Shown here one piece after another: positions 1 through 35,435 of a DNA stretch of 35,435 bases (positions are counted from its first letter, which is position 1; the number at the start of each line of letters is the position of its first letter). The notes below the pieces were generated by a model, which was given only the letters and a program-made list of their open reading frames with translations, searched no databases and had not been told where the DNA came from. The stretch comes from a virus. The position numbers and the translations under genes were made by a program. The DNA is taken from positions 1 through 35,435 of IMG/VR virus record IMGVR_UViG_3300032073_000096. One strand, given 5' to 3'.

Positions 1-1271
1 AGTATATTCAAAATTACAACAACAGGCCTACTAAAGAAGCACTGGTAATTTCTTTGAGTGAAGATTCATCCATGATTGGTGATGGATTTGAGAAATGTTG
101 TGAGATTATAAACGAATGTACCGAGTCTCATATGGAGAATGATCCGAAGTGGTTATCAGATATCACCGAAGATTTCTGCAAAGACAAGGCAGTTTATAAT
201 GCTATCATGGAATCTATTCATATCATCGATGGTAAGTCTACGACGAAAGCAGACACCGCGATCCCTGAGATTCTATCAGAAGCGTTGTCTGTCTCGTTCG
301 ACACGCACATCGGACACGACTATATTGCAGACGCTGATGAGCGATTTAGGTTCTATCATAAAGTAGAAAAGAAAGTTCCATTTGATCTTGAGTTTTTCAA
401 CACGATCACTGCTGGAGGGACACCTCAGAAGACTCTCAACATTGTGATGGCAGGAACAGGAGTTGGTAAGTCTTTGTTCATGTGTCACCATGCTGCAAAT
501 TGTTTGACACAGAATCTAAATGTTCTTTATATTACATGTGAGATGGCAGAGGAGAGGATTGCAGAACGCATAGATGCTAATCTGATGGATGTTACTATGG
601 ATACTCTTAAAGAACTACCAAAGCAGATGTATGACAAGAAGTTGGAATCTGCAACAGGTGGTATGTCAGGCACTCTAATCATAAAAGAATATCCTACTGC
701 AACAGCAAATGCCAATCACTTTAGAATTCTATTGGACGAACTTGCAATCAAGAAGAAGTTTGTTCCTGATGTTATCTTTATTGATTATCTCAACATCTGT
801 GCTTCTTCTAGAATTAAGCCTGGATCTAACACAAACACATATCAGTATGTCAAGTCGATTGCAGAAGAACTAAGAGGAATGGCTGTGGAATACAATGTAC
901 CCGTGTTCTCTGCAACACAAACAAATAGACAGGGATATTCCAGTACAGACGTTGGACTTGAAGATACATCTGAATCTTTTGGACTCCCTGCGACTGCTGA
1001 CTTCATGTTCGCACTCATATCCACGGAAGAACTAGACGAGAATAATCAAGTATTAGTAAAACAACTCAAAAATAGGTATAACGACACAGTTGCAAATCGT
1101 AAGTTTTTATTGCAAATTGATAGATCAAAAATGAAATTATCTGATGTCGAGCAGGTTGAGTTGACAGAATCTAACCAAACAGAAACTACATTGGGATCTG
1201 GGTTTGATGGTAATAACTTTGAATCTAAGTTTGCTTCATCCAAAGAGAAGTTTACAACATGGAATATATAA
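1..1271 (+). CDS. 41: Replicative DNA helicase, T4 gp41-like (5' end outside window)
   Basis: DnaB-family hexameric helicase that unwinds DNA at the phage fork and works with the primase encoded next to it. The reading frame is open from the window edge (first full codon at base 3), and the residues before the first in-window start-like codon (TTG at 54) still align with T4 gp41 as I remember it, so the true start lies upstream. A Walker A loop (AGTGVGKS) is encoded around 450-474 and a Walker B-like strand (VIFIDYLNIC) around 770-800. Other gp41-like stretches are the MAEERIAERIDAN segment and SFGLPATADFM. The stop is 1 nt before the primase ATG, indicating translational coupling. Confidence is high because long stretches resemble gp41. 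Confidence 0.95.
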   Translation, partial: YIQNYNNRPTKEALVISLSEDSSMIGDGFEKCCEIINECTESHMENDPKWLSDITEDFCKDKAVYNAIMESIHIIDGKSTTKADTAIPEILSEALSVSFDTHIGHDYIADADERFRFYHKVEKKVPFDLEFFNTITAGGTPQKTLNIVMAGTGVGKSLFMCHHAANCLTQNLNVLYITCEMAEERIAERIDANLMDVTMDTLKELPKQMYDKKLESATGGMSGTLIIKEYPTATANANHFRILLDELAIKKKFVPDVIFIDYLNICASSRIKPGSNTNTYQYVKSIAEELRGMAVEYNVPVFSATQTNRQGYSSTDVGLEDTSESFGLPATADFMFALISTEELDENNQVLVKQLKNRYNDTVANRKFLLQIDRSKMKLSDVEQVELTESNQTETTLGSGFDGNNFESKFASSKEKFTTWNI

Positions 1272-1272
1272 G

Positions 1273-2328
1273 ATGAGTTCGTTCATAGATAAAAAATTCA
1301 TTAACATGGTATCGCCGCAACTACAGAGATTCAAGTGGAAGAAAGAAAACCTTGCTAACTGTAGGTGTCCGGTGTGTGGAGATTCTAGTAAAAACCAAAC
1401 TAAGGCTAGAGGATTCTTTTATCAGAAAAATAATGATTTTTTTTACAAGTGTCATAATTGTAATTATGGAAGTAACCTATATAATTTTTTAGATAAGGTA
1501 TCACCTTCTCTGTGCAAAGAGTACGCTCTGGAACGATTTAGAGGAGGTGAAGATGGAAAATCAAATTACAAGAAACCAGAGAGAGAAGAGTTGTTCAGAT
1601 TTAATTCTAAGCCAAAATTTAAAAGTAAGTCAAAATTACTAAAGGGTGTTCCGTGTGTGAAAGATTTACCTAACGATCATCCAGTCGTTAGATTTGTTAA
1701 CATGAGACAAATACCAAAACAACATTGGGATAAGTTATACTTCACTGACGACTTTGGTACATTTACAAAGCGTCTTGATCCAGAGGGACTTCACTATATT
1801 GGAAAAGAAGATAGACTAATTATTCCGTTCTTTGACAAAGAAGGCAACATCGTTGCTGCACAAGGACGAGCAATTAATTTTAAAGATGAAGCAAATGCAA
1901 GACGAACTGTAAAGTATATTACTGTAAAAAGTGATAAGTCTTCTGATAGGTTGTGGTATGGTCAATGGAGAGTTGATCCGAAGAAGAAGATCTATATCGT
2001 AGAAGGTCCCCTAGACAGTTTGTTTCTTAGGAATGCTATAGCGATGGTTGGTGCCGGCGCTCTTGATCAAGTACCAGAGCATCTTAAGAAAAGTGAAGGG
2101 GTTTATGTTCTTGACAACGAACCACGGAATCTTCAAATAGTACGATACAATGAAAGATTGATTGAACTCGGAAAGACTATATGTGTCTGGCCTAATTCTA
2201 CACAAGAAAAAGACATAAACGATATGGTTTATACTATGTCTACGAGAAAGATTGAAAAACTAATCGATCAGAATACATATTCTGGACTCGAAGCGACACT
2301 TAAATTAAACGAGTGGCGAAAGGTATAA
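1273..2328 (+). CDS. 61: DNA primase, T4 gp61-like
   Basis: Synthesises RNA primers for lagging-strand replication in complex with the gp41 helicase. The 351-aa product is close to the usual gp61 length (about 340). An N-terminal zinc ribbon is visible (C32-P-V-C35 and C60-H-N-C63), and a Toprim-type acidic motif (VEGPLDSLFL) lies near residue 243 with a downstream DNE. The ATG at 1273 is chosen because it follows the helicase stop directly and gives the expected N-terminus. The frame is open further upstream to 1204, but that would overlap the helicase gene by 68 nt. Gene order helicase-primase supports the call. Confidence 0.94.
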   Translation: MSSFIDKKFINMVSPQLQRFKWKKENLANCRCPVCGDSSKNQTKARGFFYQKNNDFFYKCHNCNYGSNLYNFLDKVSPSLCKEYALERFRGGEDGKSNYKKPEREELFRFNSKPKFKSKSKLLKGVPCVKDLPNDHPVVRFVNMRQIPKQHWDKLYFTDDFGTFTKRLDPEGLHYIGKEDRLIIPFFDKEGNIVAAQGRAINFKDEANARRTVKYITVKSDKSSDRLWYGQWRVDPKKKIYIVEGPLDSLFLRNAIAMVGAGALDQVPEHLKKSEGVYVLDNEPRNLQIVRYNERLIELGKTICVWPNSTQEKDINDMVYTMSTRKIEKLIDQNTYSGLEATLKLNEWRKV

Positions 2329-2329
2329 G

Positions 2330-3274
2330 ATGCCAGATATTTCATTATGGATGTGGACGGGGTTTCTCCTCGCCGCGTATAGTGTAATTGCAAACGATTC
2401 AATCCAAACTCTTGGAACTTGGATTGCGAGCAACAAGAAAGTAAACTGGAAGATCATGTGGGGATTTGCCTCATCTGTTCTTCTTATTGCCATATGGTAT
2501 GGTTGGTGGGCATACGACGGAGACATTTCTTACGGGAGACTCAATAAGATTCCGTTCGAGGGTGTTGAGTGGTATCAAGCACTCGCTCCAGCAGTGCTGC
2601 TCGTCCTTACCCGGTTTGGTGTTCCTGTTTCTACATCATTCCTAGTGCTTTCTGCCTTTGCATCGACCGTAGTGCTACAGAAAGTTCTTATGAAGTCTAT
2701 GCTTGGGTACGCTGTTGCCGGGGTAGCGGCGTACTTTATCTGGTTGATGCTTACTCGTCTTATAGATGAAGGTAAGAGCATCAAAGACTCACATAAACGA
2801 AGATGGATAATCGCCCAGTGGGTAACTACAGGATTTCTCTGGTGGACATGGTTATCACACGACATGGCAAATATTGCCGTATATTTACCACGACAGATTC
2901 CTGTGGGAGTTATGTTCATTATATCTGCCGTTTTCGTTGGTGGCCTCGCGTGGATGCTACAACATCGAGGCGGACGAATTCAGGAAATTGTAGTACAGAA
3001 AAAAAATACTAAATATGTACGTTCTGCTACCTTGATTGATTTGTTTTACTTTGTTATACTATACATCTTCAAGGAAGTGAATGACATTCCTATGTCAACG
3101 ACTTGGGTATTTGTTGGGTTGCTTACTGGTAGAGAACTGGCGATCGCCTCCTATCGACAGAAGGATGGAATCAAGAAAGTGTTTCCGATTGTAGGGAAAG
3201 ACTTCTTGAAGTTAATGGTAGGACTCGCGGCGTCTGTTATTATTGTATTAATTGTTCAGAATGCAAAGGATTGA
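2330..3274 (+). CDS. Polytopic membrane protein with PiT-type phosphate-transporter-like motifs
   Basis: The 314-aa product has about nine or ten hydrophobic segments, so it is an integral inner-membrane protein. Residues 21-30 (ANDSIQTLGT) resemble the GANDVANAxGT signature of inorganic phosphate transporters of the PiT family, and residues 96-104 (FGVPVSTSF) resemble the following G(L/V)PxSTTH motif. In PiT proteins these occur in the same order, separated by a transmembrane helix and loop. The second PiT repeat is not evident and the C-terminal half looks unrelated. SD-like AAAGG precedes the ATG, which starts 2 nt after the primase stop. Membrane location is solid; transport of phosphate is an inference from two short motifs. 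Confidence 0.6.
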   Translation: MPDISLWMWTGFLLAAYSVIANDSIQTLGTWIASNKKVNWKIMWGFASSVLLIAIWYGWWAYDGDISYGRLNKIPFEGVEWYQALAPAVLLVLTRFGVPVSTSFLVLSAFASTVVLQKVLMKSMLGYAVAGVAAYFIWLMLTRLIDEGKSIKDSHKRRWIIAQWVTTGFLWWTWLSHDMANIAVYLPRQIPVGVMFIISAVFVGGLAWMLQHRGGRIQEIVVQKKNTKYVRSATLIDLFYFVILYIFKEVNDIPMSTTWVFVGLLTGRELAIASYRQKDGIKKVFPIVGKDFLKLMVGLAASVIIVLIVQNAKD

Positions 3275-3276
3275 TT

Positions 3277-3999
3277 ATGAGAGTTTTAGATAAAGGACAT
3301 GTTCAAATTGTTGATTATATGGGAAGTGATCTTACCGTATGTAATGCTGCACGGGTTTCGTTTAACAGCGAAAGTGAATGGTGTACTGACGAAGAAGCAG
3401 TTTGGCGACTTGATGAAAGTGGATCACAGTACCATAAAGAAGACGTTAGACAACTGTGTGTTAAGGATAACAAACTACTAAGTTACCTTGCAAAACATAA
3501 TCACTGGACTCCATTTGCACATCCTCAGATTACATTGCGGATCAAGGCACCAATTTCTATCCGCACACAGTTCTTCAAGCACAAGCAGGGGTTCGTAGAG
3601 AATGAGATCAGTAGAAGATATGTCTCCTACGAACCAGAATTTTATATCCCAACATGGCGTGGTAAACCAACTGATGGTGCTAAACAGGGAAGTGATGATT
3701 TTATTAGTGTTGACATGGAAACAGAAAAGGGTTATGATAATGCATTGCGTCTATGTTTGTATAATTATAACGAATTACTGAGAAATGGTGTCGCACCGGA
3801 ACAAGCACGTTTTGTCTTACCACAGTCAATGTATACTGAATGGTATTGGACTGGTTCACTTGCAGCATACGCTAGATTCTATAGTCAAAGAATTGACGAA
3901 CATGCTCAGTGGGAGATCCGAGAGTATGCTGAAACTATTGGTAGAATTATTTCCAAATTGTTCCCCGTATCATGGGAACACCTAACTAACAACGCATAA
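3277..3999 (+). CDS. thyX: Flavin-dependent thymidylate synthase ThyX
   Basis: Converts dUMP to dTMP using FAD and methylene-tetrahydrofolate. The ThyX body is clear: an N-terminal VCNAARVSF stretch, HxHWTPFxHP, RTQFFKH, NEISRRY and the C-terminal ARFVLPQ. The usual RHRx7S signature is altered here to KHK plus eight residues before the serine, which I recall from other phage ThyX proteins. The ATG at 3277 is preferred over the in-frame TTG at 3271 because an AAAGGA ribosome site (3265-3270) sits 6 nt upstream. It starts just after the previous stop and is followed by the RNR gene, so both serve dNTP supply. Confidence 0.95.
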   Translation: MRVLDKGHVQIVDYMGSDLTVCNAARVSFNSESEWCTDEEAVWRLDESGSQYHKEDVRQLCVKDNKLLSYLAKHNHWTPFAHPQITLRIKAPISIRTQFFKHKQGFVENEISRRYVSYEPEFYIPTWRGKPTDGAKQGSDDFISVDMETEKGYDNALRLCLYNYNELLRNGVAPEQARFVLPQSMYTEWYWTGSLAAYARFYSQRIDEHAQWEIREYAETIGRIISKLFPVSWEHLTNNA

Positions 4000-4032
4000 A
4001 TAAAGTATCTAAAAATTAACACGGAGTATATT

Positions 4033-5988
4033 ATGGATTCATTACCTAGTTTGTATCAAGATTTTATTCACCTGAGTCGCTACTCTCGCTGGTTACCAGA
4101 AGAGAACAGAAGAGAAACATGGGAAGAAACGGTTAAACGCTATTTCGATTTCTTTACATGGCATCTAGATGAATATCATTCATACAAGGTATCTGCTTCA
4201 GAAAGAAAAGAATTAGAAGAAGCAGTATTGAACTTGGAGGTTATGCCTTCAATGAGAGCATTGATGACTGCCGGTGAAGCACTTAAGAGAGATAATGTTG
4301 CAGGATATAATTGCTCATACTTAAGTGCGGGTAGAGTCCGTTCGTTCGATGAAATTCTATATATTCTCATGTGTGGTACTGGTGTCGGTTTCAGTGTTGA
4401 ACGTGACTTCCTTGATAAACTACCCACGATTGCTGAAGGATTCGAGGACAGTGATACTACAATCGTTGTACAAGACAGTAAGATGGGTTGGGCGAAGTCT
4501 TATAAAGAACTCACCTCGCTTCTTATTGGAGGTCAAGTTCCGAAATGGGACTTGTCAAAGATTCGACCTGCCGGCGCGAGACTCAAAACTTTCGGTGGTC
4601 GTGCTTCGGGGCCAGCACCACTGGACGATCTATTCCGATTCACAGTGGACACCTATAAAAAGGCTGTTGGAAGAAAACTCACATCAATCGAGTGTCACGA
4701 TATCATCTGTAAGATTGCTGAAGTGGTCGTTGTGGGGGGAGTACGTCGAAGTGCCCTTATCTCACTCTCTTCGCTTACCGATGAGCGGATGCGTGATGCG
4801 AAGCACGGACAGTGGTGGATTTCCGATCCGCAAAGAGCATTATCGAACAACTCGGTTTCGTACAAAACTAAACCAGAAGTAGGTACGTTCATGGAGGAAT
4901 GGATTTCTCTTTATAAGAGTAAGTCAGGTGAACGTGGTATCTTTAATAGAGAAGCAGCACAGAGTCAGATTGAACGAGCAAACGAGTTCCGGAGTTCCCT
5001 TGGTGATGGATTTGTACTCAGAGAATCAAATCATAATTTTGGTACAAACCCATGCAGCGAGATCATTCTAAGAGATAGAGAATTCTGCAACCTAACTGAA
5101 ATCGTTGTCCGTGGTGATGATACCGTAGAGTCTCTAGAGAGAAAGGTACGCCTTGCCACTATTCTTGGAACATGGCAGTCTACTCTTACCAACTTCAAAT
5201 ACCTCTCAAGTGAGTGGGAAAAGAACTGCGAAGAAGAACGACTTCTTGGTGTGTCTTTGACTGGTATCATGGATAGTTCGTTGTTAAATGGGAAGAGTAA
5301 AGGACTTGAAGAACGACTTGAACAAATGAAAAAGGTTTCAGTTGTTACTAATAAGCAAATTGCCAAGAAGTTACACATTAATGCCTCCGCAAGTATCACA
5401 TGTGTTAAGCCTAGTGGTACAGTTTCGCAGTTGGTTGATGCCGCATCTGGTATTCATGCAAGACATAATGATTATTATATTCGTACTGTTCGTGCGGACA
5501 TCAAGGATCCTCTGTGTGAGTTCATGAAGGACAAGGGATTCCCATGTGAACCCGATGTTATGAAACCGGATAACACTATGGTATTTTCTTTCCCCATGAA
5601 ATCACCAAAGAATGCCGTTTGCAGAAAAGATCTAACAGCAATCGAACAACTAGAACTTTGGTTGTCCTATCAGAAGTATTGGTGTGAACATAAACCTTCA
5701 ATCACCGTTACTGTGAAAGAAGATGAATGGTTTACAGTTGGTGCCTGGGTCTATGAGAATTTCGATGAAGTTTGTGGTGTTTCTTTCCTACCATATTCCG
5801 ATCATAGTTACAAGCAAGCACCATATCAAGATTGTACCAAGGAAGAATATCAGGTAGCATTGAAGAAGATGCCAAAGGATATAGACTGGTCTGCAATGGT
5901 TAAGTATGAGACCGAAGATAATACTTCGGGTTCTCAGACATATGCCTGTAGTGGAAATTCTTGTGAAATAGTTGACTTAACTGGTTGA
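4033..5988 (+). CDS. nrdJ: Adenosylcobalamin-dependent (class II, monomeric) ribonucleotide reductase
   Basis: Reduces ribonucleotides to deoxyribonucleotides using a B12-generated radical, so it works without oxygen and without a small subunit. The 651-aa length and sequence match the monomeric Lactobacillus RTPR-type family. Visible motifs are VAGYNCSYL (first redox cysteine), the active-site NPCSEI at 339-344, REFCNLTEI (partner cysteine), ASITCVKPSGTVSQL, and a C-terminal ACSGNSC cysteine pair that re-reduces the active site. The SD-like ACGGAG is about 6 nt before the ATG. Dependence on cobalamin means the host must make or import B12. A CobS-like protein is encoded 26 kb away, but a functional link is not shown. 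Confidence 0.94.
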   Translation: MDSLPSLYQDFIHLSRYSRWLPEENRRETWEETVKRYFDFFTWHLDEYHSYKVSASERKELEEAVLNLEVMPSMRALMTAGEALKRDNVAGYNCSYLSAGRVRSFDEILYILMCGTGVGFSVERDFLDKLPTIAEGFEDSDTTIVVQDSKMGWAKSYKELTSLLIGGQVPKWDLSKIRPAGARLKTFGGRASGPAPLDDLFRFTVDTYKKAVGRKLTSIECHDIICKIAEVVVVGGVRRSALISLSSLTDERMRDAKHGQWWISDPQRALSNNSVSYKTKPEVGTFMEEWISLYKSKSGERGIFNREAAQSQIERANEFRSSLGDGFVLRESNHNFGTNPCSEIILRDREFCNLTEIVVRGDDTVESLERKVRLATILGTWQSTLTNFKYLSSEWEKNCEEERLLGVSLTGIMDSSLLNGKSKGLEERLEQMKKVSVVTNKQIAKKLHINASASITCVKPSGTVSQLVDAASGIHARHNDYYIRTVRADIKDPLCEFMKDKGFPCEPDVMKPDNTMVFSFPMKSPKNAVCRKDLTAIEQLELWLSYQKYWCEHKPSITVTVKEDEWFTVGAWVYENFDEVCGVSFLPYSDHSYKQAPYQDCTKEEYQVALKKMPKDIDWSAMVKYETEDNTSGSQTYACSGNSCEIVDLTG

Positions 5989-5994
5989 TTGGGG

Positions 5995-6023
5995 TTGACT
6001 AGCGAAAACTTTTGCTATATACT
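5995..6023 (+). promoter_or_regulatory. Sigma70-type promoter for the small membrane peptide-porin unit
   Basis: TTGACT at 5995-6000 and TATACT at 6018-6023 are separated by exactly 17 nt, just after the RNR stop. Predicted start is near 6030. It would drive the 66-aa protein and the porin up to the terminator near 7500. Confidence 0.8.
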
Positions 6024-6041
6024 CTACTTAACTTTTTAATC

Positions 6042-6061
6042 GGGGTGCAGCAATGCACCCC
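6042..6061 (+). promoter_or_regulatory. Perfect 8-bp hairpin with GCAA tetraloop in the 5' leader
   Basis: GGGGTGCA (6042-6049), loop GCAA and TGCACCCC (6054-6061) form a GNRA-capped stem starting about 12 nt after the predicted transcription start. A second small stem (GTCTC 6073-6077 with GAGAC 6083-6087) follows before the ribosome site. It may stabilise the porin mRNA. The short T5 run after it could also make it a weak attenuator of upstream transcripts. Confidence 0.6.
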
Positions 6062-6114
6062 ACACTTTTTGAGTCTCAATTCGAGACATTGCCCTAATAT
6101 AAGGAGAAAAAATT

Positions 6115-6315
6115 ATGGCTACAAGTAAAAGTGAATGTGATGTTTCTAAATGTTGTAAAGAAGATGTTGTGACGAGGACACTGGGTAAGTTCGGTATCTG
6201 CCGATCCATGCTCATCACTCTTGCACTTGTTCCCTTCGCCTGGGAAGGCGTTGTTTGGGGTGCAAGCGCCGTTAAGTCCCTCTGGGACGCCGCTACTTCC
6301 GCAGTGGGTTCTTGA
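6115..6315 (+). CDS. Small membrane protein of unknown function (66 aa)
   Basis: Not recognised. The first 30 residues are polar and cysteine-bearing (four Cys, including CC at 14-15), followed by a hydrophobic stretch around 32-55 that could be a membrane segment, then a short amphipathic tail. A strong AAGGAG site (6101-6106) lies 8 nt before the ATG. It is the first gene after a sigma70-type promoter and structured leader and is followed 23 nt later by the porin gene, so it is probably made abundantly with the porin. A role in porin delivery or host-envelope change is speculative. Confidence 0.7.
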   Translation: MATSKSECDVSKCCKEDVVTRTLGKFGICRSMLITLALVPFAWEGVVWGASAVKSLWDAATSAVGS

Positions 6316-6338
6316 TAACCCCATAAAGGAGATTTCTT

Positions 6339-7451
6339 ATGAACAAAAAGAAATGGACAATTTACGGTGGTATTGTTGTTGCAATCGCAGCAGCATCTAT
6401 TGCCGTACCTGCTCTTGCTGACGACATGACTCCTGCACAACTTCGTGCAGAAGCAGATCGTATTGAAATGGCACAAGACAGAGCAGAAATGACTCAGGCA
6501 GTAGTGCGAGATGTACTCGCAGATGCAAATTCCCGTACCACGTTCCGAGGTGGAGATGCCCCGGTAACCGTGAATGTACATGGGTTTGTTCAAACTCGCT
6601 TTTCCTATAGCGGGGGCGGTGGACTTGATGCCGAACACGGTTTCAGTGTTCCCCGTGCAAGACTTATCCTTTCTGGCGATTTATTCGACTGGGAGTATAA
6701 GGTAAGCGGTCAATGGAGTGACAGCACTAATACTTTCGATCTCAAGGATGCATATGCACAAGGAGATCTATTCGACGGAACTTTCCGAGTAGGACAGTTC
6801 AAATCACCCTTTATGCGTGAGGTTCTTGTTGCTCAACAGGACACTCTCATGACTGATCGTTCCATTGTTTCCAACCAGTTTGGACAGGGACGATCACAGG
6901 GTGTTCAGTGGAGTCGTGACTTCGGTGTACTAGATTTTGCTGGTGCATATACCGATGGTTTCAACACTGCTAACGGTGCAGGTGTTCAGAACGGACAGGC
7001 ATTTACTGCCCGTGCTGGATTCGATGCTACCGAATGGTGGAACATTGGCGCTGCCATTTCGTACAACGATCTGGTTTCGTCTGACTACCTTACATACACT
7101 GTTGATACTAAGGTATCAACTGGTGGTCTTGACTTGACTGCTGCATACGTTGCAACTAGCGGTGACGCTGGTGACAACTGGGGTGCAACTGTTCAAGCAG
7201 GATACTTTTGCTTCGAGGACTTCCAAGGTTTCGTTGCATATGAGTATGGTGATCTCGAAGGAGTCACCGAAAATCTAAGCACAATTACTGTTGGTGGAAA
7301 TTACTTCTTCAACAACAATGTCAAGTGGACAACCGACTTTGGTTATGCACTGAACGGCATTAGCGGTGCTTGGGATCTTGGAGAAACTGGTTGGCGTGCA
7401 GGTGACTCTGGTGAGTACATCGTTCGCACTCAGATTCAGGTTTCTTTCTGA
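6339..7451 (+). CDS. Outer-membrane porin of the phosphate-selective OprO/OprP type
   Basis: Predicted outer-membrane beta-barrel channel. It has a classic signal peptide with a basic start, hydrophobic core and ALA-DD cleavage site near residue 27. A short helical, Gln/Glu/Ala-rich segment follows, typical of porins with an N-terminal coiled coil. The barrel then begins with HGFVQTRFSY. Family landmarks are VPRARLILSGDLFDWEYKV, LKDAYAQGDLFDGTFRVGQF, KSPFMREVL and MTDRS, which match the Porin_O_P family pattern, and the protein ends in the terminal phenylalanine (QIQVSF) that the Bam machinery recognises. Length (370 aa) is typical. GGAG lies upstream of the ATG. Anion or phosphate selectivity is inferred only from family resemblance. 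Confidence 0.9.
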   Translation: MNKKKWTIYGGIVVAIAAASIAVPALADDMTPAQLRAEADRIEMAQDRAEMTQAVVRDVLADANSRTTFRGGDAPVTVNVHGFVQTRFSYSGGGGLDAEHGFSVPRARLILSGDLFDWEYKVSGQWSDSTNTFDLKDAYAQGDLFDGTFRVGQFKSPFMREVLVAQQDTLMTDRSIVSNQFGQGRSQGVQWSRDFGVLDFAGAYTDGFNTANGAGVQNGQAFTARAGFDATEWWNIGAAISYNDLVSSDYLTYTVDTKVSTGGLDLTAAYVATSGDAGDNWGATVQAGYFCFEDFQGFVAYEYGDLEGVTENLSTITVGGNYFFNNNVKWTTDFGYALNGISGAWDLGETGWRAGDSGEYIVRTQIQVSF

Positions 7452-7478
7452 TCTAAGATTATACACTCTATATTATGA

Positions 7479-7512
7479 AAAAACACCCCTGTTCTCGTGC
7501 AGGGGTGTTTTT
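7479..7512 (+). terminator. Rho-independent terminator after the porin gene
   Basis: A 13-bp perfect stem (AAAAACACCCCTG at 7479-7491 with CAGGGGTGTTTTT at 7500-7512) with an 8-nt loop and the T-run contained in its 3' arm. The 5' A-run means it could also act on the opposite strand. Confidence 0.9.
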
Positions 7513-7541
7513 GTATCTACATATAATGGAGAAGAACTTAT

Positions 7542-7616
7542 ATGCTAGATTCTACAATACACGATTTTGCGGTGGTGGTACTGTTGTTGATGATAATACT
7601 TTTACCAGACGAATAA
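7542..7616 (+). CDS. Putative 24-aa single-span membrane peptide
   Basis: An ATG at 7542 preceded 6 nt upstream by a strong GGAGAAG site opens a 24-codon frame ending at TAA. The product is a short acidic N-terminus, a run of Val/Leu/Ile/Met (residues 9-21) long enough to span a membrane, and a PDE tail. It lies between the porin terminator and the RuvC-like gene. The strong ribosome site and uniformly hydrophobic core argue for translation, but such short frames arise by chance, so this is tentative. Confidence 0.4.
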   Translation: MLDSTIHDFAVVVLLLMIILLPDE

Positions 7617-7636
7617 ATACTAATGGAGAAGTAAAT

Positions 7637-8200
7637 ATGATTATTGCCGGTATTGACTATTCAATGAGAGGTCCTAGTATATGCATATATGCAGGGACAG
7701 AAAAAGATTCTTTCTCTTTCGAGAGATGTAGAATCTTTTATTTAACTGATGTTAAGAAGTATGCCAACTACTACCTAGAAAATATAAGTGGTGAACGCTT
7801 TGTTGATTATAACCACGAGTGTGAAAGATACAAGACAATTGCAGACTGGTCTTTAGATAAACTCGCCGGTGTTGATCAGGTAGGATTAGAAGGTTACGCA
7901 TATGGTGCAAAGGGTAAAGTCTTTCATATTGCAGAAAACACTGGCATCCTTAAGTATAAATTATACGAAGCAGGAATTCCTGTTGAAATCTTTACCCCGT
8001 CAAACGTCAAGAAATTTGCAACAGGTAAAGGTAATGCAACAAAGGAAGATATGCACAGTACCTTTAAAAGAGAAACCAAACGAGACATAATGCAAACTAT
8101 AACACCAACACGGACCACTATTGTTAGTCCAGTTTCTGATGTTGTTGATTCGTTTTATGTTTGTAAGTTACTATATAATAATATCAAAAAAACATCATAA
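7637..8200 (+). CDS. RuvC-like Holliday-junction resolvase
   Basis: Probable RNase H-fold endonuclease that cuts branched DNA during recombination or packaging. The 187-aa protein starts with IIAGIDYSMRGPS, giving the first catalytic Asp (D7). GLEGYAYG supplies the second acid, FTPSNVKKFATGKGNATKEDM matches the RuvC Lys/Thr-Gly-Lys-Gly-Asn signature, and the C-terminal SPVSDVVDSFYVCKL supplies the last acids. The ATG at 7637 follows a TGGAGAAG site. The frame is open back to 7475, but that would place translation through the terminator hairpin. It differs from T4's own resolvase gp49 (endonuclease VII), so it is a non-orthologous solution. Confidence 0.75.
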   Translation: MIIAGIDYSMRGPSICIYAGTEKDSFSFERCRIFYLTDVKKYANYYLENISGERFVDYNHECERYKTIADWSLDKLAGVDQVGLEGYAYGAKGKVFHIAENTGILKYKLYEAGIPVEIFTPSNVKKFATGKGNATKEDMHSTFKRETKRDIMQTITPTRTTIVSPVSDVVDSFYVCKLLYNNIKKTS

Positions 8201-8222
8201 TGTATATAAGTAAGGAATCATA

Positions 8223-8876
8223 ATGATAGAAAAATTATCAAAGTTTGAAATGAATGTAAATTCTCAAAATGGAGAAGATGGAGTTTTACAAGAAGTATTA
8301 AAACGTCTGGATATAAAACTAGGGACATTTTGTGAATTTGGTGCCTGGGATGGTGTACATCTTAGTAATACTTATCTCTTAGCACAAAAAGGTTGGAGAG
8401 GTGTTTATATTGAAGGTGACTCCGATAAATTTAATGATCTTCTTGAAACTAAGAAAAAACATCATCCGGATCAATTGATATGTGTTAATAAGTTTGTTTC
8501 TGTCGATGGAGAGAACTCTCTGGACTCTATATTAAAATCTACCGAAATCGAAACTGGTTTTGATTTATTATCTATAGACATAGATAGTTACGATTATCAA
8601 GTATGGGAATCATTGAGAGAATATAATCCAAAAATTGTAGTAATAGAGGTTAATGGTGAACTTGGTGCAGACACAGAGCAGATTCATACTTTCGATGATG
8701 ATGGTAATGTTTTGCTTCAGGGAAGTTCATATGCCAGTACACACAAACTAGGGGAAAGTAAGGGTTATACTTGTATATACCATGCTGGAAATATGATCTT
8801 CCTTCGCAATGATTTATTTGATCCCAATAAGTTTGAACATGGTTATTATGATTGGGTTATGCGACGGAGAAGATGA
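8223..8876 (+). CDS. FkbM-like SAM-dependent methyltransferase
   Basis: Predicted class I methyltransferase of unknown substrate. The N-terminal SQNGEDG motif, the glycine-rich CEFGAWDGVHLSNT loop for S-adenosylmethionine, the following YIEGD acidic strand end and the FDLLSIDIDSYDYQVW strand are the usual order for FkbM-like proteins. Length is 217 aa. AAGGA precedes the ATG. It ends three bases before the convergent minus-strand gene with no recognisable terminator between. Substrates could be a glycan, a nucleotide or another small molecule; nothing in the context decides this. Confidence 0.7.
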   Translation: MIEKLSKFEMNVNSQNGEDGVLQEVLKRLDIKLGTFCEFGAWDGVHLSNTYLLAQKGWRGVYIEGDSDKFNDLLETKKKHHPDQLICVNKFVSVDGENSLDSILKSTEIETGFDLLSIDIDSYDYQVWESLREYNPKIVVIEVNGELGADTEQIHTFDDDGNVLLQGSSYASTHKLGESKGYTCIYHAGNMIFLRNDLFDPNKFEHGYYDWVMRRRR

Positions 8877-8879
8877 ATC

Positions 8880-9761
8880 CTAAATTTTCTTGAATCCGTT
8901 TTTGATCTTTATATGAGATACTATAGTTTTGGTGAGAGAACTGGTAACTTTAGATGCATATCCACCAACCCCAAATATTTCTTTTCTCTCTTCTGGTGTT
9001 AGACGCACTTTCATCTCTTCTACCAATTGAATGATTTCTTTCATTGCTTCTTTGTCGTGTCTGCCTTCTATAAGCATCCATCCCACAACACCAAGTGTAG
9101 CAACAAGTCCAACAACCAACACAACAAGTCCAACAGTTGCGATCTCTTCAAGATAGAATTGTGACGCAGACGCAAATCCTACTGTTAGTATACCAATAGC
9201 GAGAACAACCCCACCTAGTTTACCACTCACCCAGAACGCCAGAAATGCACCACCTACAAGCATTGAAAATCCTATAACAAAGAACAAAGTTATAAAACTA
9301 TGTAAGTTCTGTAGTGCTTCCTTACGAACTTCTCGATCTGATTGTTCGTATTCCAGTACCAGTTCTTCTAGATTTTGTATGTGTCCTATAGCAGCCGAAA
9401 CTCTAGAGTTTGCTGCGTTGAGATCTTCTAGTGCCTCTTCGATTCGGATCTGTTCTTTTTCTGCCGAATCTACGTCTTCTTTGATTGCTTCTGCCGAGTT
9501 TTCAATTCGAGTAAGAATGGGATCTGACTGATTTGGAGCGAGTGCTACTTCGTTTAGTATGTTTTCTGCGTGTTCGTCAATGCTCACCAGACCCTCTGTG
9601 ATCGCTTCTCCCGCGTCCGTGATCTCTTTCGTCTGTTCCCTCTGTTCTCTTATTGTTTCGACTACAGTAGAAGATGCACCCCCATTGTTTGGCGACAGAT
9701 CTAGGGTTTTACATCCAGTTATGGTCGAAATAAATACAGTAACGAATAGTAACGCTTTCAT
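8880..9761 (-). CDS. Coiled-coil lipoprotein-like protein with three C-terminal membrane segments
   Basis: Not recognised as a family. The N-terminus is a short hydrophobic leader ending in a lipobox-like TITGC (C17), so it may be a lipoprotein. Residues about 30-150 are Glu/Gln/Ala-rich with heptad character (coiled coil). Three hydrophobic segments then follow (roughly 155-180, 182-205 and 208-230) before a basic, soluble tail. The lipoprotein-plus-coil plan recalls spanins, but spanins do not usually carry several internal spans. It sits at the downstream end of the minus-strand block. No strong ribosome site precedes the ATG. Confidence 0.65.
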   Translation of the reverse strand: MKALLFVTVFISTITGCKTLDLSPNNGGASSTVVETIREQREQTKEITDAGEAITEGLVSIDEHAENILNEVALAPNQSDPILTRIENSAEAIKEDVDSAEKEQIRIEEALEDLNAANSRVSAAIGHIQNLEELVLEYEQSDREVRKEALQNLHSFITLFFVIGFSMLVGGAFLAFWVSGKLGGVVLAIGILTVGFASASQFYLEEIATVGLVVLVVGLVATLGVVGWMLIEGRHDKEAMKEIIQLVEEMKVRLTPEERKEIFGVGGYASKVTSSLTKTIVSHIKIKNGFKKI

Positions 9762-9762
9762 G

Positions 9763-10254
9763 TTATCGTTTTGTGGGTGGAATGAGATAACTCATTACGC
9801 CACTTTTTTCATCCTTAATTATTATTGGAGCAGTTGGGTTACGGTGTGCATATGATCTGATGTCTTGGTTGTTCATGTCTTCCATGTTCATCTTTCTAGA
9901 CCATCGTTCATACTTTGTTCGACCATTCATACACTTTGAATATTCTTCGCTGGTGACAGTGAATACAGAGCAACCAGCAAATTTTTCCTGCACCTTTTTC
10001 TTCTTCTTAGGTTTAATGGCAAGATCATCAGCATCTCTGCCTGCAACTTGAGGTTGATTTGGTTTGCCTAGGTTATATCCCATTCCAGAGATACCACCAC
10101 CCGCAGCAAAGTTTGCTGGTACATCCTCTTCCAATCCTTCGTTTCTTGGTACACAGTTGGGAACTCTCTTCCCATCTTTCATTTTGTATCCTTGCTGTAC
10201 ATGAGTACTCCAGCATTCACACAGTTCTTCGCGTAGTTGAGTGTATGTTTTCAT
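9763..10254 (-). CDS. Probable internal head protein with T4-type capsid-targeting N-terminus
   Basis: 163-aa protein. The N-terminus MKTYTQLREE is very like the MKTYQEF...E capsid-targeting sequence of T4 internal proteins. It is followed by a Cys-Trp/Lys/Asn-Cys module (QGYKMKDGKRVPNCVP), which I associate with structural or core proteins of marine T4-like phages. A lysine run (KPKKKKK) lies in the middle and the C-terminal half is mixed and soluble. The ATG overlaps the TGA of the preceding gene. Biochemical function is unknown; packaging in the head is inferred from the N-terminus. Confidence 0.65.
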   Translation of the reverse strand: MKTYTQLREELCECWSTHVQQGYKMKDGKRVPNCVPRNEGLEEDVPANFAAGGGISGMGYNLGKPNQPQVAGRDADDLAIKPKKKKKVQEKFAGCSVFTVTSEEYSKCMNGRTKYERWSRKMNMEDMNNQDIRSYAHRNPTAPIIIKDEKSGVMSYLIPPTKR

Positions 10255-10478
10255 TTATTATTCCTCTTATAATCTTGCCAGAAGTTCTGTACGCTTTTCT
10301 TGCGTTTTTGTTCTCGTATATTTTTTATCTTGGTGAGCGCCACTTTGCGGTTCTTGGATGGCATGGTAGGAGACACAGGAACCCCTTCAATCTTCTTGGA
10401 GGGTTTCTTGTTTGGTGTTGCAGGAATCCGTGAAGACTGCTGTCTCTTTGGTCTGTTTTTTCCACATCCACAACCCAT
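10251..10478 (-). CDS. Small basic protein with N-terminal Cys motif
   Basis: 75-aa, strongly basic protein beginning MGCGCGKNRPKRQQ. The CGCGKN start is seen in small proteins of several T4-like marine phages, as far as I recall. The rest is Lys/Arg/Pro-rich, which would suit DNA or core binding. The start at 10478 is chosen because AGGAG is 6 nt upstream and the ATG overlaps the preceding gene's TAA; the longer frame to 10526 lacks such a site. The stop TGA overlaps the next ATG. Function unknown. Confidence 0.7.
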   Translation of the reverse strand: MGCGCGKNRPKRQQSSRIPATPNKKPSKKIEGVPVSPTMPSKNRKVALTKIKNIREQKRKKSVQNFWQDYKRNNK

Positions 10479-10861
10479 TAGATGCTCCTTGTGATGGTTA
10501 GTAGTTTCTGCACCTGAAGATCGCATTGAGTCTGTCGTTGACCACCAGGCCAGTACAAGTAATCCTTTTCCTTATTTTTCTTTAGGTTCACAAGGAGAGG
10601 AAGTGTTACTCGTTCGATTTCTTTCATCTTTGCCTGTAGCAGTTCGTCGTATTGCTGCTTGACTGCACCAGCACCTTCGCAGGTAGAGTTCATCTGAAGA
10701 ATGAGATCCAACTTATCCTGCATTTCTTTGATTTCATCGGGAGTGGTTCCGTCATCGATCTTGATCAGCGAGTTTAATTCGTCCTCGTCCGCAGCAGTAA
10801 ATCCAAAATCGAAGTTAGAGTCTAGATATTCTTCTGGAATTTGTTGATCATCATTCGCCAT
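10478..10861 (-). CDS. Conserved phage protein of unknown function (127 aa)
   Basis: Soluble, acidic N-terminus (PEEYLDSNFDFGFTAADEDE) followed by helical segments and a KDYLYWPGGQR motif near the C-terminus. The pattern 'FGFTAxDEDEL ... EKDYxYWP' is familiar from short proteins in the structural clusters of marine T4-like phages. No catalytic motif is visible. It overlaps the gene upstream by 11 nt and is coupled downstream through TAATG, so it belongs to one transcript with its neighbours. Confidence 0.75.
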   Translation of the reverse strand: MANDDQQIPEEYLDSNFDFGFTAADEDELNSLIKIDDGTTPDEIKEMQDKLDLILQMNSTCEGAGAVKQQYDELLQAKMKEIERVTLPLLVNLKKNKEKDYLYWPGGQRQTQCDLQVQKLLTITRSI

Positions 10862-11285
10862 TAGTTTCTCCTACTTCGGTATTAAATAACCAGTTTAGTT
10901 CTATGTTATCAATATCAACACCTTCATCGTTTAGGTATTGTGTTATTTCATTTATAACATATTCACCATTACCGCCATGTTTTTCTGCTTCGTCCCGAAG
11001 AAGAACCATCGCTGTGGGGAATGTTTTTAATTGTGCTTTTAATTTTGGATCGGGGACTTTATTGATAATCTTTTTTAGATTGATAATAAGTCTATTGAAA
11101 ACGTCAACCGACTTTCTCTCGACGGGATTGAGTGAGTCAAGATCTCTTATAAACCTACCACTCGAATCTATAATTTTATACTTATACGCATCCATGCTAG
11201 TGAATGGGGATGATATGAGTTTGATGAACTTATAAACAGTGAAAGCACTTACTACTTTATTTAAATCGTTTACTTCGTTTATCAT
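10851..11285 (-). CDS. Conserved phage protein of unknown function (144 aa)
   Basis: Mostly alpha-helical soluble protein. A recognisable stretch is YKFIKLISSPFTSMDAYKYK near the N-terminus, followed by a Leu/Ile/Lys-rich middle and an acidic C-terminus. Similar short proteins occur beside the 126-aa and 127-aa genes in other T4-like phages, as I recall, which supports it being a real member of this block. The ATG overlaps the TGA of the upstream gene (ATGA). No function can be assigned. Confidence 0.75.
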   Translation of the reverse strand: MINEVNDLNKVVSAFTVYKFIKLISSPFTSMDAYKYKIIDSSGRFIRDLDSLNPVERKSVDVFNRLIINLKKIINKVPDPKLKAQLKTFPTAMVLLRDEAEKHGGNGEYVINEITQYLNDEGVDIDNIELNWLFNTEVGETNGE

Positions 11286-11662
11286 TTGATGCTCTCAAGT
11301 ATCTTAGTTATTCTGTGATCGGGCGGTATTCGTGACAGGTCTACTTCGGGTATTGTGTATGGTAAATGGTTTAAATATAGTAAGAATGATTTTAGGTGAG
11401 GGTGGAATTCTTTTCCTATTTTAAAAAACAAAATTCGTGAACAACCTTCCGCACCAAACACATTATATAATATTATTAAATGATTTAATACTAACCTCTC
11501 GCGGAGGAGTCCTTTCGATTCATATCTTCCTAGCAGTCGTTTGATGTATTTTATTCTGTTCAAATCCTCGTGAAACTCTTCCATGTTTTCACACTGTGGG
11601 TTTGAATACATCTTCATTGCATACATTAGAAAATTGTTTTTATTTAATTGTTTAAAATCCAT
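11282..11662 (-). CDS. Conserved phage protein of unknown function (126 aa)
   Basis: Helical, Leu/Asn-rich protein. Diagnostic stretches are NNFLMYAMKMYSNPQC, EFHEDLNRIKYIKRLL and RLVLNHLIILYNVFG, a pattern I recognise from a widely distributed but uncharacterised family of T4-like phages. Its constant association with the two following genes suggests a shared role, possibly in the virion or its assembly, but nothing in the sequence shows an activity. It lies 19 nt downstream of the 275-aa gene and is coupled by an ATGA overlap to the next gene. Confidence 0.75.
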   Translation of the reverse strand: MDFKQLNKNNFLMYAMKMYSNPQCENMEEFHEDLNRIKYIKRLLGRYESKGLLRERLVLNHLIILYNVFGAEGCSRILFFKIGKEFHPHLKSFLLYLNHLPYTIPEVDLSRIPPDHRITKILESIK

Positions 11663-11681
11663 AAACGAATACCAACTAATG

Positions 11682-12509
11682 TCAAGTCACTTTATGTCCC
11701 TTGTACTTCTTGTGTAACAATTCATCATGATCACCATCTTTAGCGTCACGATGGAAATCGTCTCTCATCTTACCTGCTACAGCATGAACGGTGTCTTTAC
11801 TAAATCTACTACCGTGTTCTTTGTGGTATCGATCTGAAGCATCTTTTGCTGCGTAGTGCCACGCTTTGTGTGCTTTGTCGTGATCATACTTTCCGGATGC
11901 CATCTTGTTTCTGAGGTTCTTCTGGATTGGCTTAATTCTCTGCCGGTGTAGATCTGAGTGATTATTTGCATATAGGTGTAGTTCTCGTCCATCAGTATCT
12001 AATCCCTCTTCAATGACTTCCTCAGTTTCTTCGTTGACGGTTCCTTCTGTTACAGGAACAACTTTAGCATCCATAGTGTAGAGTCCGCCTTCTGGCTGAT
12101 CTACTGAAACTTTGAGTGCTAGTCCCACACCATTGTTGAATTCTGAAATACCATCTGTAGTCTGGAATTCGTCGTGTGGTGTATCTACTGCTTTACCAAA
12201 CGTACCACCGAATCTGTTTAGTGGAATTTCTACCGATCCGCCATCGAATCCCGAGGTGTTAGTCCAGTCGAAGTCCAGAGTCATGGTATTGAACTTATGT
12301 CTTATTTGTGCCATTGCTCCCTTGGGATCCAAAAACTCTCTTTGAGTAAATGCATTGAGGAAGGCGTTGATACGACCTAGTTCGTCTTGGTTTTCAATCC
12401 GATGTACGCCATAATGACTGTGGGCGCTTCTTTGTCCAGATCCCCATGTGGTATATCCACTTTCTGCAAGTGGTTCTACTTTATTGATGATTTCTTTAAA
12501 TGACTTCAT
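11682..12509 (-). CDS. Probable internal head protein with capsid-targeting N-terminus (MKSFKEI)
   Basis: 275-aa protein beginning MKSFKEIINKVEPLAE, the T4-type capsid-targeting pattern with a plausible prohead-protease site (LAE-S). Residues about 15-170 form a beta-rich domain. After an acidic linker (EETEEVIEEG) comes a helical, His-rich domain starting ELHLYANNHSDLHRQR. That domain also appears in other phage proteins, where it has no known activity that I can name. The start at 12509 is preferred over the in-frame TTG at 12521 because GGAG is 6 nt upstream of it and a perfect late promoter lies 30 nt upstream. Confidence 0.7.
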   Translation of the reverse strand: MKSFKEIINKVEPLAESGYTTWGSGQRSAHSHYGVHRIENQDELGRINAFLNAFTQREFLDPKGAMAQIRHKFNTMTLDFDWTNTSGFDGGSVEIPLNRFGGTFGKAVDTPHDEFQTTDGISEFNNGVGLALKVSVDQPEGGLYTMDAKVVPVTEGTVNEETEEVIEEGLDTDGRELHLYANNHSDLHRQRIKPIQKNLRNKMASGKYDHDKAHKAWHYAAKDASDRYHKEHGSRFSKDTVHAVAGKMRDDFHRDAKDGDHDELLHKKYKGHKVT

Positions 12510-12539
12510 TTTAGTCTCCAATTGTTGTTATGTGCATAC

Positions 12540-12547
12540 TATTTATA
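12540..12547 (-). promoter_or_regulatory. T4-type late promoter
   Basis: TATAAATA reads on the minus strand, identical to the T4 gp55-dependent late promoter, 30 nt upstream of the ATG at 12509 in an otherwise short intergenic gap. Confidence 0.7.
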
Positions 12548-12559
12548 TATGCCATTGTT

Positions 12560-13192
12560 TCATCGGTGTTTGTTTAGTTGGTGTCCTAATTGAACTTCTA
12601 TGATCTTCCGGGATGTTTCCATCCACTCTGATACTGTTTCTGTGTCAATCTCGTCTGCTTTTGCCAGACTACACCACTGCGACATAACATATCCTATCGC
12701 TTGGTTGTTTTGTCTTATTGGTAGGAACGATAATGCTATGGTGTTGCTGTTTTCCATGAACTGCTTACACCAAGAATCTTCTAGTTCAGACACCATGTAT
12801 ATCTGTGGATCATCCTCAAGGACTAACGTGAGTCCATCTATACACATAGACAGGAGTAAGTCCTGTTTCACTTCGCGTTCGCTAGATACGCCTTTTCTTA
12901 GTGATTCGTGGGTTAGTGACTGCTTCTTCATCGAAATACCGTTTAGGAACTCACCACCATTATGAAACTGTACTATTTGTGCCCTTGCACAATCTGTTTT
13001 GACACGCAATTCGGTGAGTGTTTCGTGAAGTTGTGTATGCACATCCCAATTACAAGATGCAGGCATTTTTAAATCTGCGGGGGAAATTAGTTTAATTTTT
13101 CTTTTCTTCAACAAGAAAACAACTGCTGATATTGCTCCAGCACCAATACCCGCGACAACGCCCCCTAATTCAAACCAAAATGTAGTATCCAT
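12560..13192 (-). CDS. Membrane-anchored protein with a GAF-like soluble domain
   Basis: 210 aa. A hydrophobic helix near residues 8-28 is followed by KKRK, so the bulk of the protein is probably cytoplasmic, anchored by its N-terminus. The soluble part contains RAQIVQFHNGGEFLNG and later IALSFLPIRQNNQAIGYVMSQW. That order of strands is reminiscent of GAF or related sensor folds, but no ligand residues can be assigned. It starts directly after the TAA of the 1268-aa gene's coding strand neighbour and has a late promoter 32 nt upstream. Function unknown. Confidence 0.65.
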   Translation of the reverse strand: MDTTFWFELGGVVAGIGAGAISAVVFLLKKRKIKLISPADLKMPASCNWDVHTQLHETLTELRVKTDCARAQIVQFHNGGEFLNGISMKKQSLTHESLRKGVSSEREVKQDLLLSMCIDGLTLVLEDDPQIYMVSELEDSWCKQFMENSNTIALSFLPIRQNNQAIGYVMSQWCSLAKADEIDTETVSEWMETSRKIIEVQLGHQLNKHR

Positions 13193-16100
13193 TTACTTGA
13201 TCCTATTAAATTTCTCGTCTAGACTATTTATAGTCATAAAAGGTGTGTGTTTAGTGAGTTTCTTTCTTAGGGCGTCAGTACCATACTCGCCCGCACCACC
13301 TTCTTCATTTGTCTTGTTGTTTCCAATTCCTCTGTTTCTTGATGCAGAAGTTATTTGGATATTGTCGGACGAGTTATTTAAAGGGTTTCCATCTTTGTGG
13401 TGAACATCTTTACCGTCTCCAACTTTCAACTGACCTTTTCTAATTTTCTTATTTCTCAAACTGGTTCTAGAACTTCGTTTGGCTCTTTGCTCTGATGTAC
13501 GATTATATTCCTTCTGACGTTTAGCACGACGAACCGGATCCTCATCTTCAGACAGTGAGTTTAAAAATTCTAGTTCATCTCGTAAATCAGCGTAGTTGTC
13601 TTCACCAATCTCTATGCGTTCATAACCATCAGTCCATCTCAACACTTCTTTGATTACGTTACCAGTGTCACCTAATCTCGGTAGTATAGTTTCGAGGACA
13701 TGATTATAATCGATGAAGAGTTCTTCACCTTCTTCAATATCTTCTGTTGCAACCGTGTAGAAGTTACCGTCAACCTCTTCCAATCTAAGATTGGGGTGAC
13801 GACTGTGGTTGGTTAGACGACAGAAATCTGTTCTCTGGTATTGTGGAACATCTTCTGTGATGTTAAGATAATACATTCCTAACATCTCACCATTTTCGAC
13901 ATTCTCCGTGGCAAAACTACCAAGTCCATGTCGATCTGACTCTTTAAACTCATAGGAATTCTTTAGAGTTGCGATGTTGGTTTTCTTGTTGTAGTTGTAT
14001 TGACTAGGGGACTTACCATCCTTCTTTGCTGCACGATCTTTTGCACGTTCACCAGCAGACATGCTGTTTCTTTTCTTGCCTTTGTCTGTTAGTTGTTGAC
14101 TGCCTTTCTTTAGCACACCATTCTTCTGGAGAGAGGCGTTTGCGATGGCATATGCAGCGTCCTTCGACTTACCCTTTGCCATGAGTTGCTGTACTAGACG
14201 ATCAAGGATCTCTGGTTCCCTCAGTAACTGAACAGATTCCTCTACGGTTTCTGTGTCGTCTTCGCCCTCATTGTAATCGACATCCTTTTCAATTGGAATT
14301 CTCTTAGTCATACCATTGATTACGATGTCGGTGTATTCACCAGACTCTTCGACGTTGAGATCAGCAAGGTTGATAGAACTGGTGTCAATTGAATCTACTT
14401 CAATACCAAGGAACTCTTGAAGTCTGCCTGGATCTGATCCAATATACTTCGTTGCCTTATTCATGTATTCTTTAAAGTTTTCGTCACCTTCGTTCATCAT
14501 CCTATTAGCAACCCATTCAAACGCTTCTTTTGTATCTGTAAATCCCTTGGCTTTAACAATCATACCAAGTGCTGACCAATAAGAATATGAACCAGTCTTC
14601 TGTCTCTGGGAAGATTTGAATCTGGTAAGAATGTTTAGGTTTGCAGGGAGTGCAACTTTATCGATATAGTCAGGATCAATTTGGATAAGTTTAGATTTGG
14701 TTCCGTCTCTGTTCATCGATAGAACGTGTGTTGCACACGCATCAGAGTCTTTACCAAACTTCATCTCTCCTGTCATTGATTCGTGAATGATCGCACGTTT
14801 AAACACTGTGCTACTTTCCATTAGTTCTGAGAACTTTTGGGTATGTTCCTTGTGGAGATCGTCGATTTCTTTCAGTCCTTTGATATCTCCTTCTTTTTCC
14901 CCACCAGCAAGGAATTTGCTTACTTTGTTTTCGCCTGCTGATCCTGTGGGTGTTTGTGCCGTTGTTACCCACGATTCTTGCATTTCTTTTAGTAGACCCT
15001 GTACTGCTTTTCTAGTCTTTGGTTCTTTTTTCAGTTCGTCGCCGTGCTTGTCCAAGATGTTTTCTAGAGTTGCTCGTGCTTCGCCTAACTTTGCAGACAT
15101 GAGTTGTGCATCGCCACATTTTACCGATACGCGAATATTTTCCCCAGTCTTTTTATTCTTAAGCATCAAGTCTGTTTTTGGTGTGCTATCAGTCCCGCCT
15201 TTATCTGACCATGCACTCGTCAGTGGTTCGCTGGATCTACCAAAGTGAACTGCTTCATAGTCCGCAGCATCCCCACCAAGTTGCTCCTTGATAGTATCTA
15301 CAAGTCTTCTGGAAGAATCTTTTAGTGTTTCACTTTGTTTAATTTTTTGCTGATCTGTGTCTGATATTAAACCGACTTTACTGTCATGTTCATGATCATC
15401 ATTCCACACATCAACAAATCCTGCTTCCATGTCTACTGCTTTGTGATCCCAGTCAGGAAAGAGAGAACCCTTACCCTGAATAGTTTTACCATTCTTGGGT
15501 ACACGTTTTGCAGGGGTTAATTCCGGTGCAGGCATTTCTTCGGGTTGTTGCATTTGTCCCTGTTGATCCGGGGACTGTTGCGTGTTTGCGCCTTGTCTCT
15601 TATCTGCTACCTGTTGCTGCGCCTGTTGCGCCATTGATTTCTTTTGTTGTTCCCATCCGAGTAATTTCTTCGCAGTTGATGTCCACTTGAAGTCCGGATC
15701 AACCGCGAGTCTGCCTGCTTTACCTGCATTGAGTTTACCTTTAGGTTTCTCACCCGGTGCAGATCCTGCAATAACTTCTGAGTGTTGATCTGGACTATAA
15801 TCTTGTCCAAGAATAATTTTAATCTTGTCTTGATTATCTCTTACTGCTATAACTGAGTCCCACGGATTAGTTGATGCACGTTCCCCACGTTTTCTAGCAG
15901 CGTCTCTTTCCTTGGGATCCGATGTACCATTACCTCGATCCTGTTCTCGTTCTACTTTACGTCGTCTTGCTTCCTGATCGACGGAAGATACTTCGTTGAT
16001 CATACTGAGGAAGTCTACGTCCATACTCTCTACTGCCTTTGCGGGATCGTTTGTTGTCATTCTTTGTCTCACCTGTTGAAGTCGTTCGGTTTCTGCTTTC

Positions 16101-16999
16101 TTCATCTGTGGAACCAATTTCTTTGATATGCGTGCGATAGCAGCCTTTTTCTTCTGTACCTTCTTGCCAATCTTTTCTCGCTCTTGGAACGATACATCAG
16201 ACCATTTTCTATCACCAAGGATCTTTTTGCGAATGAGTTTGACTGCTTCTTTTCCTGCTTTCGCCTTGATTTGATCTGAACCCTTGCGTCGTTTTTCTTT
16301 CATCTTCCTTGCACGCATTCGCCTTTTTGCAGTCTTCTTAGCGGCACGTTGTAGTTTGCGTCTACCCTGTGTGCTTAGTTCGTTGATTGCCTCTTCTCGG
16401 AACTCGACGAACTCTTCATGATTGAACCACGACTCTGCTATAAAAGGCTTAATTCCCATTCCTTTTTGTACGGCCGCAAAGAGTCCTTTACTATCCCTTT
16501 CACTCATGTGAGTGGGAAGACCTAGGAGGAATGCTTGATAGTTTCCTTCTGCCGCGGCACCACGCATCTTTGATGCAGACATACCTTCAACGCCTTCCGC
16601 ATCAGGATCTCTATCTCCTGCGGATACTACCTCGAAGTTAGTAAACATATATTCTTTGCCAATATACTTGGGGATTTGCTTTTGGAACTCAGCAACTCGA
16701 TCACCACCGACTACCATAGTGACATCGGTGTATCCTGCATCGCTTAGTTTCTTGAGTAGTACGAATGGCGTATTCGCCTTGGCATCAACAGAGACATTGA
16801 ATCCTTTAAGCACTTTCTTCATGTACTTTTCTTTGTCTCTCGCAGACAAAGGATTCTTTTTCTTGTCGGTGCTGCTACTACCGAAGATAGCATGTTCTGC
16901 ACCGCGCCGTCTTGCTTCTTCTTTTACTTTAGTCGCCAGTAATAAATGTCCCGTGGTGGGGGGATTGAATCTGCCAAATGTAAAAACAATTTTCTTCAT
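13193..16999 (-). CDS. 1268-aa multidomain protein: nucleotidyltransferase, nuclease-like, SET and HNH-like regions
   Basis: Residues 1-185 are a nucleotidyltransferase of the NMN-adenylyl/cytidylyltransferase fold: GRFNPPTTGH (9-18) and SASKMR (141-146) are its two nucleotide-binding motifs. A long Arg/Lys-rich helical region follows. Around 600-660 TPKTDL ... RVSVKCG resembles a PD-(D/E)XK nuclease core. Around 960-1010 lies a helical module (DAAYAIANASLQ). Residues about 1016-1100 read as a SET domain (GLGSFATENVENGE, NHSRHPN, FIDYN), as in lysine methyltransferases. Around 1199-1209 VHHKDGNPLNN is HNH-like. The ATG at 16999 has GGAGG 9 nt upstream. Possibly a packaged or proteolytically processed polyprotein; that is inference. 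Confidence 0.8.
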   Translation of the reverse strand: MKKIVFTFGRFNPPTTGHLLLATKVKEEARRRGAEHAIFGSSSTDKKKNPLSARDKEKYMKKVLKGFNVSVDAKANTPFVLLKKLSDAGYTDVTMVVGGDRVAEFQKQIPKYIGKEYMFTNFEVVSAGDRDPDAEGVEGMSASKMRGAAAEGNYQAFLLGLPTHMSERDSKGLFAAVQKGMGIKPFIAESWFNHEEFVEFREEAINELSTQGRRKLQRAAKKTAKRRMRARKMKEKRRKGSDQIKAKAGKEAVKLIRKKILGDRKWSDVSFQEREKIGKKVQKKKAAIARISKKLVPQMKKAETERLQQVRQRMTTNDPAKAVESMDVDFLSMINEVSSVDQEARRRKVEREQDRGNGTSDPKERDAARKRGERASTNPWDSVIAVRDNQDKIKIILGQDYSPDQHSEVIAGSAPGEKPKGKLNAGKAGRLAVDPDFKWTSTAKKLLGWEQQKKSMAQQAQQQVADKRQGANTQQSPDQQGQMQQPEEMPAPELTPAKRVPKNGKTIQGKGSLFPDWDHKAVDMEAGFVDVWNDDHEHDSKVGLISDTDQQKIKQSETLKDSSRRLVDTIKEQLGGDAADYEAVHFGRSSEPLTSAWSDKGGTDSTPKTDLMLKNKKTGENIRVSVKCGDAQLMSAKLGEARATLENILDKHGDELKKEPKTRKAVQGLLKEMQESWVTTAQTPTGSAGENKVSKFLAGGEKEGDIKGLKEIDDLHKEHTQKFSELMESSTVFKRAIIHESMTGEMKFGKDSDACATHVLSMNRDGTKSKLIQIDPDYIDKVALPANLNILTRFKSSQRQKTGSYSYWSALGMIVKAKGFTDTKEAFEWVANRMMNEGDENFKEYMNKATKYIGSDPGRLQEFLGIEVDSIDTSSINLADLNVEESGEYTDIVINGMTKRIPIEKDVDYNEGEDDTETVEESVQLLREPEILDRLVQQLMAKGKSKDAAYAIANASLQKNGVLKKGSQQLTDKGKKRNSMSAGERAKDRAAKKDGKSPSQYNYNKKTNIATLKNSYEFKESDRHGLGSFATENVENGEMLGMYYLNITEDVPQYQRTDFCRLTNHSRHPNLRLEEVDGNFYTVATEDIEEGEELFIDYNHVLETILPRLGDTGNVIKEVLRWTDGYERIEIGEDNYADLRDELEFLNSLSEDEDPVRRAKRQKEYNRTSEQRAKRSSRTSLRNKKIRKGQLKVGDGKDVHHKDGNPLNNSSDNIQITSASRNRGIGNNKTNEEGGAGEYGTDALRKKLTKHTPFMTINSLDEKFNRIK
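13225..13232 (-). promoter_or_regulatory. T4-type late promoter
   Basis: Second perfect TATAAATA on the minus strand, 32 nt upstream of the ATG at 13192 and lying inside the 3' end of the preceding coding region. The near-identical spacing to the site at 12540 supports function. Confidence 0.65.
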
Positions 17000-17028
17000 A
17001 GCGTTAAGCCTCCGATTATTATATGTAT

Positions 17029-17063
17029 AAAAACAGGAGAGCATACATAGGTACACTCTCCTG
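17029..17063 (-). terminator. Rho-independent terminator (minus strand)
   Basis: On the minus strand CAGGAGAG and CTCTCCTG form an 8-bp stem (17034-17041 with 17056-17063, 14-nt loop) followed by TTTTT. It would end a transcript coming from the 40-aa peptide gene before the large multidomain gene. Confidence 0.75.
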
Positions 17064-17072
17064 CAATTTAAT

Positions 17073-17143
17073 CCACTGACTTTCAACAACGGTATTGTTA
17101 AAATGGTTTCTCGGACCACCTCCTTTCGGTTGAAAGTCAGTGG
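17073..17143 (-). ncRNA. Putative structured RNA element with an extended anti-16S sequence in its loop
   Basis: A 15-bp perfect inverted repeat (17073-17087 with 17129-17143) encloses a 41-nt loop. On the minus strand the loop contains AAAGGAGGTGGTCC (17113-17126), which can pair with the 3' end of 16S rRNA over about 14 nt with one G-U pair. No suitably spaced start codon follows, and a terminator lies 10 nt beyond the repeat. It could be a small RNA, a 3' UTR structure of the 40-aa gene, or a ribosome-binding decoy. Confidence 0.45.
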
Positions 17144-17155
17144 GTTTTATTCACA

Positions 17156-17278
17156 TCATCGGTTCCAAGGTAGTTTGCCTTTTACCCATGTCCATAACGG
17201 ATTACCCACTAAAGCACCTGCAACGAAAATTACGATGCTGAAAAATATAGTTCCTAGTGTTGAGTTTATAATATCCAT
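17156..17278 (-). CDS. 40-aa single-span membrane peptide
   Basis: ATG at 17278 preceded by AAGGAG, 41 codons to TGA. The product has a hydrophobic helix (residues about 8-26, GTIFFSIVIFVAGALVG) followed by an aromatic, basic tail (PLWTWVKGKLPWNR). Short proteins of this plan, ending in W-x-W-x-K-x-K-L-P-W, are familiar to me from marine T4-like phages, which favours a real gene. It precedes the structured RNA element and the terminator. Function unknown; membrane location is likely. Confidence 0.7.
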   Translation of the reverse strand: MDIINSTLGTIFFSIVIFVAGALVGNPLWTWVKGKLPWNR

Positions 17279-17290
17279 TATGGTTTCTCC

Positions 17291-17641
17291 TTATTTTTGA
17301 GTGAGTTTTTTACAAACAAAGCCTTTATGATGATTCCTAGTTCCATTCATTACTCCATACATTGCTGCTTTATTGAGTTCATTTTCTCTACAGAATTTGC
17401 TGAAGTTTGTCACCAAATACTTTATTCCTGAAGAGTCCGTAAACTCATATTGAGTTTCTATCGGTTCATTGATCGTTTCATCATTATTATATAGGGTTTG
17501 CCATTCCCAATACTTCCCATTTTTTTCAAATCTACCACCGTGTTCTGAAATAAACTTTTCTCGCCAGATGTGAGATTTAGAATCATCATTCATCTTGATC
17601 CAAGTTTTGGTATTTCTTCGGTTTACTAAGTCTTTATTCAT
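17291..17641 (-). CDS. Small protein with NUMOD-like DNA-binding motif
   Basis: 116 aa. The C-terminal half contains VTNFSKFCRENELNKAAMYG followed by a basic NHHKGF, matching the modular DNA-binding repeats (NUMOD type) found in phage homing endonucleases. No GIY-YIG or HNH catalytic core is visible, so it is either a free-standing DNA-binding protein or the remnant of a homing endonuclease. The N-terminal half is basic and Trp-rich. It lies between the ligase-like gene and the 40-aa peptide gene on the same strand. Confidence 0.65.
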   Translation of the reverse strand: MNKDLVNRRNTKTWIKMNDDSKSHIWREKFISEHGGRFEKNGKYWEWQTLYNNDETINEPIETQYEFTDSSGIKYLVTNFSKFCRENELNKAAMYGVMNGTRNHHKGFVCKKLTQK

Positions 17642-17643
17642 TG

Positions 17644-18840
17644 TTATATCCAGTTCTTATCTACTGTAAAGTTTGCTCTACTGAATTCCAGTCTATCAAC
17701 CAACTTTACTGCATTTTTAGTGAGTTTATCGATTGCAACGAACCCCTCGGGTGCCGTTACATTAAATCCAGTAGCAGTTTGTATAAATGTTCCAATGGAC
17801 TTGACTGACTCTAATTTTCGTACAAGAATAATTTTAGCAGACGTAAGAGATGCGTGCAGTGCGAAAACAGTATCCAAGTTTGTATTTTTGGCTTTAAGAT
17901 AACTTACCATCTCATCGCGTGCAGATTCTTTTCTCGCCTTTGCGGCATCCGTCTTAAGTGCATCTATTCCTGCTTGTAGTTTACTATCAATCCATTCAGT
18001 AAACCCAGAAGAGGAAAGAGATGTCACACCCTTACGTACTTGCTGATTTGCGTAGATGTTTAATTCATCTACTACTTTAGAATTGTCCTTTAGTTCATCC
18101 AAAAACGATTTAGATGAGGACAATAAGGATCTCGCGGTCTTAAGATGACCGTTTAGTGTTTCCGTTTCGCTTGATGTGAGAGTTGCAGTCCCCGTTACGT
18201 CTCTAAACTTGGCATCATCGACCCACACACCAGATACTTTCTTTAGTGCATCTACATTTACGTTGAAAGATGCTTTCATCTTTGATGTTGATCTCCCAGT
18301 ATACTTTGTGTGGAATACAATACCCATCTTAGATGATTGTATTTTCTTACCAAAGTCAGAGTCAACAGGCACTGCATATGTAATTGTGTTCGGTGTAAAG
18401 GTGTAATAAGATTCACCTTTTATTTTCTTTACAGTAACATCACCGGGACCAAACATCATGTCACCTTGAATCACTCCCTTGATAGGAAGTTTCTTGAGGT
18501 ACTTGAGTGCAGTCTCAAGAGATCGTGATACACCGCCTGGATGATTCTTCCTGATGTCAGCAACTGTGTAGTTTATCTTTGGAGTCTTATTGAATATACT
18601 TTTAGTACCGACAAAGAACTTCTTTGTCTCTGGATGAATACCACAGAAAATTGCCGGCGCTCCGTCCCATTTTACCGTTGCACTTATCTTTGTTGCCGCT
18701 TGTCCTGATAGCATCTTCGCAACCTCTTCAGCAAATGAGATTGCTTCCTCTACTCTTCCACTACCCTCAAAGACAAGATCTTCAAGGTGGGTCATGTGAG
18801 TGTTCTTTGCTTCAGTTAGATATGTGCTAAATGACTTCAT
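17644..18840 (-). CDS. Ligase/nucleotidyltransferase-like protein with capsid-targeting N-terminus
   Basis: 398-aa protein beginning MKSFSTYLTEA, the T4-type capsid-targeting pattern with a site (YLTE-A) suited to the prohead protease. The body carries an order of motifs like the DNA/RNA ligase superfamily: KWDG at 57-60 (motif I, K57 the possible nucleotide-binding lysine), FVGTKS at 76-81, VIQGDMMFGPG at 123-133 (motif III-like) and GIVFHTKY at 173-180 (motif IV-like). The C-terminal half is helical. Proteins of this kind in cyanophages are, I believe, labelled as a domain of unknown function. Ligase activity is an inference from motif order; motif V is not clear. Confidence 0.7.
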   Translation of the reverse strand: MKSFSTYLTEAKNTHMTHLEDLVFEGSGRVEEAISFAEEVAKMLSGQAATKISATVKWDGAPAIFCGIHPETKKFFVGTKSIFNKTPKINYTVADIRKNHPGGVSRSLETALKYLKKLPIKGVIQGDMMFGPGDVTVKKIKGESYYTFTPNTITYAVPVDSDFGKKIQSSKMGIVFHTKYTGRSTSKMKASFNVNVDALKKVSGVWVDDAKFRDVTGTATLTSSETETLNGHLKTARSLLSSSKSFLDELKDNSKVVDELNIYANQQVRKGVTSLSSSGFTEWIDSKLQAGIDALKTDAAKARKESARDEMVSYLKAKNTNLDTVFALHASLTSAKIILVRKLESVKSIGTFIQTATGFNVTAPEGFVAIDKLTKNAVKLVDRLEFSRANFTVDKNWI

Positions 18841-18857
18841 GTTATTATGTATTCTTT

Positions 18858-19538
18858 CTACACAGTGACTTGCTGTCTTTGGTAATTTAGAATTGCTTTT
18901 CTTAATGCTACTACATGATTCACCGGGTTACCTGTAAACACCTGTGGTGTTGCTCGATCTTCTGAAGCAACCAGTATATTATACTCTTTGATAGGAATAC
19001 CAGTTCGCTCTTGCCACATAATACAGTATGCTGTTGCCTGTAGGTGATAATTTTCAATATCTTTAGATCGTTTAGTTCTAGTGCTACCCTTGAAGTCAAT
19101 GACAGATAGTGTACCATTGTATTCTGCGATACAATCGACTCTACCTGCCAGTTCAAGTGTTCTACTAAACAACGCCACTTCCAATGCACGGACGTTATCA
19201 ATCTTGTCTAGTTCTGGTTTAATCTGCACAAACAAGTCTGCCACATTTGGATCAAGACTCATAAGATCAACGTCTTCGTTGTTCAGATAATCCTCGATGA
19301 TATTGTGTAGGTTGTTTCCACGACGCAACACTCGTTTGCTTTCTTGTGGGTTGTTTCTTCGCCATTCTGCAAAGAATTTCTGTTTTTCCCAACCAACCAC
19401 TGTCGTGACGCTAGGAAAATTACCCACTGGAGTGGAATATGTTCGAGTTCCGTCTCCGCCTGTGTTTGCTTTCATTTCAGCCAGAGATTCAATGTGTTCT
19501 GGCAGTTCAATGTGGTTAAAGATCTTCTGCATGTACAT
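18858..19538 (-). CDS. PD-(D/E)XK exonuclease, Cas4/RecB-like
   Basis: Predicted metal-dependent DNA exonuclease. Motifs are in the family order: RRGNNLHNIIEDYL (motif with conserved His/Glu), LAGRVDCIAEY (catalytic Asp), LSVIDFKGS (D-x-K core) and NYHLQATAYCIMW (Gln/Tyr motif). Length about 226 aa fits. GGAG lies 6 nt before the ATG at 19538, but that SD overlaps a sigma70-type promoter whose transcript would start at the next in-frame ATG (19532), so the protein may be two residues shorter and made from a leaderless mRNA. It diverges from the + gene at 19613. Confidence 0.85.
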   Translation of the reverse strand: MYMQKIFNHIELPEHIESLAEMKANTGGDGTRTYSTPVGNFPSVTTVVGWEKQKFFAEWRRNNPQESKRVLRRGNNLHNIIEDYLNNEDVDLMSLDPNVADLFVQIKPELDKIDNVRALEVALFSRTLELAGRVDCIAEYNGTLSVIDFKGSTRTKRSKDIENYHLQATAYCIMWQERTGIPIKEYNILVASEDRATPQVFTGNPVNHVVALRKAILNYQRQQVTV

Positions 19539-19566
19539 ATTATACTCCAATTACTATAAATGTCAA
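19539..19566 (-). promoter_or_regulatory. Sigma70-type promoter, possibly leaderless
   Basis: Minus-strand TTGACA (19561-19566), 16-nt spacer, TATAAT (19539-19544), both perfect consensus. The ATG at 19532 lies 7 nt past the -10 box, where transcription should begin. Confidence 0.75.
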
Positions 19567-19612
19567 CTAAAATACATACTATATAGTCAATTAAAAATAG
19601 GGAGATACCACA

Positions 19613-20329
19613 ATGGCAGGCGCAGATCAAGAACGTCAAGAACGAGGGTTGGTGAATGCAGTAAACCGAGCAGTGAAAAGTAATGGCGGAAACCCCATTA
19701 CGGTTATGACACAGATCGGAACTCTCCGGAATATAGTTCAGGCCATTAAAATAGAAGGACGAAATCCACAAGGAAACGAACCATACACAGATGTTAGTCT
19801 AAAGTCTACTGGTTACAGATCATGGAATCTTTCTCTGAAAGGTGAACAGGCACCTTCCCTCGCTGGTGGTGGATTGGAAGGACTGGAGAAGATCGTACCC
19901 GGAATATCGGGTAGATTTCTAAGAGCAGCATATAGATCATACATTACAGCAGGATACAAAGAAGGGGATGATGTGCCAGACACATATGCACAGATCCCCA
20001 GCAATCTTGTTAAGAAGATTGTAATTGGAACCAAACCAATGGGCGGACCGATTCACTATATGTACATTGGAGGCATGGATGTGACGCATCGGTTCCAAAA
20101 GAATAATAGCACTTTAATGGTTACAAACGGAAGACTAATTACTTCCTCCATATTTGCATCTCGTTACGGTTTAGCGTTTCGTTTGCGAAGACGCCGTAAG
20201 GATGCCAAATTTATATTGGAAGGTAGTAAGGGAGGAAAGGATAAACGTGGACTACCTATGATCACGCACGGTAGAAGAATTGTTACTGTAGATAGTATTC
20301 CGGCAGGAGCAAACACAGTTAATATATAA
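19613..20329 (+). CDS. Conserved phage protein of unknown function (238 aa)
   Basis: Soluble, basic protein. The N-terminal part is helical (a run with NAVNRAVKSNGGNPITVMTQ), the middle is Gly-rich with LEKIVPGISGRFLRAAYRSY, and the C-terminus is Arg-rich beta (SRYGLAFRLRRRRKDAKF). The style is that of structural or assembly proteins in marine T4-like phages, where I recall similar sequences without function. GGGAG precedes the ATG by about 8 nt. It stands alone on the plus strand between two minus-strand blocks and ends at a bidirectional terminator region. Confidence 0.75.
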   Translation: MAGADQERQERGLVNAVNRAVKSNGGNPITVMTQIGTLRNIVQAIKIEGRNPQGNEPYTDVSLKSTGYRSWNLSLKGEQAPSLAGGGLEGLEKIVPGISGRFLRAAYRSYITAGYKEGDDVPDTYAQIPSNLVKKIVIGTKPMGGPIHYMYIGGMDVTHRFQKNNSTLMVTNGRLITSSIFASRYGLAFRLRRRRKDAKFILEGSKGGKDKRGLPMITHGRRIVTVDSIPAGANTVNI

Positions 20330-20359
20330 AAAAACAGAGATCTCAAAAGAGATCTCTGT
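20327..20359 (-). terminator. Terminator between convergent genes
   Basis: An 11-bp perfect stem (20334-20344 with 20349-20359) with a 4-nt loop. On the minus strand it is followed by a run of T (20333-20327), ending the 276-aa gene's transcript. On the plus strand a second stem (GTCTGA 20358-20363 with TCAGAC 20380-20385, then TTTATTGTTT) could stop the 238-aa gene. Confidence 0.8.
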
Positions 20360-20386
20360 CTGAGGGCGCCTGAGAAGGTTCAGACT

Positions 20387-21217
20387 TTATTGTTTCTTCA
20401 TTGCGAGACGTTTTCTCTTGATTTTGGAGGCGTATAGTGCAGACTCTTCTTTGGATTCTTCTCCACCTTGCTTGCTTTTTGCAAATTTCTTACCGAGGGC
20501 GTTTACTGCCATACCACCAACTGCCTTAGCGGCCATTCCGATAAGTGGTGCAATCTCGTCAATTTGTTCAGCAGATTCTTTCTTGACTCCCTTGGTACGG
20601 TTCTCTTCGCCAGCACCTTCTGTTTTACCATAACCGGCATACAGTTTACTTGCTGCTTTTCTTCCCTTACCTTTGGGTGCAAGTTCCATATTCTCTTGCT
20701 TATCGTCTTCCTTACCTGCCTTGCGTTCGTCCTCTTCGTCTGCATTTTCTTCGTCATCGATCACGGCTTCTTTCTTGACACCTTTGCCACGGTTTTCTTC
20801 ACCGGCGCCTTCTGATTTACCGTATCCAGCATAGAGTTTCTTTGCAGCATCAGAACCCTTACCCTTGGGTGCGAGTTCCATGTTTTCTTCTTGCTCTTCT
20901 TCCGAGTCCTTTGCTTTCTTCTTTGCAATGCTTGCCTTGATCTTACTTGCAACCTTTGATGCTGCACCAGCGGCAGCAGCACGGACTACTGGGTTACCTG
21001 CGGCCGCGGCAACTGCTTTACCGACACCTTCGTCGAGTTCAACCGGAGCATTGGATTCCATTACTCGTCTAGCAGCATCAGCAAGAGAATCGACGTTGTT
21101 TGTACCTTGCTCCTGCACGTTCTGTGCGTGCCAATATCCATTTCTGAAATCCTTCATTTTAGGATCATTATTTTTGGCGTCTTGCGCCCATTGCATCCAT
21201 TGTTGTTTATCGAACAT
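20387..21217 (-). CDS. Charged repeat-bearing protein, probable prohead-core or internal protein
   Basis: 276 aa, rich in Lys, Glu and Ala. An N-terminal helical part (residues 1-50) is followed by VELDEG (59-64), a likely prohead-protease site, then an Ala-rich helix (65-100). Two 40-residue repeats occur at 111-150 and 175-214 (each with ENMELAPKGKG, KLYAGYGK and EGAGEENR), joined by an acidic linker. A second protease-like motif EQIDEI (217-222) follows. This plan of acidic or basic repeats with protease sites suits scaffold-core or packaged peptides of T4-like phages. GGAG precedes the ATG. No enzymatic motif is seen. Confidence 0.7.
   Translation of the reverse strand: MFDKQQWMQWAQDAKNNDPKMKDFRNGYWHAQNVQEQGTNNVDSLADAARRVMESNAPVELDEGVGKAVAAAAGNPVVRAAAAGAASKVASKIKASIAKKKAKDSEEEQEENMELAPKGKGSDAAKKLYAGYGKSEGAGEENRGKGVKKEAVIDDEENADEEDERKAGKEDDKQENMELAPKGKGRKAASKLYAGYGKTEGAGEENRTKGVKKESAEQIDEIAPLIGMAAKAVGGMAVNALGKKFAKSKQGGEESKEESALYASKIKRKRLAMKKQ
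20576..20887 (-). repeat. Two in-frame 120-bp tandem coding repeats
   Basis: Bases 20768-20887 and 20576-20695 encode nearly the same 40 residues, separated by a 72-bp acidic spacer. The protein copies differ at only a few positions (for example SEGAGEENRG versus TEGAGEENRT), but synonymous differences make the DNA copies less alike, so the duplication is not very recent. Confidence 0.8.
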
Positions 21218-21284
21218 TTAATAACTCCTTTGAAGTTTGTATTAGTTTATATGAGTATGTAGTAAAAACTATAATTAGTGCCTA

Positions 21285-23159
21285 TTATTTATTCTTCTTT
21301 GCTTTATGAATTGCATCTAATTTCTTATCATACTCTTTGTCATTCAGTGCTTTGTTCATTTCCTTAGCGGTTGGTTCTGGGTTGGACTTATCCAAGTCAG
21401 AGACATTTTCGCCTACATCTTTCTTTCCAGGCCAGTCTCTCATCTTGGTGGTGATCTTCTTACCACCTGGTCCAACTGATTGGATCTTATATCCAATCTT
21501 CTTTTCTGGATTTAGTTTAACCTTGATCTTTGGTGCTTCATCCATTGGGGTACGACTTGCACTCTGACGTTTTCGTGCGAGGGACATGGGATTTTCTGCA
21601 CCATCCGCGTCACCCTTACGAAGTTTGCCGCCTGCCTTGAGATCTGCTCTTGCCGCACCACGACTATATGCCTTGCGAACCTCTGGATCTCTTGCTCGTC
21701 CTCTTTCGTCCTTCGCTGGCATCTTGAGTTCATCGAGTTCGACTTCTTCGTCGTACTGACGAGCAACGAGTTTCTTGGTTGCCTTATCGACACCCTTCGC
21801 TCTTTTATTAGTTTTATTAGTGACTTTTCCGAAATCGCCGTACTTGTCCCGTGTAATTTGGGCCCTCGCTTTGTCTTTGTAATTCATAATAGTGGCCTTC
21901 TTGAGTTCATCGACTTGTTCAATGTCCTCGTTGTATGGGAATCCCTTACCCTTGAGTGGTTGTTCGATACCCATTCTCTTAGCGTCTTCATCACTGATTT
22001 GTTCACCCATACGTTTCCTGTAGTCCTTACCGGCAATACTACGCATGTCGAGATCAGTCTTGGCCTTTACCACACCCTTTTGTCGCTTTCGTAACTTGTC
22101 CATCTCACCCTTGTCTGCTTTCATGTGACTTGGTTTGTCTGCCATTCGAGCGACACGATTGGTGTTGTCCTTCTGTGCCTTACCGATGTAGGACTTCATG
22201 GTTTTTGCATCAAGTTCATCAACCTGTTCAAAGGATTCATTTGAGATTGTATAATTTTTGATTTTGTTCTTTTTAAGTTCAGTGTCAAGTCGTTTTCTGT
22301 CGCCCTTTGGTACTTTGATTTCACCATTTGGTGATATCACACCCATGACGCCAATTTTTCTCATGATCTTACGAGCCTCATAGTTTTCATCAACCTGCTC
22401 GACTTCTTCGTTCTTCTTTTTATATTGACCTGTATATACAACATGGTTGCCATCATTATCTTTTTCAACACTACCTTGCGGGTATTTCTTTCTTAATTTG
22501 GAAACCTGATCACCGGATAATTTTGTATTGGTGTAACCAACTTTTTGTCCAGTATTATCGTGATCATATTGCTGGATAACTTCATCAACCTGTTCGACTT
22601 CTTCGTTCTTCTTACCAGCAAAGAGTCTCTGTCCTTTGTACTTACCAGCAACGTCAGGAATGCCAGCATCTCTGCGACTTCTCACTTCTGCACTCTTGTT
22701 GTGCTTCGTAACTAGTCTATCAGCAGTTGCTTTGTCATGTCCGTGAGACATACCCATTGCACCTCTTGGGTGGTTCTTGAGAACAGAGTACGTTCCGTCA
22801 TCTCTCTTCTTTGTGAAGTGTGCAGGTTCTTTGGCTTCACCAATGTTCATCTCAGACATCTCGGGATCGTACTCGGGGTTCTCTGGGTCGAAGTGTTCCA
22901 TGACATCATCGACACTCAAGTACATGTCGGAGTCAGTGTCGTAGTACTTGCCTGCCTTCTTGTCGTAATAGAAGATCTTTCCAGACTTCTTGCTACGGTA
23001 CGGACCCTCAAGTCCTTGTTTTTCTTTGTTGGGATACCTGTTTCTGTCTATACCAGGCACAACACCCTTTTTCTTGAACTTCTTATAGTGTGCCTTTGCA
23101 GACATTTCATTCATGTGTTCTACTGCTTGTTCGATCAGTGACTTATTTTCGTTTTCCAC
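21285..23159 (-). CDS. Modular prohead-core polyprotein with five EQVDE-type motifs
   Basis: 624 aa, highly basic with acidic punctuation. Five near-identical motifs occur at 185-193 and 250-258 (NEEVEQVDE), 307-316 (NESFEQVDEL), 410-419 (NEDIEQVDEL) and 470-478 (DEEVELDEL). Upstream NIGE-A at 105-109 fits the (L/I)xE-(A/G) site of the T4 gp21 prohead protease. The modules after the third and fourth motifs resemble each other (helical start with K(T/A)xMxxYxxKA and an end with KRxKGVxKAxxxL). This looks like a string of small Lys-rich units cut apart during head maturation. It overlaps the upstream gene by 17 nt. A direct DNA-condensing role is inferred. Confidence 0.7.
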   Translation of the reverse strand: MENENKSLIEQAVEHMNEMSAKAHYKKFKKKGVVPGIDRNRYPNKEKQGLEGPYRSKKSGKIFYYDKKAGKYYDTDSDMYLSVDDVMEHFDPENPEYDPEMSEMNIGEAKEPAHFTKKRDDGTYSVLKNHPRGAMGMSHGHDKATADRLVTKHNKSAEVRSRRDAGIPDVAGKYKGQRLFAGKKNEEVEQVDEVIQQYDHDNTGQKVGYTNTKLSGDQVSKLRKKYPQGSVEKDNDGNHVVYTGQYKKKNEEVEQVDENYEARKIMRKIGVMGVISPNGEIKVPKGDRKRLDTELKKNKIKNYTISNESFEQVDELDAKTMKSYIGKAQKDNTNRVARMADKPSHMKADKGEMDKLRKRQKGVVKAKTDLDMRSIAGKDYRKRMGEQISDEDAKRMGIEQPLKGKGFPYNEDIEQVDELKKATIMNYKDKARAQITRDKYGDFGKVTNKTNKRAKGVDKATKKLVARQYDEEVELDELKMPAKDERGRARDPEVRKAYSRGAARADLKAGGKLRKGDADGAENPMSLARKRQSASRTPMDEAPKIKVKLNPEKKIGYKIQSVGPGGKKITTKMRDWPGKKDVGENVSDLDKSNPEPTAKEMNKALNDKEYDKKLDAIHKAKKNK

Positions 23160-23418
23160 GGGATTCTCCTTTGGCTATTTTGGTGGCAGTTGCCCACAGT
23201 ACGTCAGACCAAGATTTAGCAGGCCCGCGAGGTGGTGGATCGTATCGTTTTTTGAATTCGTCCTTGGGAAGGTCTTCACCTGTCTTCTTCTTCTTCTTTT
23301 TCTCTGCTTGTGAGAGTTCTCTCTCGTTGAACGGACGAGGTCCAGCGAGTCTACTCAGTGCAGGCATTAAGTCGCCTTGATGTTCGTTTAAGTTGACAGG
23401 AGGTAAGACGTATTTCAT
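23143..23418 (-). CDS. Small basic protein of unknown function (91 aa)
   Basis: Begins MKYVLPPVNLNEHQGDLMPA, then a PRPFNERE stretch, a run of six or seven lysines (AEKKKKKKTG), and a basic C-terminus with RYDPPPRGPAKSW. The start at 23418 is chosen because AAGGA lies 7 nt upstream; the earlier in-frame ATGs lack a ribosome site. Its end overlaps the 624-aa gene start by 17 nt, so the two are co-translated. Not recognised. The charge suggests DNA or core association. Confidence 0.65.
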   Translation of the reverse strand: MKYVLPPVNLNEHQGDLMPALSRLAGPRPFNERELSQAEKKKKKKTGEDLPKDEFKKRYDPPPRGPAKSWSDVLWATATKIAKGESRGKRK

Positions 23419-23466
23419 GTGGTGTTCCTTCATAATGTATATATATAATATCAAACGGAGGACAAT

Positions 23467-23745
23467 ATGCCATACCCATTACATCAAACAGGCAAAGTAC
23501 ATGATCAGGCGACTAGTCAAGTATTTGACCTAACATACAAAAACAACAAAGGTGTGTTAATATCACCAGGCGATGCCAACGGCACGATCACATTAAGACT
23601 GTTTTCATTTCCCGGTGGGGGTGAGAACGGTGATACCGTGCAGATTCCTATCGCAGCAGACAAAAAACCTTTTATCATTCCCATAAGAATAAAAGCAGTC
23701 ACGGCGTGGACCGGTAACAACTCCTCTCTGACAGAATTATTGTGA
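23467..23745 (+). CDS. Tandem paralog 1: small beta-rich structural-like protein (92 aa)
   Basis: First of four adjacent paralogs. The shared plan is a YPxxxTGxV start, a central NNKGVLI strand, a Gly-rich turn (FPGGGENGD) with a TVQIPI strand, an IPIRIKAV strand and a short end. GGAGG (23457-23461) sits 5 nt before the ATG. The all-beta, repeat-free small fold and tandem copies suggest a virion decoration, head-fibre or tail-fibre-associated protein, but no family name comes to mind. It is divergent from the minus-strand core genes. Confidence 0.75.
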   Translation: MPYPLHQTGKVHDQATSQVFDLTYKNNKGVLISPGDANGTITLRLFSFPGGGENGDTVQIPIAADKKPFIIPIRIKAVTAWTGNNSSLTELL

Positions 23746-23752
23746 GTCTATA

Positions 23753-24064
23753 GTGTCATATCCATCATATAAAGTAGCAAACGTAACTACTCTATCATCG
23801 GCCTCGAACGTGACGGTTACTCCCGTTAATAAAAATAATAAGGGATTTATAATTTTACCCACGTTTTTGTCCACGGCGACATCGGATCCGGCAACCGCAG
23901 AAATTAGACTATACTCACATCCAACAGGTGGTGAATTGGGAGATACGTTTACGATTTTTTGGTCTAATAATGATTCACCTATGACACCTACACATATACC
24001 GTTTAGAGTTCACTCTATATCTGCTATTACAACGACAGTAACGTATATCTTGGAATTAATTTAG
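23753..24064 (+). CDS. Tandem paralog 2 (103 aa, GTG start)
   Basis: Shares the YPSYKVANV start, KNNKGFIILP strand, the HPTGGELGDTF turn and strand, and a HIPFRVHSI strand with its neighbours. It is Ser/Thr-rich. The start is GTG at 23753, 7 nt after the previous stop, without a strong ribosome site, so translation may depend on coupling. No Cys or catalytic pattern is visible. A structural role is inferred from the paralogous cluster only. Confidence 0.7.
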   Translation: MSYPSYKVANVTTLSSASNVTVTPVNKNNKGFIILPTFLSTATSDPATAEIRLYSHPTGGELGDTFTIFWSNNDSPMTPTHIPFRVHSISAITTTVTYILELI

Positions 24065-24072
24065 GAGAAGTT

Positions 24073-24381
24073 ATGTACCCATATTACAATACAGGACGAG
24101 TGTACACCAATTCCACTACTTCTGGAGCAAGCACGTCGAACCCCATTTTTCTCAATCAAAACAATAAAGGTATCATGGTTATACCCGATCAGACCTCGCC
24201 CGCCGGTGGTGCTGACTGCCAGGTGAAGATGATGGGAGTTGATGGGATGGAAGCACCCGGACATCCGGCAGGGGTTTTACTAGACGGATCCAATGGAGAC
24301 GAGCCTTATTTCATTCCAGCAACTGTGTTATCAATCGTAGCCCAGGTCGCTAGTGACGCCCAAGTAGTGGAGTTATTCTAA
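24073..24381 (+). CDS. Tandem paralog 3 (102 aa)
   Basis: Begins MYPYYNTGRVYTN and carries NQNNKGIMVIP, a diverged central turn (MEAPGHPAGV) and YFIPATVLSIVAQV near the end. AGGAG precedes the ATG by about 5 nt. Its first eight residues are identical to those of paralog 4, so the two probably arose by the most recent duplication of the cluster. Its TAATG overlap couples it to paralog 4. Confidence 0.75.
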   Translation: MYPYYNTGRVYTNSTTSGASTSNPIFLNQNNKGIMVIPDQTSPAGGADCQVKMMGVDGMEAPGHPAGVLLDGSNGDEPYFIPATVLSIVAQVASDAQVVELF

Positions 24382-24683
24382 TGTATCCATATTACAACAC
24401 AGGCATAGTACATACACCGGAAAATGTTAAAACTGGTGTTGAAGATAACTGGGTTCCTCTCAATGGGAAACCCAACAAGGGAGTTCTTATTGCTAATAAA
24501 GGCGGCGGAACTAAAACAAGAACATTTATACTTCCATCAAACCCTACCGGAAACATGCCTGGTGATTCGTTTCAGATCTCAATCCCCGCAAGAACTGTTG
24601 TAATATTGCCTCTGCGGATCTATTCAGTAGATCTATCTGACTTGTCGGGATCGGCCCAGACGGCAATGGTATTGCTATACTAG
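24381..24683 (+). CDS. Tandem paralog 4 (100 aa)
   Basis: Begins MYPYYNTGIVHTP and carries PNKGVLIANKGGG, LPSNPTGNMPGDSFQISI and ILPLRIYSVDLSDL, which match the same strands in paralogs 1-3. Its ATG lies inside the stop of paralog 3. It ends in a 4-nt overlap with the convergent HNH gene, with no clear terminator between, so some read-through into antisense is possible. The repeated copies could let one particle display several versions of a surface protein. Confidence 0.75.
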   Translation: MYPYYNTGIVHTPENVKTGVEDNWVPLNGKPNKGVLIANKGGGTKTRTFILPSNPTGNMPGDSFQISIPARTVVILPLRIYSVDLSDLSGSAQTAMVLLY

Positions 24684-25210
24684 CCTTGTATATGAAAGTC
24701 TAACCACCTCGACCACATCTCTTTACCATTCTCATCTATAACAATCATTTGCAGACCAAAGAACGTAGGTTTCTTTGGTTTGTTTTTTAGTTTCATACTA
24801 CACTCTTTGAGTAGTTTGTTACCCTTCGAGAGATTACACTTGCGACATGCAGTCACCAGATTAGTCCATCCGCCATCGCCACCTTTGGATCGTGGATGCA
24901 CATGATCGAGTGTGAGTTTCTTTGTGTCTTTACATTCTTTACCACAATACTGGCATGACCATTTGTCTCGCTTGAATATATTCTTACGAGTTGGTTTCAC
25001 ATCCACGTTCCAAGGTACTTGAACATAACGAACAAGGACAAGTGCGGCGGGTAGTTTATATTCCCCTGCACTCGTCCTTATGTTATGGTGTCTATTATAT
25101 CCATGTGGTTTCTGTGCTTTTCCACTCTCTATGAGTTTGACTGCACGCTTCCAGTCGATTACTTTAAGTACCTCTTCACTAGCATTCAATAAAAGAACTT
25201 CTTTATGCAA
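24680..25210 (-). CDS. HNH endonuclease
   Basis: 176 aa. The N-terminal VLLLNASEEVLKVIDWKRAV and ESGKAQ stretch is the usual extension of a common HNH subfamily. The core is CQYCGKEC, LTLDHVHPRSKGG (catalytic His), NLVTACRKCN with the second zinc-binding pair, then KGNKLLKE. The start is TTG at 25210, supported by a strong AGGAGG 6 nt upstream; no nearby in-frame ATG gives the family's N-terminus. It may be a packaging-associated nuclease, a homing-type nuclease or a host-DNA nuclease; a free-standing homing role is plausible because it sits between gene blocks. Confidence 0.9.
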   Translation of the reverse strand: MHKEVLLLNASEEVLKVIDWKRAVKLIESGKAQKPHGYNRHHNIRTSAGEYKLPAALVLVRYVQVPWNVDVKPTRKNIFKRDKWSCQYCGKECKDTKKLTLDHVHPRSKGGDGGWTNLVTACRKCNLSKGNKLLKECSMKLKNKPKKPTFFGLQMIVIDENGKEMWSRWLDFHIQG

Positions 25211-25263
25211 GTGTTTCCTCCTATAAGTGACATATTATATAGGAAATGGCATATATACTATAG

Positions 25264-25995
25264 ATGTTATTCGTAAGATCAGTCTTTATGTTACTGCTGA
25301 TCGTCGTAACTACTAGTTGTGCATCCCGTGAAAAGTTAGACGATACTAATCGTACATCAACATTTTCTCAAGAACAAACGAAATTACATTTTGATTTTAT
25401 TGAACACAGCACCATTCCTGCTGCTGGATCATTGTACAACAAAGACGACAAGTTTGTTGGTTCGTGTGTTCTTGTAACTAAAAATATTGCACTGACCGCT
25501 GCTCACTGTATTCATTATGGTGATCTTAAGTACGTTAGGTTTGGCGAAGAAAAAATACTAATCGATATGCAATTCATCCACAAGGACTATTTCTTGTCTG
25601 GTGATGACATTGGTTTACTAGCATTTTCCACTGAATCAACACACACTCCTATGCCACTATTACAGAATGTAGAAGACCTCGGTGCGATGATTCCTCTACG
25701 CACAATCGCTCATGGTGGTGGTGATAAGAAGATAAGCAAGGATGATGTGTTTAGGTTCTATGGTATACTGAAAAATAGACCAAACGAAGTCATATTTCTC
25801 CCACTCAAAACCACTGTCTGGTTCGGTGATTCTGGTGGTGCCTTAGTCTGGGAAGATTCGGATGGAAACTATGCTCTGGTAGGAATCATCACACACTTTT
25901 CAACTGCTGATGATAAAATCTATGAGTGTGCGGCACGACGTACTGACACATTCAATCTGTGCGACGATATATGGCATCCTTGGTTTGTTGAATAG
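25264..25995 (+). CDS. Secreted trypsin-like serine protease, lipoprotein-type signal
   Basis: 243 aa. A hydrophobic leader (residues 4-16) ends in a lipobox-like TTSC (C19), so the protein is probably exported and may be lipid-anchored in the envelope. The S1 protease triad is present in order: H81 in LTAAHC, D115 in GDDIGLLAF and S190 in FGDSGGAL, with Cys pairs that could form disulfides. Family length for a minimal trypsin fold is met. No clear SD precedes the ATG; a TATACT box at 25254-25259 is close enough to suggest a leaderless transcript, though its -35 is poor. Substrate unknown; an envelope or competing-phage receptor target is conceivable. Confidence 0.85.
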   Translation: MLFVRSVFMLLLIVVTTSCASREKLDDTNRTSTFSQEQTKLHFDFIEHSTIPAAGSLYNKDDKFVGSCVLVTKNIALTAAHCIHYGDLKYVRFGEEKILIDMQFIHKDYFLSGDDIGLLAFSTESTHTPMPLLQNVEDLGAMIPLRTIAHGGGDKKISKDDVFRFYGILKNRPNEVIFLPLKTTVWFGDSGGALVWEDSDGNYALVGIITHFSTADDKIYECAARRTDTFNLCDDIWHPWFVE

Positions 25996-26001
25996 TCACG
26001 A

Positions 26002-27045
26002 TCACTTCGAGAGAAAGTCTCTGATCTCTTCGTAGTTACTGTATGCTTTATCACCCGAACGACTCTTCTTGTTCTTCACCCATGCGTCAATATACATGGG
26101 ACGGTTTATTCCCTTGTTACCATACTCAGGACCAGCATCAACAATATCTTGTAGTGTCTTCTTCTGTGACCTATTGAGTTTGGCAAGGTTCACTTCGACA
26201 TCAATCTCGCGGGAGTTGTTTCGGATTCGTGCCCATCCCTTTTCGTGTGGTGCATTGTATACAACCTTACCCATATTATCTGGTGCCTTCTTACCGAAAT
26301 ACTTGGTGAAGTTTGCTGCTACCCAATCATAGTGTGTATACGGGTGTCCTTTGGGGTGTGTGATCTCTTTACTCGCGTTCATATCGTATACCTTACCCTT
26401 GGGATCAATCCAGAGTGTGTGACCAAACTTACCTTCGTTGAGTTCTTCCCACTCACGGAACATCGCCATTGTTCGTCCGATGTCACTACGCTTGTCTACG
26501 CGAATCTTCGAGGGATCTGGTTGGTTACCATCCAACCATACGTCAATGCGTTGCTTGTCTTTGAGTGTCTCTAGAGTCTTGCGTTGACCACCCTGATAAA
26601 ACAACTGTAATTCAAGGTATTTGGCGTTCCGTGGTGACATGCGTGGATTCTTCTTGTCGAGATGTTTAGCAACTGCGTGTACACTACGCCAATCAGATCC
26701 CCCGATGGTTGTATATATGCTATCGATGACGATACGACACCATCCCTTTCGCATTGCTTCAAACTCGACCGGATGATCGATGTCCCATTCTCCACTGCGA
26801 AGATATGCTAAATGTTGTTCTGCTGATTCCTCTGGATCGGGTGCATCCATTTTGTCAAACCTAGTTGTCAACACACGAAGAACACTCTTGTCATTCATAC
26901 GAAACTTAGATAGGTTATTGGTGAGGTATTGTACGTGGTATGGTTCTACACTACGCCATGTGTGCATTTTGCCACCTTTAGCATTGACCCACCCTTTGGA
27001 CATGCCACCAGTTGCTTCCTCAATATATTCGCTAAATGATTTCAT
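26002..27045 (-). CDS. Probable internal head protein with capsid-targeting N-terminus and duplicated domain
   Basis: 347 aa beginning MKSFSEYIEEATGG, the capsid-targeting pattern with YIEE-A as the likely cut site. The rest contains two related units. The first (about 18-125) has WVNAKGGKMHTW, PYHVQYLTNNLSKF and KGWCRIVID. The second (about 205-325) has LWIDPKGKVYDM, PYTHYDWVAANFTKYF and KGWARIRNNS. A helical linker joins them. No catalytic motif is visible. GGAG lies upstream and the ATG overlaps the previous TGA. Not recognised by name; likely packaged with DNA if the N-terminus is functional. Confidence 0.65.
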   Translation of the reverse strand: MKSFSEYIEEATGGMSKGWVNAKGGKMHTWRSVEPYHVQYLTNNLSKFRMNDKSVLRVLTTRFDKMDAPDPEESAEQHLAYLRSGEWDIDHPVEFEAMRKGWCRIVIDSIYTTIGGSDWRSVHAVAKHLDKKNPRMSPRNAKYLELQLFYQGGQRKTLETLKDKQRIDVWLDGNQPDPSKIRVDKRSDIGRTMAMFREWEELNEGKFGHTLWIDPKGKVYDMNASKEITHPKGHPYTHYDWVAANFTKYFGKKAPDNMGKVVYNAPHEKGWARIRNNSREIDVEVNLAKLNRSQKKTLQDIVDAGPEYGNKGINRPMYIDAWVKNKKSRSGDKAYSNYEEIRDFLSK

Positions 27046-27503
27046 ATGTCGCTCCAGAATACTCTTTCTTTACCCGTACTATTTATTCTTTTGGCAAGTG
27101 CTTTCATTGTCTTGTTTTTAAGGGCGAAGTCTGTACCTACGGTGCGTGAGTTATGCACGATAACTCTCAGGTTACCTGACTGGTGGACGATTGCATCATC
27201 ATCATCGAGGTTCAAGAACCCAACGACACCCTTTGCATATGTTCCACTCACATATTTCTCACCTGTCATAGCAAACACCACCGCATCGTGTAATGCTTCG
27301 TCACTGTCCCATGCCCACATCTTGCCTTTCGTATCTACAAGCCACCTCAATTCATAGAACTTTGCCTTTTTCATGTGTGTGACAAGTTCCCTTTCGGTGG
27401 GGTTTTCTAAACCACGAAAGTTTTCCCACTTCGCACCTTTGTATGGTAATGCCGCCGATAATTTCGCAGGCCTCTCTGTGATGTATTCGCCAAATGATTT
27501 CAT
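27042..27503 (-). CDS. Probable internal head protein, one-domain relative of the downstream gene
   Basis: 153 aa beginning MKSFGEYITERPAKL (capsid-targeting pattern, site YITE-R). The body has LRWLVDTKGKMWAW, then a Gly/Val-rich strand, LRVIVHNS and a helix ending MKALAKRI, which repeats the order of the unit present twice in the 347-aa neighbour. So the two genes are paralogous. The start at 27503 is preferred over the upstream GTG (27515) because it restores the MKSF motif and gives the usual ATGA overlap with the upstream gene. Function unknown. Confidence 0.65.
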   Translation of the reverse strand: MKSFGEYITERPAKLSAALPYKGAKWENFRGLENPTERELVTHMKKAKFYELRWLVDTKGKMWAWDSDEALHDAVVFAMTGEKYVSGTYAKGVVGFLNLDDDDAIVHQSGNLRVIVHNSRTVGTDFALKNKTMKALAKRINSTGKERVFWSDI

Positions 27504-28474
27504 CAACAGTCCCACTTACGGAGTGCGAGTGCCTTGCGAGTTGGTTTACCCTTTTCGTCCTTCATTGGACCTTTCATACCACCCATTCTCGCACAGAATG
27601 ACTTCCGTCTTCCTGCGGCCTTGCCATCAGGGTTCTTGGATGCAGTCTTCGATGATACAGGTGCTTTGAGATCGGATCCGGGGTTCTCTCGTTCGTATGA
27701 TGCACGACCTTTGGCGTTCAATCCGCCTTCACTGTTCTTGCCTGCTTTACGTTGCCATGCCGCAGACTTCTCAATGACGTTACCCTCTTCGACCTTTTTA
27801 GTCTCAGGATCGTCGTGGTTATAACCCTTTTTCTTCATCTCAAGGTGATCCTTTTCTGTTTTGGCTTTATACCCCTTGCCAGTTTTAGGATCATACATCA
27901 TGTGAGGTTTGAATTCGTCCTTGTCTTCATTCTGTTTACCATAGGTGACGCAAGGATCTTTACCACAACCGCAGTTTTTAGGTGTTTTTTCCTCTTCTAC
28001 ACTCTCAGTTTTCCACTTACCGCCGGCGGCCTTGTACTGTTTCGATGCCCAACCATTAGCATATGCAGAAGGGTATACGTCAAACTTCGCCTTTGCCTGT
28101 GACTTGAACTTCGACCAGAGTGATGGGTTGGTTGGTACGTTCTTTTCCTGTAAATAATCCTTAAATGATTTCATAGATTCCCCTATTTTGTTGGATACGT
28201 TAATTGGTTTATTGCCAGTACCGGGACGATCAACATCAGAGTCATTTCGCCTCTTGCGTCTCACTGCGGCACCTCGTTCATCCTTCGACATCTTACGCGC
28301 CTTTTCTTTAGACAGGCACTTTGGTTTACCCTCGCCGGGTTCTCTCGCACACTTACCGACACGTTCGCCTTTAGTATTGTAACGATCCCAACCACCACCG
28401 CCGGCACCGCCTTTTTTACCAGTACCAAACCATTTGCGTAGATCTTCCGAGAAATAATTTGTAAATGATTTCAT
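27503..28474 (-). CDS. Basic modular protein with two capsid-targeting motifs
   Basis: 323 aa, strongly basic. It begins MKSFTNYFSEDLRKWFG and continues with a Gly-rich GGAGGGGWDRYNTKGERVGKC module. A second MKSFKDYLQE occurs at residue 101, its ATG (28172-28174) preceded by AGGGG, so a shorter protein may start there. The middle holds FDVYPSAYANGWASKQYKAAGG and a CGCGKDPC motif. The C-terminus (GLNAKGRASYERENPGS, RRKSFCARMGGMKGPMKDEK) matches domains of unknown function common in phages of aquatic bacteria. GGAGG precedes the first ATG. It may be two ancestral internal proteins fused, or one gene making two products. Confidence 0.75.
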   Translation of the reverse strand: MKSFTNYFSEDLRKWFGTGKKGGAGGGGWDRYNTKGERVGKCAREPGEGKPKCLSKEKARKMSKDERGAAVRRKRRNDSDVDRPGTGNKPINVSNKIGESMKSFKDYLQEKNVPTNPSLWSKFKSQAKAKFDVYPSAYANGWASKQYKAAGGKWKTESVEEEKTPKNCGCGKDPCVTYGKQNEDKDEFKPHMMYDPKTGKGYKAKTEKDHLEMKKKGYNHDDPETKKVEEGNVIEKSAAWQRKAGKNSEGGLNAKGRASYERENPGSDLKAPVSSKTASKNPDGKAAGRRKSFCARMGGMKGPMKDEKGKPTRKALALRKWDC

Positions 28475-28501
28475 GATGCCTCCTTGACATTATACTATGT
28501 A

Positions 28502-28708
28502 TCAATGCCGACCTTTTTCAATTCTATTCCATGTTCTCTCATAGAAGTAGTATAGAAGAAACCCTCCCACGTTCAATTCAATTGCTAGATACACGGGATT
28601 ACCGTTTGATCTACTTAGCATGATGATCGTATAACACATGATGAGTGCCAGTATACGGAATAGTATTGCTTTTACCAGACTGCGACTTTTTGACTCATGA
28701 AAACTCAA
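28502..28708 (-). CDS. Small membrane protein of the DUF2061 type
   Basis: About 68 aa with two hydrophobic helices. The pattern RSLVKAILFRILALI at the start and YYFYERTWNRIEKGR at the end matches DUF2061 membrane proteins (SLxKAxxWRxxxT ... YxxERxWNRI), whose function is unknown. The start is uncertain: a TTG at 28708 with AAGG 8 nt upstream gives the full domain, while the nearest ATG would remove its first helix. It lies alone between the FmdB-like gene's terminator-like hairpin and the 323-aa gene. Confidence 0.6.
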   Translation of the reverse strand: MSFHESKSRSLVKAILFRILALIMCYTIIMLSRSNGNPVYLAIELNVGGFLLYYFYERTWNRIEKGRH

Positions 28709-28720
28709 TTTTATAACCTT

Positions 28721-28754
28721 AAAAACGGGGTTAAAATGTATACTAAAAAACCCC
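28721..28754 (-). terminator. Weak terminator-like hairpin after the FmdB-like gene
   Basis: On the minus strand GGGGTT (28749-28754) and AACCCC (28727-28732) form a 6-bp stem with a 16-nt AT-rich loop followed by GTTTTT. The rest of the 156-bp gap (28709-28864) shows no gene that I can support. Confidence 0.4.
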
Positions 28755-28864
28755 TATAATAGTAGTGCCAAACGGCTTTTTATGTTGAATTGTGGGGGAA
28801 AGTGTTGGAAAGTGGGAATCGTTTAAATGATGCATTAAATGGGGGTAATGCATGTTATGGCGGA

Positions 28865-29161
28865 TCAACCCTTCCAACGCCTACCAGTGCGGTTCGTTGC
28901 CTTGTCAATGCTTCCATGACACTTAGGGGACACGTTCTTCTTGATGCGGTTCATCATCTCGCTCCACTGCCCACCAGTCTTCTTGTCGGGTGTTATGTTA
29001 GTATCCGCAGCAAGTCCGGGGAACCCACCGATGACCTTAGTGACTGCATCTGCGCCACACTTAGGACACGGTTCCTTCGTTGGTGACTCTCTCTCAGCAT
29101 AACCGAGCATCTCTTCAAATGTGTGCTTACACTTGCTGCATTGATAATCATACATTGGCAT
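28865..29161 (-). CDS. FmdB-type zinc-ribbon protein
   Basis: 98 aa. The N-terminus MPMYDYQCSKCKHTFEEML with CPKCGAD 20 residues later forms a four-cysteine zinc ribbon of the FmdB/putative-regulatory family. The C-terminal part is a basic helical tail with GQWSEMMNRIKKNV. Such proteins occur in many T4-like phages. Their role is unclear (possibly nucleic-acid or protein binding). It starts 2 nt after the stop of the upstream gene and shares its promoter. Confidence 0.85.
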   Translation of the reverse strand: MPMYDYQCSKCKHTFEEMLGYAERESPTKEPCPKCGADAVTKVIGGFPGLAADTNITPDKKTGGQWSEMMNRIKKNVSPKCHGSIDKATNRTGRRWKG

Positions 29162-29163
29162 GG

Positions 29164-29463
29164 CTATTTACCTTTCGCTTTCTTCTCTCGTGTCGTCGGT
29201 GACAGTTCATTAATCTCTTTTACAAATGCAATCGGGATCTTCTCCAGACTGCTACATTCATCCGGTCCAATGGTACTTAGTAGTGCTATGTGTTCCTCAC
29301 CCCTATAGATTTCATACCCTATGGTACGCATCGTCGGACAGGGTTTCTTGGCGTATCGGACCAATTCTTTAATATCATTCCAACCAACTTCGCCCTTTTC
29401 TTCGGCGTCCACCCACACTACTTCGACTATCGGGTAACTTCTTGAATTCATTCTTGGCCCCAT
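29164..29463 (-). CDS. Conserved small phage protein (99 aa)
   Basis: Soluble beta/alpha protein with VVWVDAEEKGEVGWNDIKEL, then RTIGYEIYRGEEHIALLSTI and a C-terminal helix ending in a basic KEKKAKGK-like tail. The VxWxDAEExGxxGW opening occurs in small hypothetical proteins of both T4-like and T7-like phages, as I recall, usually without function. GGAGA lies 5 nt before the ATG at 29463. It is the first gene behind a sigma70-type promoter and is translated with the FmdB-like gene. Confidence 0.75.
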   Translation of the reverse strand: MGPRMNSRSYPIVEVVWVDAEEKGEVGWNDIKELVRYAKKPCPTMRTIGYEIYRGEEHIALLSTIGPDECSSLEKIPIAFVKEINELSPTTREKKAKGK

Positions 29464-29500
29464 AATGTTCTCCTAGTATATATGGTGGTTCCTAAGTGTA

Positions 29501-29529
29501 AGTATAGCACACATTTGCAGCCAGTGCAA
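29501..29529 (-). promoter_or_regulatory. Sigma70-type promoter for the 99-aa/FmdB-like pair
   Basis: Minus-strand TTGCAC (29524-29529), 17-nt spacer, TATACT (29501-29506). Predicted start is near 29494, giving a leader of about 30 nt with a GGAGA ribosome site. Confidence 0.75.
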
Positions 29530-29553
29530 CCCCTGGCCGCTATCAACGCGATT

Positions 29554-29596
29554 AAAAAAACAGACCCCACCGTGAGTACCAGTCCGATGGGGTCTG
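29554..29596 (-). terminator. Rho-independent terminator of the VWA-protein gene
   Basis: On the minus strand a 9-bp GC-rich stem (CAGACCCCA at 29588-29596 with TGGGGTCTG at 29561-29569, 18-nt loop) is followed by seven T residues (29560-29554). It insulates the VWA gene from the next promoter. Confidence 0.9.
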
Positions 29597-29617
29597 CGGC
29601 ATACTCTACTCGAGTGA

Positions 29618-31870
29618 TCAGGCAGCGATGAGATCGATGAACCTGCTGAGGAGTACGCGGGAAGTGGAACGTCCCTTCGCCGACTTGGCGAATGCGTTCT
29701 TCAGTTTGGTGAAGGTAGCGTCTTCGGGAAGGTCTTCCATGAGATCGTTGGAGACTTTCGCGTTCGACTTGACGACGAAGTACTCGGTCCATCCGTTGCT
29801 GGGCAGAGCGGCGAAGTTTTCCTTAGAGAACGACTTCTTGAATGCATCGAATGCTTCATCGGACTCGATCTGGTATCGGAAGTTCTTGACGTTCGGGGTC
29901 ATGTAGATTCCGATGACGTTGGCATCGGTGGTGTCCTTGAGCCATTCGGCAACGGTTCCGGTGAATCGTCGTCCTTCAACCTTGAAGGTCTTTCGAGTCT
30001 TGGGGTCGAGGAGGTCGGTACGTCCCCAACCGTTACCACCGGCTTCGCCGTCGGTGAGAATGACAGTGTTCACGATCTGGACACCGTTTCGAGTCTTGAA
30101 CTCGGGAACGATGTTTCCAAGGGCGAACATGGCTTCATGGAGAGGAGTACCGGACAGGCGGAATCGAGGGCTACAACCAACATTCTCCATACCGTCATAC
30201 GTGTTCGCTTCCATCATCATCCAGAGGCAGGCGCAGGCAGTCTTGAATTCTCGCGTGTTCATGCGATTCGAGAGAAGATTGTTCAGAACGAAACTCTGGC
30301 AGTTATAGTCTTCGATTGTACCATCATTTTCGCGGAAGGTCTGGGTCTCGCCACGTTCCTTCATCAATTCGTCGTATCGATCCCAATCACCGTATCGGGT
30401 GACGTTGAAAGGCATTTCATTCGTGAACGAGTAGACCTCGAAGGGAATGTTGACTTTCTTGCAGAAGAAGACGAGGCTGAGAAGTTGTTCGACGGTATCC
30501 CGAAGGCAGTCTGCCATCGATCCGCTCCAATCGATCACCATGACGAGGCCGTGGCTCTTGCCGTCGGCGATTTCTTCGTTGCGGAGGAAGATATCTTCGC
30601 TCCAACGGTAATCGATCATGCGATTGGTGTCGAGAATACCAGTCTTCGAGGTCGAAGTACGCTTGTCCTGGTCGGCAGCCATCTTCATTTCAAACTGCTT
30701 CACCAGCATATTGGTAGTCTTCCGACTATCGTTCTCGAAGGCACGGACGGCGGCGGCGCATTCCGCGAACTTTTCGCACTGAAGGTCGTTTCCGGTCATG
30801 AAGTCTCGCATGGCAGTGGCGACTTCGGTGTAGTCGATGGCAACCTTGGACATGTCGAGGTCGGGAACTCGCTGGTAGTTGACGCCGCGGCAGTACTCGT
30901 CACGCATCGCGTTGATAGCGTTCTCCATCGCTTGTGACGTTTCAGGCATGGGAGCATCCATGACGGTCGTGTTCGCGCCCTGCACGGTCGAAGGGGTCGA
31001 ACCCGTTTCCTCGCCTTCGGCGGATTCGCCGGTGTCGGTGTCATCGTCGGCGGATTCGCCACTGTCTTCACCATCGGACGCGGAACCGGATTCGCCGTCT
31101 TCGCCTTCGCCGTCTTCAGCATCGGAATCGCCACCTTCGCCGTTGCCGGTGCCTTCGTCTTCGGATTCAGCACCACCGGCACCGGGCATACCCTGGCCGG
31201 TAGGTCCGTCTTCGTCGCCCTGTTCGCGGTCTTCGGGCGTACCATTGCCGGTGTCGTCGTTCTGAGGCAGGGCAGCATCGGTCCACAGTTCCGTGGCGAT
31301 ATCGACGATCTCGGTCCATTCGTCAGCATTCTCGATACGGTCGATCCAGACACGTTCGGCGGCAGTGAACGGGACATTGGCGAGATGTCCAATCTTGAAA
31401 TGAATGTTCAGGCGATCGATGAGCATGAGATCGTTCAGGTCCTTGCCCGCGATCTGGAAAATGTCATCTTCGGCGAATTGACGGTAGGCATTCACGAAGT
31501 CGCGGCGGAGGCCGGGGAACTTCGCCTTGATCATTCGTTCGATACGGGCGTCTTCGACCACATTCAGGAAGTGACGGCCACTGCCGCTGCGGTCTTCACC
31601 ACCGGCAACGCGGTCAGAGGCATCTGCCCATTCGCTGCCTTGTGGAGTATGGAGGGCGTGGCTGACCTCGTGACCGATGAGCATATCGTACATCGAATCG
31701 GTCATATCCTGCCACACGGGAAGGCCGAGAACGCGCCGCTTGGTATCGAAATACGCGGTTTCGGCGGTCGCGTCATGAATGACAGTGATATTCTCCGTGG
31801 CCATAGCACGGGCGAGGATATCGCGGGATGTTCGGGACTTGTTCGGGACGGTAGTGGTAGTGGTACTCAT
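29618..31870 (-). CDS. CobT-like VWA protein with N-terminal HExxH metallopeptidase-like domain
   Basis: 750 aa. The N-terminal domain carries HEVSH at 67-71, a zinc-metallopeptidase motif, with NVVEDARIE at 103-111 supplying a possible third ligand. A long Asp/Glu/Gly/Ser-rich linker (about 206-300) follows. The C-terminal part is a von Willebrand A domain with the MIDAS motif DWSGS at 447-451 and a later T-D-G-E. VWA proteins of this kind work with MoxR/CobS-type AAA+ ATPases, and exactly such a gene diverges from this one. The ATG sits where transcription should start, so the mRNA may be leaderless. Peptidase activity is plausible but unproven; the HExxH unit may be structural. Confidence 0.88.
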   Translation of the reverse strand: MSTTTTTVPNKSRTSRDILARAMATENITVIHDATAETAYFDTKRRVLGLPVWQDMTDSMYDMLIGHEVSHALHTPQGSEWADASDRVAGGEDRSGSGRHFLNVVEDARIERMIKAKFPGLRRDFVNAYRQFAEDDIFQIAGKDLNDLMLIDRLNIHFKIGHLANVPFTAAERVWIDRIENADEWTEIVDIATELWTDAALPQNDDTGNGTPEDREQGDEDGPTGQGMPGAGGAESEDEGTGNGEGGDSDAEDGEGEDGESGSASDGEDSGESADDDTDTGESAEGEETGSTPSTVQGANTTVMDAPMPETSQAMENAINAMRDEYCRGVNYQRVPDLDMSKVAIDYTEVATAMRDFMTGNDLQCEKFAECAAAVRAFENDSRKTTNMLVKQFEMKMAADQDKRTSTSKTGILDTNRMIDYRWSEDIFLRNEEIADGKSHGLVMVIDWSGSMADCLRDTVEQLLSLVFFCKKVNIPFEVYSFTNEMPFNVTRYGDWDRYDELMKERGETQTFRENDGTIEDYNCQSFVLNNLLSNRMNTREFKTACACLWMMMEANTYDGMENVGCSPRFRLSGTPLHEAMFALGNIVPEFKTRNGVQIVNTVILTDGEAGGNGWGRTDLLDPKTRKTFKVEGRRFTGTVAEWLKDTTDANVIGIYMTPNVKNFRYQIESDEAFDAFKKSFSKENFAALPSNGWTEYFVVKSNAKVSNDLMEDLPEDATFTKLKNAFAKSAKGRSTSRVLLSRFIDLIAA

Positions 31871-31876
31871 GCGTAT

Positions 31877-31904
31877 ATTGTACCATACTGGGGCCCCGTG
31901 TCAA
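31877..31904 (-). promoter_or_regulatory. Sigma70-type promoter of the VWA gene (leaderless)
   Basis: Minus-strand TTGACA (31899-31904), 16-nt spacer, TACAAT (31877-31882). The A of the ATG at 31870 is 7 nt beyond the -10 box and no ribosome site exists between them. Confidence 0.8.
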
Positions 31905-31976
31905 CCTATAGGACCGAGAAAATGGGGAGAATATCAAGAAATATCACATATCGGACGCTATCAACGTCGCCTGCCG

Positions 31977-32108
31977 CTAAGTCCAGTAATACCAAGGACT
32001 TAGAAAAAGTTTGGGGGTGGTCGTAAACTCCTGTTATTACGGGACTTAGGCACCAAGAAATCTGCCCTAAAATGCCCGAAAATGGGTGCTAGGGGTTGCA
32101 ATCTGCCC
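31977..32108 (+). promoter_or_regulatory. Repeats in the divergent promoter region, possible operators
   Basis: CTAAGTCC (31977-31984) and GGACTTAG (31996-32003) form an 8-bp inverted repeat, and GGACTTAG recurs at 32042-32049. AATCTGCCC occurs at 32059-32067 and again at 32100-32108, overlapping the -35 edge of the AAA+ gene promoter. These are candidate binding sites for a regulator. The remainder of the 309-bp gap (31871-32179) shows no gene. Confidence 0.45.
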
Positions 32109-32123
32109 CTGGTCGTGTATAAT
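32096..32123 (+). promoter_or_regulatory. Sigma70-type promoter of the AAA+ ATPase gene
   Basis: TTGCAA (32096-32101), 16-nt spacer, perfect TATAAT (32118-32123). Start near 32130. A small stem (CGGGA 32132-32136 with TCCCG 32143-32147) lies at the 5' end of the leader. Confidence 0.85.
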
Positions 32124-32179
32124 TAGAGCATCGGGAACGAGATCCCGGCAATTTAGACCTTTTCGGAGTACCATCCAAT

Positions 32180-33655
32180 ATGAACAATACCCTCTCAACT
32201 CGTCAGAACGATTTCGTCCGTGCCCTCTGCGCCGCCTTCGGTGATGCCACCGAATACACTCGCGCCGAGTTGATGGACGTATGCGAATCGTCCGGTATCT
32301 ACTCCTGCCCTCCGTCATGGATCACGCAGGATTCGACCCGGAAGATCTCGCGTGGCGTGTACTCCGTTCCCGAAGTCGCCGAAGTCGGTGCTACCAAGTC
32401 CGCGGCCCGTGCCGCTAGGACCGACTTCGATCGTGCCATGCAGACTCCCGACCCGGAGTTCTACGTCATGAACGATGCCGATGGCAACGAATTCAAGTGT
32501 GACGCTAACGGCAAGCCCCTTGCCGATGCTCCTGCTCCTGCCCCTGCGGTCTCGACCGTTGCCAATCATGCCGTCATGGGCATGACTGGTGGTGAGCGTT
32601 CGACCCTCGTTCCTTCGCGGATCTCGACCTACGTGCCTTGGGGACATTTCAAGTCTGTCGAGATGATCGTCAAGGCCGGAATCTTCTATCCCACGTTCAT
32701 CACGGGACTTTCCGGTAACGGCAAGACCACGATGATCGAACAAGTCTGTGCCAAGATGAAGCGAGAATGCTATCGTATCAACATCACTCGCCAGACCGAC
32801 GAGGATGACCTGCTCGGTGGTTTCCGCCTCATCAACGGCGAGACCGTGTGGCAGGATGGACCAGTCGTGCAAGCGATGAAGTCCGGTGCCGTGCTTCTGC
32901 TGGACGAGATCGACCTCGCCAGCCATAACATCATGTGCCTTCAGCCTGTGTTGGAAGGTAAGGGCGTGTTTCTCAAGAAGACTGGCCAGTGGGTCACTCC
33001 TGCCGCCGGTTTCACCGTGTTCGCCACTGCGAACACCAAGGGCAAGGGCTCCGATGACGGAAAGTTCATCGGGACCAACGTCCTGAATGAAGCATTCCTC
33101 GACCGCTTCCCGATCACTATGGAACAGGCCTATGCGCCTCGTTCGACCGAGAAGAAGATTCTCGCCAAGGCGATGTCTGCCCAAGGTATCGACGATGCCG
33201 ACTTCGCCGAGAATCTGGTGAAGTGGTCGGAGATCATCCGCAAGTCGTATTTCGAGGGTGCCGTGGACGAGATCATCTCGACCCGCCGCCTGGTGGACAT
33301 CACCAAGGCCCTTGCCATCTTCGGTGATAAGGTACAGGCCATCGACTTCGCCCTCTCGCGTTTCGATGACGATACGAAAACCGCCTTCCGCGACCTGTAC
33401 GCCAAGGTGGATGCCGAAGTCGGTGACCACGACGATGCCGCCGAGGCCGAGACTGCTGCCGCAGGACTTGAAACTGCCGACCGCGTGAATCTCGCGTGTT
33501 CATACGACCAGAAGGATCTCGCCAAGAGCATGGGTGCCAAGTGGGATTCTCCCGCCAAGGTATGGTACGTCTCTGGCGACCTCTACCGTCAGAACCCTGA
33601 CCAGTGGGCGCAGTTCAACCCTGCCCCCGTCACTGCTCCTGCCTGCCCCTTCTGA
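32180..33655 (+). CDS. CobS/MoxR-type AAA+ ATPase
   Basis: 491 aa. An N-terminal domain (about 1-70; STRQNDFVRAL ... PSWITQDSTRKISRGVYSVPE) resembles a winged-helix binding module. A linker rich in Ala/Pro follows. The AAA+ core has Walker A TGLSGNGKTT (175-184), Walker B LLLDEID (about 237-243), an ATANTKG sensor-1 stretch and NEAFLDRF for the arginine finger region. A C-terminal motif (DQKDLAKSMGAKWDSPAKVWYV) fits the DUF5710 fold. CobS in bacteria inserts cobalt in B12 synthesis with CobT, but phage copies more often act with a VWA partner, as here. GGAG is 11 nt before the ATG. Confidence 0.88.
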   Translation: MNNTLSTRQNDFVRALCAAFGDATEYTRAELMDVCESSGIYSCPPSWITQDSTRKISRGVYSVPEVAEVGATKSAARAARTDFDRAMQTPDPEFYVMNDADGNEFKCDANGKPLADAPAPAPAVSTVANHAVMGMTGGERSTLVPSRISTYVPWGHFKSVEMIVKAGIFYPTFITGLSGNGKTTMIEQVCAKMKRECYRINITRQTDEDDLLGGFRLINGETVWQDGPVVQAMKSGAVLLLDEIDLASHNIMCLQPVLEGKGVFLKKTGQWVTPAAGFTVFATANTKGKGSDDGKFIGTNVLNEAFLDRFPITMEQAYAPRSTEKKILAKAMSAQGIDDADFAENLVKWSEIIRKSYFEGAVDEIISTRRLVDITKALAIFGDKVQAIDFALSRFDDDTKTAFRDLYAKVDAEVGDHDDAAEAETAAAGLETADRVNLACSYDQKDLAKSMGAKWDSPAKVWYVSGDLYRQNPDQWAQFNPAPVTAPACPF

Positions 33656-33679
33656 TTCGACCATCTCCCAACTTTTCAC

Positions 33680-33707
33680 TTGATCTCATACACTTATGGA
33701 GTACAAT
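33680..33707 (+). promoter_or_regulatory. Sigma70-type promoter in front of the small satellite genes
   Basis: TTGATC (33680-33685), 16-nt spacer, TACAAT (33702-33707). The ATG at 33714 is 7 nt beyond the -10 box, as for the VWA gene, so a leaderless mRNA is likely. GGAG inside the spacer would not be transcribed. Confidence 0.7.
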
Positions 33708-33713
33708 AGTACC

Positions 33714-33845
33714 ATGAACGATCCGCACCATATGAACGACATCAACGCCGATGACCTCTTCATAGAGTCCGACCGCATCGAACTGACCGACGAAGGCCTT
33801 GCCGTTATGGCAGAACTCTGGGAAGAGGGGTGCCTGCACTCATGA
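33714..33845 (+). CDS. Small acidic protein (43 aa)
   Basis: Not recognised. It begins MNDPHHMNDINADD, then FIESDRIELTDEGLAVMAEL and a WEEGCLHS end. It is strongly acidic with one predicted helix. Start at 33714 sits at the predicted transcription start. Its TGA overlaps the next ATG (ATGA at 33842), so the two are coupled. The codon choice and GC content match the neighbouring ATPase gene. Reality is supported by position and overlap rather than by similarity. Confidence 0.6.
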   Translation: MNDPHHMNDINADDLFIESDRIELTDEGLAVMAELWEEGCLHS

Positions 33846-34090
33846 CCGACACGGACTGCACCATCTCGCACTCGCTGGACATACTGGACCGGACTATCGA
33901 CGCAATCGATGACCTCTACAGACTCAATGCCTCCGACGAGATCCCCACTGCCGCACTTGGTGGCATCACCCTCCTCCTCGCAATCACTGACCAATATGGC
34001 CCCGAATACTTTACAGATGAAGAAGTGAATTTCATCACCGAGGCCGACGAATACCTTTCTGAAACTATCAAGGAGTTTTACCCGCAATGA
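33842..34090 (+). CDS. Small acidic helical protein (82 aa)
   Basis: Not recognised. MTDTDCTISHSLDILDRTID opens a series of Asp/Glu/Leu-rich helices, with ITLLLAITDQYGPEYF in the middle and a DEYLSETIKEF tail. It is overlapped by ATGA junctions on both sides, so it is the middle gene of a short operon. The start at 33842 is preferred over a GTG 12 nt upstream because of that overlap. A role as a small partner or inhibitor of the ATPase-VWA pair is only a guess from position. Confidence 0.65.
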   Translation: MTDTDCTISHSLDILDRTIDAIDDLYRLNASDEIPTAALGGITLLLAITDQYGPEYFTDEEVNFITEADEYLSETIKEFYPQ

Positions 34091-34413
34091 ATTATTCATA
34101 CGACAACCTGACCAACCGACAGAAGACCTACATCGATGCCATTCGTGAGCATGGACCAGACATGGGTGTAGACATTACCAAGGAAGAGTTTAGTCGTGCT
34201 GAACTCCGCCCTGTTTCCCTCAAGATGAAGGGCAAGGTGTGGATCCCTAACTGGATCACACACGACCAGTCGCGTCGTGTGTCGCGTGGAGTGTTCCGCA
34301 TTCCCGAGGTGACCACTACGGTGGCAGATGAGGTACAGGTCCCCCCTGCTACCACTGATGCCCACGCCGTCACCGCCTCTGCCCCTGCGGCAGAGGTCGC
34401 CCTTTCCTCTTGA
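34087..34413 (+). CDS. Stand-alone copy of the ATPase N-terminal domain (108 aa)
   Basis: The core NLTNRQKTYIDAIREHG ... VWIPNWITHDQSRRVSRGVFRIPEV aligns with residues about 4-65 of the AAA+ protein encoded 1.5 kb upstream (TLSTRQNDFV ... PSWITQDSTRKISRGVYSVPEV). The shared WIT(H/Q)D...R(R/K)(V/I)SRGV block looks like a small DNA- or protein-binding domain. The C-terminus is an Ala/Pro/Thr-rich tail like the ATPase linker. It could bind the same target without the ATPase engine. Its ATG overlaps the stop of the 82-aa gene. Confidence 0.7.
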   Translation: MNYSYDNLTNRQKTYIDAIREHGPDMGVDITKEEFSRAELRPVSLKMKGKVWIPNWITHDQSRRVSRGVFRIPEVTTTVADEVQVPPATTDAHAVTASAPAAEVALSS

Positions 34414-34540
34414 TGTCTGCGGCGTCACTGGGGGCACCCCCGCCCCCGGTGGTGTCCGTTTTCCTGTCCGAACAGTGCCAGGCCGCTTGGGACTCCTACG
34501 GGACTCCGACCCTAGCAAATTTATGCCGGAGAAAAATTCA

Positions 34541-34750
34541 ATGCCAGAACCTCGCCCAAGAATCCACTACCTCCACAGTGAACACGAAGGAATCATCGTC
34601 TTCATCTATGACGAGGGTGCAGTTCTGGTTCACGAATACGCCACGGGAAACGTCCAAGTGTACGCCCCGAAACGTGCAAGGGAAATCTGGAATCATAGAG
34701 TGAAGTTTGGATTCCGTCCCTATTCCACCCGTGAGGAAATCCCAGCATGA
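34541..34750 (+). CDS. Small protein of unknown function (69 aa)
   Basis: MPEPRPRIHYLHSEHEG begins a compact beta-rich protein with GIIVFIYDEGAVLVHEY and a basic PKRAREIWNHRVKFGFR end. GGAG (34528-34531) precedes the ATG at 34541; an in-frame ATG at 34523 would overlap that site. Not recognised. The 127 bp before it (34414-34540) hold a GC-rich stretch and no gene that I can support. Its stop overlaps the next ATG. Confidence 0.6.
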   Translation: MPEPRPRIHYLHSEHEGIIVFIYDEGAVLVHEYATGNVQVYAPKRAREIWNHRVKFGFRPYSTREEIPA

Positions 34751-34836
34751 ACATCGCACTCGCAATCTTTCTCTACATTCTTTTCTGTTTTGTTGTACTC
34801 GCATTCCTCTCTGGAGCATCAACCCGTGATCGCTAA
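34747..34836 (+). CDS. 29-aa membrane peptide, candidate holin-like
   Basis: MNIALAIFLYILFCFVVLAF forms a single hydrophobic span, followed by a short polar SGASTRDR tail. The ATG overlaps the previous TGA and the last 11 bases overlap the GTG start of the transglycosylase gene. Position directly before a cell-wall hydrolase suits a pinholin or accessory lysis peptide, but such small hydrophobic peptides have many roles, so lysis is an inference from the neighbour. Confidence 0.6.
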   Translation: MNIALAIFLYILFCFVVLAFLSGASTRDR

Positions 34837-35245
34837 AACAACTATCATCATCTCTCTCATGTTCTGTAGCACTGCAATGGCACTTACTGATAAGGAACTC
34901 ACCGATGTACTTACTGCAATTCGCACAGTGGAATCTAATAACAATCCTTCTGCTGTTGGTGACAATGGTAACGCTATCGGCGTTTACCAGATCTGGAAGT
35001 CGTACTGGAAGGATGCTCGACAAACTTCAAGTATTGGTGGCGTATACAATGACTGCTTCACTCCTGATTATGCTGATCGTGTTGTCCGTGCATACATGAA
35101 ACGATACGCCACTGAGAAGCGTCTCGGTAGAGAAGTCACTCAGGAGGATATCGCACGAATTCATAATGGCGGACCAAATGGCTACAAGAAGTCTGCCACT
35201 GTGAAGTACTGGAAGAAAGTTCAGAAAGTCCTGAATGATCGTTGA
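34826..35245 (+). CDS. Secreted lysozyme-like transglycosylase (endolysin candidate)
   Basis: 139 aa. An N-terminal signal or anchor sequence (IAKTTIIISLMFCSTAMA) precedes a lysozyme-fold domain with the catalytic Glu (E36) in RTVESNNNPSAVGDNGNAIG, then YQIWKSYW, and RIHNGGPNG, which are features of SLT-type transglycosylases and phage endolysins. It would cut peptidoglycan in the periplasm, at lysis or on entry. The GTG at 34826 is chosen because TGGAG (34812-34816) lies 9 nt upstream and the resulting leader is a proper signal sequence. The TTG-to-ATG alternatives upstream lack this. Confidence 0.82.
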   Translation: MIAKTTIIISLMFCSTAMALTDKELTDVLTAIRTVESNNNPSAVGDNGNAIGVYQIWKSYWKDARQTSSIGGVYNDCFTPDYADRVVRAYMKRYATEKRLGREVTQEDIARIHNGGPNGYKKSATVKYWKKVQKVLNDR

Positions 35246-35270
35246 CTTCTTTCCCGTTCTCTGATACAAT
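35242..35270 (+). promoter_or_regulatory. Sigma70-type promoter
   Basis: TTGACT (35242-35247), 17-nt spacer, TACAAT (35265-35270). The -35 box overlaps the transglycosylase stop codon. It serves the gene at 35302, which has a GGAG site in its leader. Confidence 0.8.
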
Positions 35271-35301
35271 ACACCCTCACACCCACTAACGGAGTACCAC
35301 T

Positions 35302-35435
35302 ATGCACGTTCAAGACCCATCCATCCCTGATCCACCAAGCGGCGATCTCGATCCCCGTGGCAATGTCTCTGAAGAATGGTTTCTTCACAGTACCGAGATG
35401 AATATCTTCGTGCGGTTCCGAGGTATTGATGGAAT
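35302..35435 (+). CDS. Unidentified protein, 3' end outside window
   Basis: ATG at 35302 with GGAG (35291-35294) 7 nt upstream, behind a good promoter. The visible 44 codons encode a Pro/Asp/Ser-rich start (MHVQDPSIPDPPSGDLDP), then EEWFLHSTEMNIFVRF. Frame open to the window end. Not recognised. The leader repeats the CGGAGTACCA sequence found before the AAA+ ATPase gene, suggesting related translation signals in this part of the genome. Confidence 0.7.
   Translation, partial: MHVQDPSIPDPPSGDLDPRGNVSEEWFLHSTEMNIFVRFRGIDG

Follow-up and report, generated by a model that had tools for sequence, protein, structure and literature searches.

Porins encoded by phages are already known, and one of them, associated with the IpeX RNA, has reportedly been linked to superinfection exclusion by phage PA-2. 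The E. coli phage transcript that includes this porin and IpeX (PMC12197685) resembles the locus described here in being a phage-borne porin unit with a regulatory RNA part, although it belongs to an enterobacterial prophage and was compared by description only. Marine PII-1 viruses carry an OmpL-like porin that has been traced to Flavobacteriales (Bacteroidetes) and is linked to glnK-amtB (PMC8115048). As in the present case, that porin lies on viral contigs from oxygen-poor ocean, is argued to be host-derived and has a promoter and a terminator near the unit; however, the link to glnK-amtB, the origin in Flavobacteriales and not Planctomycetota, and a description that mentions no counterpart of the small protein sm66 (see below) set it apart, again by description only. 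With regard to the pore, the phosphate-binding residues of OprP are R34, Y62, D94, K121, S124, S125, K126 and R133, with 47 Arg and Lys per subunit, whereas the ExtI porin has been argued to be without most of these residues though annotated as phosphate-selective (PMC5877670).

The DNA analysed here (the window) is a whole IMG/VR record of 35,435 bases, and it carries a porin for whose family a search of open-licence PubMed Central text found no description. The features on which the analysis draws are as follows.

2330-3274: PiT-like phosphate permease, 314 aa, between primase and ThyX (PHO4 matches in relatives, PDB profile match)
5995..6023, plus strand: sigma-70-like promoter TTGACT-N17-TATACT of the two-gene unit (10/12 consensus; homologous position in relatives)
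6042..6061, plus strand: leader hairpin GGGGUGCA-GCAA-UGCACCCC (fold z -4.6 for 6024-6114)
6073..6087, plus strand: second leader hairpin GUCUC-AAUUC-GAGAC (fold analysis)
6101..6106, plus strand: ribosome-binding site AAGGAG of sm66 (sequence)
6115..6315, plus strand: sm66, a small hydrophobic phage-only protein of 66 aa (neighbour of the porin in almost every relative; 179 viral loci)
6326..6331, plus strand: ribosome-binding site AAGGAG of the porin (sequence)
6339..7451, plus strand: outer-membrane porin of 370 aa with predicted OprO/P fold (ORF, relatives, Pfam family matches, model, tree)
6339..6419, plus strand: signal peptide of the porin, residues 1-27, cut after ALA (sequence; present in all complete relatives)
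6432..6536, plus strand: N-terminal helix, residues 32-66, presumably periplasmic, with an LVxDVLADAxxR-like motif (low-confidence model; motif common with Planctomycetota porins)
6573..7448, plus strand: predicted 16-strand beta-barrel, residues 79-370 (AlphaFold2 model, structural comparison)
7479..7512, plus strand: intrinsic terminator hairpin with a 14-bp stem (z -6.8)

A complete porin gene and its family

The porin reading frame is intact, from the ATG at 6339 to the stop codon at 7449-7451, and its product has a Sec-type signal peptide (MNKKKWTIYGGIVVAIAAASIAVPALA^D) and a C-terminus that ends in IQVSF with a terminal Phe, so that both marks of export by Sec and BAM (a signal peptide and a C-terminal aromatic residue) are present. 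On scanning viral contigs, relatives with 49-94% identity were found at 50 IMG/VR loci (at least 50 other viral contigs), and after correction of start codons all the complete ones possess the signal peptide and the C-terminal Phe. When used as a single query, the window porin had no match in Pfam, PHROGs, PDB sequences or 50,697 phage records, and no relatives were detected among PDB sequences even with the family alignment as query. Scanned singly, 15 of 32 viral family members matched Pfam Porin_O_P (best 3.5e-10) and six matched Porin_4. The curated cut-off of PF07396 Porin_O_P, 20.9 bits, was passed by more distant members (L024, 40.1 bits; L023, 34.9 bits; L149, 30.7 bits) and the window porin gave no match to it; its placement in Porin_O_P is therefore due to homology of the whole family and not to the single sequence. 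The sequence-only reading had proposed a complete OprO/P-like porin with signal peptide and terminal Phe, and the reading frame, the Pfam matches of the family and the predicted fold bear this out.

The viral porin family is under strong purifying selection, with dN/dS values of 0.13-0.26. The order NrdJ, small ORF, porin recurs in many viral contigs of up to 157 kb. Judged by its genes, the carrier is a T4-like phage, and its gp41-type helicase is at ~61% to those of Methylophilales phage Melnitz and cyanophages.

Some further features of the window were observed. At the position of NrdJ (window 4033-5988), relatives (L002, L003, L020, L021, L026, L031 and L032) hold either a close NrdJ with 69-83% identity or a far more divergent reductase at 28-30%, which suggests that the reductases at this position have been replaced in place. 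A trypsin-like lipoprotein is encoded at 25264-25995, away from the porin, whereas in many relatives its homologs (28-36%) are found 1-3 kb behind that gene. A 1308-aa ORF at 13193-17119 combines a SET domain with cytidylyltransferase-like and HNH parts. Between ~29500 and 34500, the G+C content rises from ~0.42 to 0.55-0.58 over peptidase/VWA-like and CobS-like (MoxR-type) genes.

Relationship to planctomycete porins

A search with two conserved peptides against one genome per species (84,980 species) detected 20 loci, which belong to Planctomycetota save for three loci from two bins, and these three fall among Planctomycetota porins in the tree. Matching porins were found in 121 of 392 Planctomycetota genomes, a sample of the phylum; the best match (G376:C1:1257350-1258627) has an E-value of 3.7e-76, and 28 of 201 genomes from the order of that genome match the porin at 1e-40 or better. 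In a careful tree with a proteobacterial outgroup, all viral porins form one clade (100/100) within the planctomycete group, and the planctomycete porins never come to lie on one side of a branch (0/200 bootstrap trees), the outgroup being thin with 3-4 non-planctomycete porins. A quick tree with more rows also showed a single viral clade, but as sister to most planctomycete porins.

The Porin_O_P-type porins of Planctomycetota resemble the viral ones in the N-terminal coil RxxEIxxLVxDVLADAxxR, in the barrel motifs GQFKxPFMxE and RSQGxQ and in the C-terminal Phe, although they are cellular, often occur in tandem arrays and have a barrel of ~352 residues as against 290 in the viral proteins. 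The viral N-terminal module WLNDTRSDEIRSLVRDVLADADARSSMIGN has a planctomycete counterpart, a stretch of 29 letters, in bacterial porins, and the LVxDVLADAxxR-like motif is present in 28/36 viral, 57/106 planctomycete and 0/4 other porins. The phylogeny that had been suggested for finding the donor lineage thus points to Planctomycetota, and on the strength of these comparisons the porin appears to have been taken from bacteria, with a planctomycete as the donor. Since the viral porins nest among those of Planctomycetota, the host of the phage is probably a planctomycete as well, a view derived from the donor of one gene. A search for a CRISPR or prophage link across 301 genomes from the best match's order yielded short chance-level matches and no DNA match of spacer quality.

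Predicted fold, loops and pore

With the family alignment as input, AlphaFold2 predicted 16 strands preceded by two helices, the signal helix and one at residues 32-66, at a mean pLDDT of 76.9 and with low confidence in the N-terminal part. The top structural matches of the model are OprP (Z 27.6 over 289 residues, 2.6 A) and OprO (Z 27.5), followed by a different protein at 25.1, in a ranking that is a realignment of the top 1000 chains from Foldseek and not an independent search. An OprO/OprP-type 16-strand fold is therefore predicted for the window porin.

With the two sides assigned from strand order, a count on the alignment gave extracellular links of 88 residues in total (87-96) in 36 viral porins versus 128 (94-208) in 96 planctomycete porins, and periplasmic links of 19 versus 39 residues. 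The lengths of the extracellular links are almost fixed among the viral porins, and no part of the protein is more conserved than loop 4 (DGFNTANGAGVQNG). As the viral porins are one clade, the shortening represents one evolutionary change, and p-values for it are not independent evidence.

The likeness to the Pseudomonas proteins OprP and OprO (PDB 2o4v, 4rjw) is one of fold over ~290 residues, at 18% identity, and does not extend to the residues that bind phosphate. On aligning the window porin to OprP 1-216, it was found that R34, Y62, D94, K121, S124, S125 and K126 are replaced by F83, R108, K136, V162, A165, Q166 and Q167, respectively, and that only one of the eight residues, R133, is kept (as R174). 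The mature porin has 17 Arg and 5 Lys (22) against 32 Asp and 13 Glu (45), and its barrel is strongly acidic, with a net charge of -19. The basic residues that line OprP, which the sequence-only reading had recommended looking for, are thus missing, and its term phosphate-type is not supported as to what passes through the pore. Phosphate selectivity of the pore was judged unlikely on these grounds; since both the binding residues and the Arg/Lys lining are missing, "phosphate-selective" would name the fold family and is not supported as a property of this porin. A weak profile match was also seen to the Geobacter ExtI porin mentioned above (NCBIfam NF040900; E 6e-6 for the window, far below the cut-off), which comes from another organism and another operon.

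Phosphate may nevertheless be taken up, since the window encodes the PiT-like permease at 2330-3274. Its product resembles PiT-type phosphate transporters but is divergent: PHO4 was matched by 7 of 16 relatives, with E-values no better than 4e-4, the window protein reached 18.5 bits, which is under the cut-off, and the sole PDB match of the family profile was the phosphate transporter 6l85 (E 2e-4). The gene occurs at no fewer than 486 viral loci, with 64-99% identity among the best 80 of these at least 486. Most porin-bearing contigs are without it, and as it is absent even from the large ones (126-157 kb), the porin and the permease are not obligate partners.

The two-gene unit and its expression signals

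The stop codon of sm66 lies 23 bases 5' of the porin. The protein has Cys and basic residues N-terminally and one hydrophobic stretch; its relatives, of 57-69 aa, share the invariant core RS....LAL.P..W.GV.W (alignment A2). Where a relative offers enough sequence, sm66 nearly always adjoins the porin, lying before it at 54 unique loci and after it at 6; one locus is cut by a contig end, and L153 was scored as negative only since the profile scan missed the first ATG, the porin following sm66 there too. In most relatives, this cassette comes after the nucleotide-metabolism genes ThyX and NrdJ. No sm66 was found in the 50,697 phage records or in the 392 Planctomycetota genomes, the latter in a search without positive control, and a host origin of the gene was set aside on the same search (0/392). 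A strict partnership with the porin is also weakened, as no porin lies beside sm66 in L129, L139, L141, L145 and L146, and sm66 also occurs on a contig of 118.5 kb in which nothing matched the porin.

At four loci, the porin slot is filled by a different protein, 253-283 aa long, which also begins with a signal peptide and ends in Phe.

L132:4204-5040, L175:4198-5046, L171:2819-3577 and L184:3059-3829: alternative barrel candidate in the porin slot

It was matched neither by the profile of the viral porins nor by any Pfam family above cut-off, and from its sequence it is a probable second outer-membrane barrel; a PiT-like gene often follows it in viruses of that type. In other loci the slot without a porin is occupied by minus-strand genes (L141:4539-5147, L145:4700-5296), and one such filler has, by eye only, a PSGHS-type motif recalling PAP2 phosphatases.

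The consensus-like promoter proposed from the sequence holds for the family and not for the window taken singly, where a 10/12 site is no better than chance. Within 240 nt upstream of sm66, a site of at least 11/12 is present at the same place in 48 of 75 unique loci (12/12 in 32 of them), whereas the rest of these loci contains few such sites, 0.0075 being expected per 240 nt. The T4 late promoter TATAAATA is rare at the cassette. The structured leader and strong terminator that had also been proposed were both confirmed against shuffles, with the z values listed above. The leader of the window (6024-6114) takes a simpler, two-hairpin form than that of many relatives, in which a different set of three covarying hairpins stands between the promoter and the start codon. 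In 20 such leaders, 99.7% of the cells pair and double compensatory changes occur at 7 of 15 pairs; their covariation score of 0.340 exceeds that of shuffles (0.146) and is lost when partners are slid. One hairpin in these relatives bears a GGAG loop on stems that vary in sequence. Rfam gave no family match for the window or for ten relatives. By eye only, the GGAG-loop leaders (L041:7658-7794, L002:1990-2118) recall CsrA/RsmA-type sites.

Discussion

The best explanation, to which we assign a probability of about 0.45, is that the two-gene unit puts a planctomycete-derived open channel into the outer membrane of the host for solute influx. The host-type sigma-70 promoter and the place among replication and nucleotide genes suggest that sm66 and the porin would be transcribed by the host RNA polymerase from their own promoter, most likely early in infection. 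The porin would have been acquired once from a planctomycete protein of the Porin_O_P type, have shed much of its loop length and since then been maintained by purifying selection. In the infected cell, probably a planctomycete, Sec and BAM would export it to the outer membrane, where we infer that an open, acidic 16-strand channel sustains or increases the inflow of small solutes (ions, phosphate, nucleosides) once host porin synthesis stops, and these solutes would serve phage DNA synthesis. Solute influx is preferred because the unit usually follows ThyX and NrdJ, and because the loops are conserved and not diversified.

Its main rival, which we consider clearly less probable, is superinfection exclusion, in which the loop-trimmed porin remodels the surface by replacing or diluting host porins that serve as phage receptors, and sm66 could block DNA entry at the inner membrane like T4 Imm. 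Receptor replacement holds this place because a short-looped porin would make a poor receptor, and the trimmed extracellular links of almost fixed length agree with it. In the case of IpeX, a phage porin transcript is on record as lowering the OmpC of its host (PMC12197685), and Imm and Sp of T4 are blockers of DNA injection (PMC11436027). However, the periplasmic turns are shortened too, so that the trimming may be mere economy, the loops (loop 4 most of all) are conserved in sequence, unlike those of receptors in an arms race, and sm66 is like Imm in size and hydrophobicity only. Phosphate-specific uptake, with an OprP-like channel feeding the phage's own PiT-like permease in the inner membrane, is improbable: OprP and OprO do lead the structural matches, the window does contain the permease gene, and such a gene lies directly behind the alternative barrel in L233-L236, L241, L242 and L184, but seven of the eight binding residues of OprP are replaced, Arg and Lys number 22 against 47, and the permease gene is missing from most porin-bearing contigs.

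A role for the barrel in lysis or release, such as a late weakening of the outer membrane, seems very unlikely. Although the unit holds two membrane proteins, its fold is that of an ordinary channel, and the host-type promoter and the surrounding replication and nucleotide genes speak for early expression. A virion protein, or host DNA assembled into a viral contig, is scarcely credible and was rejected; the sequence-only reading had named virion relatives without signal peptides and assembled host DNA as the outcomes that would overturn it, and what was found is a signal peptide in all complete relatives and the same viral context across many contigs. A wider reading, which we regard as unlikely, extends the channel to an envelope-takeover cassette of planctomycete phages, in which a very strong host-type promoter, a conserved leader RNA, sm66 as inner-membrane protein and an interchangeable outer-membrane barrel would re-fit both membranes, and the GGAG-loop leader may be the target of a regulator or may itself affect host porin mRNAs.

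To our knowledge, lytic phages are usually thought to spare the outer membrane until lysis. Here, a porin with its own promoter and leader is retained in a T4-like marine lineage across a long divergence (~50% protein identity). A search of open-licence PubMed Central text found no description of planctomycete phages, and the probable planctomycete origin of the porin provides a host hypothesis for phages of that phylum. Lastly, the trimmed and length-fixed loops bring together two old ideas, nutrient influx and receptor replacement, which could be tested with one construct.

Follow-up and report, generated by a model that had tools for sequence, protein, structure and literature searches.

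The window, i.e. the whole 35,435-bp virus record IMGVR_UViG_3300032073_000096, contains at least six genes whose products start with variants of one short leader (hereafter tagged genes and proteins), in addition to a further copy of the leader inside one of them (Table 1). A strict ten-residue form, MKSFxx[FY][ILF]xE, is present on four minus-strand genes (starting at 18840, 27045, 27503 and 28474) and at the internal site at 28174, and longer variants are found at 12509 and 10254. A previous sequence-only reading of this DNA had listed these seven minus-strand sites as sharing one N-terminal pattern in front of completely different bodies. All seven were found in place on the minus strand, the pattern was confirmed with the two longer variants included, and the bodies are unrelated: hhalign between the family of the gene starting at 27503 and the C-terminal module of the gene starting at 27045 matched the 10 leader columns only.

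Table 1. Leaders, tagged proteins and junctions in the window. CTS, putative capsid-targeting sequence; a slash marks a junction.
Feature	Position	Strand	Remarks
CTS leader MKSFTNYFSE	28445..28474	-	gene 27503-28474; junction MKSFTNYFSE/D
Tagged 323-aa protein	27503..28474	-	body with DUF5872-like and DUF6321 domains
Internal copy MKSFKDYLQE	28145..28174	-	AGGGGA upstream; MKSFKDYLQE/K; possible cleavage junction and internal translation start
CTS leader MKSFGEYITE	27474..27503	-	gene 27042..27503; junction MKSFGEYITE/R
Tagged 153-aa protein	27042..27503	-	fold unknown; fused behind [IL]xE in L108-L110
CTS leader MKSFSEYIEE	27016..27045	-	gene 26002..27045; junction MKSFSEYIEE/A
Tagged 347-aa protein	26002..27045	-	at least two modules
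Predicted internal cleavage junction LNE/G	26434..26442	-	precedes module FGHTLWIDPKGKVYDMN; module directly after CTS in L103-L105
CTS leader MKSFSTYLTE	18811..18840	-	gene 17644..18840; junction MKSFSTYLTE/A
Tagged DUF6267 protein, 398 aa	17644..18840	-	PF19782 1.3e-115; putative nucleotidyltransferase/ligase-like
Probable cargo polyprotein without leader	13193..16999	-	cytidylyltransferase/NMNAT-like, Melnitz-CTS domain, SET, HNH
Long CTS-like leader MKSFKEIINKVEPLAE	12462..12509	-	16 aa, then S; HTVC008M relative starts MKSFKDF, Melnitz relative MKNFKNHIAE
Tagged 275-aa protein	11682..12509	-	function unknown; leader MKSFKEIINKVEPLAE
Long CTS-like leader MKTYTQLREELCE	10216..10254	-	13 aa, then C
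Tagged 163-aa protein	9763..10254	-	function unknown; leader MKTYTQLREELCE

Relatives of the 323-aa protein occur in cyanophages, some of them annotated as structural protein, and its body comes after VMKE/ in S-BM3 and after TFEE/ in the related locus L023. For the 153-aa protein, the fold model reached a pLDDT of 64 and no structure match was found. In the DUF6267 family, KWDG, EG-V and K-V are invariant in 30 sequences, and these stretches resemble motifs I, IV and V of ligases and nucleotidyltransferases, a superfamily marked by KxDG, EGxV and KxK-like motifs and the ligase fold. The AlphaFold2 model of the window protein has a body pLDDT of 80 and no confident structure for residues 1-15; a Foldseek search with this fold gave no PDB match at E <= 0.001, DNA ligases appearing only among weak sub-threshold matches. 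Searching IMG/VR with single-sequence patterns confirmed no relatives of the 275-aa protein, and tblastn gave partial relatives in HTVC008M and Melnitz. The 1268-aa window protein (13193..16999) has no CTS, and one of its domains has its own in Melnitz (MQGFKTFLSE). A restriction-enzyme label for its middle domain remains a lead only, as L069 fits the REase_II model and aligns weakly to the domain (E=0.022). Many of the window bodies are basic.

No near match to the 9.8-28.5 kb stretch was found among 50,697 phage records. This part of the window is related to the genes that follow the primase-helicase in two marine T4-like phages, HTVC008M (gp126-135) and Melnitz (genes 15-23), and the tagged genes of the window come after replication genes, as they do in these two genomes. 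There, the head genes 20-23 are sited elsewhere, away from the tagged genes, and in the 35-kb window, which is fragmentary and from an uncultured marine T4-like phage, genes 21, 22 and 23 and a gp21-family prohead protease are absent. The earlier placement of the tagged genes among probable head-core proteins therefore had to be abandoned, since their neighbourhood lies after replication genes and outside any head-gene cluster.

The leader and its confinement to gene starts

The leaders are 10, 10, 10, 10, 13 and 16 residues long, within the 10-19 expected of a T4-type CTS, and the two long ones are comparable with the 19-aa leader of T4 IPI, MKTFKEFTSTTTPVSTITE. Phe4 and Tyr7 are present in all four ten-residue leaders and in the internal copy, and the leaders at 12509 and 10254 have F/Y at position 4 and I/L at position 7. 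Residues 8-10 read IEE, ITE, LTE, LQE or FSE at the ten-residue sites, and the longer leaders end in LAE and LCE. The CTS has been reported on IPI, IPII and IPIII (Mullaney and Black 1996, as reviewed in PMC9026906). In IPIII only the first ten residues are needed, with residues 4 and 7 controlling targeting and 8 and 10 controlling processing, and Asp at position 10 still allows targeting and inhibits cutting (PMC9026906). The IPIII leader is where the CTS was defined by experiment. Residues 4 and 7 are aromatic in IPII and IPIII, and residues 8 and 10 make up the gp21 site, [LI]xE. The positions conserved in the window and its relatives (4, 7, 8 and 10) are those mapped by T4 mutation. The comparison with T4 internal proteins, proposed as a check in the sequence-only reading, gave the same form as in IPII and IPIII, with Alt differing (MELITELFDE).

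Within the window, the strict protein motif occurs at 4 of 72 N-terminal ATGs versus 2 of 210 interior ATGs, where one hit is the 28174 copy and the other a coincidental one within the 29618-31870 protein; a degenerate DNA version of the ten-residue pattern gave 4 matches and its reversed control 0. To extend this beyond the window, 80 related IMG/VR loci were gathered through the DUF6267 protein without using the motif, and here the strict motif was found at 79 of 1742 N-terminal ATGs versus 1 of 4934 interior ATGs. As the loci were picked by the DUF6267 body, DUF6267 itself supplies many of the 79 hits, and dozens sit on other genes. In T4, used as positive control (about 149 of 169 kb), the strict motif matched only IPII and IPIII, and a looser regular expression added 61.1 (MKTFKEFIKE) and two unrelated starts. 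Additionally, 2.9 million IMG/VR contigs were scanned blindly at the DNA level with a 30-nt pattern corresponding roughly to MK[ST]FK[EQ][FY][IL][ST]E. At least 120 stretches matched; among the matches listed (84 in 80 loci), all 84 were open downstream and 83 lay no more than 40 codons from the earliest start that their frame allows, and a scrambled pattern with the same residues had 1 match in IMG/VR.

Nearly all of 80 DUF6267 relatives have a leader xxFxx[FY][IL]xE directly before a conserved KNxHLEHLED, and F4 is nearly invariant in 30 relatives chosen without the motif. One DUF6267 clade reads MFSFKGFxTK, with the aromatic positions retained and E10 substituted, so cleavage is not universal. 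When 33 tagged proteins of mixed families were aligned, only the columns of M1 and E10 were invariant.

Tagged proteins in the virions of a relative

The virion proteome of the Synechococcus phage S-CREM2 has been published (PMC10665884, Table 3), and we compared it with the motif across 206 annotated proteins (gp1-84 and gp86-207). The motif had been fixed before the genome was seen, save two added letters without effect on the five matches. These are the SAM hydrolase gp6 (MKDFDSFLEE), gp13 (MKDLHSFLTE), the APH-like kinase gp14 (VKRFDAFLTE, with a GTG start), gp136 (MQTFSMFFSE) and the cytidylyltransferase gp154 (MKNFSSFLTE), and all five were detected in virions. The strict motif is present on 0 of 161 undetected proteins (Fisher p=3.6e-5 for non-structural proteins, 4.2e-4 for all). 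With a looser motif the undetected gp175 matches too (p=2.0e-4). The virion proteins gp15, gp155, gp156 and gp160 are without the strict motif; many S-CREM2 virion proteins being untagged, the tag is not necessary for packaging. The Cas9-like gp12 was not counted as tagged, its LRFASFMAE/AA lying 16 residues in, behind a CTG codon.

The authors of the proteome considered that such enzymes may be co-purified contaminants (PMC10665884). That they have a T4-type leader in common is an argument for deliberate loading. S-SM1 and S-SCSM1 virions, too, were found to contain a cytidylyltransferase or NMNAT, and the three phages are alike in that cytidylyltransferase/NMNAT and other non-structural proteins were found by mass spectrometry. 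In the parts of these virion papers available to us, the shared leader is not reported and contamination is not excluded.

Modules, junctions and the internal copy

Several bodies that directly follow the leader in one phage are embedded in a longer protein elsewhere. Module FGHTLWIDPKGKVYDMN is internal behind LNE/G in the window, L100 and L102, and starts after MKSFKQYIIE/G in L105 and after MKSMKQYIIE/A in L103 and L104 (MKSMKQYILE in L104). The body of the 153-aa protein comes with a leader of its own in the window, L106, L107 and L111, and in L108-L110 it is fused behind VLLE/, YLTE/ and YLAE/. In the cultured phage S-BM3, predicted polyprotein junctions read VMKE/DLRDWF and YIEE/KNVPT. 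Further, the CWSTHVQxGYK module that follows the 10254 leader sits behind INE/ in L100 and L102. Across all loci, [ILVMF]xE lies exactly at the boundary in 26 of 61 deduplicated junctions versus a background of 2.2%, with the peak at offset 0 (binomial p=8e-27); this p-value overstates independence, as related sequences give several junctions each. F or Y at position 4 is present in only 5 of the 26 exact junctions (21 lack it) versus 98 of 112 N-termini, the latter having been selected by a motif requiring F, Y or L at that position. The cutting half of the leader thus persists where the docking half is unneeded, as the T4 mutational data would predict. Raw [ILV]xE counts were discarded as evidence, since most window proteins are not enriched and only the placement is. 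Likewise, the EQVDE repeats of the 624-aa protein at 21285-23159 were not generalised as a cleavage linker, being present in only 12 of 2070 genes.

Longer proteins of L100, L103, L104 and L110 also contain the 28174 copy, which in L106 stands at the N-terminus. All five internal copies, the window included, have a Shine-Dalgarno-like sequence upstream, compared to 6.2% of interior ATGs as background; as L103 and L104 are closely related, these count as about four observations. The copy may represent a gene fusion in which the internal start was retained.

Cargo, delivery and alternative explanations

We consider it highly likely that the shared N-terminus is a CTS of the T4 type that serves modular cargo as an interchangeable tag, where cleavage, docking on the core, ejection and function are inferred. 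The functional positions, unrelated bodies, gene-start confinement, junctions, protease co-occurrence and S-CREM2 virion data all agree with this reading, which had originally been proposed from the letters of the window. The tag, its restriction to gene starts, the unrelated bodies behind it, its coincidence with junctions and its co-occurrence with the protease are established, at the level of sequence; the presence of tagged proteins in virions is established in a relative only, by published proteomics. This phage and its tagged relatives probably carry a large, interchangeable protein cargo.

During head assembly, the aromatic residues 4 and 7 would dock a tagged protein onto the prohead core, and a gp21-type prohead protease would cut behind [ILF]xE, at position 10 in the short leaders and at 13 or 16 in the long ones, freeing the body within the shell ahead of DNA packaging. 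As the tag is placed on many unrelated bodies, head loading would be modular. Where some bodies are fused, the module junctions keep the cutting half ([ILVMF]xE) and lose the docking half, which points to loading of the intact tagged polyprotein followed by cutting within the head, a cleavage inferred from the junctions and probably performed by the prohead protease. By analogy with the T4 internal proteins and Alt, we infer that the cargo probably leaves the head together with the DNA and acts on the host as infection begins.

The mechanism as such is known from T4, and is here wider and more modular. The window and its relatives resemble IPI, IPII and IPIII in having a leader of 10-19 residues, MK[TS][FY]xx[FY][IL]xE/, with the same functional positions, unrelated bodies behind one leader and, the window fragment excepted, a gp21-type protease in the same phages. 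However, T4 has three such internal proteins, which are small and basic, whereas this 35-kb fragment alone has the tag on six or more genes and, in the window and relatives, it is on enzymes and multidomain proteins with internal junctions. The bodies are not homologous, those of T4 IPII and IPIII forming singleton clusters. T4 Alt, a packaged ADP-ribosyltransferase, is likewise an enzyme carried in the head, which gp21 processes and which is ejected into the host, but it starts with MELITELFDE instead of an MK[ST]F leader, and no Alt homologue was found in the window. Our literature search, which did not cover subscription papers, found no description of a CTS in cyanophages or marine phages.

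The sea holds very large numbers of T4-like phages, the majority of whose genes lack a known role, and a tag readable from sequence can pick candidates for head-delivered proteins. It also offers a mechanism for the repeated detection of enzymes such as cytidylyltransferase/NMNAT, SAM hydrolase and kinases in virions of cyanophages, which the proteomics authors had left unexplained, and yields a testable rule, namely that docking residues 4 and 7 would be needed once per protein and cutting residues at each module junction. We lean slightly towards a broader proposal, in which an interchangeable tag loads dozens of unrelated enzymes in marine and freshwater T4-like phages, including protease-cut polyproteins and tags with internal ribosome-binding sites giving two products, and a short N-terminal pattern predicts the proteins injected at the first moment of infection.

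The nature of the bodies bears on whether the cargo is delivered at all. The 112 tagged genes fall into 35 body clusters, with known bodies including adenylate kinase, zeta-toxin-like P-loop kinase, cytidylyltransferase/NMNAT-like and SAM lyase, a fusion of cytidylyltransferase, RimK ATP-grasp and Zn-protease, and a body with a weak 5'-nucleotidase (NT5C) match. Among the blind-scan matches listed, bodies include an HD_4 hydrolase and a methyltransferase, and two match a PHROG named virion structural protein. Such PHROG matches, the many basic window bodies of unknown function and the effect of T4 IPIII on head morphogenesis (PMC9026906) are compatible with a packaged scaffold only, in which tagged proteins are core or assembly factors that stay or are degraded in the prohead. 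We regard this as unlikely, though not negligible, since many tagged bodies are soluble enzymes without evident assembly role (adenylate kinase, NMNAT-like, RimK-type, SAM lyase, HD hydrolase) and the bodies differ strongly among relatives, unlike core proteins.

At the DNA level, Ser-Phe is encoded as TCA-TTT in 6 of 6 MKSF sites of the window, although in these genes TCA accounts for 22% of the Ser codons and TTT for 47% of the Phe codons, and across contigs synonymous codons are shared in excess mainly at positions 2 and 3. This fits a leader copied between genes, and a codon preference of the start region is not excluded. The codon excess, together with ATGAARTCATTT being common to six window leaders, could also be taken to indicate a translation-initiation sequence that aids expression and has no targeting role. 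We find this very improbable, as it is the protein sequence that is conserved as far as residue 10, with differing codons, E10 and [IL]8 are retained at internal junctions far from starts, and the leader is associated with virion presence.

A capsid signal, rather than a membrane, export or host-compartment signal, is further indicated by the protease. HTVC008M, Melnitz and S-CREM2 all encode a gp21-family protease, and Peptidase_S77 (the gp21 family) was found in 9 of 14 linked IMG/VR records, including 6 of 6 of those of at least 100 kb, so that among long records the tag is confined to phages with this protease. A short, predicted flexible N-terminal peptide with aromatic residues could in principle direct export, but without a hydrophobic stretch or signal-peptide layout, with a form identical to the IPII/IPIII CTS and with tagged proteins associated with virions, there is very little room for such a role. 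Least credible of all is descent by repeated duplication with the N-terminus as a mere relic of diverged paralogues: leaders within one contig are partly alike in DNA, but the bodies have recognised unrelated folds and the same body occurs with and without leader in different phages.

Comparable arrangements exist outside T4. P1 DarB also has an N-terminal capsid packaging signal, of unrelated sequence, for which the first 30 residues were shown to be sufficient (PMC9024508). Polyvalent proteins of phages and plasmids are similarly multi-domain and, in the part of the source available to us, proposed for phage/plasmid conflicts (PMC5512222). In SPN3US and phiKZ, a prohead protease cuts propeptides after xxE as well, although their sequences are unrelated and several of those in SPN3US are longer than 100 residues, with the cut at AxE (PMC5694885). 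By eye, an [IL]xE stretch can be seen in the major capsid proteins at the T4 gp23 cut position, reading FLTE/A in T4, FLSE/A in Melnitz, LLTE/A in S-CREM2 and FLGE/I in HTVC008M.

A multidomain protein and its missing leader

The 1268-aa protein carries a cytidylyltransferase/NMNAT-like domain together with a basic region, a SET domain (PF00856, 1.6e-8) and, at its C-terminal end, an HNH motif scoring below Pfam's cut-off, and it shares a domain with gene 15 of Melnitz, a related marine T4-like phage. Its N-terminus lacks the capsid-targeting leader, which is present in Melnitz. Between this gene and the tagged DUF6267 gene lies an I-HmuI/NUMOD-like gene, and the leader may have been lost through insertion.

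Features by position; coordinates refer to the window unless a stored locus of the analysis (L number) is named
Feature	Position	Strand	Remark
1268-aa protein	13193-16999	-	several domains in one chain
I-HmuI/NUMOD-like gene	17291-17641	-	4.7e-5, below cut-off
PD-(D/E)XK / Cas4-like nuclease	18858-19550	-	same gene block as tagged genes
624-aa protein	21285-23159	-	EQVDE linkers
Trypsin-like serine protease, phage-encoded	25264-25995	+	PF00089 6.5e-9
PHO4 phosphate transporter family match (weak) and outer-membrane-porin-like protein (by eye)	2330-3274 and 6339-7451	+	
T4 gene 61.1	L008:19130	-	N-terminus MKTFKEFIKED
HD_4 domain protein, tagged	L126:279-842	+	HD_4 3.6e-16

Leaders at other loci

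The uncharacterised T4 gene 61.1 also begins with a leader resembling the capsid-targeting sequence, and its product may be an additional T4 internal protein. The tagged HD_4 protein, by our own reading SpoT-like, is possibly an alarmone hydrolase carried in the virion. In one DUF6267 clade (L035, L043, L044, L066, L080, L087 and others) the leader reads MFSFKGF.T[KQT], with E10, its last residue, replaced; targeting without cutting at this site is predicted.

Other genes of the window

The nuclease bears no leader, and the protease has a lipobox-like signal sequence (TTSC). Host phosphate-uptake genes are a possible identity for the PHO4-matching and porin-like pair, given the weak match and a likeness judged by eye. 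Four near-identical EQVDE linkers, rare across the other loci compared, separate differing segments of the 624-aa protein.

Follow-up and report, generated by a model that had tools for sequence, protein, structure and literature searches.

A probable head polyprotein of environmental T4-superfamily phages, built from exchangeable modules joined at predicted gp21-type cleavage sites

The window analysed here, by which we mean the whole 35,435-bp stretch of one virus record, itself a genome fragment, encodes on its minus strand (21285..23159) a Lys-rich (16% Lys) modular protein of 624 aa with a GTG start. Judging from its sequence, this protein is quite probably a prohead-core or internal-head polyprotein of a marine phage of the T4 superfamily, predicted to be cut by a gp21-type (S77) protease at [I/L/V]-x-E sites. 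A preliminary description of this DNA had listed five acidic motifs at intervals of 57-103 residues. All five are present in this ORF, namely NEEVEQVDE/V, NEEVEQVDE/N, NESFEQVDE/L, NEDIEQVDE/L and DEEVELDE/L (the slash marks the predicted cut); they end at residues 193, 258, 315, 418 and 477, and their measured spacing is 65, 57, 103 and 59 residues. They comprise four copies of EQVDE and one of EVELDE. The wider pattern E[EQ]?[VIL]DE occurs 5 times against 0.05 expected, with none of 5000 composition shuffles reaching 5, while EQ[VIL]DE occurs 4 times against 0.001 expected (0/5000 shuffles reach 4), so that chance is excluded for the recurrence of the motif. Two further [IM]-x-E positions, NIGE, which indeed ends at residue 108 before an Ala, and HMNE at residue 18, deserve attention because the MSAKAHYK... 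module, which starts at residue 19, follows [VIM]-x-E in relatives. At P3 the window sites mostly have Val (V-x-E), in addition to L-D-E and I-G-E. Endings in VDE or LDE had been considered near to, but not identical with, the T4 rule; VDE does fall outside it, whereas LDE obeys the published gp21 rule, L/I-x-E (PMC9026906). Processing of the T4 capsid-targeting peptide is blocked when Asp takes the place of the P1 Glu (PMC9026906). A Pfam search with the ORF gave no domain match, a comparison with the gp67 family phrog_1064 was equally negative, and the sole PHROG match was phrog_13298 (residues 36-86). The N-terminus, VENENKSLIEQAVEHMNE (VENENKSLIEQ...), contains L-I-E and M-N-E; it lacks the capsid-targeting (CTS) pattern M-K-x-[FY]-x-x-[FYIL]-[IL]-x-E and offers no clear capsid-targeting peptide.

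The sites divide the ORF into modules 1 to 8, all coordinates of which refer to the minus strand. The probable site EHMNE/M (residue 18; 23106..23120) opens module 1 (residues 19-108; 22836..23105), the phrog_13298 module, whose MSAKAHYK... start follows EQVDE, NIGE, IEE or MNE in relatives; it ends in NIGE/A (residue 108; 22836..22847), which fits I-x-E and is the very form that precedes module 1 in relative G006. Module 2 (residues 109-193; 22581..22835), conserved in relative L001 and beta-beta-beta-alpha in our model, ends at NEEVEQVDE/V (residue 193; 22581..22607), the left edge of a two-module gap in L001, the right edge being NESFEQVDE/L (residue 315; 22215..22241). The two modules missing from L001 are module 3 (residues 194-258; 22386..22580) with its site NEEVEQVDE/N (residue 258; 22386..22412), and module 4 (residues 259-315; 22215..22385), for which sequence comparison found no relative. 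For module 5 (residues 316-418; 21906..22214), BLAST matches in G002, G006, G007 and L001 begin at residue 316, each immediately after an EQ[VI]DE site; its own end is NEDIEQVDE/L (residue 418; 21906..21932). Module 6 (residues 419-477; 21729..21905) is a helical hairpin of the L-S-K-x-T-L-G-S-Y...K-G-I family, closed by DEEVELDE/L (residue 477; 21729..21755), an exact T4-type L-x-E. Module 7 (residues 478-541; 21537..21728) ends in a possible site, TPMDE/A, which is weak with its Met at P3, and module 8 (residues 542-624; 21288..21536) is homologous to residues 210-265 of a 353-aa protein of G002. The similarity among modules that had been suggested proved weak: it was seen for modules 5 and 6, which share L-x-x-x-T...Y...KA...KGV..A and whose iterated HMMs converge, but was not detectable among the others. 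Even for these two, direct alignment of the module 5 profile to that of the module-6 family yielded nothing beyond the site common to both.

The AF2 model of the module-6 family was derived from a 62-sequence alignment, in which the P1 Glu is one of five invariant columns. It consists of a two-helix hairpin (mean pLDDT 77) beginning 2-3 residues after the predicted cut, and the site upstream of the hairpin belongs to an N-terminal segment modelled with low confidence; for some sites, the prediction makes the acidic tail the last part of the preceding helix instead of a free linker. The model of modules 1-2, of low confidence (mean pLDDT 55.6), shows two small beta-containing units, separated by a gap of pLDDT <50 that contains NIGE 108. 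Foldseek comparison of this model with the PDB yielded nothing at E < 0.1, the WW-like and NMB1088 matches being insignificant; likewise, a sequence search of solved structures and a PADLOC/antiphage-defence family search returned no match. The preliminary description had suggested that the modules are DNA-binding peptides, of which the basic composition is what we could recover (pI 9.0-10.7 for the module cores without their acidic tail). That the freed modules are histone-like and condense the packaged DNA, a reading compatible with proteolytic release, we regard as doubtful, since they match no DNA-binding family in Pfam or PHROGs and no significant fold, several of them resemble separate small domains and not uniform basic peptides, and the core peptides made by gp21 in T4 are thought to exit the prohead (PMC9958956).

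The site rule was examined across the family by two samplings. Searching IMG/VR with a DNA pattern for EVEQVDE gave 80 loci; the motif was in frame at 79 of these, for the most part within Lys-rich ORFs that commonly had multiple sites. The two residues directly upstream of the pattern are E-E/D at roughly nine sites out of ten, and Lys stands one position further up in half. To avoid circularity, viral contigs were also chosen by the module sequence TLGSY[IV]KKA alone, blind to the motif. All 81 distinct copies were found to carry [VILM]-x-E in one register, ending exactly 4 residues before the T. P1 is Glu in 100% of them, P2 varies (Asp in 73%, also Asn, Glu, Thr, Phe and Ser), and P3 is Ile (54%), Leu (38%), Val (6%) or Met (1%). 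With this uniform register and I/L at 92%, the TLGSY module family, as far as its sequences tell, obeys the T4 gp21 rule, the V-D-E of the window being a minority form. Conservation of the motifs alongside their modules, on which the preliminary description had made its proposal depend, thus held in 81/81 copies. The identical site also precedes unrelated modules (VIQQ.., NYEA.., RTMG.., MSAK..) and is therefore more than one domain's N-cap. Other upstream dialects keep only [ILV]-x-E, such as VQE in L172 and those of the cultured Caulobacter phage Cr30, whose protein AGS80949 (L313 3897-5945; 682 aa, annotated as hypothetical) has at least three modules of the same family (ISKKTLANY, ISKATLGSY and VSKSLLARY) and the repeated boundaries SENLNE/, SEEMINE/, EELDE/ and EALDE/, with an [IL]-x-E core and an upstream dialect unlike EEVEQVDE. 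Boundary dialects look fairly uniform inside one protein and differ between phages. P1' is often Leu, Val or Ile; Ala, Ser or Thr are usual at the ends of capsid-targeting peptides in this dataset.

A gp21 homolog, whose search had been proposed as a check, was found in relatives and not in the 35,435-bp window, a result that is uninformative for a fragment. Both gp21 (3e-37) and gp23 (5e-138) are encoded by the 128-kb relative G006. Moreover, gp21 is present in all five contigs of 140 kb or more from the two samples, as well as in all five cultured phages checked (Cr30, S-H38, Melnitz-3, KVP40 and P-SSM2). Among contigs of at least 50 kb, it occurs in 9/14 module-bearing versus 4/16 random ones, a modest enrichment (p = 0.035), and in 14/27 module-bearing contigs when both samples are pooled (p = 0.08); several long contigs presumably lack it because they are fragments. 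In gp21-bearing contigs the N-terminal propeptides of the MCP keep L/I-x-E-like sites, e.g., GREFISE/APA and SLLE/AAPV. A site-bearing protein lies between gp20 and gp21, the position of T4 gp67/gp68, in 9 of 17 gp21-bearing loci (L174, L169, L168, L170, L011, L308, L309, L310 and L312); T4 gp22, gp67 and gp68 are degraded by gp21 (PMC9958956). The slot protein of L174 (558 aa) has six sites of the EEVEQ[VIM]DE kind and an N-terminus that is gp67-like by eye, while that of L011/G006 (189 aa) matches the gp67 family phrog_1064 at 1.5e-5 and then continues into its one site, EEVEVDE/AVTT. The 624-aa gene of the window lies outside this slot, on a contig that carries no head operon.

Two other proteases were considered as processing enzymes. 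The S78 prohead protease was found in 0/21 contigs. A trypsin-like serine protease (PF00089, 6.5e-9) is encoded in the window at 25264-25995 (plus strand) with a lipoprotein-like signal sequence, and an orthologue lies near the polyprotein gene in G006 (3908-4714); it was set aside because of this N-terminus and because trypsin-like proteases as a rule do not cleave after Glu.

The surroundings of the gene look like an internal-protein cassette, as judged by predicted sites and N-termini. The adjacent Ala/Lys/Glu-rich protein of 276 aa (20387..21217, minus) carries, as had been described, the same type of motif, VELDE/G at residue 63 and EQIDE/I at residue 221; a 136-nt direct duplication (77%; 20576-20903) in its ORF encodes ENMELAPKGKG...KLYAGYGK(S/T)EGAGEENR twice. 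Four window proteins, all on the minus strand, start with peptides of the CTS pattern: a DUF6267 protein of 398 aa (17644..18840; MKSFSTYLTE/A), a 347-aa protein (26002..27045; MKSFSEYIEE/A), a protein at 27042..27503 (ATG at 27503; MKSFGEYITE/R), and a DUF6321 protein of 323 aa (27503..28474; MKSFTNYFSE/D), which has a second, internal copy, MKSFKDYLQE/K. These N-termini are close to the targeting peptide of T4 IPIII, MKTYQEFIAE/A. CTS-like N-termini were counted in 12/376 genes versus 8/1756 internal Met (p = 2e-5). The DUF6267 protein also carries KWDGAP, a ligase/nucleotidyltransferase-like KxDG motif; it has orthologues in G001, G002, G006 and G007, and in cyanophages these adjoin a nucleotidyltransferase.

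A further minus-strand gene (13193..17119) encodes a 1308-aa fusion of a nucleotidyltransferase (NMNAT/cytidylyltransferase-like) with SET and HNH domains, whose module boundary INE/LSTQ matches EVDE/LTIQ and ELNE/LTVQ in relatives. The SET domain (residues 1087-1139, E 1.7e-8) is an unusual component of a phage protein encoded in what is probably a virion cassette, and a scan for close relatives with the nucleotidyltransferase module confirmed none. The homologous nucleotidyltransferases (T4-GC190) of cultured cyanophages begin with MKSFSQFLTE/T (P-SSM2), MKSFFQFLSE/A (S-SM2), MKKFSAFLNE/A (Syn19) or MKSYKEFLSE/A (S-H38). By mass spectrometry, a nucleotidyltransferase or NMNAT-like homologue has been detected in purified virions of S-SM1 (PMC3037559) and S-SCSM1 (PMC9602691), and in those of S-CREM2, where the authors allow for purification carry-over (PMC10665884). 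The CTS-like peptide is a likely reason why these enzymes recur in cyanophage virions; a full-text search joining "capsid targeting" and "cyanophage" returned only a T4 review.

Other genes of the window deserve mention. Four tandem short proteins (92-103 aa; 23467-24683, plus), beside the polyprotein gene on the opposite strand, look like duplicates, as two start with MYPYYNTG and all have an NKG segment; the two that were tested had no Pfam match. Further along, a large phrog_459 "peptidase" protein (29618-31870, minus) and a MoxR/CobS-like AAA ATPase (32180-33655, plus), on opposite strands, resemble the cyanophage cobT/cobS pair.

It could be argued that modules and motif are real while the protein stays uncut, the acidic [K]EEVEQ[VI]DE segment serving as a structural linker or as a scaffold-binding tether that holds basic modules to the core, with the Glu retained for capping or docking. 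In line with this, the acidic stretch P9-P4 is conserved beyond the known requirement of gp21, which makes a second role, e.g., scaffold binding, possible; the hairpin model shows its C-terminal site in a helix; and [IL]-x-E is not depleted inside the modules (1.17 relative to shuffles, equal to K-rich controls), so that the modules have not been purged of the triplet. We nevertheless hold an uncut protein to be improbable, for P3 and P1 are the most conserved positions whereas P2 varies freely, which is the gp21 signature, the differing dialects of Cr30 and L172 retain just the triplet, the same triplet closes the capsid-targeting peptides of the neighbours, and homologues occupy the gp67/gp68 position.

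Comparison of relatives shows, at the sequence level, that the modules are exchanged as cassettes: phages gain, lose and reorder them, and the breakpoints lie at the sites. In a motif-masked BLAST among motif-bearing proteins, 120 of 456 HSPs have their start no more than 8 residues from a site; with random positions, 500 trials gave 32 ± 8.5 and at most 63. HSP ends likewise fall near sites (85 versus 27 ± 8 for random positions). L001 is devoid of exactly residues 194-315 (modules 3-4); its NEEVEQIDE runs straight into module 5, the join falling right after the site Glu, and the flanking DNA is 95-97% identical to that of the window. In G001, module 3 (99% identical) and the same NEEVEQVDE are followed by another module (RTMGS...). 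Module 5 comes before module 1 in G006 and after it in the window and G002, and module 1 stands alone as the 83-aa KVP40.0154, with the CTS-like N-terminus MQGFKDYFKKGEVKLQE followed by T. The DNA of sites 193 and 258 has in common a 33-nt repeat, 97% identical, which could assist recombination. That the repeated site is mainly such a DNA joint, its peptide having no function of its own, is very improbable in spite of this repeat and of the exact breakpoints in L001 and G001, because the site codons, and even residues, differ between phages while P3 and P1 persist, and a pure DNA joint would not retain Glu in 81/81 copies.

Taken together, the site register, the shuffling at the sites, the homologues in the gp67/gp68 position and the presence of gp21 in relatives support the polyprotein and prohead-protease idea of the preliminary description, which is probably right and more general than could be seen from one stretch of DNA. 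According to this reading, the polyprotein would enter the prohead core alongside other core and internal proteins, and activated gp21 (the S77 prohead protease, whose gene is expected in another part of the genome) would cut it after the Glu of [I/L/V]-x-E, in the window at E-Q-V-D-E/, E-V-E-L-D-E/, N-I-G-E/ and probably H-M-N-E/. Some 7-9 small basic modules of 57-103 residues would thus be freed, most of them keeping an acidic ...EEVEQVDE tail at the C-terminus. These products may either escape, like the T4 core peptides, or stay and be injected, like T4 IPI and Alt, and the short DNA repeats encoding the sites may aid recombination between modules. More tentatively, and with somewhat less than even confidence, we suggest a widespread cargo-loading system of environmental T4-superfamily phages, in which mini-protein modules are strung in one or a few polyproteins, some of these in the gp67/gp68 slot. 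Each module would have a standard site for excision by the head protease; the modules would be packaged, liberated in the prohead and injected, and phages could swap injected effectors through recombination at the sites.

By sequence, the 624-aa protein appears akin to gp21-processed core and internal proteins, but belongs to no single T4 protein family. A literature search, to which subscription journals were mostly closed, found no description of shuffled head polyproteins. With T4 gp67, gp68 and gp22 the family has in common the gp20-gp21 slot in many relatives, the charged composition, the [L/I]-x-E sites, the expected multiple cuts per chain and, for the 189-aa protein, the phrog_1064 match; it differs in its far longer chains (up to ~1200 aa), its distinct exchangeable modules and standardised acidic site, and, in the window, by the location of the gene among other candidate internal proteins. 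Head proteins of the giant phages SPN3US and phiKZ have long propeptides and are cut several times after x-x-E by a gp21-like protease (PMC10052503), and in this they are comparable; however, what is cut off there is propeptide that is discarded from a single mature protein, and shuffled modules with a repeated site have not been described there. Polyvalent proteins, which deliver many domains per chain with the phage DNA, with proposed proteolytic release and domain shuffling (PMC5512222), would be similar in all three features, but their enzyme domains are large and a peptidase domain is often part of the chain, whereas the modules here are 50-100 aa, mostly of no assigned function, and the predicted cut, at a short repeated site, would be made by the head protease; the 624-aa ORF has neither a Pfam effector, enzyme or peptidase domain nor a PADLOC match. 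T4 IPI-IPIII and Alt resemble the window and relative neighbours that begin with CTS-like peptides ending in [I/L]-x-E, yet each receives one N-terminal cut (Alt one C-terminal cut in addition), in contrast to the many predicted internal cuts and many products of the polyprotein. With the site rule, one can look for cleavage sites and for candidate injected proteins in the many uncultured phages where they are annotated as "hypothetical". Every known T4 internal protein is delivered from a gene of its own and carries a separate targeting peptide; here, the loose three-residue rule of the head protease appears to have been turned into a standard joint, by which one gene could deliver a changeable set of small proteins.

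Follow-up and report, generated by a model that had tools for sequence, protein, structure and literature searches.

Divergent genes for an AAA+ ATPase and a VWA protein with a metallopeptidase-like domain in a marine phage: a proposed MoxR-VWA-metallopeptidase machine rather than the cobaltochelatase implied by the name 'cobST'

Introduction

For the phage genes called 'cobST', a MoxR-VWA-metallopeptidase machine of the kind that Iyer et al. proposed in jumbo phages seems a better reading than a cobaltochelatase. The case analysed here is a pair of divergent genes in an IMG/VR virus record of 35,435 bases (the window, meaning the whole stretch of DNA that was analysed), encoding a MoxR/CobS/NorQ-type AAA+ ATPase and a VWA protein with an N-terminal metallopeptidase-like domain. 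Profile matches and homolog counts place both proteins in their families and reveal conserved catalytic and MIDAS residues as well as co-occurrence of the genes, and the predicted folds resemble NorQ and NorD. As the best explanation of the whole, to which we assign an about even probability, the two products would form an ATPase-VWA-metallopeptidase machine for remodelling or proteolysis at phage replication.

Among marine T4-like cyanophages the gene cobS counts as core and serves as a community marker (PMC3037559, PMC9983427), and it is usually given a role in vitamin B12. Should the ATP-driven metallopeptidase machine be real, a common claim of viral influence on B12 would be left without foundation, and a core function of these phages that has had no explanation could be put to the test. 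Iyer et al. (PMC7824862) had already described jumbo-phage MoxR-vWA pairs in which a metallopeptidase domain stands at the N-terminus; here we add the family-wide conservation of the zinc motif, a protein that links the family to CobT, the neighbourhood of replication genes and the tail of the ATPase.

Methods

Relatives were gathered from IMG/VR, genomes and phage records. Conservation was counted over 166 homologs of the VWA protein, each residue being tallied where its site was covered. Alignments for structure prediction were built from IMG/VR and genome loci.

Results and discussion

The window appears to be part of the genome of a marine phage of the T4-like kind, since its gp41-like helicase has its nearest relatives in Methylophilales phage Melnitz and T4-like cyanophages. 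Both open reading frames sit where the sequence-only reading had placed them. The first (29618..31870, minus strand) encodes the VWA protein of 750 aa, assigned by profile matches to the phrog_459 family; the second (32180..33655, plus strand) encodes the ATPase of 491 aa, identified by Pfam and fold matches and assigned by PHROGs to the phrog_249 family. The same reading had proposed back-to-back promoters, of which the divergent orientation is real and the promoter part is weakly supported: the 309-bp intergenic region (31871..32179) holds one sigma70-like match per strand (31904-31877 on the minus and 32096-32123 on the plus strand), two in all where 0.8 +/- 0.8 are expected, and the minus-strand match stops just 7 bp ahead of the annotated ATG. 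The T4 late promoter TATAAATA has two matches in the window, which is chance level, and neither is near the gene pair.

The VWA protein matched the phrog_459 'peptidase' profile at 1.8e-179 over residues 16-613. Its HEVSH motif (residues 67-71; 31658..31672, minus strand) lies on a predicted helix (58-74, by DSSP of the model) and its residues are essentially invariant, far beyond chance, H67 being present in 158/159, E68 in 159/159 and H71 in 158/158 of the homologs that cover the site. Loss of the HExxH ligands in homologs, by which the sequence-only reading would have been refuted, did not occur in this set. A second motif, NVVEDARIE (residues 103-111; 31538..31564, minus strand), lies on the predicted helix 97-117, and its residues N103, E106, D107 and R109, which make up NxxEDxR, were each found in all 159 homologs covering the site. 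The distance from HExxH to the Glu of NxxED ranges from 20 to 42 residues with 23 as the commonest value, which fits a third ligand of the gluzincin type in the pattern HExxH-x20-42-E; in the window protein this ligand would probably be E106. DUF2201_N, a putative metallopeptidase family, matched one of 62 homologs, at 0.0022. An acidic linker that is predicted to be disordered (residues 205-302; 30965..31258, minus strand; pLDDT below 50) follows, and the MIDAS has D447, S449 and S451 as its DxSxS (30518..30532, minus strand; within DWSGSM, 447-452), each conserved in 165/165 homologs covering the site, and T575 and D607 as its other residues. The protein thus combines the gluzincin signature, HExxH with a conserved downstream Glu, with the DxSxS-T-D MIDAS and fold of a VWA domain. 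The sequence-only reading had described a fusion of a VWA domain with MIDAS to a metallopeptidase-like domain with HEVSH, naming H67, E68 and D447, and is supported in this.

The ATPase was likewise correctly recognized as MoxR/CobS-type: it matches AAA_5 (2.8e-21) and CbbQ_C (5.9e-5) of Pfam, as well as the phrog_249 'porphyrin biosynthesis' profile (5.4e-113 over residues 130-421), and it has the Walker A, Walker B and CbbQ/NorQ fold that characterize the MoxR/CbbQ/NorQ/CobS class. On the plus strand, the predicted N-terminal winged-helix-like domain (residues 1-65; 32180..32374), recognized by its order of secondary structure elements and modelled with a pLDDT of about 96, is followed by Walker A GLSGNGKT (176-183; 32705..32728), a nearly invariant helix-2-insert region, TDEDDLLGGFRLINGETVWQDGPV (206-229; 32795..32866), Walker B LLLDE (239-243; 32894..32908) and a DUF5710 domain (435-477; 33482..33610; Pfam 4.9e-12).

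The AlphaFold2 model of the ATPase (pLDDT 86.8) found its best matches in NorQ and CbbQ, and a profile search of the PDB matched chains of Midasin, CobS and NorQ. In the model of the VWA protein (pLDDT 76.9) the N-domain (about 30-200), which carries HExxH and NxxED on two separate helices, and the VWA half are confident and joined by the disordered acidic linker. The top match is the MIDAS domain of Rea1/Midasin (Z 16.3), with the NorD VWA of NorQD complexes at Z 16.0; when the whole protein was submitted to Foldseek and VIA, matches were confined to the VWA domain. Since NorQ and NorD are known partners, these fold matches lead us to expect a physical complex. In NorQD a finger of the VWA domain is inserted in the ring pore and the VWA C-terminus touches the ATPase (PMC13036017). 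By analogy, the conserved segment ahead of the MIDAS strand, which contains KTGILDTNRMIDYRWSEDIFLR (residues 396-441; 30548..30685, minus strand), is a candidate for the pore-inserted finger, and the conserved hydrophobic C-terminus (741-750; 29621..29650, minus strand) a candidate for the contact with the ATPase; the conservation of both makes a NorQD-like complex likely.

We propose that the products of the two genes work as one machine. In it the ATPase would form a hexameric ring of the CobS/NorQ/CbbQ type, on which the VWA domain of its partner would dock in the manner of NorQ-NorD, with a finger-like insert reaching into the pore and the C-terminus of the VWA protein as a further contact. 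The MIDAS would grip the target protein, ATP hydrolysis would twist or pull the bound target, and the gluzincin-like N-domain, on its acidic flexible linker, would cut the exposed segment. The machine would act within the infected cell rather than as a part of the virion, its probable substrates being proteins at the phage DNA replication, recombination or late-transcription switch. We infer zinc binding, proteolysis and the docking geometry of the pair; a target at replication is the part of the scheme that involves most speculation.

Proteolysis would be lost from this scheme if HExxH and the downstream Glu had been retained in a structural role or to sense metal, so that the pair were a remodelling chaperone only, which we regard as unlikely. 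Cellular CobT, which lacks HExxH in 10/10 cases, has such a domain, as has the homolog of Pseudomonas phage nickie, from which HExxH was lost; in the ICP2 homolog HExxH is kept and the Glu of NxxED is lost. The latter two losses indicate that not all pairs of this kind depend on peptidase activity. Against a pseudo-enzyme stands the invariance of the motif residues, including the catalytic E68, in about 159 sequences.

The pair is widespread in other phages. It is found in hundreds of cyanophages and also in pelagiphages, mostly with adjacent genes, and in T4-like cyanophages it is near-core. We identified 162 loci with both genes, less than 1 kb apart in 150 of them (309 bp in the window), and two further records that carry both genes apart. 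The divergent layout is rare, being seen in 9/162 two-gene loci, while the peptidase gene precedes the ATPase gene on one strand in 149/162. Kyanoviridae have the order gp46-peptidase-CobS-gp45, and a Nonlabens assembly has a T4-like contig on which this order recurs. In S-CREM2 the pair has genes for DNA polymerase, recombinase and primase upstream of it, and in several unrelated phages it adjoins replication genes as well: DNA ligase and DnaE in nickie, DnaE in RHEph10, DNA polymerase in SSU5 and primase in ICP2 (Zobellviridae); CRP-810 is an exception to this replication-gene neighbourhood. As evidence for the target the neighbourhood is weak, because phage replication genes cluster anyway.

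The ATPase ends in Cys-Pro-Phe (33644..33652, plus strand), and a terminal PF is shared by 39/169 homologs as compared to 13/3635 other ORFs, a contrast that yields no literal p-value since the homologs are related. ATPase tails of this kind, such as ADEDIPF or PDDEIPF, are acidic and resemble the C-terminal tip of bacterial SSB, which has an acidic ...PF form. The PF-type tail is absent from the ATPases of the unrelated phages examined. Two observations on the tails count against the best explanation: that of the window ATPase, TAPACPF, lacks acidic character, and the PF end occurs in only about a quarter of the homologs.

Replication neighbours and SSB-like tails, together with the virion proteome of S-CREM2, among whose 52 proteins neither protein of the pair was found (PMC10665884), favour remodelling or proteolysis at replication or at the late-expression switch. 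The same data bear on a role as virion assembly chaperone and maturation protease. Iyer et al. (PMC7824862) suggested that role for the MoxR-vWA-metallopeptidase pair that they described in jumbo phages of group 2.2; we consider it improbable here. That pair has the same architecture, the tail assembly of an archaeal virus requires a MoxR-vWA pair (cited in PMC7824862), and a maturation protease is not obligatorily packaged. Absence from the S-CREM2 virion nevertheless speaks against it, as do neighbours that in most contexts are replication rather than structural genes, and the occurrence of the pair in very different phages such as ICP2 and SSU5.

As regards cobaltochelatase, profile comparison aligned cellular CobT to the phage family over the pre-VWA helix and the VWA domain (E 1.1e-5), and local hhalign of the phage N-domain against CobT N-domains gave a weak match in the expected register (P 0.016). 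Locus L207, an integrative-element-like region in the genome of a member of the Pseudomonadota, encodes at 6088-8283 a protein that exceeds the cut-off of PF06213 (CobT), has HExxH and NxxED intact and could be aligned to the N-domain of the phage proteins (E 7.6e-6). Because this protein bridges both, N-domains of the peptidase type and those of CobT appear to belong to a single family, whose site would be degenerate in the chelatase. HExxH and NxxED are also present in the CRP-810 and RHEph10 proteins named CobT and in the SSU5 homolog.

Most annotations of the pair imply a B12 role. The corresponding explanation, argued in PMC8651126, is that of an auxiliary metabolic pair: phage CobS and CobT would complete a cobaltochelatase with host CobN and raise B12 output. 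In that study of archaeal tailed viruses the cyanophage pair is treated as cobST and cobT as 'mistakenly annotated as a peptidase' (PMC8651126), a remark against which the intact zinc motif argues. Besides the alignment of the VWA half with CobT, it is in favour of a chelatase that the ATPase profile matches CobS structures (8e-32) and that phages of the window's type have a ribonucleotide reductase similar to the adenosylcobalamin-dependent one, the best model for that of the window phage being the adenosylcobalamin-dependent TIGR02505 (1.5e-92, below its cut-off). The pair does not track a B12-dependent reductase, however, since a class I reductase small subunit was found in four cyanophage/pelagiphage genomes and six other pair-bearing records. 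PF06213 did not match the window VWA protein, and the ATPase scored 82.8 bits with TIGR01650 (CobS), for which the cut-off is 558.55. CobN was found in one cyanobacterial genome searched; it was found neither in 20 viral records, several of which are fragments, nor in the 3.7-Mb Nonlabens assembly that has the pair on its T4-like contig. Finally, the HExxH that cellular CobT lacks is essentially invariant in the phage family. We consider the chelatase reading of the phage pair unlikely, and a contribution to B12 output has a low probability. The CobS and CobT cut-offs and the lack of CobN in the 20 viral records speak against membership of the cobaltochelatase family.

As to the remodelling and proteolysis machine, a more general form is conceivable, if doubtful: phage 'cobST' would represent replication-associated AAA+ machines for proteolysis or remodelling, the ATPase would use its SSB-like acidic ...PF tail to take part in, or compete for, sites of replication in phage or host, and the CobT of cells would be a degenerate relative of the metallopeptidase-VWA family.

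Very unlikely is a function in counter-defence or host takeover, with the peptidase destroying a host protein such as a defence or transcription factor; selective ATP-driven proteolysis would fit, but a near-universal core pair across hosts is unlike the patchy counter-defence genes, and no match was obtained in the defence library. A defence module, which the sequence-only reading had entertained in calling the pair a self-contained system, was rejected: PADLOC matched neither protein, the pair is near-core in cyanophages and the divergent layout belongs to a minority. The ATPase matched bpMoxR, of the MoxR-vWA ternary conflict systems (PMC7159879), at 18.2 bits, below the cut-off of 27.

Among known systems, the phrog_459 and phrog_249 pair of cyanophages and pelagiphages shares full-length homology of both genes, adjacency and all motifs with the window pair. 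It differs in being co-directional rather than divergent and in its ATPases, that of the window having DUF5710 and a longer linker, and the peptidase proteins have only 28-41% identity. The group 2.2 jumbo-phage pair (ASV44729.1 and ASV44728.2) has the same domain architecture according to its published description (PMC7824862). NorQ-NorD, involved in cNOR iron insertion, supplied the best fold matches of the ATPase and some of the best for the VWA domain; NorD has an N-terminal domain and linker of its own, and its description mentions no HExxH domain (PMC13036017), whereas the window protein has HExxH. CobS-CobT(-CobN) shares the CobS-like ATPase, the CobT-like VWA half and, via the bridging protein, remote homology of the N-domain, and is set apart by the HExxH, CobN and cut-off differences given above. 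Rea1/Midasin, whose MIDAS domain is the top structural match of the window VWA, differs in that one giant chain contains its six AAA modules and in having no known peptidase.

Downstream of the ATPase gene, a small protein (34087..34413, plus strand) contains the N-terminal domain of the ATPase once more, with 38% identity over 61 residues. It had no match in named phages; relatives were detected.

Accessory features of the ATPase

In the family of CobS-like phage ATPases to which the window protein (32180-33655, + strand) belongs, the C-terminus is PF in 39 of 169 members, compared with 13 of 3635 other ORFs, and acidic tails with a terminal PF or F are much commoner in these ATPases than in other ORFs; we take such tails to resemble the tip of bacterial SSB. 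The ATPase's N-terminal winged-helix-like domain recurs in a 108-aa protein (window 34087-34413, + strand; 38% identity over 61 residues). Comparable small copies, which are perhaps adaptors, lie close to the ATPase in six loci with relatives (L007, L008, L009, L012, L015 and L016).

Relatives of the VWA partner

Both HExxH and NxxED are intact in a CobT-family VWA protein of a Pseudomonadota genome (L207, 6088-8283, + strand), whose gene apparently sits in an integrative element; adjacent genes encode a DUF3150 protein, a primase (Toprim) and a helicase (TraI_2). HExxH is lost in the VWA partner of Pseudomonas phage nickie (L214, 1759-3843), where SEISK occupies its position; this protein is a degenerate version that occurs naturally.

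Other ORFs of the window

An adenosylcobalamin-dependent-like ribonucleotide reductase (4033-5988, + strand) matches TIGR02505 at 1.5e-92, under the model cut-off, and similar reductases are present in the records of loci L007, L009, L016 and L172. The 1308-aa ORF at 13193-17119 (- strand) matches phrog_3041 (cytidyltransferase-like, 1.5e-55) in its N-terminal part, followed downstream by several small matches to unknown domains. The phage also encodes a trypsin-like serine protease domain protein (25264-25995, + strand; Pfam, 6.5e-9), 4 kb away from the ATPase/VWA pair.
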